NCBI GenBank assembly: GCA_903813345.2
Contig: CAIIXF020000004.1
Span: 25,671,985 to 25,735,984, forward strand
Length of the DNA: 64,000 nt
Source: Owenia fusiformis
Taxonomy: Eukaryota > Annelida > Polychaeta > Sabellida > Oweniidae
Direction: 5' to 3'
Part shown: positions 1-64,000 of the stretch, one piece after another
Numbering within the stretch: position 1 is the first letter of the stretch
How the letters are laid out: every line of letters starts with the position of its first letter
Made by a program: the position numbers and the translations under genes
Notes under the pieces: generated by a model
Database searches by the model: none
Seen by the model: the letters and a program-made list of their open reading frames with translations, nothing else
Told to the model about the DNA's origin: nothing

Positions 1-3000
1 CAAAGCAGTTCAGAGTCAGTAGGTCCTATGGAATACAGAATATGGCATGTTAATGATTTGTGTTAAGCATGTACAAATAAGGCATGACGAATATGTTGCA
101 TATTGTCAATATACAAAGCAGTTCAGAGTCAGTAGGTCCTATGGAAAACAGAATATGGCATGTTAATGATTTGTGTTAAGCATGTACAAATAAGGCATGA
201 TGAATATGTTGCATATTGTCAATATACAAAGCAGTTCAGAGTCAGTAGGTCCTATGGAAAACAGAATATGGCATGTTAATGATTTGTGTTAAGCATGTAC
301 AAATAAGGCATGATGAATATGTTGCATATTGTCAATATACAAGGCAGTTCAGAGTCAGTAGGTCCTATGGAAAACAGAATATGGTATGTTAATGATTTGT
401 GTTAAGCATGTACAAATAAGGCATGACGAATATGTTGCATATTGTCAATATACAAAGCAGTTCAGAGTCAGTAGGTCCTATGGAATACAGAATATGGTAT
501 GTTAATGATTTGTGTAAAGCATGTACAAATAAGGCTTGACGAATATGTTGCATATTGTCAATATACAAAGCAGTTCAGAGTCAGTAGGTCCTATGGAATA
601 CAGAATATGGCATGTTAATGATTTGTGTTAAGCATGTACAAATAAGGCATGACGAATATGTTGCATATTGTCAATATACAAAGCAGTTCAGAGTCAGTAG
701 GTCCTATGGAATACAGAATATGGTATGTTAATGATTTGTGTTTAGCATGTACGCATGACGAATATGTTGCATATTGTCAATATACAAAGCAGTTCAGAGT
801 CAGTAGGTCCTATGGAAAACAGAATATGGCATGTTAATGAGTTGTGTTAAGCATGTACAAATAAGGCATGACGAATATGTTGCATACTGTCAATATACAA
901 AGCAGTTCAGAGTCAGTAGGTCCTATGGAATACAGAATATGGTATGTTAATATGTTGTGTTAAGCATGTACAAATAAGGCATGACGAATATGTTGCATAT
1001 TGTCAATATACAAAGCAGTTCAGAGTCAGTAGGTCCTATGGAAAACAGAATATGGCATGTTAATGAGTTGTGTTAAGCATGTACAAATAAGGCATGACGA
1101 ATATGTTGCATACTGTCAATATACAAAGCAGTTCAGAGTCAGTAGGTCCTATGGAAAACAGAATATGGCATGTTAATGAGTTGTGTTAAGCATGTACAAA
1201 TAAGGCATGACGAATATGTTGCATACTGTCAATATACAAAGCAGTTCAGAGTCAGTAGGTCCTATGGAATACAGAATATGGTATGTTAATATGTTGTGTT
1301 AAGCATGTACAAATAAGGCATGACGAATATGTTGCATATTGTCAATATACAAAGCAGTTCAGAGTCAGTAGGTCCTATGGAATATAGAATATGGCATGTT
1401 AATGATTTGTGTAAAGCATGTACAAATAAGGCATGACGAATATGTTGCATATTGTCAATATACAAAGCAGTTCACAGAGTCAGTAGGTCCTATGGAATAC
1501 AGAATATGGCATGTTAATATGTTGTGTTAAGCATGTACAAATAAGGCATGACAAATATGTTGCATATTGTCAATATACAAAGCAGTTCAGAGTCAGTAGG
1601 TCCTATGGAATACAGAATATGGCATGTTAATATGTTGCGTAAAGCATGTACAAATATGGCATGACGAATATGTTGCATATTGTCAATATACAAAGCAGTT
1701 CAGAGTCAGTAGGTCCTATGGAAAACAGAATATGGCATGTTAATATGTTGTGTAAAGCATGTACAAATAAGGCATGACGAATATGTTGCATATTGTCAAT
1801 ATACAAAGCAGTTCAGAGTCAGTAGGTCCTATGGAATACAGAATATGGTATGTTAATATGTTGTGATAAACATGTACAAATAAGGCATGACGAATATGTT
1901 GCATATTGTCAATATACAAAGCAGTTCAGAGTCAGTAGGTCCTATGGAATACAGAATATGGTATGTTAATATGTTGTGTTAAGCATGTACAAATAAGGCA
2001 TGACGAATATGTTGCATATTGTCAATATACAAAGCAGTTCAGAGTCAGTAGGTCCTATGGAATACAGAAAATGGTATGTTAATATGTTGTGTTAAGCATG
2101 TACACATAAGGCATGACGAATATGTTGCATATTGTCAATATACAAAGCAGTTCAGAGTCAGTAGGTCCTATGGAATACAGAATATGGCATGTTAATATGT
2201 TGTGTTAAGCATGTACAAATAAGGCATGACGAATATGTTGCATACTGTCAATATACAAAGCAGTTCAGAGTCAGTAGGTCCTATGGAATACAGAATATGG
2301 CATGTTAATGAGTTGTGTTAAGCATGTACAAATAAGGCATGACGAATATGTTGCATACTGTCAATATACAAGGCAGTTCAGAGTCAGTAAGTCCTATGGA
2401 ATACAGAATATGGTATGTTAATATGTTGTGTCAAGCATGTACAAATAAGGCATGACGAATATGTTGCATACTGTCAATATACAAGGCAGTTCAGAGTCAG
2501 TAGGTCCTATGGAATACAGAATATGGTATGTTAATATGTTGTGTTAAGCATGTACAAATAAGGCATGACGAATATGTTGCATACTGTCAATATACAAGGC
2601 AGTTCAGAGTCAGTAGGTCCTATGGAATACAGAATATGGTATGTTAATATGTTGTGTTAAGCATGTACAAATAAGGCATGACGAATATGTTGCATACTGT
2701 CAATATACAAGGCAGTTCAGAGTCAGTAGGTCCTATGGAATACAGAATATGGTATGTTAATATGTTGTGTTAAGCATGTACAAATAAGGCATGACGAATA
2801 TGTTGCATACTGTCAATATACAAGGCAGTTCAGAGTCAGTAGGTCCTATGGAATACAGAATATGGTATGTTAATATGTTGTGTTAAGCATGTACAAATAA
2901 GGCATGACGAATATGTTGCATACTGTCAATATACAAGGCAGTTCAGAGTCAGTAGGTCCTATGGAATACAGAATATGGTATGTTAATATGTTGTGTTAAG

Positions 3001-6000
3001 CATGTACAAATAAGGCATGACGAATATGTTGCATACTGTCAATATACAAGGCAGTTCAGAGTCAGTAGGTCCTATGGAATACAGAATATGGTATGTTAAT
3101 GAGTTGTGTAAAGCATGTACAAATAAGGCATGATGAATATGTTGCATATTGTCAATATACAAAGCAGTTCAGAGTCAGTAGGTCCTATGGAATACAGAAT
3201 ATGGCATGTTAATGATTTGTGTAAAGCATGTACAAATAAGGCATGATGAATATGTTGCATATTGTCAATATACAAAGCAGTTCAGAGTCAGTAGGTCCTA
3301 TGGAATACAGAATATGGCATGTTAATATGTTGTGTTAAGCATGTACAAATAAGGCATGACGAATATGTTGCATATTGTCAATATACAAAGCAGTTCAGAG
3401 TCAGTAGGTCCTATGGAATACAGAATATGGCATGTTAATATGTTGTGTTAAGCATGTACAAATAAGGCATGACGAATATGTTGCATATTGTCAATATACA
3501 AAGCAGTTCAGAGTCAGTAGGTCCTATGGAATACAGAATATGGTATGTTAATATGTTGTGTTAAGCATGTACAAATAAGGCATGACGAATATGTTGCATA
3601 CTGTCAATATACAAAGCAGTTCAGAGTCAGTAGGTCCTATGGAATACAGAATATGGTATGTTAATATGTTGTGTTAAGCATGTACAAATAAGGCATGACG
3701 AATATGTTGCATACTGTCAATATACAAAGCAGTTCACAGAGTCAGTAGGTCCTATGGAATACAGAATATGGCATGTTAATGAGTTGTGTTAAGCATGTAC
3801 AAATAAGGCATGACGAATATGTTGCATATTGTCAATATACAAAGCAGTTCAGAGTCAGTAGGTCCTATGGAAAACAGAATATGGTATGTTAATGATTTGT
3901 GTTAAGCATGTACAAATAAGGCATGACGAATATGTTGCATACTGTCAATATACAAAGCAGTTCAGAGTCAGTAGGTCCTATGGAATACAGAATATGGCAT
4001 GTTAATATGTTGTGTTAAGCATGTACAAATAAGGCATGACGAATATGTTGCATATTGTCAATATACAAAGCAGTTCAGAGTCAGTAGGTCCTATGGAAAA
4101 CAGAATATGGCATGTTAATGAGTTGTGTTAAGCATGTACAAATAAGGCATGACAAATATGTTGCATATTGTCAATATACAAGGCAGTTCAGAGTCAGTAG
4201 GTCCTATGGAAAACAGAATATGGCATGTTAATATGTTGTGTTAAGCATGTACAAATAAGGCATGATGAATATGTTGCATATTGTCAATATACAAAGCAGT
4301 TCAGAGTCAGTAGGTCCTATGGAAAACAGAATATGGTATGTTAATGATTTGTGTAAAGCATGTACAAATAAGGCATGACGAATATGTTGCATATTGTCAA
4401 TATACAAGGCAGTTCAGAGTCAGTAGGTCCTATGGAAAACAGAATATGGTATGTTAATATGTTGTGTTAAGCATGTACACATAAGGCATGAAGAATATGT
4501 TGCATACTGTCAATATACAAAGCAGTTCAGAGTCAGTAGGTCCTATGGAAAACAGAATATGGCATGTTAATGAGTTGTGTTAAGCATGTACAAATAAGGC
4601 ATGACGAATATGTTGCATATTGTCAATATACAAAGCAGTTCAGAGTCAGTAGGTCCTATGGAATACAGAATATGGTATGTTAATATGTTGTGTTAAGCAT
4701 GTACAAATAAGGCATGACGAATATGTTGCATATTGTCAATATACAAGGCAGTTCAGAGCTGGTAGGTCCTATGGAATACAGAATATGGTATGTTAATATG
4801 TTGTGTAAAGCATGTACAAATAAGGCATGACGAATATGTTGCATACTGTCAATATACAAAGCAGTTCAGAGTCAGTAGGTCCTATGGAATACAGAATATG
4901 GCATGTTAATGATTTGTGTAAAGCATGTACAAATAAGGCATGACGAATATGTTGCATATTGTCAATATACAAAGCAGTTCAGAGTCAGTAGGTCCTATGG
5001 AATACAGAATATGGTATGTTAATATGTTGTGTTAAGCATGTACAAATAAGGCATGACGAATATGTTGCATATTGTCAATATACAAAGCAGTTCAGAGTCA
5101 GTAGGTCCTATGGAATACAGAATATGGTATGTTAATATGTTGTGTTAAGCATGTACAAATAAGGCATGACGAATATGTTGCATATTGTCAATATACAAAG
5201 CAGTTCAGAGTCAGTAGGTCCTATGGAATACAGAATATGGCATGTTAATGATTTGTGTAAAGCATGTACAAATAAGGCATGACGAATATGTTGCATATTG
5301 TCAATATACAAAGCAGTTCAGAGTCAGTAGGTCCTATGGAATACAGAATATGGTATGTTAATATGTTGTGTTAAGCATGTACAAATAAGGCATGACGAAT
5401 ATGTTGCATATTGTCAATATACAAAGCAGTTCAGAGTCAGTAGGTCCTATGGAATACAGAATATGGTATGTTAATATGTTGTGTTAAGCATGTACAAATA
5501 AGGCATGACGAATATGTTGCATATTGTCAATATACAAAACAGTTCAGAGTCAGTAGGTCCTATGGAATACAGAATATGGCATGTTAATGAGTTGTGTTAA
5601 GCATGTACAAATAAGGCATGACGAATATGTTGCATACTGTCAATATACAAAGCAGTTCAGAGTCAGTAGGTCCTATGGAATACAGAATATGGTATGTTAA
5701 TGAGTTGTGTTAAGCATGTACAAATAAGGCATGACAAATATGTTGCATATTGTCAATATACAAAGCAGTTCAGAGTCAGTAGGTCCTATGGAAAACAGAA
5801 TATGGTATGTTAATATGTTGTGTTAAGCATGTACAAATAAGGCATGACAAATATGTTGCATATTGTCAATATACAAAGCAGTTCAGAGTCAGTAGGTCCT
5901 ATGGAATACAGAATATGGCATGTTAATATGTTGCGTAAAGCATGTACAAATATGGCATGACGAATATGTTGCATATTGTCAATATACAAGGCAGTTCAGA

Positions 6001-8027
6001 GTCAGTAGGTCCTATGGAATACAGAATATGGCATGTTAATGATTTGTGTTAAGCATGTACAAATAAGGCATGACGAATATGTTGCATATTGTCAATATAC
6101 AAAGCAGTTCAGAGTCAGTAGGTCCTATGGAATACAGAATATGGTATGTTAATATGTTGTGTTAAGCATGTACAAATAAGGCATGACGAATATGTTGCAT
6201 ATTGTCAATATACAAAGCAGTTCAGAGTCAGTAGGTCCTATGGAATACAGAATATGGCATGTTAATATGTTGTGTTAAGCATGTACAAATAAGGCATGAT
6301 GAATATGTTGCATATTGTCAATATACAAAGCAGTTCAGAGTCAGTAGGTCCTATGGAAAACAGAATATGGTATGTTAATGATTTGTGTTAAGCATGTACA
6401 AATAAGGCATGACGAATATGTTGCATACTGTCAATATACAAAGCAGTTCAGAGTCAGTAGGTCCTATGGAATACAGAATATGGCATGTTAATATGTTGTG
6501 TTAAGCATGTACAAATAAGGCATGACGAATATGTTGCATATTGTCAATATACAAAGCAGTTCAGAGTCAGTAGGTCCTATGGAATACAGAATATGGTATG
6601 TTAATATGTTGTGTTAAGCATGTACAAATAAGGCATGACGAATATGTTGCATATTGTCAATATACAAGGCAGTTCAGAGTCAGTAGGTCCTATGGAATAC
6701 AGAATATGGTATGTTAATATGTTGTGTTAAGCATGTACAAATAAGGCATGACGAATATGTTGCATATTGTCAATATACAAAGCAGTTCAGAGTCAGTAGG
6801 TCCTATGGAATACAGAATATGGCATGTTAATATGTTGCGTAAAGCATGTACAAATAAGGCATGACGAATATGTTGCATATTGTCAATATACAAGGCAGTT
6901 CAGAGTCAGTAGGTCCTATGGAATACAGAATATGGCATGTTAATATGTTGTGTTAAGCATGTACAAATAAGGCATGACGAATATGTTGCATATTGTCAAT
7001 ATACAAAGCAGTTCAGAGTCAGTAGGTCCTATGGAATACAGAATATGGCATGTTAATGATTTGTGTAAAGCATGTACAAATAAGGCATGACGAATATGTT
7101 GCATATTGTCAATATACAAAGCAGTTCAGAGTCAGTAGGTCCTATGGAAAACAGAATATGGTATGTTAATATGTTGTGTTAAGCATGTACAAATAAGGCA
7201 TGACGAATATGTTGCATACTGTCAATATACAAAGCAGTTCAGAGTCAGTAGGTCCTATGGAATACAGAATATGGTATGTTAATATGTTGTGTTAAGCATG
7301 TACAAATAAGGCATGACGAATATGTTGCATATTGTCAATATACAAAGCAGTTCAGAGTCAGTAGGTCCTATGGAATACAGAATATGGTATGTTAATATGT
7401 TGTGTTAAGCATGTACAAATAAGGCATGACGAATATGTTGCATATTGTCAATATACAAAGCAGTTCAGAGTCAGTAGGTCCTATGGAAAACAGAATATGG
7501 TATGTTAATATGTTGTGTTAAGCATGTACAAATAAGGCATGACGAATATGTTGCATATTGTCAATATACAAAGCAGTTCAGAGTCAGTAGGTCCTATGGA
7601 ATACAGAATATGGTATGTTAATATGTTGTGTTAAGCATGTACAAATAAGGCATGACGAATATGTTGCATATTGTCAATATACAAAGCAGTTCAGAGTCAG
7701 TAGGTCCTATGGAATACAGAATATGGTATGTTAATATGTTGTGTTAAGCATGTACAAATAAGGCATGACGAATATGTTGCATATTGTCAATATACAAAGC
7801 AGTTCAGAGTCAGTAGGTCCTATGGAAAACAGAATATGGTATGTTAATGATTTGTGTAAAGCATGTACAAATAAGGCATGACGAATATGTTGCATATTGT
7901 CAATATACAAAGCAGTTCAGAGTCAGTAGGTCCTATGGAAAACAGAATATGGCATGTTAATGAGTTGTGTAAAGCATGTACAAATAAGGCATGACGAATA
8001 TGTTGCATACTGTCAATATACAAAGCA
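1..8027. repeat. 113-bp tandem satellite array, about 71 units, truncated by the window edge
   Basis: The same unit returns every 113 bp from base 1 (starts at 1, 114, 227 and so on) to about 8027, where it breaks off into a dispersed repeat. Units differ by a few substitutions. Three interchangeable variants occur around one spot (aatgatttgtgt, aatgagttgtgt, aatatgttgtgt), and there are small indels: one unit near 745-757 lacks about 8 bp, and units near 1470 and 3733 gain CA. A run of seven nearly identical units at about 2380-3060 suggests recent local homogenisation. Each unit has an imperfect inverted repeat (GACGAATAT / ATATTGTC). No coding capacity is credible; the short ORFs are periodic artefacts. 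The array starts outside the window, so its full size is unknown. Confidence 0.97.
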
Positions 8028-8172
8028 TTTACATGCACCACCAATGTCACCACCTGCCATTTGTTACAGATGCCGATCACCAAATGCCAAACATCAACTA
8101 CCAAACACCAACCAGTGTCCACAAAAAGTTCGAGAATATAACAATATGTCACCATTTCTGATAGTGACATCA
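8028..8172. repeat. Dispersed repeat copy (CACCACCTGCCATTTG family)
   Basis: The satellite runs straight into a segment with the core CACCACCTGCCATTTGTTACAG, continuing through a CCAAA-rich stretch to an ACAATATGTCACCA motif. Related copies lie at about 24541-24625, 26200-26420 and, in the opposite direction, 43575-43682. The family is short, has no ORF and shows no clear terminal repeats. It is probably a MITE or SINE-like element. The class is not determined. Confidence 0.6.
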
Positions 8173-8192
8173 TAATGTATAATGCTGTATGT

Positions 8193-8452
8193 ATGCTATA
8201 TGCTACTTCACAGGCTGGTATCGAAAGATTTGTCCGCTGTGACGGAGCATGTTATTTTTCATAAAAACACTAAGAAAATCACACAATTTATTTTTAACTC
8301 ATATGTTTTGTTATACCAAAGAAAAGTACTCATTATGAAAGTACTATTATGAGTTGAAAAATAAATTATTAGTATTCTAAGTGTTTTTATGAAAAATAGC
8401 GTGTTCCGTCACAGCGGACAAATCTTTCAATACCAGCCTGTGTATATAGCAT
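8193..8452. mobile_element. Foldback (MITE-like) element
   Basis: Two arms of about 60 bp are reverse complements: the left reads CACAGGCTGGTAT(C)GAAAGATTTG from about 8209, and the right ends CTTTCAATACCAGCCTGTG near 8442. Between them lies an AT-rich loop of about 100 bp. ATGCTATA at 8193-8200 and TATAGCAT at 8445-8452 extend the symmetry. There is no coding capacity. This is typical of a non-autonomous inverted-repeat element. Confidence 0.75.
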
Positions 8453-10241
8453 GGAGACGATGCATTTTGAAAGTCCCGGCTGCTACAACAAATTGCACTG
8501 TCATAATTCCAACACGTGTAATACTACATGTAAAATTCCCAACACCCATCATATGGAGGAGGGGGTCACATGCAATTCTTTGATTAACTAAATGAACTTA
8601 TAAATAAATGGCAAAGAATAGGCAATATATGATCTCTTATACAGGTATAGGCAAATGACAAAATACAAAAAACTTTTTGATTTAAAATAGATGTCACTAG
8701 TAATTTACTGTTAACAGGATGCAACTATTCTAATCAGTAACAACTTTGGTAAAAAATCAATAATTCAAAGTTCAAAAGATAATAGTGGTCATATATGTGA
8801 ATTGTGCAAGTCAACTGTAACCTTGAAGAAATGGCTTCTTAATTACTTGCAAGTGGCAATTAAGGACAATGAGACAGAGTAAGTGTCGTTTTTTATTTAC
8901 TCTTACTGTATCTGTAATAAAAAGTTTAATTTTTTAGATGACTCTTTATCAAGGTCAATCAACAATAAATACCACCCCCTTTTGCATTGATTTTTTTATT
9001 TTTTGTCTTTCTTTGTTAATTAGTATTTAATGAAAAAACTATTTTCCAAAATCAGAGTACCAAGGCCAACAAACCATTAATTCTACAAATAAAAGCCAAT
9101 ATTCCAATACCATGAGTACCTCTGACTAATTTTAAACAAATATAGCACCCCCAAGGGATCCTAGTCTATATCCCTTTGAAACGCCTATGGACTTGGAGAC
9201 TGGATTTTATCCATCCCACATCATTTGAGACTGAATGCTCTATCTTGTATGAGTACTTGTATCTACAACAATTTTTGAGGTTATGAGTATTGGCTTTCAA
9301 TTGGCTATCAATTTCTAATTTTTTTTTCTTCAACATGTATTGTAATGACTTCAGTATGAATGAAATGTCCCTTGGTCTTCTGGTCTTGGATTGTGATATT
9401 GATTCTTGAATGGTGGGGGGAAAGGGGGTATTAGACATTGTTTCTTTTCACGTTAGATCATGGTTTTGGGCTATATGGGGTTTGTTTTTCTTGACTGGTA
9501 TGCACTTAAAGTTTGTTTTTTCTTGCTAAGTTCCATTACAACTTTTGGTCCTTTCCCTTTGGCACTAGTGCTTATACATCCAATAGACTGAAAATCTTTA
9601 GAATTCAGTCTATTGATCATAGTCCCTCCTGTAGGGAAAAACATGAATTTTTTTGCACAAAATTATAAATTTTAGGAAGCTTCACTACCCAAAAATACAT
9701 GTAAACATAATTACAATTTAATTAAGTAGTAAGGTACAATAAATGCTATAAAAAGTAACACAGGATATTGTCAAATGGAAATAAAGCTAGGGGAAGTAAC
9801 AAATATACAAATCAATTTACTCCATCGGCCATTTTGAATGGCACTTCCTACTTTCATTCAAAATTTCAAAAGCATTTCAGACTAGAGGATGTAGTCTACA
9901 AGGGATCCATACTGTTAATGGCTACCACAGTATCAGACCATAGGTCATGAATCAAGTCAAACCCATAAGGCTCATATTTCCTCAATCAACCAATCAGCAA
10001 GCAGAAAAGTTTAAATGGTGGTCAATATGGAGTAGAAGATGATGTCAGAGAAAATGACCATAAACTGAAAATCATCCTTCTGCCCACGAAAAGCTTTGGT
10101 TGACACAGCAAACTCAATTCTGGGGTTTCTCTTAAGGCTCTTAAACATTTAGACGCCATTCACAATTATCGTGACCTCTGTATTTTTTAGGATGATTGTC
10201 ATCAGAACATTTTAGACCAAATCATCTGGGTATTCTTCACA
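8453..10241. other. Non-coding region upstream of the TRIM gene
   Basis: This AT-rich stretch of 1.8 kb has no ORF with family features. A short hairpin (AATAGACTGAA / TTCAGTCTATT) lies near 9582-9615. A possible acceptor (tattttttag) at about 10181-10190, some 50 bases before the TRIM start codon, hints at an intron in the 5' UTR. No TATA box or other core promoter element is convincing. Confidence 0.4.
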
Positions 10242-12493
10242 ATGGCTGCCGCACAATCATTCATAGAAGAATCAGCGTCATTACTGATGTGTCCAATATG
10301 CCTACAGATGGTGAGCACACCTAAGTCATTAAAATGTTTACATACATTTTGTGAAGGATGCTTGGATGATTGGATCCAGAAACACATGAATAACATAAGC
10401 AAAACGTATGCCTGCCCAGTCTGTTCATGTGTCATTGATATCCCAGCTGAGGGGGCAAGCTCATATAGAACAAACTTCACGATGCAGTCCATGGCTGAAG
10501 CGTTAGATAAGACACAAATTTTACTCGAGCAGGACAGTTTTGAATGTGGTGTTTGCATTCATGATGATGTACACGTCCCTGCTGTCACAAGGTGCACCCA
10601 ATGTGCTAAAAATCTCTGCCGTTCTTGTACTAAATTCCATACTAGATTAAAATCGACAAAGTCGCATATTCTCGTTGAGCTGACGGGAAATCCTGACAAA
10701 GATTTTAAAATAACAGCAAAGAGTTTGGGCCAGGCTGACATCCAGTGTCCTTCACATCCAGATCAGATTCTTCAGCTTTATTGCAAAACAGACAAGACAC
10801 TTATCTGCATCGATTGCTGTGTCGGAGATCATTCAGGACACAAATATTTGAAAGTTCAAGAGGTCGCGAAAGATGAGTGGAAAAATCTAAAAGAGCTCAT
10901 GGATCAGGGAAATGCAAGAACAAACATGATTGATCAGAAAATTAAAGCTACGGTTGAACTGAGAAACAGTCAGAATAAAAACCTAATTGAGGTTCTCGAG
11001 GCCATTAAAGCCCACAGGCATTCCATGATAACAAAAATCAACACACACTGTGATAAACTTGAAATTGGCGCCAAGACCCTACATGAGAAATCTTTGAAAC
11101 AAATTGATGCTCAGCAAAGTTTCTACGACCTACAGAGTGGTAAAACTAAAAGCACAATGCTCCTCATGTCGTCAATCAAGGAATCAAGCCATCCTGTGGA
11201 AATCATCAAATCCATTCCTGATATCGAACAAAGGGTAGAAGACTGGAAAACAGAACCCATTGATTCTAGTAGTGAGCCAATAATCAAATCTTTGACATTT
11301 CAACCTGGTGATATTGAAACAGCAAACCTTGGGCATCTTGTAAGTGTTGATGTAATTCAAGAGAAATTGAGGGTTCAAGATCAACAGGTTGCCCAAGAAA
11401 ACTCAAAGGTTCAGCGAGAGAAAAGAGCAGCAAAAATTATTCTGAAGCAGTTACTCAAGTTGCAATTAATATCCAAATTGTACAAGATCCACTTGATTAG
11501 AAATAAAGCTGAGGAAAAGAAAGTTCAACATCAACAACTGAATGAGTTGGAAACATATGGAGTCGATGATTCAATGTGCTCAATATGTGGAATACATTTT
11601 GTTCAACCATTGAACCCTAATCTTTTGGGAGCAGTTGGCTTAGCAGCTAAATCGTATATGTCACCAGTGCCAGTTGGTCAAATGTGGGTTACTGAAGAAG
11701 ATACAAAAGTCCAGGTTTTGGAGACATCTCATACAAATACAGCTGAAGGAACCCCTTATATGAATGGTGTGACCAAGAAAAGTCACATTGCAACATTTGA
11801 GCATATCCAAGGGGCACTATCTTATAAGCTGTTTACAAAGATCTGCAATGAAAGGATTATCCCAGCTTCTACTAGATTCGCAAATTTGAAAATAATGGTT
11901 GGGAAGGTTAACAACCCCAAAATGGTAAGACTTAAGGAGTTGGATGTAGGGACATTGGAAACTAAGTACGGAGCTCTTATGGATTTGTTTGGCCAAACAA
12001 CCAATGCAAGGCAGTGGACAAGGGTGGAGGAATTGGAAGATAGTGTTGGTGTTATTGAGAGTGAACTGAACAGGATTGGGAAGATATACCAAGAAGTTGT
12101 CCAGGAAATGCATAATCAAAAACAGGTACATATAGATATTAGATACATATACTTTTTTAGCTTTTTTGGAGACCTGGCAATATCTGCATTAGTATTGTCT
12201 GTAAATAGTGAAATAAACTGTATTTTTTAATTGGTTTGTCATATTTCAGTAGTTTTGATCAGCATAATGTTTTAAACAATTAAAATACATTTCAGGCGTC
12301 TCAGACTCCTGCCCATGTGATGTTTGATGAACGGGATGAGCGATCACTTCCTCCATCTGTACACGCCCAGGACCTTGAGGAAGAGTTATCCCATGCACCA
12401 TATGTTGAGGATGAAGCTGGTCATTTGTTACAAGTCACAGAGAGATTTAACAAACCCAAAGGTCGAGGCCATGGTCGGGGTAATCGAAAGTGA
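10242..12493 (+). CDS. TRIM/RBCC protein (RING, two B-boxes, coiled coil), two exons
   Basis: Exons are 10242-12125 and 12296-12493. The donor at 12126 (AACAG|gtacat) and acceptor at 12295 (ttcag|GCG) join in phase 0 and give 693 residues. Reading through the donor would replace the last exon with 34 hydrophobic residues. A C3HC4 RING uses C17, C20, C32, H34, C37, C40, C58 and C61. B-box 1 runs from C102 to H142 and B-box 2 from C169 to H200. A coiled coil follows from about 205. Such proteins are usually E3 ubiquitin ligases in innate immunity or proteostasis. The C-terminal half has neither NHL repeats nor a PRY-SPRY domain. It has a basic helical stretch near 385-430, a segment I do not recognise, and an acidic last exon ending in a glycine/arginine-rich basic tail. 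The ligand or substrate is unknown. Confidence 0.88.
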
Positions 12494-12555
12494 CACTATG
12501 AGAGGATATTAAGAACAACAGAAATATTGATTTTGACACTTTGAGAAAACAAACA

Positions 12556-12682
12556 GGCCCGTAGCCCCTTCCCACCTGCCCAAAAAAAGTCTTTCAAAAT
12601 CAGTTTTCACCATTCTTTTCAAGTGATTTTTACCAAAGTTGTCAAATAAAACCCCCCTGGCAAATCCTGGCTACAGGCCTGA
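12556..12682. mobile_element. Dispersed MITE-like repeat (CCGTAGC...CTGGCTAC family)
   Basis: The segment begins with CAGGCCCGTAGCC and ends with AATCCTGGCTACAGGCCTG, an imperfect inverted terminal pair. It lies in the TRIM 3' flank. Related copies are at 17358-17508 (inverted) and 27733-27905. All share a TTTTCACCATTCT-like interior and a C-run next to a CTGGCAAATCCTGG-like end. No coding capacity. Confidence 0.55.
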
Positions 12683-12850
12683 CATACTTGCCTCCAGTTG
12701 GTCAAACATGGGTTACTGAAGAAGAAACAAAAGTTTTTGATATCTCTCATACAAATACAGCTATAGGAGACCCTGCAATGTAATAAGAATGGCGAGACAA
12801 AAAGTCGCGTTGCAACATTCGAACATATTCAACAGGCACTATCTTTTGTT
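12683..12850 (+). pseudogene. Decayed partial copy of TRIM exon 1
   Basis: This stretch is clearly similar to 11657-11826 inside the TRIM exon. Both have CCAGTTGGTCAAA, then GGGTTACTGAAGAAGA, then TCTCATACAAATACAGCT, and later CAACATTTGAGCATATCCAA with changes. The copy has deletions and an early stop (an ATGTAATAAG motif), so it cannot encode the segment. It covers only about 55 residues of the C-terminal half and lies about 190 bp after the real stop codon. It is probably a remnant of a tandem TRIM duplicate. Confidence 0.7.
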
Positions 12851-13482
12851 TCTTAATCTCATCTTGGGCTCGATAAAGAAGTATCAAGAATGGACGATCT
12901 TGCAAGGGTTCTCATGCAAGAACCTATCATATCTGGGCTTTTGGCTGAGGTTTAACATTTAGTATTCGAACAAACTGAATTGTATCTTTTAAGAATTATA
13001 CTTAACCAAAACACATGTTAATGAAAAATAGCAGACCATAGGATCAAATCTAGTGAAATGATTCACACTGGTAACAGGTAAAAGCTTACCTTTGGGACTG
13101 GCATGGATTAGAGAATTTGGAACTTGCCTTTTTGAATTCGAACTTTCTGAACTTAAGCCTCAAATATGTTGTTATTGATTCAAAAAGGAAGGAAATATAA
13201 AAAATCAAATAATCATTTATTTAGAATTGTTATCACATTTGAAAAAGTGAACTATTTATATCCACTGGTTTTGTTCAATGTGGTTTGCTACTGCAAACAT
13301 AATATATATGTTCTTTATAAAAATGATGATATACAAAATTTTTGGACAATACAAAGGCAGTTCTGAAAATTGGTTTTTGAAAGGAAAGAAACTGGATACC
13401 GAGTGCCAACACTGTAAATGTAATGGTATATAATTATGATAATCAATAAAAAAGGTAAAATCAATTTTTATTTATCTATTTT
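12851..13482. other. Convergent 3' flank between TRIM and DZIP1
   Basis: AT-rich sequence between the 3' ends of the + strand TRIM gene and the - strand DZIP1 gene. TTTATT motifs at 13467-13472 and 13484-13489 read as AATAAA on the minus strand, so DZIP1 transcripts could be polyadenylated here. AATAAA also occurs on the plus strand near 13445. No other structure was seen. Confidence 0.4.
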
Positions 13483-16400
13483 TTATTTCTGTACTATAAT
13501 ACATGATTTGATTGTAGGAACAGTAGTTCTGTTCCATGCCAGCCCTTGTCTAGACTGGTGAGGGTTAAGATCGAGTGATAGCTTACCTTGTTCAACAATT
13601 TGAGGTACAGGTGATGGAGGCTTCAATTTTTGAGAACTTGGTACAGGGGGCTTCTGGGGGCTTGGCACCCTTGCTTTCTGAGGACTGGGAGACCTGGGAG
13701 GAGCAGATGGCTTCCTTTGACTTTGAGCTTGAATAGGCTGAAAAACCAAACAGAAAATCATAACACTTTCTCTTTAAAATGACTTTGACAGTGATTATTA
13801 TCTTATTACCTGCTTATCTTATCTTAAACTTAATAATACTTACGGTAAATTCATAATACATTGAAGTTAAAAAGTTACATTAAAAATTATATAATACTGG
13901 AAGAGTGAAACACACATAAAATCAACCAATAGTTTCTGCTCTACTCTAAAAATAATATAAGAAAAAATATATAAAAGAATCTGTGCTGTTGTGTAGCTGT
14001 TTTGAGGTTCTTTTTTCAAATATAGAAAGAATGTGTCCTATTTTGGCAATTTCAATTATTTCAGAGAAATAAATTATTATCCCATGGTTGGTGCGAGGAT
14101 ATAGATTGAATATCACTATAAGTTATTGAATGATTTGAAGTGCAATACAGGATATTCTGCTCGAAATTCCGTATTGGAACGAGACCAACACTTAAAGGTT
14201 TTATAGGTAAGTTATTGGAAAATCATGGAAGCAAAATTAAACAATTGATTCTGATGATTTTTTCCTTTAAATAAAAAAAAATTGCCAATGGTAAAACATT
14301 TCTTAAAGACTAGCGTTCAACCAACACTGTATTGTAAAATTGTAAAATATATGCTTACCATGTAACCATGTTACCATGTATTGTAATTGTTTTTTGGAAT
14401 TGCTTTAACATGTTTTTTCTTTGAAATAAAAAAAAAATATCGAGACAGAATATATCCTGTATTGCACTTCAAATCATTCCATAACGTTTTATTGTGTGAT
14501 CCTCTGTATTGCTACTCCATACCAATATCTTTTGTATTGCGACGGAGATGATCAATGGGTTAAATCTCAGTAGCAATACGAAAAATTGGTGCAGCACAAG
14601 AACTGACCAATCAGAAGGCTTCATTTTACAGATCATACAATAAATGAAGTTATAACATACCTATGATGATGTATAGTGCAAAGTGTACACAAGACAGCGG
14701 GCCAATATAAGTTTTGAAAAGCCCGCGCCCGCTAACTTTCTGATTGGTCAAGGCGCTGACGTCATAACCAATCAATCGAAGATAAAACTGCGCGAGCAAT
14801 TTTTCTAAACTCATTTCAATCATTTTCAAAGCCATTTGTTTGTCAATTCTATAAGAAAACGGTACTCTCTGACCAGTCTACATCATCATAGGTATGTTAT
14901 AAATCGTTTATGTCACTATCGTGGCACATATGCCCTCGGTTCTCAGAGATCAATGTCCCTCTCAAGGTCGGGCCATATATCACTGAGACCTCGGGCATAT
15001 ATGCCACGATAGTGACATAACCTCTAAATATGTGGATCAAGATATCATATTTTAGCAAAATAGTGATATTCGATGGTTACAAAAGTGATATTCAATGTTT
15101 TTGAATATTTGTTACTTTCTTTAAGAATTAATTTTCAAAATATTTAAAAAAAAGATGTTAACAGTTTTTTCAAAATTATTTCAACACTTTTTTTTCAAAA
15201 ACTTTTGTTCAAATTTTTTTTTTAAATAATTTTTTTCAACTTGATGATTTCTTATATCAATATCCACTCATGGATATAAATTCAAAACCATAGGATATTT
15301 CTATATTATTTGGATTTCCTTGAAATGTTCCACGAGTTAGTTTGCTCAACATAGCAATGTTCACTTTTCAAAACTTCCAATTTTGGCTATAGCTTCAACA
15401 CTTAAGCTTTGTGAAGCATCAACCCCTTTAAAATTTCATGAGAGAAAGAATCAATATGAGTGTAAAAGAACAGTATTTTTCTCTCAGTATGCATTGTCAT
15501 GGATTTGATTAGATATCTAAATTTTCTTTTTCAGTTAATAGGATTATAAAGGGAATTTACATCGTATATTTCAAGTGCTTCCAACATATCACCCTCTATT
15601 CTTTGCTACCATTTTAAGTACCTTTGGTGGTTTATTTGGAGATTTTTGCCTGATTTCACGAGTTGGTTCAATATCCTGTTCATCACTATCTGTCTCATCA
15701 TCTTCAACAGGAGCTTCCTGTCTGGCAGGTATAGGGGGAGCCACTTTGGCTGATGATGCGTTCGATTTCAGCAACTCTCTTTGCTGTTAGTACAACAACA
15801 ACAACACAACAATAATAACAAAAACAAGATATACAGAATTGACCATTGAATGTTTATAACCTTATTAAGCCATCCTTAGTACATGTACAGGGTGTCAAAT
15901 AAATATGTTCTCCACCTAAGCTTTAAGATCCACATAATGGTGCATAACTTTTTGTCTGCGTAATATCTGAATTGTTCTTTGGCACAATTAAACTAGGCTT
16001 TATTAAGCAACTCAACAAGAAGTTTCAGATGATTAGCTCAAATAGATGCACTTTTATGCACAAAAATTCATACTTTTGAAATTAAGGGGAAGAACATATT
16101 CATTTGACACCCTGTATATTTTTAACTGTACATGTTTATAGTGTATAGCCATATCCCTCCAGAAATTGCATAGGTCACTTTTTTGAGTTTTTACAATATG
16201 TTTGATTTCATGAAAGTCAAAAGGACATTCAAAGAAAGAGGAGAATAGACCAATGGTATAGAACTAACTTAATGCTATATGAACAAGTGGAACACCTCCA
16301 AAGTGGAACACCTTTTAGTGGTAACAAAGATGTTCCACTGAGACAGGTTTTACTGAATATGAAATTAACATTTAACATATAACATCTGGCTTATACAACA

Positions 16401-19400
16401 TCAAACCAATAACTCCCAATTCCATACACAAAAGTTTACGATCGAGTCCTCCTCCCTCCATCCAGTTCTAGCTATATTTCCTAAATCATGTATTTTTGAA
16501 AGAGGGGTTAATAATGTGACTGGAATCATTTATAGGAAGGAGGGCGGCCCAATGCAATATTTAGTCACATCTCAGTTACCTTTCTTTCCATGTCTTGTAT
16601 CTTTGCCACAGCTTTGTCAAGTTCTCTCTGTTTAGCTTCTGTAGCCTAAATATAAAGAGATCCATTGAAAAAAGTAGAAAATGTGATTCCCCTATTATAA
16701 ATAATAATTATGCAATAATTGGATATGAAATTATAAACAGTTTGTTGAGGGGAGTAGTACATATGAAAGTATAGAAAAAATGAAGTAATAAGAATGATCC
16801 ATCCCCTGGACAAAAATCACATGACTTATGTCAAGGCCACGAGGTAACTGAGACTTCATTATTCCACTGAACGTCAAAGAAGTATGACTACTGAAAACAA
16901 CCCACAACCCACCCTTGAACCAAGAAATTTAGGGTAAAATAGATAACAAATAGATAACAATTGAATTGAAGCAAAACAATAAAATATCTTTAGGACTTAT
17001 GATGTCCCACCTTAATTTAATAAGAATCAATAGATGATTAGCCTAATTAAGCTAATTAAGGGTTGTTTCTAAGTAAGTTATGAAACATATCCCTTTAATT
17101 GGGCTAATTAAATTATCATTTAATTGTACTAATTAGGCTGCCTGATGGCAAACTGTTAGAATCAGAATAAATGAAGGATCCACAGTGAAGTTTCTAATTT
17201 CTCCAAAAAATGAGAGCTTAGATACAATTATAGACATAAACTTAATGTACTATATACAACTTAATATGAATAAAGATTTTAATTTGTACTTGTAAACAAA
17301 TGATGGGTTGATTGATGTGCGAATGGATAAACTGATCAACAGTTGGTCAGCTTTTAGCAAGGGGTGGTTCGCTTTTCAAAAAATTCCAGGGGGTTCACAT
17401 TCGACAATTTGCCCAAAACCGATTGAAAAATAGTCAGAATGGTGAAAAACTGCACGATTCTGAACTAATTTTTGGCCAGGCTCAAACCCCCCTGGCTACG
17501 GGACTGAGATGCCTATCCGATCCTAGAAGCAAAAGCTGAGATATTTTACCTTGAGGACTTTTCTGACTCTTTTGTCATATTCCCCCTTGTTGGAGTCCTT
17601 CTGTTCTTCAAGAGCACTCTGTGCATCTAATAGGGCTCCCTTTAACTACAAACAAGAACAAGGCAGTTAACATGCAAAATGTCACCAAATGACTGTATTA
17701 ATATGGGACTTTGCTGATTCTTTTGTCATATTCCCCCTTGTTGGAGTCCTTCTGTTCTTCAAGAGCACTCTGTGCATCTAATAGGGCTCCCTTTAACTAC
17801 AAACAAGAACAAGGCATTAACATGCAAAATGTCACCAAATGACTGTATTAATATGGGACTTTGCTGACTCTTTTGTCATATTCCCCCTTGTTGGAGTCCT
17901 TCTGTTCTTCAAGGGCACTCTGAGCATCTAGTAGGGCTCCCTTTAACTACAAACAAGAACAAGGCATCTAAAATAACCTTTTATGTCATGAGAAATAGTA
18001 AATGAATGATGAAAAAATATTTTCAAACTTTACATGCGGCCTTTTAGTCTAGTTAATGACAAATTGAGTGAATTAACAACGGAATAAAATAAATAGGCAT
18101 GAAGTGAAGACTCTAAAATGTATTTAAAGAATGATGAAAACACATTTTCAAACTTTACATGGGGCCTTTAAGTCCAGTTAATGACAACATTTTCAATAAA
18201 TTTCTAAAGAGAGATTATACGATACCTCGGCAAGTTCCTGTTTATGTTTTTTGTCCTGTTCTTTTTGTTTTTTAGCCAATGCTTTCCTCTCATCTTCAAA
18301 CTTTTGGTACATTGCATCCTCGACATTATTCAACTGCAAAATCAGAGGTTGTGCTTTTAAATGAGAAATATTGAGAAAAGTAGTGGAATCGACAAAGAAA
18401 AAGTTAACAAGTCTACAGTGAAGACTATAAATTGTACAGAAATGCAATAAATCAGGCAATTCACTCAAATTCAAGAGAGAAATTGAGTGAATTAGCAAGG
18501 AATAAAGTAAAAAGGCCCATAGTGAAGACTCTAAAATGTATAAAATGCCAGAAAATCAAATATTCATTCAAATTCTAAATCCAAAGCAAATGTTGTTCCT
18601 TTGAATTAGCAACCTCCCTTACTGCTTATTTCCTACCTGATCTGACAGCTGTTCCTTTAATTTAGCAACCTCCTCACGCTGTTGTAAAATTAGGTCTTTA
18701 TCCAGTTCTATATCATCTTTTAGCTCACCTAGATTGGATGGTTTCCCTAAATGGAAGACAATGAGATGCTTACTATAAAAACTTTTTGAACGACCCTTGT
18801 ATATTCCACGACAGGCCTGTTATTCGATCAAATCGTTCATGGTTATCTAAGCAATTTGATTGGCTGCGAGTATTAAATGAGCTATATAGTTGAAATTTGT
18901 TACAATATTGTCATGTTCTCTATCCCCCATGTTAATAATCCCAGCTACTAATTTTAATGTGAATAATTATGTAGCCTAATTGTTTATGTACTTTTATGTA
19001 TAAGCCTTACTTAATATTAACATAGAGTACATTTATATTTATATTATTTTAATTCTCTCCAAGACATGTAATAAAAACCTGCATATTTCTAGTGATTTAT
19101 ATGCCACAGACAATGTCATGATTAAGAACGAATAAAAGATAAATACAATATATATATCTATATTATCCTATATGAGGTTCAGGATATTGGGATTATCCCT
19201 GCTCAGCCAGGACAGATGTATCCTAGCCGCTGATGAAGATACAACTCTTAACCTCATTTGGATACCTTAAACCCATCCAAGTATGGGATAAATAAAGTAT
19301 ATCCTATGATTTTTGAGGGAAATTATTTTTATCCATGAGTGGACATCACCCATCTACACGAGTGAGCACAGGGATAGCTAGAGAAAATCATAGGATATCC

Positions 19401-22400
19401 TATGGAAGTCTTGCCAATTATTGCCAAATCACATTTAGTTTTTCACCATGATTTTGAAATGTAATTAATTCTTCAAGAAATTTAACATCAAGGTTTTATA
19501 AAATGTGGTAGCATGAAAACATTTAAATCACTTTAACAAGCACATTATGCTTTGAACTATATTCTGACAGTTCAATCAGGCAAGGCTGTTATTTGCCAAA
19601 CCATTTACGGAGCTAAATTCACCACTAACGAAAAATATTATCTGTCAGATTACAGATACGATTGGACATCTTGTCACGTCAGTCAGATACAATTCCAGAA
19701 GCACCCCAAAATTATCTTGTGTTGAAATCTCCATATATATATTTAGTATCCAAGTGATAAATATTAGTATCCATGTGATAAATATTTAGTTTCCATGTGA
19801 TAAATATTTAGTATCCAAGTGATAAATATTAGTATCCATGTGATAAATATTTAGTATCCAAGTGATAAATATTAGTATCCATGTGATAAATATTTAGTTT
19901 CCATGTGATAAATATTTAGTATCCAAGTGATAAATATTAGTATCCATGTGATAAATATTTAGTATCCATGTGATAAATATTTAGTTTCCATGTGATAAAT
20001 ATTTAGTATCCAAGTGATAAATATTAGTATCCATGTGATAAATATTTAGTTTCCATGTGATAAATATTTAGTATCCAAGTGATAAATATAAGTATCCATG
20101 TGATAAATATTTAGTATCCATGTGATAAATATTTAGTTTCCATGTGATAAATATTTAGTATCCATGTGATAAATACATACTACGCTCACTCATCCAGATA
20201 TTGATATCAACTCGTGGATAAAAATGCTATCACTCAAAATCATTTCGACACCGAAATAAGTCACTGGACTAGTCAGTAGATTTGGTGCCTAAACGGTACC
20301 GAAATTTGGCACCGAAGCGGCTTCGAAAATCAGATTGCATTTTGGGGGTGTATACATATCCTACCGTATTTCTTATGATGTTGATAAACTGCTCTCTCTG
20401 AAGCTGAGTACTTTTCATTCACTTCCTTCAACTCTTTCATAAACATATCTCTTATAGAATCCATCTCCAACTAGAAATAGACATCAAAAATATCATTGAC
20501 ATGGAAACGGTGAAATACCATAACATTGACATGAAACAGTAAAATATCACAACATTGACATGAAACAGTAAAATATCACAACGTTGACATGGAACAGAAA
20601 AATATGTAAAATATCACAACATTGACATGGAACAGTAAAATATCACAACATTGACATGGAACCACAACATTGACATGGAACAGTAAAATATCACAACATT
20701 GACATGGAACAAAAAAAAACTCACAACATTGACATGGAACCACAACATTGACATGGAACCACAACATTGACATGGAACCACAACATTGACATGGAACCAC
20801 AAAATTGACATGGAACAGTCTCTGGCTAGGACCAGATATATATCAAAAGCCAGGACAACAAGACACACAGTGATAAATATCGCACTTTGAAGAGCAAACT
20901 GGCCACCATGCAATTTACCCAGCATGGCCAAAACCTAATCAGACCTTGGCACTAGTCTGCTCTTGCATCTGTAAACATTTCAAGTTGACAAGGTTAGCAG
21001 TTTTCCTGCAATTTTGATGACAAGAATTTATTTGTAGTCTTGAACTTTGGGAAAATTTAGATAACATTGTTTGTGACCTAATTTGATGACATTCGACCTT
21101 GAAAATTTCACTTTTTCAGACCTCAATAGGTCTTTTGTAATTAAGCTGACCTAAATTTAAATCCAAAATATCAATTTAGAAAATCAAATTTTTGACCTTT
21201 TCAAGGTCACTGAAGGTCAACGAAAGGTCAAATCTGAAATCTAAGGTCAGATTTGAACTTCTGAGAACTTGGAGATGTTTTTTTTAAAAATTTGGTCAAT
21301 TTGGAGCAAGTTGAAAAATTCAAAATGGCCGCCAAATTGAAAAATTCAAAATGGCCACCATGTAATTCAGCCAGCATACCCAAAACCTAATCAGATCTTG
21401 GCAATAGTCTGCTCTTGCATCTGTAAAAATTTCAAGTTGAACGGATAAGTGGTTTTCCTGGAATTTTGATGACAAGATTTGTTGAAAAATTCAAAATGGC
21501 CGCCACATAGTTTACCCAGCATGCCCTTAACCTAATCAGATCTTGGCACTAGTCTGCTATCTGGCTATTGCATGTGTAAAAATTTCAAGCTGAACAGGTT
21601 AGCGGTTTTCTTGGAATTTTGATGACAAGAATTGATTTGTAGTCTCAAACTTTGAGAAACTTGGATAACATCATTTGTGACATACTAGTTTAATGACGAC
21701 CTTGAAAATTTCACTATTTCAGACCTCAGTAGGTCTTTTGTAATTAAGCTGACCTAAATTTAAATCCAAAATATAAATTTAGAAAATCAACTTTTTTGAC
21801 CTTTTCAAGGTCACTGAAGGTGAATGAAAGGTCAAATCCGTGACCTAGTTTAATGACCTTGACCTTTGACCTTGAAAATTTCACTTTTTCAGACCTCAGT
21901 AGGTGTTTTGTAATTAAGCCGACCTAAATTTAAATCCAAAATATCAATTTAGAAAATCAACTTTTTTGACCTTTTCAAGGTCACTGAAAGTGAATGAAAG
22001 GTCAAATCTCAAATCTAAGGTCAGATTTGAACTTCTGAGAACTTGGAGATGTTTTTAAAAAAAAAATTTGGTCAATTTGCAGCAAGTTGAAAAATTCAAA
22101 ATGGCCGCCAAATTGAAAAATTCAAAATGGCCACCATGTAATTCAGCCAGCATACCCAAAACCTAATCAGATCTTGGCAATAGTCTGCTCTTGCATCTGT
22201 AAAAATTTCAAGTTGAACGGATAAGTGGTTTTCCTGGAATTTTGATGACAAGATTTGTTGAAAAATTCAAAATGGCCGCCACGTAGTTTACCCAGCATGC
22301 TCTTAACGTAATCAGATCTTGGTACTAGTCTGCTCTTGCATCTGTAAAAATTTCAAGTTGAACAGGTAAGCAGTTATCCTGGAAATTTGATGACAAGATT

Positions 22401-25400
22401 TGGTTTATGTGCCGCCCGCCCGCACGCCCGCCCAACAGCACAAGACGACGACAATATAGCACTTTTTCAAAGTGCGATAAAAACTCACAACATTGACATG
22501 GAACAGTAAAATATCACAACATTGACATGGAACAGTAAAATATCACAACATTGACATGGAACAGTAAAATATCACAACATTGACATGGAACCACAACATT
22601 GACATGGAACCACAACACTGACATGGAACCACAAAATTGACATGGAACAGTCTCTGGCTATGACCAGTCATATATCAAAAACCAGGACAAATGACTACCT
22701 GGGTTGAAATAGTGAAAATGAGCGAAAATGATGCAAGCAGCAGAAATTATGGAAACTATCTCTAAATTATATAGCCCTTAGGAAAAATGTTATGGGTATT
22801 ACCCATAGTGTTATCCATAATAATGGTAATTCATTAGGTCATTTATGGTTTTTATGTACATAACCCATAGTGTTACCCATAATGTTACCCATAACCAATA
22901 GTTATGGTTAAAACTTACATGTTAAAACAATGATATACTCATAATTTAACATAAGTAGATGTTATGGGCTAAGCATGGTTAGTGACAATGTGTTAATTAT
23001 GTGTTACCCATAAAGTATGGGTACTCTACATTTTCAGCTTTGTTTATATTTTTCTGAAGGGGGAGACACTATTCTAAATAGAATGCTCAACAACATGACA
23101 AATATTTTCATATCATTTAACAAACTAAAAAATTATATATGCATGTTTTGCATTGTAAACTAAAAAAGCCCTAAATACTTAATGGTGTGTATTGAGATAT
23201 AGAATATATTTCAGATAATTTCCCAAAATCTCATTAAACTATTGAACTGTTGTGTTTCTGATGATTGGATACCAATAACCTTTCTTTCAGTATAATTTCA
23301 TTGAAACAAGCAGTACATGTTTTATGAATATTAACAATTCATGTCTTTCTTATACATTAGAATCTTTACTTTTTAAATGTGGCAGTGTTTGCACAAATTC
23401 ACCTTTCAATAATTTAGAAATATTTTTTTGACTCGATCGACCCTGGCTATGTCCCTGACTAGTAAAATATGTGTACATTATGTACAGGTTATGTGCATGT
23501 TATTTGTAGCAATGTGCAAGTCATGTGTAGGTTATGGGCAAATGATGTGTCCCCATAACATACACATAAATTCCAAATAACCTGCACATAATGGCATAAC
23601 GTAAAACCATTATTTACCCATTATTACCCATTATAAGTCATTACCAAAAAACTTAGGTTGGATACGGCATCAATTACCCTTACTTTATGGGTACTTGGGG
23701 GCTATGGGTAACAATATGGGTAGTTATGTGAAACCTAAGGGTTACCCATAACATTTTTCCTAAGGGATACTTGCTAGAGAAATGGATTGTTACATAACCA
23801 GCTGAGGATAATTACAGGTGATGTCTGACAAACATTTTTTATTCTTTTTTCATCTTTTGCTTTAACTTTTTGTTGTTTTCATTATAATTTATTTTTTATT
23901 GAAAATGAAAACTTAATTTCGAAAGTTACCTTATGTTGTTCAGTTTGTTTTATCCTCCATTTTTCCATTTCATTTCTGATTTCTGAATCTCTATTATTGT
24001 CTTTCTCCCCTTCCTGCAACACAAATTTTAAAAGCCTCTAACATTTTTTTCTGCATCAATGTGTATACATTTGCATTTTACAAGACTAAATACAAATTAT
24101 AGCCTCTAACTCACATTCTCTTATTATTTCTGTTTCTTTTTTATTTCAGTACTGTAACACAAATATAAATGGGACAAAATTGTGTAAATGAATTACAATG
24201 GTACCTTATTTTTCAAAGCATTAATTGTATTTTTCTCCTGCTCTAACTGGGCCTGTGTTTGTTTCAGCTGGTCCTGTATCTCCTGCAGTGTATTCCTCAC
24301 CCCAGTATTCAACATTGCTGACTGCTGATTGGTTGAATCTGGCATCCCTGATTGCTGATTGGTTGAATCCAGTTGCATGTTGCCAGGTGAGGTTGCCATG
24401 GATGCATTGTGTCGCCTAGTTACATGAGCGGTAAGGAAGGACGGATTGATGAAGGCTTTGGCACAAAATGCACACTGGAAAATTAGATAAAGCAATATAT
24501 TTATTACAATAAATTACAAGGCAATAAAATGAAAAAAACCTCACCACCTGCCATTTGTTACAGAAGCTGGCCAAACCCCATCCACAAAAACGTTAATAGA
24601 ATTTAACAATATATCTGAATTTTCATCGTTTTTCTTACCTTATGCTAGTATATGGTATTTCTCACTTAATGGTATTTCTTATCTTATGGTATTTCTTTCA
24701 TAATGGTATTTCTTACCTTATGGTATTTATGTGATAGATTCATATTAAGAAAAGAAGAAGTAAGGCAGATGTGGGCAATAAAATATTACAAATTTTATTG
24801 AATTACGTAATGTTACATAATAGTTACAATAAAATAATTTTTGGTTGGGGCAAAAATGCCCGCACATATATGTACATGTGTATAACAATACATGATAATG
24901 AGACAAGGGTGGTGGCTGGGGAAAATGGGGGGAAAAGATTTTTACTATAATATAAATCTATATATATATCATATATATATAATGACTATGAAATCAGTTA
25001 AAATCTATTTTATAAATGTATCGATATCTAGGCTCTAGGCTGTAAGTTGAAATATCTGTGAATGAGACTAGGTAGTTTGTGAAAACAGAAACCCTAGAGC
25101 CTGGAAGATTCTGATTGGTTACTGATGTTAGAAGTTTAAAAGGTTAAATATTGCATCACCACACAAATATCCTAATGAAGCATTAGGGTCATTTATGTGA
25201 TAGATTCATATTAAGAAAAGAAGAAGTAAGGCAGATGTGGGCAATAAAATATTACAAATTTTATTGAATTACGTAATGTTACATAATAGTTACAATAAAA
25301 TAATTTTTGGTTGGGGCAAAAATGCCCACGGAATGCTATATAAACCTTATGGTATTTCTTTCCCTATGGTATTTCTTACCTTATGGTATTTCTTTCCCGA

Positions 25401-28400
25401 TGGTATTTCTTACCTTATGGTATTTCTTTCCTTATGGTATTTCTTTCCTGATGGTATTTCTTTCCTGATGGTATTTCTTACCTTATGGTATTTCTTACCT
25501 TATGGTATATCTTACCTTATGGTATTTCTTACCTTATGGTATTTCTTACCTTATGGTATTTCTTATCTTATGGTATTTCTTACCTTATTGTATTTCTTAC
25601 CTTATGGTATTTCTTTCCTGATAGTATTTCTTACCTTATGGTATTACTTACCTTATGGTATTTCTTACCTTATGGTATTTCTTTCCTGATGGTATTTCTT
25701 ACCTTATGGTATTTCTTTCCTGATGGTATTTCTTTCCTGATGGTATTTCTTTCCTGATGGTATTTCTTTCCTGATGGTATTTCTTACCTTATGGTATGAG
25801 TTAACCCCAGATTGCATCATTTGTTGCTGAGCTGATAACATCTTCTTGCGCTTATGATTTTCTTTCTTCATATCAGCAAGATCTTGTTTCACTTTCTCTA
25901 ATTGATTAATTGTCTCCTCATTCTCCTGCGGAAAAACACAAATGTGGTAAGACAAGGTATTAACCTGATAAAACAGGGCTCTAGCTAGGCTTTTAGATCG
26001 TGGTGCAGCACCACAGTCTATTTAGCTCCCACCACAACTTATTGAAAAATCATTATTGTTCCGACAGTCTAAACTCCACTGGATACAGAATAATGGCATG
26101 AGAAAAGGATTGTGAACATAGATATGATTTATCTTGATTAAACAATTACGCTGAAGATGTTTTCATCACAGACTAAATATTTCCTGGTGAGAGCACTGCA
26201 AAATGTCACCATTGGAAATTTGGCTAATAATTTCAAGTCACAAACATTTGGGTGATAACAATATGTCACCACTACTTAACTATAATAACATAACAAGGCA
26301 TCAACATAAAAATGACACCACCTGCCATTTGCTACAGATGCTGAATGCCAAATGCCGAACACAGTCCAGCAAAAAGTTGGAGACTAACAACATGGCACCA
26401 CTTCTTGGTTATAACTAAATCAGGATGTTGAAAAATGACGAATAAATAATCAACTGCCCATAAAAATTAAATTGTTCATGTCTATGTGTAATGTATGATG
26501 ACATAAACTTACATGTTGGGACTGTTTGAGCTTATCTTCTACCTGAGCAGTGTTTGTCGAAAGGAACTCTTGTGAATGCTGAAAATAAACAGGTGTATGT
26601 CAAATACTGAAAAAACCTGTATGTACATAATGAATGTATTTTTTTAAAGTTCATTTATTGTATCTTATTTCAACATTTTTCTTATTGCACCTCTTTTTGT
26701 TTTTTCATTTTACAAATTCATTCGTTCCTGTGTTTGTTCATGCGCACATTCATTCATGTCTGCGTGGATTCATGCGTGAGTTCGTTCGTTTGTAAGTCAT
26801 ATTACAAATACATTTACAATCACATTTTGCATCATTAAGAATATCATAAAACAGTGTCAAAGATTTTACAAAATTTTGGGGAAAATATTGTTTCCATTGT
26901 TATCCGTTTCAATAAAAAGTTGTGAATGAAATATTTTTTTAACAAGTTATGAATGAAAAATATTTATACATAAAGGCCCTTACCAGTAAATATTCTATGG
27001 TTAACTGAGCAAGCTTGAACAGCTTCACAAAGTTTGGATCCACTGAGCCCATGTCCTAAAAACAAAATGACTCGTTAAAACAAAAATATATACTTTTTAA
27101 AACAAAATATGCTTCATAAAATAAAATAAATCTCACTTAATAAAATATACTTAATAAAATAAAATGTACTCATTAAAATAAATGTCAATTTCACATTTTA
27201 TTAATTTAATTGAATTAGCGAGCGGACGACATTGAACTTGGTTTAAGCTGTAAATATTGAAATTCAGCTTCAAAAATGTCAAAATATATTGCATTGGTAA
27301 TATTAAGTATAAAACATATTACAAGGTTCATGTATATTTCCCCTTTAGCATTGTTAACTTTGACTAGAGGCAAATTGTTACATGGATGCTGTAACACTTT
27401 CTTCTAGCTAAAATCTACAATATATGCATGAATTATTTCATTTTACACATCCACCATCTTGATCCATCAAAGTATTATTACATGACTGAAGGAGTACATT
27501 GGTTTAACAGTATAGTATGCATATCTACACAATCAAGTATTCAAAAATTAAGGAAATGACTGAACAGTAACCTCTCTAACCTCTCTAAGCAACTGGCACT
27601 GGCAAAAAATGTTCAGATGAACAAGTGTTCACATAACACAGTTTTTGACAATGTGGGTCCAGGTAACATTATGGCTATGGCTATTATGACATTATGGCGA
27701 TGGCCAGGTTGATTGCAATTTGATGGCAAACTCAGCCCCGTAGCTAGGGGGGGGGGGGCAAAAATTATTTCAAAAGCATGCAGTTTTTCACCATTCTGAG
27801 CACTTTTTAACTGATTTTGGCTATTTTTGGACCAAAATTGTCACAAGTGAACCCCCCTCGAAATTCTTCAAAAACTGAACCTCCCTTGGCAAATCCTGGC
27901 TATGGGCAAGATAAGTTTTATTTATATTCGTTTGAGTGTAACGAATTAGAATATAAATTATTTCTACATATTACTACAGAGTGTAGCTTTAAGTGTTACG
28001 AAAATCGAACGCTATTTTCGAATGCGAGTAGAATATGAGTGAGTGAATACGTGTGTAGTGTTTAGGAGAGACGAAATCATTCTGGCTACGTCATCTATAC
28101 AGTGAACACCTTATCCATATTACACGTGGACATTACACAATGGACCCAATAGACATGAGTCAACCAGCCTCACTACAAAGTGTTAGCACCTTGCTTACCC
28201 AAGAATTTGGGAAATTCCGAAAGCATTTGCGAGAAGAAACAGAGGAAAACAACGCTAAATTGCTAAAAAAGATGAAAACAGATGAAGAAAACAGTACACC
28301 ATACGTGTTCAAGAAAAAGGGCAACAAAATTCAACACGAGTTTAATCTTAAGCTGAACCTTAAGGTGAAAGTCTGCTTCCAGACTACTACAGACGCACTA

Positions 28401-31400
28401 GAGCGCGCGAGCGAAGCTGACCCCGACAAAGTGAACGATTTATTGCAAGAGGCTCACGACTCAGCTATGAAAGGTATTGATTTTCTTACATATAGAAATA
28501 AGTTGGTAAAACTAGCTGATACATCCAACGCAGGATGGAAAACTGTAGATGAATACGATAAAAAGCCATTGGCTAATGACAGTGACGATGATAAACGGAT
28601 AAGAACAGCCGATCGAGATGCAGTACGCAAAATGAGATCGTCAAATCGATACCGTTCTTCTCGTAGATTTTCTAGTTTCAGAAGTCGCAGAGGCCAATAC
28701 AGAGATGATCAACAACGCGACAGCTACTTCAAGCAGGGGCACAGTTACGCATCAAATCGCGGATATGGGTACGAAGGACGCTATTATCCACGTGGAGCAA
28801 GCAAGTTCAGACCAGGTGGTTGCTGGGCGTGCGGCGAAATCGGGCACTGGGCAGACACGTGTACCAAAAGGAACCAAACAGAATCCAGTCGTTAGTCGTA
28901 GCACAGTAGAAAAGTTAAGTACAAACACTTCTGAAATCTTGAAAGACCTGGGAAACAAAATTCATGTAAAGGGTAATTTAAAGAGGCATGCACAGTTTTG
29001 GTCACATATAAATGCAAACAGTTACGTTTTAGACATCGTAAAAACGGTTATAAAATTCCTTTTAGAGAAATTCCGACAGAAGCGTTTTTGAAAAACAATA
29101 GGTCATCTCTAGAAAATACAGAATTCGTGGTAAAAGCTATTCAAGAATTAGAATTACTGGGGTGTGTAAAGGAAGTTCAAGAAAGACCATGGGTCGTTAA
29201 TAGCAATCAATTCGAAGGGGAAGAAACGTTTAGTTTTAGACATGAGGCACACAAATGATTACATTTCCTTAGACAAATGCAAATACGAAGATTTATCAAC
29301 CGCAAAAAATTATTTGAAACAAGGCAAAAAGTTAATCTCGTTTGATATCACTGCGGGATATCATCACATTGATATTTGCGAAGCACATCAAACCTTTCTG
29401 GGGTTTTCATGGGAAATTTGTGGAATACAAAAGTTTTACAAATTCACAGTACTGCCATTTGGTATTTCAACGGGAGGTCTCGTTTTCACAAAATTGATGA
29501 AAAGTTTGGTTTCACACTGGAGATCATTGGGGCTTCACATTGTAGTATTTCTTGACGATGGCCTATGTGTATCAGAAAACACAGAACAGTCTAGAGCAAA
29601 CGCATTTCGCATTCAAGCAGGCCTAAAACATGCTGGGTACATAATCAATGAAAAGAAATCTGAATTTGAGCCTAAAGATTCATTGATACGGTTAGGGTTC
29701 GAGCTAAACATGAATGACGGAAAAATCTATGTCCCCACGGAAAAAATTAGCGATTTGAAATCAAAAATTGTCAATTTAATGAAACAAAGGTTCGTAACCT
29801 ACAGACAAATAGCCGAAATAGTAGGCAAAATCATGTCTATGATGCATGGTATTGGCAAAATATGTCAATTACACTTATGTTAAGCAGTGATCTTTTAGTT
29901 TAGGAAAAGCCGGTGACCTGCTATCAGCTGCTGCAGAATGTAAACAAAGCCTGCATAGCTGACTACCACTAAAGCGCTAATGTGTAACTTGACCTTTTTA
30001 ACATTGCTGGCATTGTGTTGCTATTATAAGACAGCCACTTGCTTGTGAGATGTAACTAGGATTAGGGTTTCCCAATTTTGGGGGTAGTCTTAGTAAAATA
30101 TGTCTGGGGGGCGTTTGCAGGAAGGGATCAAAACAATTCTTTCAATCCTGCATAGGCAAGACAATTCTCTAAATGAACAATTTTGAATCAAGTTGATCCC
30201 TTCCTGCAATTTTGAGAGGTTTAATGTTCAAGTTGCCAGAATGTTCAGAGAGAATACATTTATTAACTAACCAGCCTGTCATCAAGGTGCTTTAATCTGA
30301 TAAACTTTCACTCAAATTAAGAGAAACCCTGGAAACATTAGAGGAAGGTGTAGTACTTTCACAAAGTGTTAATTTCAAGACCCAACTCAGTATTAATTAC
30401 AAGCTGTAATACTATTTTTAAGATGATCACACATTTTAGATACCAAAGAGTTTCTGTGTAAGCATTAGGCCATATGGTGGGAAATCCTAGCAGTGACGTC
30501 ACTCACTAGCTGATAAGACCAGCTTGAGTAGCATTAAGTGCACTAACTAAAAGTTCGTTTACAGGCCAGCATAACATAAGTGATTAATGACACGATGTTT
30601 AAGTATGAAAACAGTAGGCATAACAAAATGGGAAAACAGCACAATACTGTCAAATTCAGATATTACAGAACTAGAATTTTGGTTGAATGAAATCGAAAAG
30701 TATAACGGCGTCGCGTTAATCTCATACACCGTGCCAGAGAAATTCGTGTATTCAGATGCATCAAGCACTGCAGCCGCGGGCTATGAGGTAGAACTAGAAT
30801 CGAACAAACAACAACCTTGTTATCTAAAATGGTCAGAATCAGAAAAGCTCAAAAGTTCAACTTGGCGTGAAATGAAAGCAGTAGAAATTGTTTTGAAATC
30901 TTTCAAACATAAAATTGAGGGCAAGTCGGTAAACTGGTCAACAGATAACAAAAACGTTTGTAGCATAACTAGCAAGGGTAGCATGGTTAAAGAATTGCAA
31001 ACTTTAGCATTGAGCATTTTCCAAGAATGTATCAAATCAAAGATTGACATGGTCTTTCAATGGGTACCTAGAAATCAAAATCAAGAAGCTGATTTAATGA
31101 GCAAAATGTTGGATCCAGATGACTGGGAAATACAGCCACATATTTTCAAATTATTGAATAGTAGAAACGGACCTCATACAGTCGATCGTTTTGCTAGCAT
31201 AGAAAATACACACTTAGAGAGGTTCAATTCAAAATTCGCACAACCAAACGCGGAGGCAGTCGATGCTTTTAGTTGTAATTGGGGAAAAAGAAAATAACTG
31301 GTTGGTACCTCCAATACAAGATATAGGAAGAACGATAAAGCATTTAATAGCATGTAGAGCAATGGGCACATTGATTGTACCGTGTTGGAAATCATCGTAT

Positions 31401-34400
31401 TTTTGACCACTTATTTCCAAAGCTGGCAATTTCAAAGCTATAGTCGTGGATCACGTTGAATTTGGGAATCCAATGAAAGTGTATAAACGAGGCAGTTTCA
31501 ACAATACTATATTTGGATCTGAAAAGCTCAAATCGCATGTTTTAGCACTGCGCTTGAACGGAAAACTATTTTAGAAGATTAGTCCATTACTAGTTTATCA
31601 AAAACACCGAAAGTACGAAGACAGCCTTGAATGTATGGTCAAAATAGTATATACAATTTGATTTTTATATCTTATAGCATCTAGTCATTATATTCCTCTT
31701 ACAGACAACATTAATATACGTATGCGTGCCACGGCAATCGTGTAAAAAATATTAGGCTTATTTATAGACAACAAACTATATCGGAAATAAAGGCAACTAA
31801 TTTAAAGTCACCGTAGGCTCATTGTATATGACAAACTTACGCTAAACAGGGATGCCAATTGCCACCCTAGGCTTAAAACGTATAACCACCAATTATGTTG
31901 CTTACGTCGCTTAAAACTTATATCCACCATAGGCTCAAAACATATAACCATCGTAGTTTTAAAAAACGTATAGCCACCGTAGGCTCAAAACGTATAGCCA
32001 CCTTAGGCTCAAAACGTATAGCCACCGTAGGCTGGCTCAAAAACGTATAGCCATCGTAGGCTCAAAACGTATAGCCACTGTAGGCTCAAAACGTATAGCC
32101 ACCGTAGGCTCAAAACGTATAGCCACCGTAGGCTCAAAAACGTACAGCCACCGTAGGCTTAAAACATAGCCACTTAGGCTTAAAACGTATAGCCACTGTA
32201 GGTTTAAGACGTTTAAACACCGGATATTTTTAAAGAACGAATGGTCACCGCAGAATCATATAACGAATAGCCACTGTATGGTTAAAATATATCAATGACA
32301 CGGGCAGTAAGTGATAGCAAACGTATCTTTATTAATGATAACATCTTGCTGGAAATATGCGAAGAATACAAATAGACACTGTAAGCATATACGTCATTCT
32401 GCTAATTCAGACATCTTTTTCTGTTTTAATTGTTATGTTGTATGTCGTTATGAGAAATAAAGAGTACGGTGAATACAAATTATGCACACCAAAAAATACA
32501 TACACATAATATAAGTTTGAATATAATACCATGTAATTTATCTAAAAAATGTTTACGTACATATTTATAGACAACTTGTTTATGTTTATGTCATATGTAA
32601 TAGTATATTTTATATCAAATACATGTACACGTTTCATATTATGTTTGTCCTTTGTGAATATCTGTTAATTTTAGAAACTGGATGAAAGCTTCGATTGGTT
32701 GAATTCTGTGAAAGATATTGAGCACCGAAGAAGCAGAATACCCCCGTTGTTCAAGTAATTGAAATATTATCGATTGTAAAAATTTTACAGGTATACTCGG
32801 AAGGCTCTCGAAAGACGACATTGACGGAAAACGAGCAGCAATAGAAGCTGATAAAAGAATTGTAAAAAATAAATAAGAAATGCATGCATAATTACGTGTT
32901 TAAGTTTTCTCAGTAAGAAAAACAATTGTAATATGATCAAAAAATTCCAGGATTGTTGAAACGGGCATGGACAATATGAAAACAATAGAAGACCCACAGT
33001 TAAAAATACTATCAAAACAATTAATGGTTGAAATCGTCAACTCCAGTAAAAGCGACAACACAAAGAAAAAATATACATTTTACTTCGAAAAGTGGACTTG
33101 ATGGTCTAACATTTTCCCCGAAGTCAAGGACATTCCTGCTGAACCAAGGTATATCGCAATATTCTTGTTAGCTCAACTACAAAGTGGATCATCATATCAT
33201 GTTTTGAACTCTTTACGCTCAAGCATTAGCTGGGCGCACAAATGTGCAGATTTACCAGATCCATGCTGTTCATCATCACTAACATAATAGAGGCAGCAAA
33301 ACGTCAAACTAGCAAACCTGTTCAGAAAAAAGAACCCATAAAAGCAAGTATGTTGACTCAATTAGTTAACAACATGTCCAAGGACAATTCACTTAAGAAC
33401 TTGAGAAACGTCACTCTTTGCGTGTTAGGTTTTGCTGGGTTTTTACGTTATTCCGAATTAGCACACATAACCGTAGGTGACGTTTCATTTGACGAAATGT
33501 ATTTTACAATAAACATTCCACAATCCAAGACAGATGTTTATCGAAATGGAAATTCAGTTGTGATTGCAAAAACTGGTAACATAACATGCCCATATAATAT
33601 TTTACAAAGTTATTTAAAGGCTCTTGATCCCAAGAACTTGTTATCAAAAGACCAATATATTTTTAGAGGGTTGTCTCGCAAGAAAGATGGTAGTTTTGTA
33701 GCAAGGTCCCCTAACAGAATGTTATCTTACACAACAGTCAGAGAAATTGTGTTAACATCCATCAAGAGTATTGGTCTCAATCCAAAGCTTTTCGGTGTAC
33801 ATTCGTTAAGATCAGGAGGCGCCACAACGGCGGCCAACAGTTCAGTTTTAGAGAGAAATTTTAAACGACATGGTCGTTGGAAGAGTGAGACCGCAAAAGA
33901 TGGATATGTGAAAGACGATATTATAAGTAGATTGGGAGTTACCATGAAACTTGGTCTATGAATGTTTGTAATGAAATATTCTCAATAAAATGTTTAAAGT
34001 TAAGAGTACCGTTGTTAAAGTAACGTGTCAAGAAGCCAACTCTTTCTCTAGATTTTCTGTAGCGAGATGCGACCTCTAGCCAAAGCTATTTTTAATATCT
34101 AATGAGTTTCATGTTATTTAAAAGCGCAACGCTTTGTAATGTATAGAAGTTTTATTTATATTCGTTTGAGTGTAACGAATTAGAATATAAATTATTTCTA
34201 CATATTACTACAGAGTGTAGCTTTAAGCGTTACGAGAATCGAACGCTATTTTCGAATGCGAGTAGAATATGAGTGAGTGAATACGTGTGTAGTGTTTAGG
34301 AGAGACGAAATCATTCTGGCTACGTCATCTATACAGTGAACACCTTCTTAAACGTCATTGCAGGTTAAACATGTTCAACGTTCGATAGGTTCCATGCATT

Positions 34401-35930
34401 AGTTCATACCTTTTCAGGCCACATTTCGAGGCTCCTCACAAAGAGGTTTTAATGGTGAAAATTAATGCATTCAATCAATCGAAAGTTTTTTCAAAAACTC
34501 AGACATGCATCTGTAGGCATACTTTATTACCGATGTTCATAAATGATGTGTAAATTTACACTACTGGAAAATTATCTGATGTAATTCAATGGGTCCTGGC
34601 CTTAATAATTAATAAACGAGATGCGACCTCTAGCCAAAGCTATTTTTAATATCTAATGAGTTTCATGTTATTTAAAAGCGCAACGCTTTGTAATGTATAG
34701 AACTCATTTGATATGAATAGTACATGCCGTGATTCACTTATTCACTAACTGACCGATTGATTTATGAATATTTATAGGTTAATCTGGTAGCCGACAGCTG
34801 AAAGTTGCATTCACAAACAAGATAATGTTAGATAAAAAAAGTTTGGACAAATTGAGAAAAAAGAATTCACACATAAGTGCTATTCGATTAGAGAGGTGTT
34901 CGCATGTATAAAGATTTCACCTCAATTACATCTCTCACTTTTTTATGACATTTGAAAGCTTAATTGTAAAATTGTTTTAACCTCTTGAATACCCACAATG
35001 ACGGATATTATATCTGTCACAAATAAAATCCATTTGGAACCCAGAGTGGCAGATATATTAGAATGTAATGGGTCTATGTTTTCTATTCTTATGAAATCAA
35101 ATATCAAACATTGTGTTTTTAGATGTAAATATCCAGCAAACTAGCAGAAAATGAAAAATGCTCTGGTCACCCCAGAATAGCCTGACAGAGGTAACTGGCT
35201 TAATCGTTGTGAGGCTATTCCGGTGTGCTGGTTCCAAACCCTTTTTAGAGGCTGGTATTCAAGAGGTTAATCTCATGAAAATGACTAGTTCTATATGGGA
35301 GAACAATCACTTACCAGTTCAGCTTCTATGTTACAGAATGTGATATTGAGAATATTCTCCTGTAATACATGGAAGTCCAAATTCCTTGAGATTCTGTCAA
35401 CATCAATTGAAGCTGAAAAATAAACAATCAAATTATATACATAGAGCATCTTCGTTCACTCGGCTTCCATCGGACGATGAACGCAGTGAAGACCGGAGCG
35501 TGTGAAGATGTACATAGAGGATATCCTATGATTTTTGAGGGATACCATTTTTATCCATGAGTGGATATTGCCCATCTCCACGATTTGTTGATATAATTTG
35601 TAATTAAATGAAAAAATGAACCACTGTCCCTTTTTCTTAATGCTAAAAATAAGGAATATTAAAATTACATTTGTAAAAATGTTTTGCTAAACTTTTCTTG
35701 AAAAGAAAGTTTTATTAAACTTGTTTTACATAAAATGACAAATCATTTGACTTGGTCAATAAAAGTATTAAACAAGCATTAAAATTTTACCTATTTTTCT
35801 CCAGTCAACTCTTTCAAACCTGCGTTTGAAAGCAAATCCCTGTTCTGGTTTTTGATGTTCATTTGTTGTTCCCCCAAAGCCATGGTAACCATTGCTTATG
35901 CCCCCTGAGACAGGCATGCTATACATTCTC
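13483..35930 (-). CDS. DZIP1: DZIP1 (DAZ-interacting zinc finger / Iguana) homologue, 14 exons
   Basis: In transcript order the exons are 35930-35791 (ATG at 35926), 35412-35315, 27055-26984, 26578-26513, 25925-25788, 24474-24205, 24013-23930, 20470-20365, 18746-18637, 18333-18226, 17645-17550, 16645-16580, 15783-15622 and 13737-13483. All have GT-AG borders and join in frame, giving about 588 residues. The Dzip-like N-terminal region (residues about 30-125) carries FKRRFERVDWRKI, LQENILNITFCNIE and PNFVKLFKLAQLTIEYLL. A short coiled coil follows, ending SYHK, then one C2H2 finger (C-x2-C-x12-H-x4-H) and long coiled coils. The tail is proline-rich with SPQK/SPSPQK repeats. DZIP1 proteins act at the basal body in cilium formation and Hedgehog signalling. 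The last exon may instead end at 13587, where EQG meets a good donor (AAGgtaagc), so the C-terminus is uncertain. A DSTNQQS motif is duplicated in exon 6. It is shorter than vertebrate DZIP1. Confidence 0.88.
14118..14489. mobile_element. MITE-like element with terminal inverted repeats of about 35 bp
   Basis: The left end (GAATGATTTGAAGTGCAATACAGG from 14128) is the reverse complement of the right end (CCTGTATTGCACTTCAAATCATTCC, ending near 14480). Symmetry extends a few bases on each side. The interior is AT-rich without an ORF. It lies in the last DZIP1 intron. Confidence 0.75.
14650..14902. mobile_element. MITE with perfect 24-bp terminal inverted repeats
   Basis: TTATAACATACCTATGATGA begins the left end at 14650, and its exact reverse complement closes the right end at 14902, with 24 matching bases. 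The element is 253 bp. The interior is GC-richer than its surroundings and contains a GACGTCA motif. Its only ORF is 61 codons with no family resemblance. It lies in a DZIP1 intron. Confidence 0.8.
14908..15020. mobile_element. Short foldback element
   Basis: TTATGTCACTATCGTGGCA at 14908 is mirrored by TGCCACGATAGTGACATAA ending at 15020, and both are followed inward by a CATATGCC/GGCATATA pair. The 113-bp unit is almost fully palindromic around a CTCGG/CCTCGG interior. It begins six bases after the preceding MITE. Confidence 0.75.
15888..16114. mobile_element. Mariner-like MITE with TA target duplication
   Basis: The terminal inverted repeats start CAGGGTGTCAAATAAATATG and are nearly perfect over about 24 bp. 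Both ends are flanked by TA (15886-15887 and 16115-16116). CAGGGTG ends and a TA duplication are typical of Tc1/mariner-derived MITEs. The 227-bp element has no ORF and lies in a DZIP1 intron. Confidence 0.8.
16281..16355. mobile_element. Partial copy of the CAGTAAAACCTGT MITE family
   Basis: It has two AGTGGAACACC motifs and ends ATGTTCCACTGAGACAGGTTTTACTG, as the better-preserved copies at 42291-42440, 42491-42671, 51510-51674 and 52591-52693 do. The left end is degraded. Confidence 0.6.
17358..17508. mobile_element. Inverted copy of the CCGTAGC/CTGGCTAC dispersed repeat
   Basis: It reads in the opposite direction to the copies at 12556 and 27733: a CCAGGGGG run near the left end, AGAATGGTGAAAAACTGCA in the middle, and CCCCCCTGGCTACGGGACTG at the right end. 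It lies in the DZIP1 intron just downstream (in transcript order) of exon 11. Confidence 0.55.
17701..17950 (-). pseudogene. Two partial tandem copies of DZIP1 exon 11
   Basis: Exon 11 (17645-17550) recurs about 150 and 300 bp upstream in transcript order, at about 17803-17706 and 17953-17857. Both copies keep the acceptor (gtttgtag|TTAAAGGG) and about 80 bases of coding sequence with near-perfect identity. Both diverge before the exon end, lose the CTCAAGgtaaaa donor and run into an in-frame stop (CCATATTAA). They could capture the upstream splice but cannot be spliced onward. They are therefore likely decoys or non-functional. Confidence 0.75.
19740..20175. repeat. 22-bp minisatellite
   Basis: Units of the form TATTTAGTATCCAAGTGATA with AAG/ATG and TAT/TTT variants repeat about 20 times. 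Alternating units lack one T. It lies in the DZIP1 intron 190 bp downstream (in transcript order) of exon 8. Confidence 0.9.
20245..20345. repeat. GGCACCGAAA-rich dispersed repeat copy
   Basis: It contains GACACCGAAAT, GGACTAGTCAGTAGATTTGG, GGCACCGAAGCGG and CGAAAATCAGATTGCAT. The same ordered blocks recur at 56385-56590, so this is a dispersed element, not local sequence. No coding capacity. Confidence 0.6.
20495..20820. repeat. AACATTGACATGGAAC minisatellite (left block)
   Basis: Units of AACATTGACATGGAAC followed by either CAC or AGTAAAATATCAC repeat from about 25 bp beyond DZIP1 exon 8. They end in a block (ACAGTCTCTGGCTA...CCAGGACAA) that also ends the second array at 22485-22690. Chance ORFs rich in MSMLWFHVNVV come from these repeats. 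Confidence 0.85.
20880..22477. mobile_element. 1.6-kb non-autonomous DNA transposon with TA duplication
   Basis: The ends are inverted (TCGCACTTTGAA at 20880, TTCAAAGTGCGA ending at 22477) and flanked by TA on both sides, as for Tc1/mariner-type elements. The interior holds internal tandem copies of about 500-650 bp with recurring blocks: GTCTGCTCTTGCATCTGTAA, TTTTCAAGGTCACTGAAGGT and AAAATTCAAAATGGCCGCCA. The right end contains a GC-rich CCGCCCGCCCGCACGCCCGC stretch. There is no transposase ORF. It sits between two blocks of the same minisatellite, in the DZIP1 intron between exons 7 and 8. Confidence 0.75.
22485..22690. repeat. AACATTGACATGGAAC minisatellite (right block)
   Basis: The same units as at 20495-20820 continue after the transposon, ending with the same ACAGTCTCTGGCTA block. 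The transposon copied or split this array: the terminal block is present on both sides, so a local duplication accompanied or preceded the insertion. Confidence 0.8.
22775..23766. mobile_element. Inverted-repeat element, 992 bp (CCCTTAGGAAAAATG ends)
   Basis: CCCTTAGGAAAAATGTTATG at 22775 is exactly mirrored at the right end, closing with CCTAAGGG at 23766, and the match covers about 24 bp. Subterminal regions are full of TTACCCATAA / TTATGGGTAA motifs in both directions. No transposase ORF is present. It is a non-autonomous element in the DZIP1 intron between exons 7 and 8. Confidence 0.8.
24635..24731. repeat. 17-bp minisatellite (left remnant)
   Basis: Degenerate TGGTATTTCTTACCTTA units, the same family as 25345-25787. 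The two blocks are separated by a segment framed by identical 137-bp direct repeats. Confidence 0.75.
24725..25327. repeat. Segment framed by identical 137-bp direct repeats
   Basis: 24725-24861 and 25191-25327 are identical over 137 bp by eye (from ATTTATGTGATAGATTC to GGGGCAAAAATGCCC) and lie 466 bp apart. The interior (329 bp) contains an imperfect inverted pair (CTAGGCTCTAGGC / CCTAGAGCCTGG). It could be a very small LTR-like element or a recent tandem duplication. No coding capacity and no clear target duplication, so I do not decide. Confidence 0.6.
25345..25787 (-). repeat. 17-bp minisatellite containing the DZIP1 exon 5 donor motif
   Basis: Read on the minus strand, exon 5 ends ATACCATAAG|gtaagaa, and this junction then repeats about 26 times as ATACCATAAGGTAAGAA. 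Fourteen units keep the full AAG|GTAAG donor, including the authentic one at 25787. The others carry TCAGGAAAG instead. Chance ORFs reading LTLWYFLPYG in these units are artefacts of the period. Confidence 0.9.
26200..26420. repeat. Dispersed repeat copy (CACCACCTGCCATTTG family)
   Basis: It shares CACCACCTGCCATTTGCTACAG, the AAATGCC stretch, GTCCAGCAAAAAGTT and ACAACATGGCACCA with the copy ending the satellite at 8028-8172. A second half-site (ACAATATGTCACCA) lies near 26258. In the DZIP1 intron between exons 4 and 5. Confidence 0.6.
27733..27905. mobile_element. Dispersed MITE-like repeat (CCGTAGC family)
   Basis: It begins GCCCCGTAGCTAGGGGGG and ends CTTGGCAAATCCTGGCTATG, matching copies at 12556-12682 and 17358-17508. 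The Ngaro-like retroelement starts about eight bases after it. Confidence 0.55.
27913..28112 (+). repeat. A1 terminal repeat of the Ngaro-like element
   Basis: It starts AAGTTTTATTTATATTCG and ends GTGAACACCTT. The second copy (A2) is 34147-34346. The two differ at two positions by eye (AAGTGTTACGAAAATC against AAGCGTTACGAGAATC). The Gag start codon follows 28 bases later. Confidence 0.9.
28140..28895 (+). CDS. Gag-like protein of the Ngaro-like element
   Basis: An intact ORF of 251 codons starts 28 bases after the A1 repeat. The N-terminal half is charged and helical (RKHLREETEENNAKLLKKMK). The middle holds a GWKTVDEYD motif, which I associate with DIRS/Ngaro Gag proteins. An arginine/serine/tyrosine-rich basic region follows (about 160-220) that may bind RNA. 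A CCHC zinc knuckle, C-x2-C-x4-H-x4-C, closes it (CWACGEIGHWADTC). The next ORF overlaps it in another frame. It is the only undamaged gene of this copy. Confidence 0.75.
   Translation: MDPIDMSQPASLQSVSTLLTQEFGKFRKHLREETEENNAKLLKKMKTDEENSTPYVFKKKGNKIQHEFNLKLNLKVKVCFQTTTDALERASEADPDKVNDLLQEAHDSAMKGIDFLTYRNKLVKLADTSNAGWKTVDEYDKKPLANDSDDDKRIRTADRDAVRKMRSSNRYRSSRRFSSFRSRRGQYRDDQQRDSYFKQGHSYASNRGYGYEGRYYPRGASKFRPGGCWACGEIGHWADTCTKRNQTESSR
28867..31575 (+). pseudogene. Broken reverse transcriptase / RNase H gene of the Ngaro-like element
   Basis: Homology is spread over several frames. A connector overlaps Gag (to about 29040), a frameshift leads to KNGYKIPFREIPTEAF (29041-29210), and a second shift leads to the RT core (29214-29871) with FDITAGYHHIDI, LPFG and the catalytic LDD in VVFLDDGLCV. 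The gene is then interrupted by the 711-bp transposon at 29872-30582. It resumes in the original frame with RNase H motifs (YSDASSTAAAGYE, STDNKN, NQEADLMSK) to 31297. Further related sequence runs to about 31575 in another frame, with one TGA where tryptophan is expected. At least three frameshifts and one nonsense change make it non-functional. RT/RNase H identity is clear from motif order. Confidence 0.8.
29872..30582. mobile_element. 711-bp inverted-repeat transposon nested in the RT gene
   Basis: The ends are CACTTATGTTA and its reverse complement TAACATAAGTG, with weaker symmetry inward. The element is flanked by a 4-bp direct repeat ATTA (29868-29871 and 30583-30586). Removing the element and one ATTA leaves the RT frame continuous, which supports the borders. 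Inside is a hairpin (TGCAGGAAGGGATCAA / TTGATCCCTTCCTGCA at about 30117-30209). No transposase is encoded. The superfamily is not determined. Confidence 0.8.
31860..32215. repeat. 24-bp minisatellite inside the Ngaro-like element
   Basis: About 14 units of CGTATAGCCACCGTAGGCTC plus AAAA, some with ACT, ATC or CTT for ACC, others with an extra A. It lies between the RT/RNase H remains and the recombinase gene, in a non-coding stretch of about 1.4 kb (31576-32966). Confidence 0.85.
32967..33961 (+). pseudogene. Tyrosine recombinase of the Ngaro-like element, N-terminus broken
   Basis: The C-terminal catalytic part (33242-33961) is open. It has the arginine in GFLRYSEL, the H-x-x-R box in HSLRSGG, HGRW, and a tyrosine in GYVKDD, in the order expected of tyrosine recombinases. 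The N-terminal helical domain is readable from an ATG at 32967 in another frame up to about 33280, with a TGA at 33096-33098 where tryptophan is expected. A frameshift separates the two parts. An ATG exists at 33242, but a protein from there would lack the N-terminal arm-binding domain. In intact elements the enzyme integrates a circular DNA intermediate. Confidence 0.8.
34063..34148 (+). repeat. B1 repeat of the Ngaro-like element
   Basis: The 86-bp block CGAGATGCGACCTC...GTATAGAA is identical to 34617-34702 (B2) by eye. It directly abuts A2, overlapping by two bases, which gives the B1-A2 junction expected of a circular intermediate. Confidence 0.9.
34147..34346 (+). repeat. A2 repeat of the Ngaro-like element
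   Basis: Second copy of the A repeat, 200 bp, about 99% identical to A1 at 27913-28112. It follows B1 directly and is separated from B2 by about 270 bp of unique sequence. Confidence 0.9.
34617..34702 (+). repeat. B2 repeat, right end of the Ngaro-like element
   Basis: Identical to B1 by eye. Sequence after GTATAGAA at 34702 no longer matches A2, so this marks the right border of the element. Confidence 0.9.
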
Positions 35931-35954
35931 CTGAAAATAGACATACATTGGCTA

Positions 35955-36040
35955 TTTGGTTTTTCCTTGTGATGTCATAATGGGATTTCCCCATAAATGT
36001 TTTTCCTTGTGATGTCATAATGGGATTTCCCCATAAAAAT
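35955..36040. repeat. Tandem duplication of a 41-bp block with a TGATGTCATAA motif
   Basis: TTTTTCCTTGTGATGTCATA and the following AATGGGATTTCCCCATAAA stand twice in a row, just upstream of the DZIP1 start exon. The TGATGTCA core resembles a CRE/AP-1 site, but no function can be assigned. Confidence 0.7.
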
Positions 36041-36989
36041 GCGAAATTTTACATCCAATCAATCCATCAGTGTTATGAATAAGGCGCCTTGTTTATCCTC
36101 GACTCAAAAATTTACTCCTGGTTTATCAAAATAATTCGAAATCAAACAATTCTCAGTCTAAACATATGGCTTTTAAAGTTTCGACAGCCAACTAGGCCTA
36201 ATCCATGAATACACCTTCGATCCTTCATCATATTTCGAAAATAGAATTCCTCACTACCAAAAGTCAATGGTAAATTTCACATACGCCATTTTGTTGAATC
36301 CTTTGATTGGATTGGTCACCTTAAAAACAATATGGCCAACAAGGAAATATAAAAATAATATAAAATTGATTAAACTTAAAAATGTGATTTATCTGCACAG
36401 CTCCTTTAATTAAAACCCGAATATATCAGGCAAAAGTGTAACTGCACACAATGCTATGCATATTGTAATGTAACTATCGCATATATTGTCTAAAATGTAT
36501 TAAATTGACGTCATCAAAACAGAAATTTACGCCAATTTGAGTGGCAATTTTCTCAAAAAGTGGAGGAAACCGGAGCTTGATATCTTACAAAACCACATTT
36601 TAGAGTGTGTTTATTCAGACAAATGTGTGAAATTAAAGGTTCACGAAAGTTCAAGACACGAAATAAGCAGGTAAAGTATTCCTCCTCACGATTTTCTTGA
36701 AGAATAGAGAGCCATTTAGCTGTGAAAAGATCGAAAATACCTACATCTTCAAGCATTTAAACCCATCCCGCCATTTGTTTACGATGTTGTGCCTCCAAAG
36801 CAATAAATTAAGACACAATTATGATAAATAACCCCTCCTATTTCCATGTTAAAAATGTGGGGTGACAACGTTATTGAAACAAAAGTTATTTCTTCAGGTG
36901 CACATCGCATCCACTAATCAATAGATCGTAATCAATGAATCAGAGCGTAGTCTGGCAGAAAATCGCCAATTGAAATTTTCCACACCAAT

Positions 36990-38060
36990 TCTAACTGAAA
37001 TTCATTCTATTCTACAATAAATACTGCATATGTTTAAGGCGACGCTATATTAAATAAAAAGTACAAAAAATGACTGCCATATTTTTTTGATAAAGACACA
37101 TGTTTTTAAAATCTGTTTACCTTGTATATGAATTGTGTATCTTGACTAATGAAACATGTCAAAGTTAACATCACACATAAACGCATTTTTCCAAACTATG
37201 AATTGGAGGTGCATTGATCCCCAAAGCTAGCATGAAGAGTGCGAAGTGAGGCTAATTTTTGAAAGTTTCAAGGAGTAGCCTTGCAACAGTCACACATTTG
37301 CAAGAGTCTAAAATTTCCACAAATCATCTTACCTTTCCCAGGAACAACGAAGGAGCATGAAAATGTGCACTTCTTGCATTGTTAGAGTATAATAAAGCTC
37401 AAACCATTGTAAATTCTAAACATTTCATGTCCACATTTTGTTTGCCGGAACTACTTCTAGACTTCCTGATTAATCCTCATGCAAGTTTTGTGACTACACC
37501 AATTGGCATGGATTATCACTTGTATGTTTTATCTATTACAGTGTAATTATCATGATAGATACATGATAGAGGCTTTATGAATGATAAACAATGGAAACAT
37601 GAATGAAGATAACTCTGGACTAAAAAATAGTTCCAGGAAACAAAAATGGTGGACATGAAATATTTAGAATTCACAATGGTTTGAGCTTTATTATACTCTA
37701 ACAATGCAAGAAGTACACATTTTCGTGGTCCTTCGTTGTTCCTTGGTAAGGTAAGACTATATCTAGAAATTTTGAATTCTTGCAAATGTGTGTCTGTTGC
37801 AAGGCTACTCCTTGAAACTTTCAAAAAATAGCCTCACTTCGCACTCTTCATGCTAGCTTTTGGGAGCCATACACCTCCAATTCATAGTTATGAAAAATGC
37901 GTTTAAATGTGAGGTTTTCTTTTATGTGTCTCTTTAGTCAGGAAATGCATTCACATACAAGGAAAACAGTAAACAAAATCTTCTGACTTTATCAAAAAAA
38001 TGTGGCTCCCATGTTTTTGTACTTTTGATTAACTTAAATGTCACCTTAATAAAATATATT
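36990..38060. repeat. Large foldback between DZIP1 and DNAJC3 (arms of about 450 bp)
   Basis: About 36990-37485 and 37597-38060 are imperfect reverse complements. Mirrored blocks include AAAATAAAAAGTAC-like ends, TGCTAGC next to GAAGAGTGCGAAGTGAGGCT, TCAAGGAGTAGCCTTGCAAC, TGCATTGTTAGAGTATAATA and CATTTCATGTCCAC. Further short mirrored matches (CTACCAAAAGTCAATGG near 36255, mirrored near 38165) suggest longer, interrupted symmetry. Identity is roughly 80% by eye. No ORF has family features. It lies in the intergenic space of a head-to-head gene pair. Confidence 0.75.
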
Positions 38061-38765
38061 ATCAGATGTAAGTATAAGGTATATTTGAAATATAAGACCC
38101 AAATGTTTGGAATTATGACATTTGAGATTGAAAAATTCAAATTACAGTAGTTTGAGGATAATTTTCCATTGACTTTTGGTAGCTTGTTCCTAAATCCACC
38201 ATTTGGTGAAAGCACAACACTGGAACCAATTGAGTATCTAAAATTATTCTATTATAACGGACATAAATAAATGCTCTTAAATAGTCTAGATCTGCAGAAA
38301 GCATGTCAAATTAAAATAAATCTCATTTGTTATGAACTGAAACTTGAAAGCACTGAAAGTGAAAATTCAAAAATAAACACAAAAAACACATTTTAGGAAT
38401 AAAATTGCACTTGCCTGGGATTTTAGATCATAATATTAGTATATATATGTTCTTCTTCTGTAGGTCTAATGTCAGGGGTAGTTATATGGTCTTGATCTCT
38501 CATAATTCTCGAGAAATAACCAAGTTTATGAAGAAAACAAAAAATTTCTTCAGAATTTCAAAAAGTTCACATTGGAAAATGTAGGTCAAGGTCATATATT
38601 TTAAAAATTAAAGTTTATCCCTTTTCTTGATTTATTTTCACACAAGTAGGTACCCTGATATATCTATGAACCACCTAGAATATTCTGGATAAAACATTTG
38701 TCATATTTTTACGATAAATAAGGAGAAACATAGGGTTTTTTCAAAAACAGGAAATGATTCCAGAA

Positions 38766-38773
38766 CCGGAAGT
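38766..38773 (+). promoter_or_regulatory. ETS-type motif CCGGAAGT
   Basis: CCGGAAGT stands 63 bp upstream of the DNAJC3 start codon and 10 bp before the ERSE. Such motifs are common in housekeeping and bidirectional promoters. Short motif, so support is limited. Confidence 0.4.
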
Positions 38774-38783
38774 GAAATTTGGA

Positions 38784-38802
38784 CCAATCAGATTCCACCA
38801 CG
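38784..38802 (+). promoter_or_regulatory. ER stress response element (CCAAT-N9-CCACG) of DNAJC3
   Basis: CCAATCAGATTCCACCACG matches the ERSE consensus exactly: CCAAT, nine bases, CCACG. It ends 34 bp before the DNAJC3 ATG. In vertebrates ERSEs bind NF-Y with ATF6 or XBP1 and drive unfolded-protein-response genes, of which DNAJC3 is one. Perfect spacing at the right gene makes a functional element likely. Its closeness to the ATG implies a very short 5' UTR or a start site nearby. Confidence 0.8.
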
Positions 38803-38836
38803 ATACATTCGGTAGTACACATCAGCTAAAGCAGCG

Positions 38837-41800
38837 ATGAGGGAGGTGTGGAGTTTGTACCGTTTTATAACGTCTCTACCGTTATTCTACTTCGCTTTAG
38901 ACTTTCAAATAGATGGTAAGTGGTTAATGAATATATGTAGCATATTATCTGTAAATTTCATTGATTTTTATCTTCGAGGTTTTGAGAAAATTGACTTTGA
39001 AATTGAAGAATATGCGTCAGATTTTAGAAATGCATTTTGACATTCACTCATCTCAAGTCATATCCTTCAAGTCTTTGTCTATAGGAATTTACTACATTTA
39101 TGTGTGTAATATTCAAATACCAGGCAGGAGCGTCGGACCATATTTGAAAAGGGGGGGGGGGGTGCGTTTTTCAGAAAATATAGGGGAGGGGGGGTTACAG
39201 GGTTCACCTAGTATGTATCCAACAGACCGAATATAATATTCGGTCTGTTATGATTGATATATTTCCTGTGGAAATCGCGGTGATATTTTTTGCACATTAA
39301 TTTCTAGTTTATTATAAGAATGTTCACCTTGAAAATTGGTGAATATGTTGAAGAGATGTTCATCTTAAACTAGAAGCAAAAATATTTGTATAAGGCGGGT
39401 ACAAGTTGATATAAAATAATGAAATGTTCAGACTCACCGAAACTTCAGGATGTGTTCATAAGTAGATCGCGAAATCAATGTCAAGGACGTTTGAGTTCAC
39501 GAGATCCAAACGAGATATGCAAATTTTGAACTTTGACAACACATGACCACTTGATTACCTCGGCCTTCTTCATGAATATTTCCGCTCTATTTACTATTAA
39601 TGAAGAAAATTAATCGGGATAATGATAATAAATGACTAGATCTAATAAATTCCCGCACAAATGGAATTTAGCAATACGCTTCCGTAATGTTGCTCCCGCT
39701 CCACGTGTTATTTGTTTACAAATAGACTGACGTCACTGGCTAAATCTCGTTTATCGTGAGAATTGGCATTGCCAAAATGGCTTGACCTAATCAATGGCTT
39801 CGCTACAAGAAGCGTCTGTACATTTTATGAATATCTTCAGTAAGAGGACAATATACGAAAAAATAATATTGTGAGTTCTTTATAAGGTAATCATTCTATC
39901 ATTAAACAAACTTATTTGTAACATTTATACAACACCACATTTTACAATAGGTGACTTACAGTCTGAATATTTATTCAGACGAAGGATACAGTCTAAGGGT
40001 TCACCCCTGGGAAATTTATATGGTGCATTCACCTCTATTACCTTCATATAAAGATAAAAAATTGAGAAAGTGTTGGGCTTAAAGGGCTTAAAAAGACACA
40101 TTAGCTTAGGGCCAAATCGATTTCTAAAACAAACAAATGTCATTGAATACTTCTTTCAATTACAACAGTTGACATTATTCATTGATAAAATTTGTTTTGA
40201 AACAGTTTGGTCCGATTCCCTCATTTAAGACATCAACCGATTTTCCTTATAGAACTGTTCCATGTACAATCCCCTACTGATCAGTTAAAAAACAGATTTT
40301 TTCAGCAAAAAACTGAAGCTTTTTAATATGTTTTCTACAGGAAGTGACGCAAGCGCTCAAGATGTTGAACAGCATCTTGAGATGGGGAAGAAAATGTTGG
40401 CTCAAGGTGCCCTTGCTGATGCCCTGTCACACTTTCATGCTGCTGTAGGTAAGTCTGTCACACTTTCATTCTACTTTGTGTATTCTGTCACACTTCTATG
40501 ATGTTGAAGGTGAGTCTTTCACACTTTCATTCTACTTTGGGTATTCTGTCACACTTCTATGATGTTGAAGGTAAGTCTGTCACACTTCCATTCTACTTTG
40601 GATATTCTGTCACACTTCTATGAAGTTGAAGGTAAGTCTGTCACACTTCCATTCTACTTTGGATATTCTGTCACACTTCTATAAAGTTGAAGGTAAGTCT
40701 GTCACACTTCCATTCTACTTTGGGTGTTCTGTCACTTCTCTATGATGTTGAAGGTAAGTCTGTCACACTTCCATTCTACTTTAGAATAAGTCACATTCAC
40801 ATTTCCATTGTACTACATTGAGGGAAATGTTGTCACATTCCTTGCTGATGTGTATGTCTATTTTATTTACTTCTATGCTACTGTGTATAAGTCCGTCACA
40901 CTTGCATGCCACTGTAGGAGTGTAGGTCAGTTTGTCACACTTTCATGCCGATATATTTTAGCTCATTCTGATGTATATGATTAGAAACTAGTAATTTTGC
41001 ACCCGTGTCCATCTCCATCAGTCTCTCTTTAGGAATTATGGCCATGAGACTCAGTATTTCAGTGAATACCTGGTAAGTAATTGTTTATAATACAACATAC
41101 TGCTGTGATAAATAAGGGTTATGTACTGGGAGGTTTTGGATATGGGGTTTATCCAGAGGGAGATATGCATATCTACCTGAGGGACCGTAGGGACCGAAGG
41201 TAGATGTGCATATCTCACGAGGGATGAACCCAATATCCAAACCGACCGTACATAACTGCTTTATCCTATACCAAGTAGAGTTTTCAGGGGCATATGGCCA
41301 TTTCAATAGTGCAAGGTGTATGCAATGTCATTTTATTGCATTTCCACTACTTACCGGAAGCGGGGAGATATGCACCGAAGCGGGAAGATATGCACCGAAG
41401 CGGGAGATATGGAGGTTGGAAACTTCAAAATCAGGATACGGGATATATCTTACCAACTTATCTCCCTAAAACTCTACTTGGCATAGGATAAGGGATGTTA
41501 TGCACCAATATACAGTTTTCAAATATCAGAAATCTTGTATTGCAAAGACCTGAGGGTGCCCTTGGGGAAAACACATACTAATGTAATTAAATAATCAGAT
41601 AACACAGAAATTAATTCATGTTATATTCAATGCCCTATGTGGATATCAAACCTAGTCACATGCTCAATCCTAGGTCTTCCTAGTATGTTATATATATTGT
41701 ATAACAATGATTGTATATAATGCAGGGGTTTCATTAGCAGCAGGCAACTGGTGATTTTCACCGGTTGTTTTCACAAAATTGCCTGTTGTTTTTAGGAACA

Positions 41801-44800
41801 TTTCAATGTTAAATTTATAATTTTGCCTGTTGTTTTCATTTATTTAGCCTGTTGTGAAAAATTCTAGTAAAACCCCTGTAATGTATAATAATTTTATAGT
41901 GAAATAAAATGAAAATAATTTATAGAAGGTCTTTTACAGGGGAAAGTTGAACCCTTTGGATAGTTATTAATTAATTAGCCTTACTAACTGCTGGAACTGT
42001 TTTAAGTGTTGTACTATGTAATCGTTTTTTCACAGGCTTGTCTAATTTATTTCTACATTTATTTATAGATGGCGATCCGTCCAATTACATGACATATTTC
42101 CGAAGAGCAACAGTTTATCTGGCCATGGGCAAATCTAAATCGGCACTTCCTGACCTTAAGAAGGTTATTGAATTGCGGCCAGACTTCCATGCAGTAAGTT
42201 GGTTTCTCTTTAGTTTTACTTGAAAAGCCCCTGTGAAGTAGCCACATGTATAATCTAATGCGTTCTTCCCAGGATTTTTTAAAGCATGTATAGTGAAACC
42301 TGTAAAGTGGAACACCTATTTCAAGAGTCCCAAGCCCACCTGAGACTTAATGTTAAATGAACCTCTATATGTGGAACACCTCCAAAGTGGAACACTTTAT
42401 CGATTACTAAAGGTGTTCCACTTAGACAGGTTTTACTGTATGTGTATTCTAAGTTGTGTCAGAAATAGTTACAATAACCAAAATTCATGCACAGTAAAAC
42501 CTGTAAACATTGATCACCTATGTAGCCACAAAAGTATTCACTGTAGGTAGGTGTTCACTGCATGCAGAGAGGAAATTTTATACAGGAGTGAATGTAAAAT
42601 GTGTCTTGAATTGATGTCCATGTACAGGTGTTCACTAGAGAGAAATGTTCACTAAGACAGGTTTTACTGTAAATAAAAACACTATTTATATGTCAGAGAA
42701 ATAATAGAACAAAAAATAACATCACAGATTTGGACTGTATAGTTATTCACCTGAAACCGTTTATTGTTGTTCATGAACATTAAAAATTAGGTTATGCCCA
42801 TATACACCTAAATCTTGAATTACTGAACTTATTCTTTTTAGGCCAAGCTACAGAGAGGAGGTGTTCTTTTAAAGCAGGGCAAACTAGATGAGGCAAAGAA
42901 AGACTTTGATGATGTTGTAAGTACACATGTACGCTTTCTAATAGAGTTTTGATGATGCTGTAAGTACACATGTACTCTTTCTAATAAAGTTTTGATGATG
43001 TCGTAAGTACACATGTACTCTTTCTAATAAAGGTTTGATGATGTTGTAAGTACACATGTACTCTTTCTAATAAAGGTTTGATGATGTTGTAAGTACACAT
43101 GTACTCTTTCTAATAAAATGGATTGCGTGAGTGTTGAATTTTTTTTTCTGGGTTCTAAAAATTTTCGGGTGAATTACCCTGTTCAGGTAATACTTTCAAA
43201 GTGAAACAGACTTTTGGTGAGCTAAAATCAAAAAGTAATGATAAAAACTGTTGTTTTTTCCAGTTGCTAGCAGACCCAGGAAACGCAGGAGCAAAGAATA
43301 ACCTTGACAACATTGAGGCAGTGAAACTGATGATAAAAGAAGGAAAAGAGGCTTATGAAAACAATGACTTCCAACATGCAATAGATACACTACATACTCC
43401 AATTGATGTAAGTTATTTTTGAATTCCATTGATTATAAAACTTCATTTGAGAGTTTTAAAATGTTCAGCATCATAACTCTTAAATCACCTTTAATTGTGA
43501 GAGGGTAGTGTGACTAGCTGTAGGGCTTCAGGGTAGATCAAAACTATATTTACATTTTTGGTTTTTATGTCCACACTACAAGTGATGACATATTGTTAGT
43601 ATCCAACTTTTTTGTGGATGGTGTTCGGTATTTGGCAATTAGTGTCTGTTACAAATGGCAGGTGGTGACATTTTGCAAGTTAATGCCTAGTTTGCCCAAG
43701 TGATTCAGAGTTCTTTTCAGCAGAACTTTCAGCATCATCTTTTTATTTTTCAGCTTTGCCCATGGTACGCTGAGTTGCGTGAGATCCGTGCGGAATGCTA
43801 CATCGCCCAGGGTGACCTCTTCAAAGCTACGTCAGACATCAGAACAACAACCAAACTTATTAATGACAATACTGATGGCTATTATAAGCTTAGTAAACTC
43901 CATTATGACATGGGCGAGGCTGATGAATCTCTTATGTAAGTTCTTCACTCATTGGCTATTATGGCTATTATAAGCTCAGTAAACTCCATTATGATATGGG
44001 TGAGGCTGATGAATCTCTTATGTAAGTTTTTCACTCATTGGCTAATATAAGCTTAGTAAACTCCATTATGATATGGGCGAGGCTGATGAATCTCTTATGT
44101 AAGTTCTTCACTCATTGGCTATTATGGCTATTATAAGCTCAGTAAACTCCATTATGATATGGGCGAGGCTGATGAATCTCTTATGTAAGTTCTTCACTCA
44201 TTGGCTATTATAAGCTTAGTAAACTCCATTATGATATGGGCGAGGCTGATGGATCTCTTATGTAAGTTCTTCACTCATTGGCTATTATGGCTATTATAAG
44301 CTTGGTAAACCCCATTATGATATGGGAGAAGCAGATGAATCTCTTATGTAAGTTCTTCACTCATTGGCTATTATGGCTATTATAAGCTTAGTAAACTCCA
44401 TTATGATATGGGCGAGGCTGATGAATCTCTTATGTAAGTTACTCACTTATTGGCTATTATAAGCTTAGTAAACTCCATTATGATATGGGGGAGGCTGATG
44501 AATCTCTTATGTAAGTTCTTCACTCATTGGCTATTATAAGCTCAGTAAACTCTATTATGATATGGGCGAGGCTGATGCATCTCTTATGTAAGTTCTTCAC
44601 TCATTGGCTATTATGGCTATTATAAGCTTGGTAAACCCCATTATGATATGGGAGAAGCAGATGAATCTCTTATGTAAGTTCTTCACTCATTGGCTATTAT
44701 GGCTATTATAAGCTTAGTAAACTCCATTATGATATGGGCGAGGCTGATGAATCTCTTATGTAAGTTCTTCACTCATTGGCTATTATAAGCTTAGTAAACT

Positions 44801-47800
44801 CCATTATGACATGGGAGAGGCCGATGAATCTCTTATGTAAGTTCTTCACTCATTGGCTATTATGGCTATTATAAGCTTAGTAAACTCCATTATGACATGG
44901 GCGAGGCCGATGAATCTCTTATGTAAGTTCTTCACTCATTGGCTATAATGGCTATTATAAGCTCAGTAAACTCTATTATGATATGGGCGAGGCTGATGAA
45001 TCTCTTATGTAAGTTCTTCACTCATTGGCTATTATGGCTATTATAACCTGAGTAAACTCCATTATGATATGGGCGAGGCTGATGAATCTCTTATGTAAGT
45101 TCTTCACTCATTGGCTATTATGGCTATTATAAGCTCAGTAAACTCCATTATGACATGGGCGAGGCCGATGAATCTCTTATGTAAGTTCTTCACTCATTGG
45201 CTATTATAAGCTTAGTAAACTCCATTATGATATGGGCGAGGCTGATGAATCTCTTATGTAAGTTCTTCACTCATTGGCTATTATGGCTATTATAAGCTCA
45301 GTAAACTCCATTATGACATGGGCGAGGCCGATGAATCTCTTATGTAAGTTCTTCACTCATTGGCTATTATAAGCTTAGTAAACTCTATTATGATATGGGC
45401 GAGGCTGATGCATCTCTTATGTAAGTTCTTCACTCATTGGCTATTATGGCTATTATAAGCTTAGTAAACTCCATTATGATATGGGCGAGGCCGATGAATC
45501 TCTTATGTAAGTTCTTCACTCATTGGCTATTATAAGCTTAGTAAACTCCATTATGATATGGGCGAGGCTGATGAATCTCTTATGTAAGTTCTTCACTCAT
45601 TGGCTATTATGGCTATTATAAGCTTAGTAAACTCCATTATGATATGGGCGAGGCTGATGAATCTCTTATGTAAGTTCTTCACTCATTGGCTATTATGGCT
45701 ATTATAAGCTCAGTAAACTCTATTATGATATGGGCGAGGCTGATGAATCTCTTATGTAAGTTCTTCACTCATTGGCTATTATGGCTATTATAAGCTCAGT
45801 AAACTCCATTATGATATGGGCGAGGCTGATGAATCTCTTATGTAAGTTCTTCACTCATTGGCTATTATGGCTATTATAAGCTCAGTAAACTCTATTATGA
45901 TATGGGCGAGGCTGATGAATCTCTTATGTAAGTTCTTCACTCATTGGCTATTATGGCTATTATAAGCTCAGTAAACTCCATTATGATATGGGCGAGGCTG
46001 ATGAATCTCTTATGTAAGTTCTTCACTCATTGGCTATTATGGCTATTATAAGCTCAGTAAACTCCATTATGATATGGGCGAGGCTGATGAATCTCTTATG
46101 TAAGTTACTCACTCATTGGCATATTCAAGATTCAGGCAGCCATGAATCACCCATACATTTGATGCTGTTCACTCGTATGACCATGGATTGCCAATATGTT
46201 TATGTTGAAAATAGACCGTGATTCCCAAAGTAATAGGAATGTTTTGCTTCATTTAAAAATGTCACTCTCACGCTGTCATAAAAATGTCAACTTGGAAAGT
46301 TTAAATTCTTCAAAAATATGTAAATTCGACACAGTCAGGCAAATGGTCCATACATTGGATGTGGCCAGGCAGCTATAAAATCACCCATATGTTTGACACT
46401 GTCAGATGACCCCATTTTCCCCATCCATCTGATGCAATCAGGCAACCATAATTTCCAATACATTTGATGCTGTATGATAGTATAATCATAGATAGCCCAT
46501 ACATTTCATGTTATAAATTGACCATGGATCACCTAGTAACAAGAACGTTTCTAGCATAAATTTTTAAGCTTAAGTTTTTCCGAGAGAATTTCAGCGAGCA
46601 AATCAAATTAAACCAGATCATTTCTTCATCATTCAATGAAATTGTCATTAAGTTGACATTACTTTATCTTCTGCAATAATGAATTTATCTTTTGTTTTCC
46701 AGACAAATCCGGGAATGTCTTAAGCTAGATCCAGACCACAAAGCTTGTTTCCCATTTTACAAAAAAGTGAAAAAACTTGTAAAACAAATGGACAGTATCC
46801 AGAATTTTAAAAATGAGCAGAGATGGGATGATTGCACTAGTAAAGCCAAGTCTATGTTACAAACAGAACCTGACGCCTTCCATTATGTTATGAGGGCTAA
46901 ATCACATATGTGCCATTGTGAGTCTAAGGTGAGTTTTCATTGGTCTAGGTATATTACAATTTGTAAGATGCACTCTCATTGGTCTTGATATGTGCATATT
47001 TGTAAGGAGAGTTCTCATTGGTCTAGGTATATTACAATTTGTAAGAAGCACTCTCATTGGTCTTCATATGTGCATATTTGTAAGGAGAGTTCTCCTTGGT
47101 CTAGGTATATTACAATTTGTAAGATCCACTCTCATTGGTCTTAATATGTGCATATTTGTAAGGAGAGTTCTCATTGGTCTAGGTATATTACAATTTGTAA
47201 GAAGCACTCTCATTGGTCTTAATATGTGCATATTTGTAAGGAGAGTTCTCATTGGTTTAGCAAAACTAAGTCTATGTAACAAACAGAACCTAATGCCTTC
47301 CATTATGTTATGTGGACTGATTCTAAGTTTGACTTAGGGTGTAATACTATATACAATCAGAAAGAGCAAGCCACGGCTTTTGTAGAACGCAAACACACCA
47401 AAAAACAAGAAAAGTGTCAATGATGTTTTCACACTTTGTAATGATATTTTGTAGTTAAGAAATATAGACCAAAGACCAGAGGTATTATATTGATGAATAA
47501 ATACCGCAGGGCGAGGCACAAACTTCAAGAGAATTTAGAGAGAAATAGAGTGAAATAGGCATCACCAGAAGAAATAAGAAATTTCATTTTTGATTTTTAT
47601 ACTTGTAGGCTGAACATATTAAAGAAGCTTTCGAGCATTGCAATGAAGTCCTAGGAATGGATGAAAACAACATAGAAACATTGTGTGATAGAGCTGAAGT
47701 TTATCTAGTTAATGAACAATACGATGAAGGTGAGTCATTTAGAGATTCAACTTTTTAACCAACCGGGTTCAATCTACAGGGGTCTGATAATTAGAGAAGG

Positions 47801-50800
47801 GTCGGTCATGGTTCGGTTCGATTAACCGTGGTTTTTGGCCCGAGAGGATGAACTGAGAATCGTACCAAATCGAACCGTGACCGACCCTTTTCTACTGATT
47901 ATAGTTGGGGGACCTAGCGCTTCTGGCTCACATGGTGAGTGTCTGGAATCCCTAGCTGCCAACTAACCAAGTAGTCCAACCTACAAGATCTGATTTAATT
48001 GGGGGTATCTCCCTAGGAATTTCCAAGGGGGATGCGACTACATTTCATTTCAATTGAGTTATGATTATCTCACACAGACACCATAGGGCATACACGTGTG
48101 GTAGGATAATGTAACTTGATGTCTGAAGGTAGAAAAGCAGTTCCCCGTATTAATCTGACAGGAACTCGTATCTTTATCTTGGCTAGAACCATAAGCAGTT
48201 CAAGCCAGCACAGGCCTTTTATCGAGTTAGTATATTCATTTGAGTTACATATGATATCTCAAAAAGACACCATAGAGCATATACATGTGGTAGGATAATG
48301 TAACTTGATATCTTAAGGTAGAAAAGCAGTTCCCCGTATTAATCTGACAGGAACTCGTATCTTTATCCTGGCTAGAACCATAAGCAGTTCAAGCCAGCAC
48401 AGGCCTTTTATCGAGTCAGTTGCACTGGTTACACCTAAAAAACAACAACAGAAAACAGTCGCCATCATCAAAGCTTGCTTGTACTGAAGCACATAGTTTT
48501 CTTATCTCCTATTAGCACCATGAATGAAATCCTCAGAGAATATTATCTCAAACAAAAATTTGGCTTAAAAAGGGCATGCAGCCACACCTGTGGGGATTAA
48601 AAGACTGTACTTATCCCAAAAACTGAATGACAAGTTCCTTTGCACACTTTGGATAGTTTTAATAAGATGAAATTCACAGTTTACTGACTTCATTTATGAG
48701 AAATACAACTTAAAATTTTTTTTATTGTTTTTTGTCTTATGTAAAATATGTTATTTATATTATATAATAATGAATTGCCATAATTTTGCTTTCATAGTTA
48801 AGTTAATTTCAAGAAAGTGAAAATCATAGTTCACTGATTTTATTTTGTGTATTTTTTTGTCTTATGTAAACTATGTTATTTATATTATATAATACTAAAT
48901 TGCCATAATTTTGCTTTCATAGTTAAGTTAATTTCAAGAAAGTGAAAATCATAGTTCACTGATTTTATTTTGTGTATTTTTTTGTCTTATGTAAACTATG
49001 TTATTAATATTATATAATACTGAATTGCCATATTTTTGCTTTCATAGTTAAGTTAATTTCAAAAAGTGAAAATCATAGTTCACTGATTTTATTTTGTGTA
49101 TTTTTTTGTCTTATGTAAACTATGTTATTTATATTATATAATAATGAATTGCCATAATTTTGCTTTCATAGTTAAGTTAATTTCAAGAAAGTGAAAATCA
49201 TAGTTCACTGATTTTATTTTGTGTATTTTTTTGTCTTATGTAAACTATGTTATTAATATTATATAATGCTGAATTGCCATAATTTCGCTTTCATAGTTAA
49301 GTTAATTTCAAGAAAGTGAAAATCATAGTTCACTGATTTTATTTTGTGTCTTTTTTGTCTTATGTAAACTATGTTATTAATATTATATAATACTGAATTG
49401 CCATAATTTTGCTTTCATAGTTAAGTCAATTTCAAGAAAGGTAAAATCACGGTTCACTGATTTTATTTTGTGTATTTTTTTGTCTTATGTAAACTATGTT
49501 ATTTATATTATATAATAATGAATTGCCATAATTTCGCTTTCATAGTTAAGTTAATTTCAAGAAAGTGATTTTATTTTGTGTATTTTTTTGTCTTATGTAA
49601 ACTATGTTATTTATATTATATAATAATGAATTGCCATAATTTTGCTTTCATAGTTAAGTTAATTTCAAGAAAGTGAAAATCATAGTTCACTGATTTTATT
49701 TTGTGTATTTTTTTGTCTTATGTAAACTATGTTATTAATATTATATAATACTGAATTGCCATAATTTCGCTTTCATAGTTAAGTTAATTTCAAGAAAGTG
49801 AAAATCATAGTTCACTGATTTTATTTTGTGTCTTTTTTGTCTTATGTAAACTATGTTATTAATATTATATAATACTGAATTGCCATAATTTTGCTTTCAT
49901 AGTTAAGTCAATTTCAAGAAAGTGAAAATCATGGTTCACTGATTTTATTTTGTGTATTTTTTTGTCTTATGTAAACTATGTTATTTATATTATATAATAA
50001 TGAATTGCCATAATTTCGCTTTCATAGTTAAGTTAATTTCAAGAAAGTGATTTTATTTTGTGTATTTTTTTGTCTTATGTAAACTATGTTATTTATATTA
50101 TATAATACTGAATTGCCATATGTTTGCTTTCAGCTATAAATGATTATGAAAAAGCCATAGATGTAGATAACAACAATAACAGAGCGAAAGAAGGGTTAGA
50201 AAGAGCCAAAAAATTACTCAAACAATCGCAAAAAAGAGATTATTATAAAATATTAGGCGTAAAAAGGTAAAAATAATTTCTTCATATAATAAGATATAGG
50301 GGGGGAGAAGAACAGGCTGATAAAATGGGAGTCAATGGGGCATAAATGATAGATTGGATTTTAATCATGTACATAGGAAGGTGAGGGCTTAGAGTCACAA
50401 TGTTTGTGTGAAAACATGCCTTATTCAATTCTGAGAAAAGTCAGAAAGTTTTAGGTCAAGAGACCAACCACGAAAAAAGTTCCTTAGGACCATCATTGCC
50501 TTTCTCAAAACAACCAAATTAAGAGAGAAAGTAACAGTTTTTACAGGCACATATTCATTAACAAAACTGCATTTACCAATTCATTAACAAAACAGCATTT
50601 ACCTATTCATTCATTCACCTTACTATCATACCCAATAATGAATAATTATATTTTCTCGTATTTTTCACTTTCAGAAATGCTAGGAAAAAGGAAATTATAA
50701 AAGCTTACAGAAAACTTGCCATGGAGTGGCATCCTGATAAATTTGAATCTGAAGAAGAGAAAAAGAAAGCAGAGAAAAAATTTATGGATATCGCATCCGC

Positions 50801-51984
50801 AAAGGAGGTACTCACAGATCCAGGTATGTCTCTCTGACTCGAGATGCATTTTCGTTTCAAATTTTAAAATGCATCTTAAAGAATGGGTATCGATATGGCG
50901 AACTTTTTGAACACACGTTTCTCTTAAACCAGTCATCAAAAATTTCTGAAAATCTTACAAATTGTCAATTTAATGGCCATCTTTTGAATGGTAACAATAT
51001 AATTTGAAATAGATATACATACTTTCATCTATATTGTTTTAAAAAACACATCAAACACTTGTTTTGTTCTTGGTATCATGTTTCCAGAGTGAAATGAAAC
51101 ATCTTTCCGAACTTCATTGGAACAAAACAACATAAACACAACATGGATTTTGTTTTAATTTTTTGAATACTTTTTTAAAATCATCCAAAAATTCCTTTGT
51201 ATAAATAATATTGAGAGGTCTAAAAACATGTTGTATATGCTATTTTGTTCCAACAAGGTTTGGAAAGACATTTTATAAAGGAGCAAAAACAATTGCACTA
51301 AACAAACAAAAAATGTTAACAAAAACAGTTACATAAAATATTTCTAAATAATTTTCGCATTAAATTGTTGTCAATTGAGTCAACATTACATAAAATACCA
51401 TGTTTTTTTACAGAATGATTGGTTTAAGAGAAAAACATTGTTGAATTCAGTTCTCCATATCGATACCTATTCTTTAAAGTATTAGTCCAATTGAATAGTA
51501 TTCACTGTATACAGTAAAATTTGTTTTAGTGAACACCTCCCTCTAGTGAACACCACTTCAAGACACATTTTACATTGACTCCTGTATAAATTCACCTCTC
51601 TGTAGTGAACACCTACCTCCAGTGAACACTTTTTGTGGCTCCATAGGTGCTCACTATATACAGGTTTTACAGTATGTAGTTATCTTCCTGTGTGGTCTAT
51701 TGTATTTCTTCAGTTTAAATATTGAAGGGATTTACATTGTGATCTTTTATAAAGAAATAAATATATCTTAATTAAAAAGTAAAAAATATGACCCGATTCA
51801 ATGTTATTATAACTGCAAATCAGTAATAAAAACAATTCTCATATTTTCTTCAGAAAAACGACAAAAGTTTGACAACGGTGAAGACCCCTTAGATGCAGAA
51901 GAACAAGCTCAAGGCAATAACCCATTCCATCAAGGCTTTAATCCATTCGGTGGCGGAGGGTTCTCCTTCAAGTTCCATTATTAA
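38837..51984 (+). CDS. DNAJC3: DNAJC3 (p58IPK), ER co-chaperone with TPRs and J domain, 11 exons
   Basis: Exons: 38837-38915, 40341-40448, 42069-42193, 42842-42916, 43264-43407, 43754-43935, 46703-46928, 47609-47729, 50134-50266, 50675-50823 and 51854-51984. All borders are GT-AG and phases join, giving 490 residues, close to the 504 of vertebrate DNAJC3. A signal peptide (about 1-25) is followed by TPR repeats (for example FRRATVYLAMGKSKSALPDL and LLKQGKLDEAKKDF). The J domain starts at about residue 389 (DYYKILGVKR) and has the HPD motif at 417-419. The tail is G/F-rich and ends FKFHY with no KDEL-type signal. It is an ER-lumen co-chaperone that binds misfolded clients and stimulates BiP ATPase, and is known as an inhibitor of PERK/PKR kinases. 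An ERSE lies upstream. Introns 2, 4, 6, 7 and 8 carry arrays made from their own splice junctions. Confidence 0.95.
39221..39249. other. Perfect hairpin AACAGACCGAATAT / ATATTCGGTCTGTT
   Basis: A 13-base stem with a three-base centre stands in DNAJC3 intron 1, just after poly-G-rich sequence. Possibly the core of a small palindromic repeat. Confidence 0.6.
40449..40960 (+). repeat. 61-bp array in DNAJC3 intron 2 carrying copies of its donor site
   Basis: The end of exon 2 (GTCACACTTTCATGCTGCTGTAG|gtaagtctg) is followed by five further units of 61 bp. Each contains TCTGTCACACTTCTATGATG, TTGAAG and then GTAAGTCTG (once GTGAGTCTT). Donor-like sites are at 40449 (authentic), 40510, 40571, 40632, 40693 and 40754. 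More degraded units with CACTTTCATGCC and CCTTGCTGATG continue to about 40960. Confidence 0.88.
41110..41264. mobile_element. Foldback element in DNAJC3 intron 2
   Basis: The left arm (GGTTATGTACTGGGAGG, then GGATATGGGGTTTATCC, then AGATATGCATATCTACCT) is mirrored by AGGTAGATGTGCATATCT, GGATGAACCCAATATCC and GACCGTACATAACTG. Only a few bases separate the arms. Confidence 0.7.
41263..41489. mobile_element. Second inverted-repeat element, abutting the first
   Basis: ATCCTATACCAAGTAGAGTTTT at the left and AAAACTCTACTTGGCATAGGAT at the right form nearly perfect terminal inverted repeats of about 22 bp. The interior has tandem GGGAGATATGCACCGAAGCG units. No transposase. Confidence 0.7.
42291..42440. 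mobile_element. CAGTAAAACCTGT-family MITE
   Basis: Inverted ends TAGTGAAACCTGTAAAGTGG and CCACTTAGACAGGTTTTACTGTA surround repeated GTGGAACACC motifs. Related copies lie at 16281, 42491, 51510 and 52591. TA flanks suggest Tc1/mariner or pogo-type mobilisation. Confidence 0.7.
42491..42671. mobile_element. CAGTAAAACCTGT-family MITE, subtype with GTTCACT core
   Basis: It starts ACAGTAAAACCTGTAAAC and ends GACAGGTTTTACTGTA. The core has GTGTTCACT-like motifs instead of GTGGAACACC. The copy at 51510-51674 is the same subtype in the opposite direction. Inserted 51 bp after the previous copy. Confidence 0.75.
42917..43120 (+). repeat. 43-bp array in DNAJC3 intron 4 repeating the exon 4 donor
   Basis: Exon 4 ends TTTGATGATGTT|gtaagtacacatg, and this junction then recurs at exactly 43-bp spacing. 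GTAAGTACACATG starts at 42917 (authentic), 42960, 43003, 43046 and 43089. Each is preceded by TTTGATGATGYY derived from the exon end. Confidence 0.95.
43575..43682. repeat. Dispersed repeat copy (CACCACCTGCCATTTG family), inverted
   Basis: It reads ACAAATGGCAGGTGGTGACA with AACTTTTTTGTGGATGGTG before it, the reverse complement of the copies at 8028-8172 and 24541-24625. In DNAJC3 intron 5. Confidence 0.55.
43936..46110 (+). repeat. 77/86-bp array in DNAJC3 intron 6: 27 copies of the exon 6 end plus donor
   Basis: The last ~58 coding bases of exon 6 and about 19 bases of intron (…GATGAATCTCTTAT|gtaagttcttcactcatt) are repeated in tandem. CTCTTAT|GTAAGT occurs 27 times: the authentic donor at 43936 and 26 more, to about 46100. 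Spacing is 77 bp (8 times) or 86 bp (18 times); the longer form has an extra GGCTATTAT block. Many differences between units (GGC/GGA/GGG, GAG/GAA, GCT/GCA/GCC, GAT/GAC, CTT/CTC) fall on third codon positions of the exon frame. A transcript retaining the intron meets a stop at the first junction (CTT ATG TAA). Confidence 0.96.
46929..47336 (+). repeat. 78-bp array plus partial exon 7 copy in DNAJC3 intron 7
   Basis: After exon 7 (TCTAAG|gtgagttttcattggtct) a 78-bp unit recurs about four times. It contains GATATGTGCATATTTGTAAG, GAGAGTTCTCATTGGTC and TAGGTATATTACAATTTGTAAG. The array ends in a copy of the last ~75 bases of exon 7 (47260-47336, AAGTCTATGTAACAAACAGA onward). That copy has an in-frame TAA where the exon has TTA, and its TCTAAG is followed by TTTGAC, not by a donor, so it is a dead pseudo-exon. 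Confidence 0.85.
47450..47530. repeat. Copy of the AAGAAATATAGACC dispersed repeat
   Basis: TTAAGAAATATAGACCAAAG, AGAGGTATTATATTGATGAATA and CAGGGCGAGGCACA correspond to blocks in the inverted repeat at 61661-62072. So this is one arm of a dispersed element, in DNAJC3 intron 7. Confidence 0.5.
47793..47893. mobile_element. 100-bp palindromic element
   Basis: AGAAGGGTCGGTCATGGTTCG on the left is mirrored by CGAACCGTGACCGACCCTTTTCT on the right, around a short spacer. Nearly the whole unit is self-complementary. In DNAJC3 intron 8. Confidence 0.7.
48035..48420. repeat. Two tandem copies of a 189-bp block
   Basis: GTAGGATAATGTAACTTGAT at 48101 recurs at 48290, and flanking sequence matches over about 190 bp each (GAAAAGCAGTTCCCCGTATT, CAGTTCAAGCCAGCACAGGC). 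No coding capacity. In DNAJC3 intron 8. Confidence 0.85.
48660..50133 (+). repeat. 125-bp array in DNAJC3 intron 8 repeating the acceptor of exon 9
   Basis: GAATTGCCATA-(A/T)TTT-(T/C)GCTTTCA-TAG recurs at about 48788, 48913, 49038, 49162, 49287, 49411, 49536, 49644, 49769, 49893 and 50018. The twelfth occurrence is the authentic acceptor (GAATTGCCATATGTTTGCTTTCAG|CTA at 50133). Spacing is 124-125 bp, with two units of 108 bp. Each decoy has the same pyrimidine tract followed by ATAG. Sequence after the decoy AG (TTAAGTTAATTTC) does not resemble the exon. Confidence 0.9.
51510..51674. mobile_element. CAGTAAAACCTGT-family MITE in DNAJC3 intron 10
   Basis: It starts TACAGTAAAATTTGTTTTAG and ends ACAGGTTTTACAGTA, with GTGAACACC-type motifs inside. 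Same subtype as 42491-42671, opposite direction. Confidence 0.7.
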
Positions 51985-53259
51985 CGACAGTCCATATTAG
52001 GAAATACACTAACATGTGATATTTATGCGATAATTACAGCTTATTTGAGAGACATCATAAACTTCCAGACGATCTTAGGAATATACACAGTCTTGTGTAG
52101 TTGAGCGATAAGTACGGCTCATGCAGACTTACGATATTTGTGCTACTTCTACAGATTAATACCCTAATATTAACAATCAGTATTTGGGCATCATACGATA
52201 GACATATGTGCACAGATTAAGGACTTACTGTTTTGGTTGTTAAGACTACGAAAATGAAGGATTCCAGTTAAGTTCAATTCATATTCAGGAAACAATACTC
52301 CACATAAAGGCTGTGTGTGTATTGTGTATAATATAATTGCAGCAGACCAGACATCCAAGACTAAATAGCACAAGCTTTTGCAATTCTTGGGAACTGGAAA
52401 GGGATTCCAGTAACACTGAATACTAAGAAACACATAAAAGTGACGCTTTAGTCATTCAGAAATACTAGTGACACTTTAAACACAAAGAAATACTAGTGGC
52501 ACTTTAAACAAAAATAAGTTGTCTGGAATGATATAACGCTTTACATCAACATTCTGCAATTTTTTCAAAATATGTCTAAGATGAGTATACACTAGAAACT
52601 GCTAAGTGGGACACCTCTGTAAGTGGATCACCTCACAAGTGGAACACTTTTCTGTGGTCCCAAGGGCGTTCCACTTACACAGGTTCTACTGTATTTGTCC
52701 TAAGATTCCAGAGGTTGTGCCCATGATGCCATCAGATATATGCTTGGACTTTTATTTATTCATTCTGACTGACTAGAGACTGCAGACTTTATAGCCATTA
52801 GCTTCACATCAGCATCATCAGAGGTTTTATATAGGGAGGTTAAACTACATGTTTTTAAGATAACTTGTAGTATGTAAATGTCATATTATGATCCTCACAG
52901 ATTACTTCCTACCTCTCAAATGGGTTTTCCAGGGACCTTATTAGTAATTGCAACTATTTTCTGTATACCTCTATACCCATTTGGGCGAGTAAATACTACA
53001 AAAGTGAAGCACTAATCCCTGGGGGATCATATCTTTATTCATAAGATCTCTTAAAAGTGTGTAGCTCAACCTCCCTAGTGATTTTTTTTTATTGTTCACC
53101 ATTGTTAAAGGAACTAGTGCTTGATCTATTCAGCCTATCTCTATGAGATATAACTGAACACTATGTAATGTCAAATTTGTATGTTGCCACCGAGAAGTGT
53201 TGACATATTGTCATGGCAACCATCATAGCAACCGTTTGTTATAACTAGTGTTAAGCAAA
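51985..53259. other. DNAJC3 3' flank and UTR candidate region
   Basis: No further coding features. There is a CAGTAAAACC-family element at 52591-52693 and short direct repeats (AGAAATACTAGTG(A/G)CACTTTAAAC) at about 52458-52505. No canonical AATAAA stands close to the DNAJC3 stop, so the UTR end cannot be placed. Confidence 0.4.
52591..52693. mobile_element. CAGTAAAACCTGT-family MITE, shortened
   Basis: TACACTAGAAACTGCTAAGTGG at the left and CCACTTACACAGGTTCTACTGTA at the right, with GTGGATCACC and GTGGAACAC inside. A diverged copy of the GTGGAACACC subtype. Confidence 0.65.
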
Positions 53260-53697
53260 TTATTGATTTTCTGAAATATTTTACAATGTATTGACTACAC
53301 ACTGGTTTAGTTAATCTTTTGCTGATTCCACCATGTCTCTTTAAAAGGTGAATGAATTGACTCATTTTCTTGTATTTCTATACAATTTAGAGTGTTAACT
53401 ACATGCCTGTTTATGTTATTCCTTGCTGATTTAATTCATTTCTCTCTAAAATTTGAATGAAATGTCTGATTTTCTTGCATTTCTATACAATTTAGAGTGT
53501 TCACTACATGCCTCTTTACTTTATTCCTTGCTGATTCCACTCATTTCTCTCTAAAATTTGAATGAAGTGTCTGATTTTCTTGCATTTCTATATAAATTAG
53601 AGTGTTGACTACATTCCTGTTTACTTTATTCCTTGCTGATTTCACTCATTTCTCTCTAAAATTTGAATGAAGTGTCTGATTTTCATGTATTTCTATA

Positions 53698-53700
<3 letters not shown>
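53260..53700. repeat. 105-bp tandem repeat, left part
   Basis: Units carrying TATTTCTATACAATTTAGAG, TACATGCCTSTTTAC, TTATTCCTTGCTGATT and ATTTCTCTCTAAAATTTGAATG repeat about four times. The array resumes at 55395 after the retrocopy inserted at 53701-55389. Confidence 0.85.
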
Positions 53701-53742
<42 letters not shown>

Positions 53743-55389
53743 GCTGAAATCATGAATTTATTTTTTTTTTTTTTTTTTTTTTTTTTTATATATTTCAAAA
53801 TCATTTTTACAATGAATGTTCAAAGAATTAACAATTAATAAAATAAGATCCCAGAGGATTGAAATTAGAAACACATGTCTTCTCCCGTAAACACAGTAAA
53901 TCTCACTCCAGGAATTCCTGAAAAGTGCTTATTAAGTGTTTATACACAGAAGAAATATGTCAATCATATTTCACCCAGTAAAGATCTTATTTTGAAAAAG
54001 ATGGAGTATACACAATAAGTCCAAATTTAGTCTGTTCCAAGGTTAGATAATCATATTTATGTGTCCTGTGGATTCTGGTCAACAGCCTGGGGTAGGGAAA
54101 GAACTTTGTCCGGGCCATCTTTAATGAACTCAAAGATATGATCATGTATCCATTTAAGTCCTTTCTGTTCACTGACACAGATGCTGTTAAGAAGTATTTC
54201 ATGGGCAATGTCAATCCATTTTGCCTGAGGGTCTTTAAGTAATGTCCCTTGTATCTCAGATTCTTTCATGTCATGGGATATAATCACAATAAAGTCATCA
54301 AGATTAGCAATATATACATCTATGTTCTCATCTCCACGTTGTTGATGAGCTAGAAAGGTATCATGTATGACAGTGTTACGCTTACTGTCTTCTAAACGTG
54401 ACTTTAGATCATCGCTGTTAAACGGTTCCTTACTAAGCTTGCTCTCAACAACTGTTGCTTTTATTAAGGTTTCATCTGTGTTTGTAGCAATATTCTGTGT
54501 GTGTATCCTTGCACTTACTGCTTTACTTTCAGTTTGAGTAATATCAGTTTGTTTATCTGTATTCGTAGAAATATTCCGTTTTCGTATCCTAGCACTTACT
54601 GCTTTACTTTCAGTTTGAGTAATGCTTGTTTGACTACAGGAATCATTTGACAAAATACTGTCTGTGTTGCTTGATCTATTCACTGTCTGACTTTTGTATC
54701 GAGAATTATTCATTTTGGTTGATAGACATTGGAGTTTAAGTTTTGGTTCAGTTTGTTTTTCGTCCAAACATTTCATTACATTATTGGTGGTCTGTGTGTT
54801 TAAATCCTCTCCAGATGGCTGTTTATCACTTTGAATTGATGCAGGTTCCATACATATTGTGTGTACTCCAACATTTTCATGTGTGTTTTGATATGGTCCC
54901 TCACTGGTTACACTAACTTGTTTTGGTATGAATGGCTTTGCTTTAGACCAGTCAGCTTCACTCAGAGGTGTTGAGGTATGATTGCCTGCTAATTTCCTAT
55001 TGTTCTCAGTTTCATTATAAAACATAGTATTGTATTGCGAATCATTATCACAGCTGGATTGTTTTAAGTGAGAGTTGTTGAACTGGGTCATTCTAACTTG
55101 GTCTCTATGTGCTTGTTTTGTATTTTGCCTGACCTCTTGTCCAGTATATTCACCTGTTGTAAATCTCAAACTTATAGTTGTATATAATCCATTGCCTTGC
55201 ATTTTATAGTTGTAAAACATCTGTCCTTGCAATTTTAGTAATTCCAATAAGTTCTCCACCACTTTAGGTAACATATCCATTATATTTTGAGAAATTATAT
55301 CGTAGAATTAGTCACTTTTATGCTAAAAAATGACCAAATTTAGGAGTTCTAAAAATTGCCAACCTGTCCAGTAAGGGACCAACTCAACT
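53701..55389 (-). mobile_element. Retroposed (processed) gene copy with two poly-A tracts
   Basis: On the minus strand an intronless ORF is followed by an A-tract (27 T on the plus strand at 53761-53787), a spacer of about 20 bases, and a second A-tract (39 T at 53701-53739). Flanks form a probable target duplication, TTTCAT(G/A)TATTTCTATACAATTT, at about 53681-53702 and 55390-55412, 22 bp with one mismatch. It interrupts a tandem array. These are the marks of LINE-type reverse transcription of an mRNA. The host array also contains the duplicated motif, so the duplication is suggestive, not proof. Confidence 0.75.
54057..55280 (-). CDS. Intact 407-codon ORF of the retrocopy, family not recognised
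   Basis: One uninterrupted ORF, ATG at 55280, stop at 54057. I do not recognise the family. The N-terminal ~60 residues are mixed (VENLLELLKLQGQMFYNYKM). The middle (about 75-290) is polar, rich in N, S, T and Q, and probably disordered. It includes two copies of a ~27-residue repeat containing TQTESKAVSARI and N(I)(S/A)TNTD. The C-terminal ~120 residues look folded, with FLAHQQRGDENIDVYIANLD, DDFIVIISHD and AKWIDIAHEILLNS. Lack of introns and the poly-A tail show it came from an mRNA. The intact frame suggests a young or selected retrogene. Its parent gene is not in the window. Confidence 0.65.
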   Translation of the reverse strand: MDMLPKVVENLLELLKLQGQMFYNYKMQGNGLYTTISLRFTTGEYTGQEVRQNTKQAHRDQVRMTQFNNSHLKQSSCDNDSQYNTMFYNETENNRKLAGNHTSTPLSEADWSKAKPFIPKQVSVTSEGPYQNTHENVGVHTICMEPASIQSDKQPSGEDLNTQTTNNVMKCLDEKQTEPKLKLQCLSTKMNNSRYKSQTVNRSSNTDSILSNDSCSQTSITQTESKAVSARIRKRNISTNTDKQTDITQTESKAVSARIHTQNIATNTDETLIKATVVESKLSKEPFNSDDLKSRLEDSKRNTVIHDTFLAHQQRGDENIDVYIANLDDFIVIISHDMKESEIQGTLLKDPQAKWIDIAHEILLNSICVSEQKGLKWIHDHIFEFIKDGPDKVLSLPQAVDQNPQDT

Positions 55390-55394
55390 TTTCA

Positions 55395-55690
55395 TATATT
55401 TCTATACAATTTAGAGTGTTCACTACATGCCTCTTTACTTTATTCCTTGCTGATTCCACTCATTTCTCTCTAAAATTTGAATGAAGTGTCTAATTTTCTT
55501 GTATTTCTATACAATTTATAATGTTAACTACATGCCTCTTTACTTTATTCCTTGCTGATTCCACTCTTTTCCACTATATTTTACTTTTCAAAACATGGCC
55601 ACCTTTTCCGATTTCTTGCATTTCTATACAATTAAGAGTGGTGTCAACTACATGCCTGTTTACTTTTCTTTTCTGATTTCACTTTATTTT
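55395..55690. repeat. 105-bp tandem repeat, right part
   Basis: The array of 53260-53700 continues with the same TATTTCTATACAATTTAGAG units and decays by about 55690. Confidence 0.8.
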
Positions 55691-57147
55691 GCATTTCAAA
55701 ATACTGTAAAACCATGCAGTAATGTTAATTGCTAAATAGGGTTTTATTTTTCTACAATGTTCATTTGCAAAAAAAGCGTATTTTTACTTTCATTTGAAAG
55801 TAACGTACACCTTGCGATATTGTTTACTATTTTCATTTGTAAACATTTTCTGTTTTGTTATTTTGTATTTCAATTACTGTTATAAAAATGTGACTAACAC
55901 GATGATAGAGGATAGCGTAAAGTAAGAAATATGTCTTGATTATAAACGCCAAGAATTCTAAAATTGATTAATATCAAACCAAATTAGTCACAATATATTT
56001 CAATTTTTCATGTTTATTTATTTCATCAACTCAAATGATTCATGTTTATTATCGCAAACTCGCGTTTGCTTCCACATCCATAATATTATAATTTCATATT
56101 TGCCAACACTTTCATCCTAGTATTCTTTTGCGTTTTTACATGTTAATTGACTGTAAAAGATATGCAACAGAAATATACATACGTGTTGCTCAATTTTATG
56201 ATAATAGTATTTGTTCTGTTATGTTTCTGTATAAAAACTTTTGAATTTGATAGTAATGGTATCGTTTATTCAGTGCCCATCTATTTTTACCTACCATCGC
56301 TAGATTAAGAACGTGTTCTTTTAAAGCAAGCTAGCGAAACGCAAATTGAAGCATTTTTGCCGTGGCGTCATATCAATCTTTTCACAGCCAATATAATTCG
56401 ACGCCGTTTCGGCATCGAACAAATTCGGCACCGCTCCAGCACCGTTTCGACACCGTTCCGGCACCGAAAACTTTCGACACCAAAATTTGCTACCGGACTA
56501 GTCAGTCCATTTGGTGCCGAAACGGCACCGAAATTTGGCACCGAAATTTGGCACCGAAACGGTGTCGAAAATCAGATTGCATCGTCGACGATGTAGTGAA
56601 ATATTTTCACGGTGAACATTAAATTTATTTTATATTAAATGAAACACTCTACTATACCTTGCATTTGGCTTTCATGAGCAACCAATTTGGCTTATTAGTA
56701 ATGATTATATGATTGTTTTTATTTGTCTGTTCCTTATTAATGGTTTATCGGTTGAAAGTTAGATGTTGATAAGGTACTTTCAAAAATATACTAAACAATC
56801 CAATTAGACAAACAAGTATCTTATGCATTTCTAGGTGTTAGGTATAGTAGTGTGATGAAAGTACGTGTACAGATGAAACTCTTCCGAAAAACAGACTGAA
56901 ACATTTCATTCACTTTAAAAAATAAGCAAGGTTAGATGAGTCCCCTAATATTCTCAACTCAATATTGTCTTATATAAAAGATGCACATAAATTATACATA
57001 TATACATGTAAAATAGACAAATACAGTTTTAAGCTGTTTTAATTGTTCGAATTCATAAACAAGTACAATATTTCTTTTTGGATTGAGATAAACGAGTGTA
57101 TTTTAACTGCATAAAGATGTTTATAAATCATGCTGGCCTTTTCAATT
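55691..57147. other. Intergenic region upstream of the retrocopy and 3' of the DUF288 gene
   Basis: AT-rich, with one GGCACCGAAA-type dispersed repeat at 56385-56590. Nothing else is supportable. TTTATT at about 56621 reads as a possible minus-strand polyadenylation signal, far from the DUF288 stop. Confidence 0.4.
56385..56590. repeat. GGCACCGAAA-rich dispersed repeat
   Basis: Many GGCACCG / CGACACC motifs, GGACTAGTCAGTCCATTTGG and CGAAAATCAGATTGCAT occur in the same order as at 20245-20345, here in a longer copy. Two overlapping short ORFs are by-products of the motif. Confidence 0.65.
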
Positions 57148-60100
57148 TTAGGATTCGTTTTCAAAAGGATGCGTAAAGTGCTTGCTATTCATAGCGCCAC
57201 AGAACATTTCGGTGATTTCACTTTCCTTCTTTGCTATGCCACTTAGTTTCACAGGATGTAGGAATGTAAGCGAACTGTTCAAAAATGACGAGAATATTAA
57301 CCATGGCTTATCACGTGTTCCACCAAAGTCCCAGTTATATGCCGCCTTACCCATGTTGCTGTACTTTATTCCCAAGGAATGTTGTAGGGTCGGAACTGCA
57401 AGTTCAAGGAATATCTTATGGCTGTTAAAGACATCCAAAATGGGTATGGCTGTCTCAAAATGTTTCTTTGGTATGTAGTACATATCCGAGGCCTGCCATA
57501 TCATTCTTTTGATGCCGAACAAATGTTTAGAGAGATCATCAAGAAATCTTTGAATTAGTTTGTTCGAGCTTTGTAATTGGTAAAGCTCATCAAATGCATT
57601 TTTGATATTTGTTTCATACATTTTGAAGTACATGCTTCGAGTGATGATTTCACATTTGCCTTGCAAGTTTGAATTGTTGCACGTTGAAATGTTACCATTT
57701 TCCACTGATGTGATTTCGTACGGATTGTTTTTCAATATGAATGGCTCCATCGGGTCAATTGTCGAGGTGTCTTCAACAACTTTTGCGAATTGTTCTACTG
57801 ACTGGAAATTTATCGTGTTAAACCAAATCTCATCTAAAGGTAGCTTGGTGATTGCTTTGACTTTCATAAATGCGTCATCAGCGATAGTTAAGACCCCTTG
57901 CACTCTTAATCCCAGTTTCAGGACCTTCAGTAAACACTCATAGTTTGAACTACCCGATACATGATTAAGTGGGTTATTAAATGTTATAAAATTTATTTCC
58001 CACTCGTAAAGAATAGAATTGTGTGGCTTTTCTGGTCCACAATAAATAGTCTTTGCAAAATGACCATCATAAAGTGCTTCTAAGTATGGAATACTCTCAT
58101 AAACTGGCGTGTTAAATATAACCAACAATAAAATTGGGTTTGGTTGTGTAGATGGCTTCTTAATGAGCTGTCTATATTTTGAGGAGTTAGACATGTAGCA
58201 TGTGTCGTAGAGTAGGCGTTTGATCTTTGATTTTCTTTGTCCATTATAGATCAATTTTGGATTTGAAGGAAGCGACAAGGGGAAACGATTATCCGACTTC
58301 AGAGTTATCGAAAAGTCAACAGGTTCAACAAGTTGTTCTTTTTCAATAACCGGAAACTTGTATCCAATATTAGCAAGATCTTCTAACCATGCGCCAATCA
58401 GGCTAGCATCGGCAATTTCCCAAAATCCTTTGTGTGCCATAGCATCTGCTAGATTTTGAATACACAAAGAAAGGATATTTGATTCACATTTCCAACTAGA
58501 TAAAAACTTTACAAGTTCGCCAGCTTGGTAGTACAGCTTTTCTTCTTGTTTTGCATCATCTATGTACGAGTGATAGTTCCGGAACTGGTAGCAATTCGGG
58601 GGCATATAACTTAAATGACCATCAATAAGCCAAAGAAGGGTCTGTGTGAAATAACTTCTCCATATATCAGTTACACGGGATGTCACGGCTACGGGGAGTA
58701 TGAGGCCCCAGAATGCATCATAGCGGAATAAAGTATTCTGGGAATTCCATGGAACAAATGTGCCTTTTGGGTAAATCAATGGCGGCATAAAATCATCGTA
58801 AGTTAGGTTTAATAAATTTGAATTTGATTTGCGTGTTAGTCGATAGATGGCATCTACATCCGGGTCACCATGAACTGCTCCTTGTTGTATTAGGGCTGTG
58901 TTCCAGTGCACTGCATTGTACTCACTAGTAATATTGTCCCCGATGTTTTCTAAGGGATATCCTCTTGGCCATGTCGTTGGCTGCCCATAATAAGCATATG
59001 GGTTAAATAGTGTGGTGTTTGTTGATGGCACGACGCCAAACATCTTGTCAGTAGTTATGAAACCTTTCAGGCCATCGGTTGGATGGTTGTCATCATCTGT
59101 TTCATAAATAACTTTGGCTCCATGCTGAAAAAATCAAGACATTAAACACAGTGGCTGTACCAAATTAAGCGTGACAGTTAACCGTACAGGGTAGGATACA
59201 ACACAAGGTTGATGAAATTTGATCAAACTGACGTTTCATTGTTTCAGAAAGATTTGGTCTAGTTTCTAGATATTTTTTTATATGTAAATGTTTGTAACAA
59301 TGTCCTAGACAGTGAACTTTAAAGTGAATTTCATATAAACCTACACAAACTACGAATACAGAATATAGAATATGGTATAACGTGTGGGTCAATTAACCTG
59401 AGATACAGTTTAACGCAAATTTGAATTTCTTGTTTTGTTCATTTCTTTTACCCTGCGTTTTACCGTATTCTACATTCTGAGTTTTTGTTAGTTTAACCAT
59501 GAAATTCCCTGTCTATGATGTTATTATAGACATTTACATTATAACAATATGTAGAAACTAGACCAGATCTTTCGGAAACGATGAAAATGCCAGTTTTCTC
59601 AAATTGCATATATAACCCTAGTTTTGTACCTTACCCTGCGCGTTTGACTGTCCCGCTTCATTTGGTACACACCCTGTGTTAAAGTGACAATCACATAATA
59701 TCGTTGGCAGCGTTAAATGTAGCAAGTAATTCATGCAGAGAACTGAACTATACATTAGTTTTTATCAAATAAACTTAATGTACACGTAGATATTACAATT
59801 GAAATAGAGCCTATAAAACAATATTGAAAAGAATATTTAGTGCATATTTATGATAAAAAAGATACATACTGTGTTAGACAATTACACTGTTAAATTTTAA
59901 TAAATGACCACTCCACAAACCACATTTTAAAAATGAAAAATTTAGCCTACACATTTTTCTTTAGTCAACCAGCCTTATTTCTAGGTCAAATTCAGTCCTG
60001 AACTATTTTTTAGGAATCATACACTGTGTATCTATCGGACAATATGTGTAACCGTGGTGATATCATAATACAGCGGCTGCGGCATTAGGGTAGAAGAATT

Positions 60101-63100
60101 TTGTTATTCCAATGTGGCAAAATATCAATAGGTATTGATATGATGTACTAAAACAGGCATCGTCAAGTATTAGGGAGTTTAAGCTTGCAATGCTTTTCAC
60201 GACCTAAATGAGAACGGAAAATATTTCAGCGATGCATTTGTATGGGCAATTGGCCATACGTAAAGGTTGGCATTTCGATTTTATGCAAGCTTAAACTCTC
60301 TATTATCATAGTCATGTACATTCAAGTCAAAGGGTCCGCTTTTGCTTGTTTTTAAAGAACGTTTCTAATTGTAGCGACAATCCATATTGGTTTTTGAACA
60401 TTACTTTAGGAATCTTATTACATTATTTCCCCATGAGAAACTTAGGTAGCAGCAGATTGTTGAATTAATGTTTAGCTTAATTATTTTTCTGTATTGATAA
60501 TGTAATAACCCTCATGCTAGTACAGTCTCAATTGTAGTGGCAAATCCAATTCAACGTTATATACAGGGTGACCCAAAAAATGCAACCCTCCATTTCTTCA
60601 ATATTTTTCTTAAATGGAGGTTAATTGCTCTGAAAGGCACACAAAGACTTCATTCAATGTGGGATCCTCTGGCAAATCCAATTCAACGTTACATATGACA
60701 ATTGAAAATATAGCGTGTAGCAGGATCGCATACAGAGTTATTTCACATCTCAACATAATAGAAAATATTTCCATATTTCGAAATATAAAAAAACGATATG
60801 TCCTAATTGAATTGAACAGGGTAACGCCCAGACAGTTGACCATCAAAAGTGCTCGAATATGCTGTAAAGTAGGCTCTGGTAATGTTATTCAATTTTTGAG
60901 TCTACTTTCAATCGCTAGTGTCATACACGCATAAAACGCCATGGCGTACTCTCAAAAAGTGAAAAGTTGATTTTTATATTGAATTGCCCTACCTTTAAAA
61001 TGGATAAAAATGGCCAATAATATGCATGATGTTAGTCCATATTACTTGGAATTTCTTGTTTTAAAACACCCCCAACGCCTCAAATGTAATATCATTTTAA
61101 AATTGTCTTTTGAGAGAAGCCCCCCCCCCAGCGCCCTTCAAAGCTCGTTCTCTTCACTCACTCATTGCGTACACTCAGAAAATACCCATGCTACGACACT
61201 GATTTTAGAGAATAATGCATAATTCACGGAAAGAGATATATATAACCTACCTGTATTGCATAAAGATATCCTATATTCTTGCGGGCGTAGCTAGAATATG
61301 GTATATGTTCGAGAATTTTGTAGCCAAGGGTTCTCTGTGCGTCTACACTAAGGAAAATAACCCCATCTAAACTGAAACAAGAATCGTTATATATATAATT
61401 TTGTCCTTTTTTGCTCGGAACTGGGCAAAAAAGATAGAAAAGGATAGATATAAATTAACTATATTTCACTTTATGTGTATTCACGCCTTCAATAAATTGT
61501 AAACAAAGTCAACATTTCACCCGGGGTATATTCGCGAACATTGCCCCTGGTAATACGTGTAATGTGTGACGTCATAATGGCGGACCATAATGAATATTCG
61601 AAACATTTTGGTGAGTTTTCATGTTCGAATCGTAATATAGACCTCAGAGCATGGGAAATATCGTCGAATACACCCCTTAGGGCTAGCCACAAAAGCTTTC
61701 GAACAGAAAACGTATGTGCCTAACCCTGCAGGATGTATTCGACAATATTATCCCTGTTTTTCGGTCTATATTTCTTAAATACAATTTATCGCTTTTTCGG
61801 TGAAACTGCGAAATTGTGAAACAGCTGCTGATTTTGGTTTAAAAGTCCTTCAACATTGACCAGAAAGGGAAATGATTGACAATGAGATGTATATTTTCAA
61901 TTCACTATGTATATAACAAATTAAACAAGCATTGAATATGATATTTTCTTATATTTAAGAAATATAGACCGAAGAACAGGGGTAATATTGTCGAATACAT
62001 CCTGCAGGGTTAGGCACATACGTTTTCTGTTCGAAAGCTTTTGTGGCTAGCCCTAAGGGGTGTATTCGACGAAAGTGCAATATTGGCCAATGGAGCATGT
62101 TGTTTAAAGTGCTGTAAAATTGTGACTATCAATTTGATGGTCATGAAATATGGTAGGCGGGTAGGAAATTGAATGATGTACAAATGTGCTAATTATCAGG
62201 GAGTAATTACCTAAAATGACAAAGATATGAGGAAAATGGCGACAGGGTTTCCATTTTTTTGACCACCCTGTACTATGATACCACTTCTTGGCAGTTCCTT
62301 CCAAATAATATAGTACTATAAACTGTATGAACACTAAAAAAATTATATAATTTTCTTTTTGATAAGTTGATTAAACCATACTTTTTTGATATCACGGTCT
62401 AAAGTAAGATATGTCGTATTGGGATTCATATTCATTGATCAAATGTCCATAGGGTATAACTAAAATCATGGCTAAAATCCAGAAAAATCACAGTATGCGA
62501 ATTCAATATACTTTGCATGAATACCGAAGTCATGGTTAGTTGAGTGGTATTTTGAGAGACATATTGAACGCTTTTGCAAAGCTAAAGCTATGAGCATTGT
62601 ATTATATCTAATTCGATCAGAATTTAGCTTTAAATTGATCTTTAATGAACATGAACAGGGTTCTCACCAGGAAATTTTTAGACCCCGGATTTTACTCCTC
62701 AACCATGTAAGATCAGAAATACCCTATTAGGCCTAGTATACTTTCAAAATACTACTATTTAGATTTATCTTCCTTTTTTAATCAAAATATACATTTCTAA
62801 AAGGTTTCTGACTTCCTATTCCTTGTTTTTATCCAGTTTTGTATGCAGTATTATTATAGAGTTTTATAGAGTTTTACCACAAATAATGTGACAAAAATAA
62901 GTACTTACTGCCAGTCTTTAGGAGTCTTTGTATCAGCAACAACCAGCAGCTGCCATTCAGTCAATTTTGCTAAACTTTTTATATCCTGTGTAGGAGATGC
63001 AATACTTGTAACAATTATCCATTTATTTGTATCTTTTATGGGACCTACATTATAAACTTCTTTTACTTCGTCTACTTCCTTCTTAGATTCCTCGATGTGA

Positions 63101-63303
63101 GATTCCTTATTGGTTTTAGACTTAAAATCAAATCTGCCGTTGAGACGAGACGTTTCCTTGGCAACATATGTTTTCTTGACATGGACTTCTTCATTATATC
63201 TTATAATTTCGTGATTTTGTTGATAATGAGAATAATACATAAAAAGAGAGACGCTAACAAAAGTTAGACCAACTAAAATCACCAGCATGTGTATTCCTTT
63301 CAT
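57148..63303 (-). CDS. DUF288 / STELLO-type glycosyltransferase-like protein, three exons
   Basis: Exons in transcript order are 63303-62909, 61371-61251 and 59124-57148. Splice sites are canonical and phases join, giving about 830 residues. An N-terminal membrane anchor (MLVILVGLTFVSVSLFMYY, about residues 6-24) with a charged stem predicts a type II membrane protein, probably Golgi. The DUF288 region follows from about 95: KWIIVTSIASPT, LLVVADTKTPKDW, FLSVDAQRTLGY, PYSSYARKNIGYLYAIQHGA, an acidic ETDDDN (about 180-185), GQPTTWPRGYPLENIGD, DPDVDAIYRLTRK and AFWGLILPV. The second half has ADDAF and MYYIPK blocks, in the order found in plant STELLO proteins. Those help cellulose synthase assembly in the Golgi. 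The animal role is not known to me. TDDD resembles a DXD metal/nucleotide-sugar motif. Only family level is claimed. Confidence 0.85.
59125..61250. other. Intron 2 of the DUF288 gene
   Basis: AT-rich intron with a small MITE at 60171-60302 and a repeated block (CAAATCCAATTCAACGTTA at 60544 and 60674) around a CAGGGTGACCCAAAAAATG motif. No further coding features were seen. Confidence 0.5.
60171..60302. mobile_element. 132-bp MITE with inverted ends TAGGGAGTTTAAGCTTGCA
   Basis: TAGGGAGTTTAAGCTTGCA at the left is mirrored by TGCAAGCTTAAACTCTCTA at the right with one mismatch. It lies in the DUF288 intron. No ORF. Confidence 0.75.
61661..62072. repeat. Inverted repeat with arms of about 125-140 bp
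   Basis: TCGTCGAATACACCCCTTAG, GCTAGCCACAAAAGCTTTCG and CCTAACCCTGCAGGATGTAT at 61661-61801 return as reverse complements at 61950-62072. Identity is high. The spacer is about 150 bp. A related single arm lies at 47450-47530. In DUF288 intron 1, about 290 bp upstream of exon 2. Confidence 0.8.
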
Positions 63304-63410
63304 TTTAGTACGACTGTTAGTACGACCCTTAATATAACATTTGTTAAAAGTATTTTCAATCTAGTACGACTGTTAGTACGACCCTTAATATAACATGTTA
63401 AGTATTTTCA
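63301..63410. repeat. Tandem duplication just upstream of the DUF288 start codon
   Basis: TTAGTACGACTGTTAGTACG, then ACCCTTAATATAACAT and AAGTATTTTCAA, occur twice, about 57 bp apart, beginning at the ATG. GTACGACTGTTAGTACGAC is itself a short direct repeat. The block occupies the expected 5' UTR/promoter of the gene. Confidence 0.75.
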
Positions 63411-64000
63411 ACCGTTTACGAATAAGTTATTTTTAAATTCTGATTCACATCAATAAACACGGTGGTGATTGCCAACGTGAATACAAATGGGGACATGTGG
63501 TTTGATCAATTAGAAATCTTTTTAAAATAAAGGATGATTTCTTATTTTCGAATATTGCATGTCTTGTGAAAATAAGGAAATTAAAATGATAGCAGAATTT
63601 ATTCATAAATGTAATATTACATCAAAGATTGTTATACATTTTAAATATTACTATACCATTGGTTTCTATGACAACTGAAATTTTGAAATGCATTTTTCTC
63701 TGAACCACTTTCACTTATATATTATGTTCCAACCAAAGTGGCATATTGCTATGGTCTCCGAAGAATATATATTATTACCACCTTGCTGGGCCAGTTCTAG
63801 GGGTTTTAGTGCTAGTGTAGAGGGCATTCATTTTACTTTATCGACCTGGGGTCATTCATCAAGCCATCGCAAGCACGTCGCAAGCCTGCGATGTCGCAAG
63901 GGCCCTTACGTCCTATTCATCAATCTCGTGCGACTGCGATCGGTAGAATTTCCTGCGACGTCGCAGTGAAATACCCCTATAATGGCCCAAAAAGCGACCG
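63411..64000. other. 5' flank of the DUF288 gene, right edge of the window
   Basis: AT-rich until about 63840, then a GC-richer stretch with repeated TCGCAAG, TGCGAT and ATTCATCAA motifs (63845-63965) that looks like the start of another dispersed repeat cut by the window. No supported gene. Confidence 0.4.

Follow-up and report, generated by a model that had tools for sequence, protein, structure and literature searches.

Mirage-like tandem arrays at splice junctions of two neighbouring genes in the annelid Owenia fusiformis

Introduction

In a 64,000-nucleotide stretch of genomic DNA, referred to here as the window, two neighbouring genes carry tandem copies of an exon edge together with its splice site within the adjoining intron, mostly at intron starts. 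This raises the question of whether splice junctions act as seeds of tandem amplification, or whether duplications that fall at random are tolerated there. An initial annotation had listed arrays at seven junctions, all of which are confirmed at their positions by TRF and exon models, and had suggested that they reflect an undescribed process or else a strong mutational or selective bias. The claim of an undescribed process does not hold, as the same kind of structure appears, in the available text of the reports, as amphioxus ‘mirages’ (PMC3087553, PMC3902484).

Gene models and array calling

The window is identified as Owenia fusiformis (Annelida) by the modelled DNAJC3 protein, which matches a public Owenia protein at 100% identity across 490 aa. 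The DNAJC3 (P58IPK) gene (38837..51984, forward strand) has 11 coding exons, its spliced model has a single terminal stop and matches PDB 2y4t (E 3e-155), and it contains four arrays at donors and a fifth that lies against an acceptor. DZIP1 (9471..35926, reverse strand) was modelled with 16 exons as an open 625-aa product, exons 12–16 being placed by frame and splice signals only. The first 450 aa match Pfam Dzip-like_N (3.4e-37), 426 of 427 residues of the public Owenia DZIP1 model match ours, and tandem duplications affect two of its donors and one of its acceptors.

Arrays were called with TRF, and rows were merged by hand to give 24 loci for array-level statistics; the random-unit model used 23, excluding the wholly exonic 51909-51948. 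TRF calls were preferred because self-BLAST clustering overlooks small arrays. The tile test, the self-BLAST clusters, the alignments behind the 87% and 92% identities given below and the figures for DZIP1 alone were based on an earlier 15-exon DZIP1 model, in which the start of exon 15 was 5 nt off, while the position-shifted null, the random-unit model and a 500-shuffle scan used the corrected 16-exon model.

Arrays in DNAJC3

At the exon 2 donor, a 61-bp unit carrying the last 25 nt of the exon plus GTAAGT is repeated at 40424..40782 (forward strand; TRF and copy listing). The periods of the initial annotation could be refined here by copy listing, the 61-bp unit being itself composed of 31+30 bp and a 78-bp unit at exon 7 of 2 x 39 bp. 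Deeper in intron 2 (40893..40955, forward strand) the exon 2 junction recurs in older, degenerate form, the first copy (~40893-40923) found by local alignment and the second, reaching ~40955, recognised by eye only, so that this junction looks to have been amplified in at least two rounds.

The exon 4 donor array (42905..43117, forward strand) consists of five copies of a 43-bp unit with 12 exon nt and the donor (TRF), with GTAAGT present in 5/5. At the exon 6 donor (43875..46125, forward strand), an 86/77-bp unit includes 61 exon nt and the donor (TRF); TRF counts 27.0 units, CTCTTATGTAAGT occurs 27 times, and 27 copies bear GTAAGT. The array that starts at the exon 7 donor (46925..47260, forward strand; TRF) takes in four exon nt, and its units lack the donor GT, reading GGAGAGT where the junction reads GGTGAGT. 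Past it, the exon 7 tail (46838-46898) recurs in degenerate form (47258..47318, forward strand; 87% over 61 nt). With four exon nt in the array, the case for a boundary-spanning repeat is weak, this ghost copy coming in addition. On the acceptor side of exon 9, a 125-bp unit is repeated at 48728..50132 (forward strand) and ends 1 nt before the exon; with zero exon bases, this array does not span the boundary.

Signs that the boundary copy escapes homogenisation vary between arrays: at exon 2 it may do so, the copy in the exon being, by eye, unlike the donor-type ones, while there is little sign of it at exon 4 (95.9% identity between exon and intronic copies, 97.3% among intronic copies), and none at exon 6 (96.3% and 95.6%, respectively).

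Arrays in DZIP1

At the DZIP1 exon 5 donor (25344..25797, reverse strand), a 17-bp unit includes 10 exon nt plus the donor according to TRF, or 16 exon nt according to the self-BLAST cluster, and the motifs counted comprise 14 AGGTAAG and 9 AGGAAAG. The exon 9 tail carries a degenerate two-copy duplication across the donor (18594..18673, reverse strand), in which exon positions 18650-18673 recur at 18594-18617 with 92% identity; this pair escaped both TRF and the tile test, and had been overlooked in the first reading of the sequence. No shuffle out of 500 was as good as any of the three degenerate cases (the first older copy at DNAJC3 exon 2, the exon 7 tail copy and the DZIP1 exon 9 pair), placing these duplications beyond chance.

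The exon 11 acceptor array (17555..17967, reverse strand; TRF and exon models) has a 150-bp unit with 91 exon nt, and repeats the acceptor and most of the exon in three near-complete copies, the last of which enters the modelled donor; copies one and two run into stops. The public DZIP1 model terminates within this array, so splicing at this place need not be normal, and no single splice with a GT donor explaining its end was found within 9 kb.

The initial annotation had six of the seven arrays include or directly abut the splice site: five have exon bases beside a donor, one runs across an acceptor, and that at DNAJC3 exon 9 stops 1 nt short. Its view that the events look independent stands, the units and genes being different by TRF, and a single repeat family spread across junctions is ruled out by the differing length and sequence of the units. 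Young and decayed layers lie side by side, the latter at DNAJC3 exons 2 and 7 and DZIP1 exon 9.

Placement of the arrays relative to junctions

A sensitive scan of the two genes found copies of the exon tail in the following intron at 6/25 donors, and copies of the exon head at 1/25 acceptors. Among arrays, five at donors were observed against 1.04-1.42 expected under the position-shifted null (P 0.0028-0.0096, a post hoc comparison), and one at acceptors against 1.07-1.45 (P 0.67-0.78), giving no excess at the latter. All junctions pooled gave 6 against 1.35 expected under the random-unit model (P 0.0012). The donor/acceptor difference was not significant, either for 6 versus 1 (Fisher two-sided P 0.098) or for 5 versus 2 (P 0.42), each out of 25, and DZIP1 on its own showed no junction enrichment (P 0.25-0.52). 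The enrichment at junctions is thus modest, post hoc and drawn from two genes, and the proposal of junctions as seeds survives for donors, whereas acceptors, DZIP1 alone and the per-base density do not bear it out.

That density comes from the tile test (24 donors, 24 acceptors), in which five donors and two acceptors were positive, the second acceptor being DNAJC3 exon 9. A tandem copy was found for 17.2% of donor-spanning and 5.3% of acceptor-spanning tiles, versus 27.8% of deep-intron and 7.7% of exon tiles, so per base, tandem copies are rarer at junctions than in deep introns. The tile test also flagged the DZIP1 exon 7 acceptor and exon 11 donor at 21/30, near the shuffled level. Within the 50 junction comparisons of the shuffle scan, the DZIP1 exon 13 donor (p 0.007, the alignment gapped and weak) and exon 16 acceptor (p 0.04) were left uncounted; 2/50 controls fell below 0.05, namely the end of DZIP1 exon 11 against its upstream intron, which is the exon 11 array itself, and the start of exon 10 against its downstream intron (p 0.02).

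Comparison with known systems

Amphioxus mirages are minisatellites described, in the accessible text of the reports, from Adh3, the globins BflGb6 and BflGb9, troponin C and PGBD5, where splicing is undisturbed (PMC3087553, PMC3902484). Like the Owenia arrays they are tandem repeats across exon–intron boundaries, and as far as that text goes their units are some 10-160 bp long, 5' and 3' boundaries alike are affected, and the AG/GT signals are kept by many, not all, copies. In Owenia the unit crosses the boundary at the donors of DNAJC3 exons 2, 4 and 6 and DZIP1 exon 5 and at the acceptor of DZIP1 exon 11, with DZIP1 exon 9 as a decayed pair; both kinds of boundary are affected; and the signal is again kept in many copies (27 at DNAJC3 exon 6, 5/5 at exon 4) but not all (14 versus 9 at DZIP1 exon 5, none at DNAJC3 exon 7). 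The differences are that Owenia belongs to the Annelida, that two neighbouring genes hold six cases at donors and one at an acceptor, and that copies number up to 27. Mirages are a known, rarely reported kind of repeat, described in amphioxus, to which the Owenia arrays add an annelid case. Human tandem-repeat-modified genes in segmental duplications, from the part of the source available, likewise have variable repeats at an exon–intron boundary (PMC2812944), but there the exons or introns of recent paralogues are altered, whereas the coding sequence of the Owenia DNAJC3 model is untouched.

Origin of the arrays

The reading we favour, with a probability of about two in three, is that the Owenia arrays are annelid mirage minisatellites, produced by random tandem duplication in repeat-rich introns and tolerated at donors. 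Short duplications would arise across such introns by replication slippage or end-joining, followed by unequal exchange, and selection would purge those within exons. Duplications that straddle a donor may persist because copy one retains an intact exon and its own donor, with the extra copies landing in the intron. The spliceosome would stay with the outermost donor by exon definition, ignoring the orphan copies downstream, while acceptor-straddling copies would place decoy AGs upstream of the true AG and be less often tolerated.

Tolerance is supported by the differing units at unrelated junctions, the contrast between deep-intron and exon tiles, the preponderance of donor over acceptor cases, the decayed layers and the amphioxus precedent. 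The DNAJC3 protein in the public record is the one that the model yields with outermost donors only, and so appears to agree with their use; it presumably derives from the genome-paper annotation, which in the available text used RNA-seq and splice-junction hints (PMC9977687). If reading continues beyond the true donor, an in-frame stop precedes the first copied donor at DNAJC3 exons 2 (stop at 50 nt, donor at 61), 4 (33 and 43) and 6 (1 and 86) and at DZIP1 exon 5 (81 and 85), so that splicing from a copy would yield a truncated protein. Against this, the pattern fails at DNAJC3 exon 7 (GTAAG at 34 nt, stop at 57) and DZIP1 exon 9 (GTA at 14, stop at 15), the donor and acceptor counts do not differ significantly, and, given where the public DZIP1 model ends, splicing at exon 11 may not be normal. 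Nor does pure random placement explain the donor excess or the pooled-junction excess.

That excess is what a mutational bias would account for, with 5' splice-site boundaries as hot spots of tandem duplication, for instance through co-transcriptional DNA damage at U1 binding. Donors exceed expectation while acceptors sit at it, of the six DNAJC3 arrays with a TRF score >=300, four take in a donor and one more lies against an acceptor, and the exon 2 junction has apparently been amplified repeatedly. The comparison is nevertheless post hoc and confined to two genes, DZIP1 alone shows no enrichment, and per-base density at donors is below that of deep introns. Stronger donors do not attract arrays: the six copy-bearing donors match 6-8 of nine consensus positions, and the other 19 match 5-8. 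We consider this bias unlikely, though the likeliest of the alternatives. Its stronger form is about as unlikely: 5' splice sites in Owenia would be genuine hot spots, and a substantial fraction of donors across the genome (6/25 in these two genes), but not acceptors, would have present or decayed copies of their own junction, replenished round by round from the exon copy, which is under constraint.

A regulatory role is improbable. DNAJC3 is a stress-response gene, and rows of decoy donors and pseudo-exons might bind U1 and tune its intron retention or transcript decay, as the 27 occurrences of CTCTTATGTAAGT and the early stops at four junctions could suggest. The invariance of positions -3 to +6 in the exon 6 array carries no weight as a sign of selection on copied donors, however, as the 26 copies compared were pre-filtered for intact TTATGTAA, and unchanged donors are expected there because the units are young and alike (only 13/76 columns vary). 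Furthermore, the exon 7 copies lack GT, and 9 of the 23 motifs counted at DZIP1 exon 5 read AGGAAAG.

Less probable again is that the arrays mark the beginning of intron or exon gain through Rogers-type tandem duplication, as proposed for amphioxus globins. The copies bear donors or acceptors, DZIP1 exon 11 is present in three near-complete copies, and a published model, judged from part of its text, likewise duplicates a segment bearing a splice site, in potato RdRp, ATP2A1 and fission yeast (PMC4974935). The Owenia duplicates, unlike those, extend pre-existing introns; no new intron was seen in these genes, and the first two exon 11 copies hit stops. An artefact of long-read assembly is the least credible explanation, for although copy number is hard to assemble in long arrays, the copies show scattered private differences and layered divergence, and the published Owenia assembly, from which the window presumably comes, is described in the text available as PacBio, polished with Illumina reads.

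Conclusions

Should mirages prove to be common in an annelid too, they would be a widespread by-product of minisatellite-rich genomes, and not an amphioxus oddity. They would then offer a natural experiment on how the splicing machinery passes over as many as 26 near-identical donors lying downstream of the true donor, and may provide raw material for new splice sites.

Host genes

DNAJC3 (38837-51984, + strand) comprises 11 exons with an open 490-aa frame that matches PDB 2y4t (E 3e-155), and the model is identical (100%, full length) to an NCBI protein from Owenia fusiformis, a marine annelid. DZIP1 (9471-35926, - strand) was modelled as 16 exons with an open frame of 625 aa and a Pfam Dzip-like_N match (E 3.4e-37), with exons 12-16 modelled from reading frame and splice signals. 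Both gene names in the initial annotation were correct, as judged by the PDB, Owenia protein and Pfam matches.

Tandem arrays at splice junctions

The same annotation had listed seven tandem arrays at splice junctions of the two genes, all of which were recovered by TRF. Set against the exon models, donor arrays include 25, 12, 61 and 4 exon bases at DNAJC3 exons 2, 4, 6 and 7, respectively, and 10 at DZIP1 exon 5; the acceptor array of DZIP1 exon 11 includes 91, and the array at DNAJC3 exon 9 ends 1 base short of the exon. Some units are composite, that of DNAJC3 exon 2 being 31 + 30 bp, with the donor carried in the 31-bp half, and that of exon 7 being 2 x 39 bp, with copies reading GGAGAGT where the donor has GGTGAGT. 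In the DNAJC3 exon 6 array, CTCTTATGTAAGT is present 27 times, and TRF counts 27.0 units of 86 bp. The 17-bp repeat of DZIP1 exon 5 (25344-25797) was seen to have a second patch further along the intron (24651-24728), with two copies of a segment of ~150 bp between the patches.

In a local-alignment scan of 25 donors and 25 acceptors against their own introns (300 shuffles each), exon-tail copies were found at six donors (DNAJC3 exons 2, 4, 6 and 7; DZIP1 exons 5 and 9) and exon-head copies at one acceptor (DZIP1 exon 11), with 0/300 shuffles as good in each case. The DZIP1 exon 13 donor (p 0.007) and exon 16 acceptor (p 0.04) were left out of this count as marginal. As controls, exon ends were aligned to the upstream intron and exon starts to the downstream intron; two of 50 fell under 0.05, namely the DZIP1 exon 11 array itself and the start of DZIP1 exon 10 (p 0.02). 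A coarser tile test, covering 24 donors and 24 acceptors, was positive at five donors and two acceptors; it scores DNAJC3 exon 9 as an acceptor match and misses the DZIP1 exon 9 donor.

Comparison of each exon edge with nearby sequence also revealed decayed copies that TRF does not list. These include copies of two exon tails, that of DNAJC3 exon 7 at 47258-47318 (61 nt, 87% identical) and that of DZIP1 exon 9 at 18594-18617 (24 nt, 92%), and an older copy of the DNAJC3 exon 2 junction near 40893-40923, none of which was equalled in score by any of 500 shuffles; a second older exon 2 copy, extending to ~40955, was recognised by eye. The first older copy shares 21 of its 24 aligned positions with the exon copy, and the young array between them has, by eye, diverged from the exon copy. 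This order of divergence suggests that amplification at the exon 2 junction took place at least twice.

Comparison with chance expectation

Enrichment P values are all post hoc, the window having been selected because of its junction pattern. In a shift test, run at three TRF score cut-offs, the exon map was moved along each gene with the arrays fixed, and arrays crossing a junction with at least 4 exon bases were counted. Donors were crossed by 5 arrays against a mean of 1.04-1.42 (P 0.0028-0.0096), acceptors showed no excess (1 against 1.07-1.45, P 0.67-0.78), and the combined count was 6 against 2.11-2.87 (P 0.013-0.062). An earlier version of the test, run per gene, depended on the criterion used (DNAJC3, P 0.001-0.13; DZIP1, P 0.25-0.52). 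A second model, in which the unit is dropped at random either wholly within an intron or across one junction, gave 1.35 expected crossings among 23 arrays against 6 observed (P 0.0012; DNAJC3 alone, P 0.0046; DZIP1 alone, P 0.093).

At the level of bases the count runs the opposite way. A 30-nt tile was scored positive if at least 23/30 positions matched within 600 nt, a threshold reached by 0 of the tiles sampled from one shuffled sequence. Tandem copies were found for 27.8% of deep-intron tiles (n = 6666), against 17.2% of tiles spanning a donor (n = 151) and 5.3% of those spanning an acceptor (n = 150); the values for exons and intergenic DNA were 7.7% (n = 813) and 1.9% (n = 1035). Arrays are abundant throughout the introns, and donors share in that abundance, acceptors far less. 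The donor-acceptor contrast in affected junctions is not significant (6/25 vs 1/25, Fisher P 0.098).

Probable consequences for splicing

Tandem duplication within an exon would alter the protein. Duplication across a donor would keep exon and donor unaltered in the first copy, the remaining copies falling in the intron. On read-through past the true donor, an in-frame stop precedes the first copied donor at DNAJC3 exons 2, 4 and 6 and DZIP1 exon 5, so that splicing from a copy at these four junctions would yield a shortened protein and full-length product requires the outermost donor; at DNAJC3 exon 7 and DZIP1 exon 9, GTAAG or GTA precedes the stop. The public DNAJC3 protein is consistent with outermost-donor use, and presumably derives from the annotation of the Owenia genome paper, which drew on RNA-seq and junction hints (PMC9977687).

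In an acceptor array the true acceptor would be the last of several, so decoys would be met first. Of the three copies at DZIP1 exon 11 (17550-17967, - strand), it is the last that continues into the modelled donor, and exon definition would be expected to pick this copy, which encodes RVRKVLK. The public 427-aa DZIP1 protein terminates in ...RVSKVL, its serine being that of copy 1, and its model stops inside the array, where the window permits the 625-aa model; a search over 9 kb found no single splice from a GT donor that would account for this terminus. The array seems to disrupt either annotation or splicing, through an annotation fault or real mis-splicing.

Other features of the window

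A satellite array (113-bp unit, 71 copies, 96% matches by TRF) occupies 1-8027, from the window edge. DZIP1 intron 2 holds retroelement-like ORFs on the opposite strand to the gene (28140-33961, + strand), with zinc knuckle and reverse transcriptase matches and weaker matches to RNase H and the phage-integrase family (tyrosine recombinase), the last slightly below the Pfam cut-off. The recombinase match suggests a DIRS-like element. A 662-aa RING and B-box (TRIM-like) ORF lies inside DZIP1 intron 15, also on the opposite strand (10242-12230, +). At 57148-59043 (- strand), an ORF encodes a STELLO glycosyltransferase domain (Pfam E 4e-36). A dispersed tandem repeat with units alike by eye (ATTTGAATGAAGTGTCTGATTTTCTTGC...) is found in DZIP1 intron 9 (18373-18575), downstream of the DNAJC3 coding end (53319-53703) and further along (about 55390-55690).

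Relation to mirages

Minisatellite-like duplication of intron/exon boundaries is described for amphioxus globin genes, where the duplications are termed "mirages" after earlier amphioxus Adh work, apparently leave regular splicing undisturbed, and are proposed as raw material for intron gain (PMC3087553). A further amphioxus mirage is reported in PGBD5, with troponin C cited (PMC3902484). Accounts of intron gain in potato RdRp and of human repeat-modified genes concern cases related to, yet different from, the Owenia arrays. Passages of two papers that a search on Owenia and tandem repeats turned up are silent on junction arrays, and no report of mirages beyond amphioxus was found in the literature searched under the terms used. 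The Owenia junction arrays are best classed as mirages, an already-described pattern in a phylum that is new as far as the literature search reaches, and here their local density is high, with a tilt to donors.
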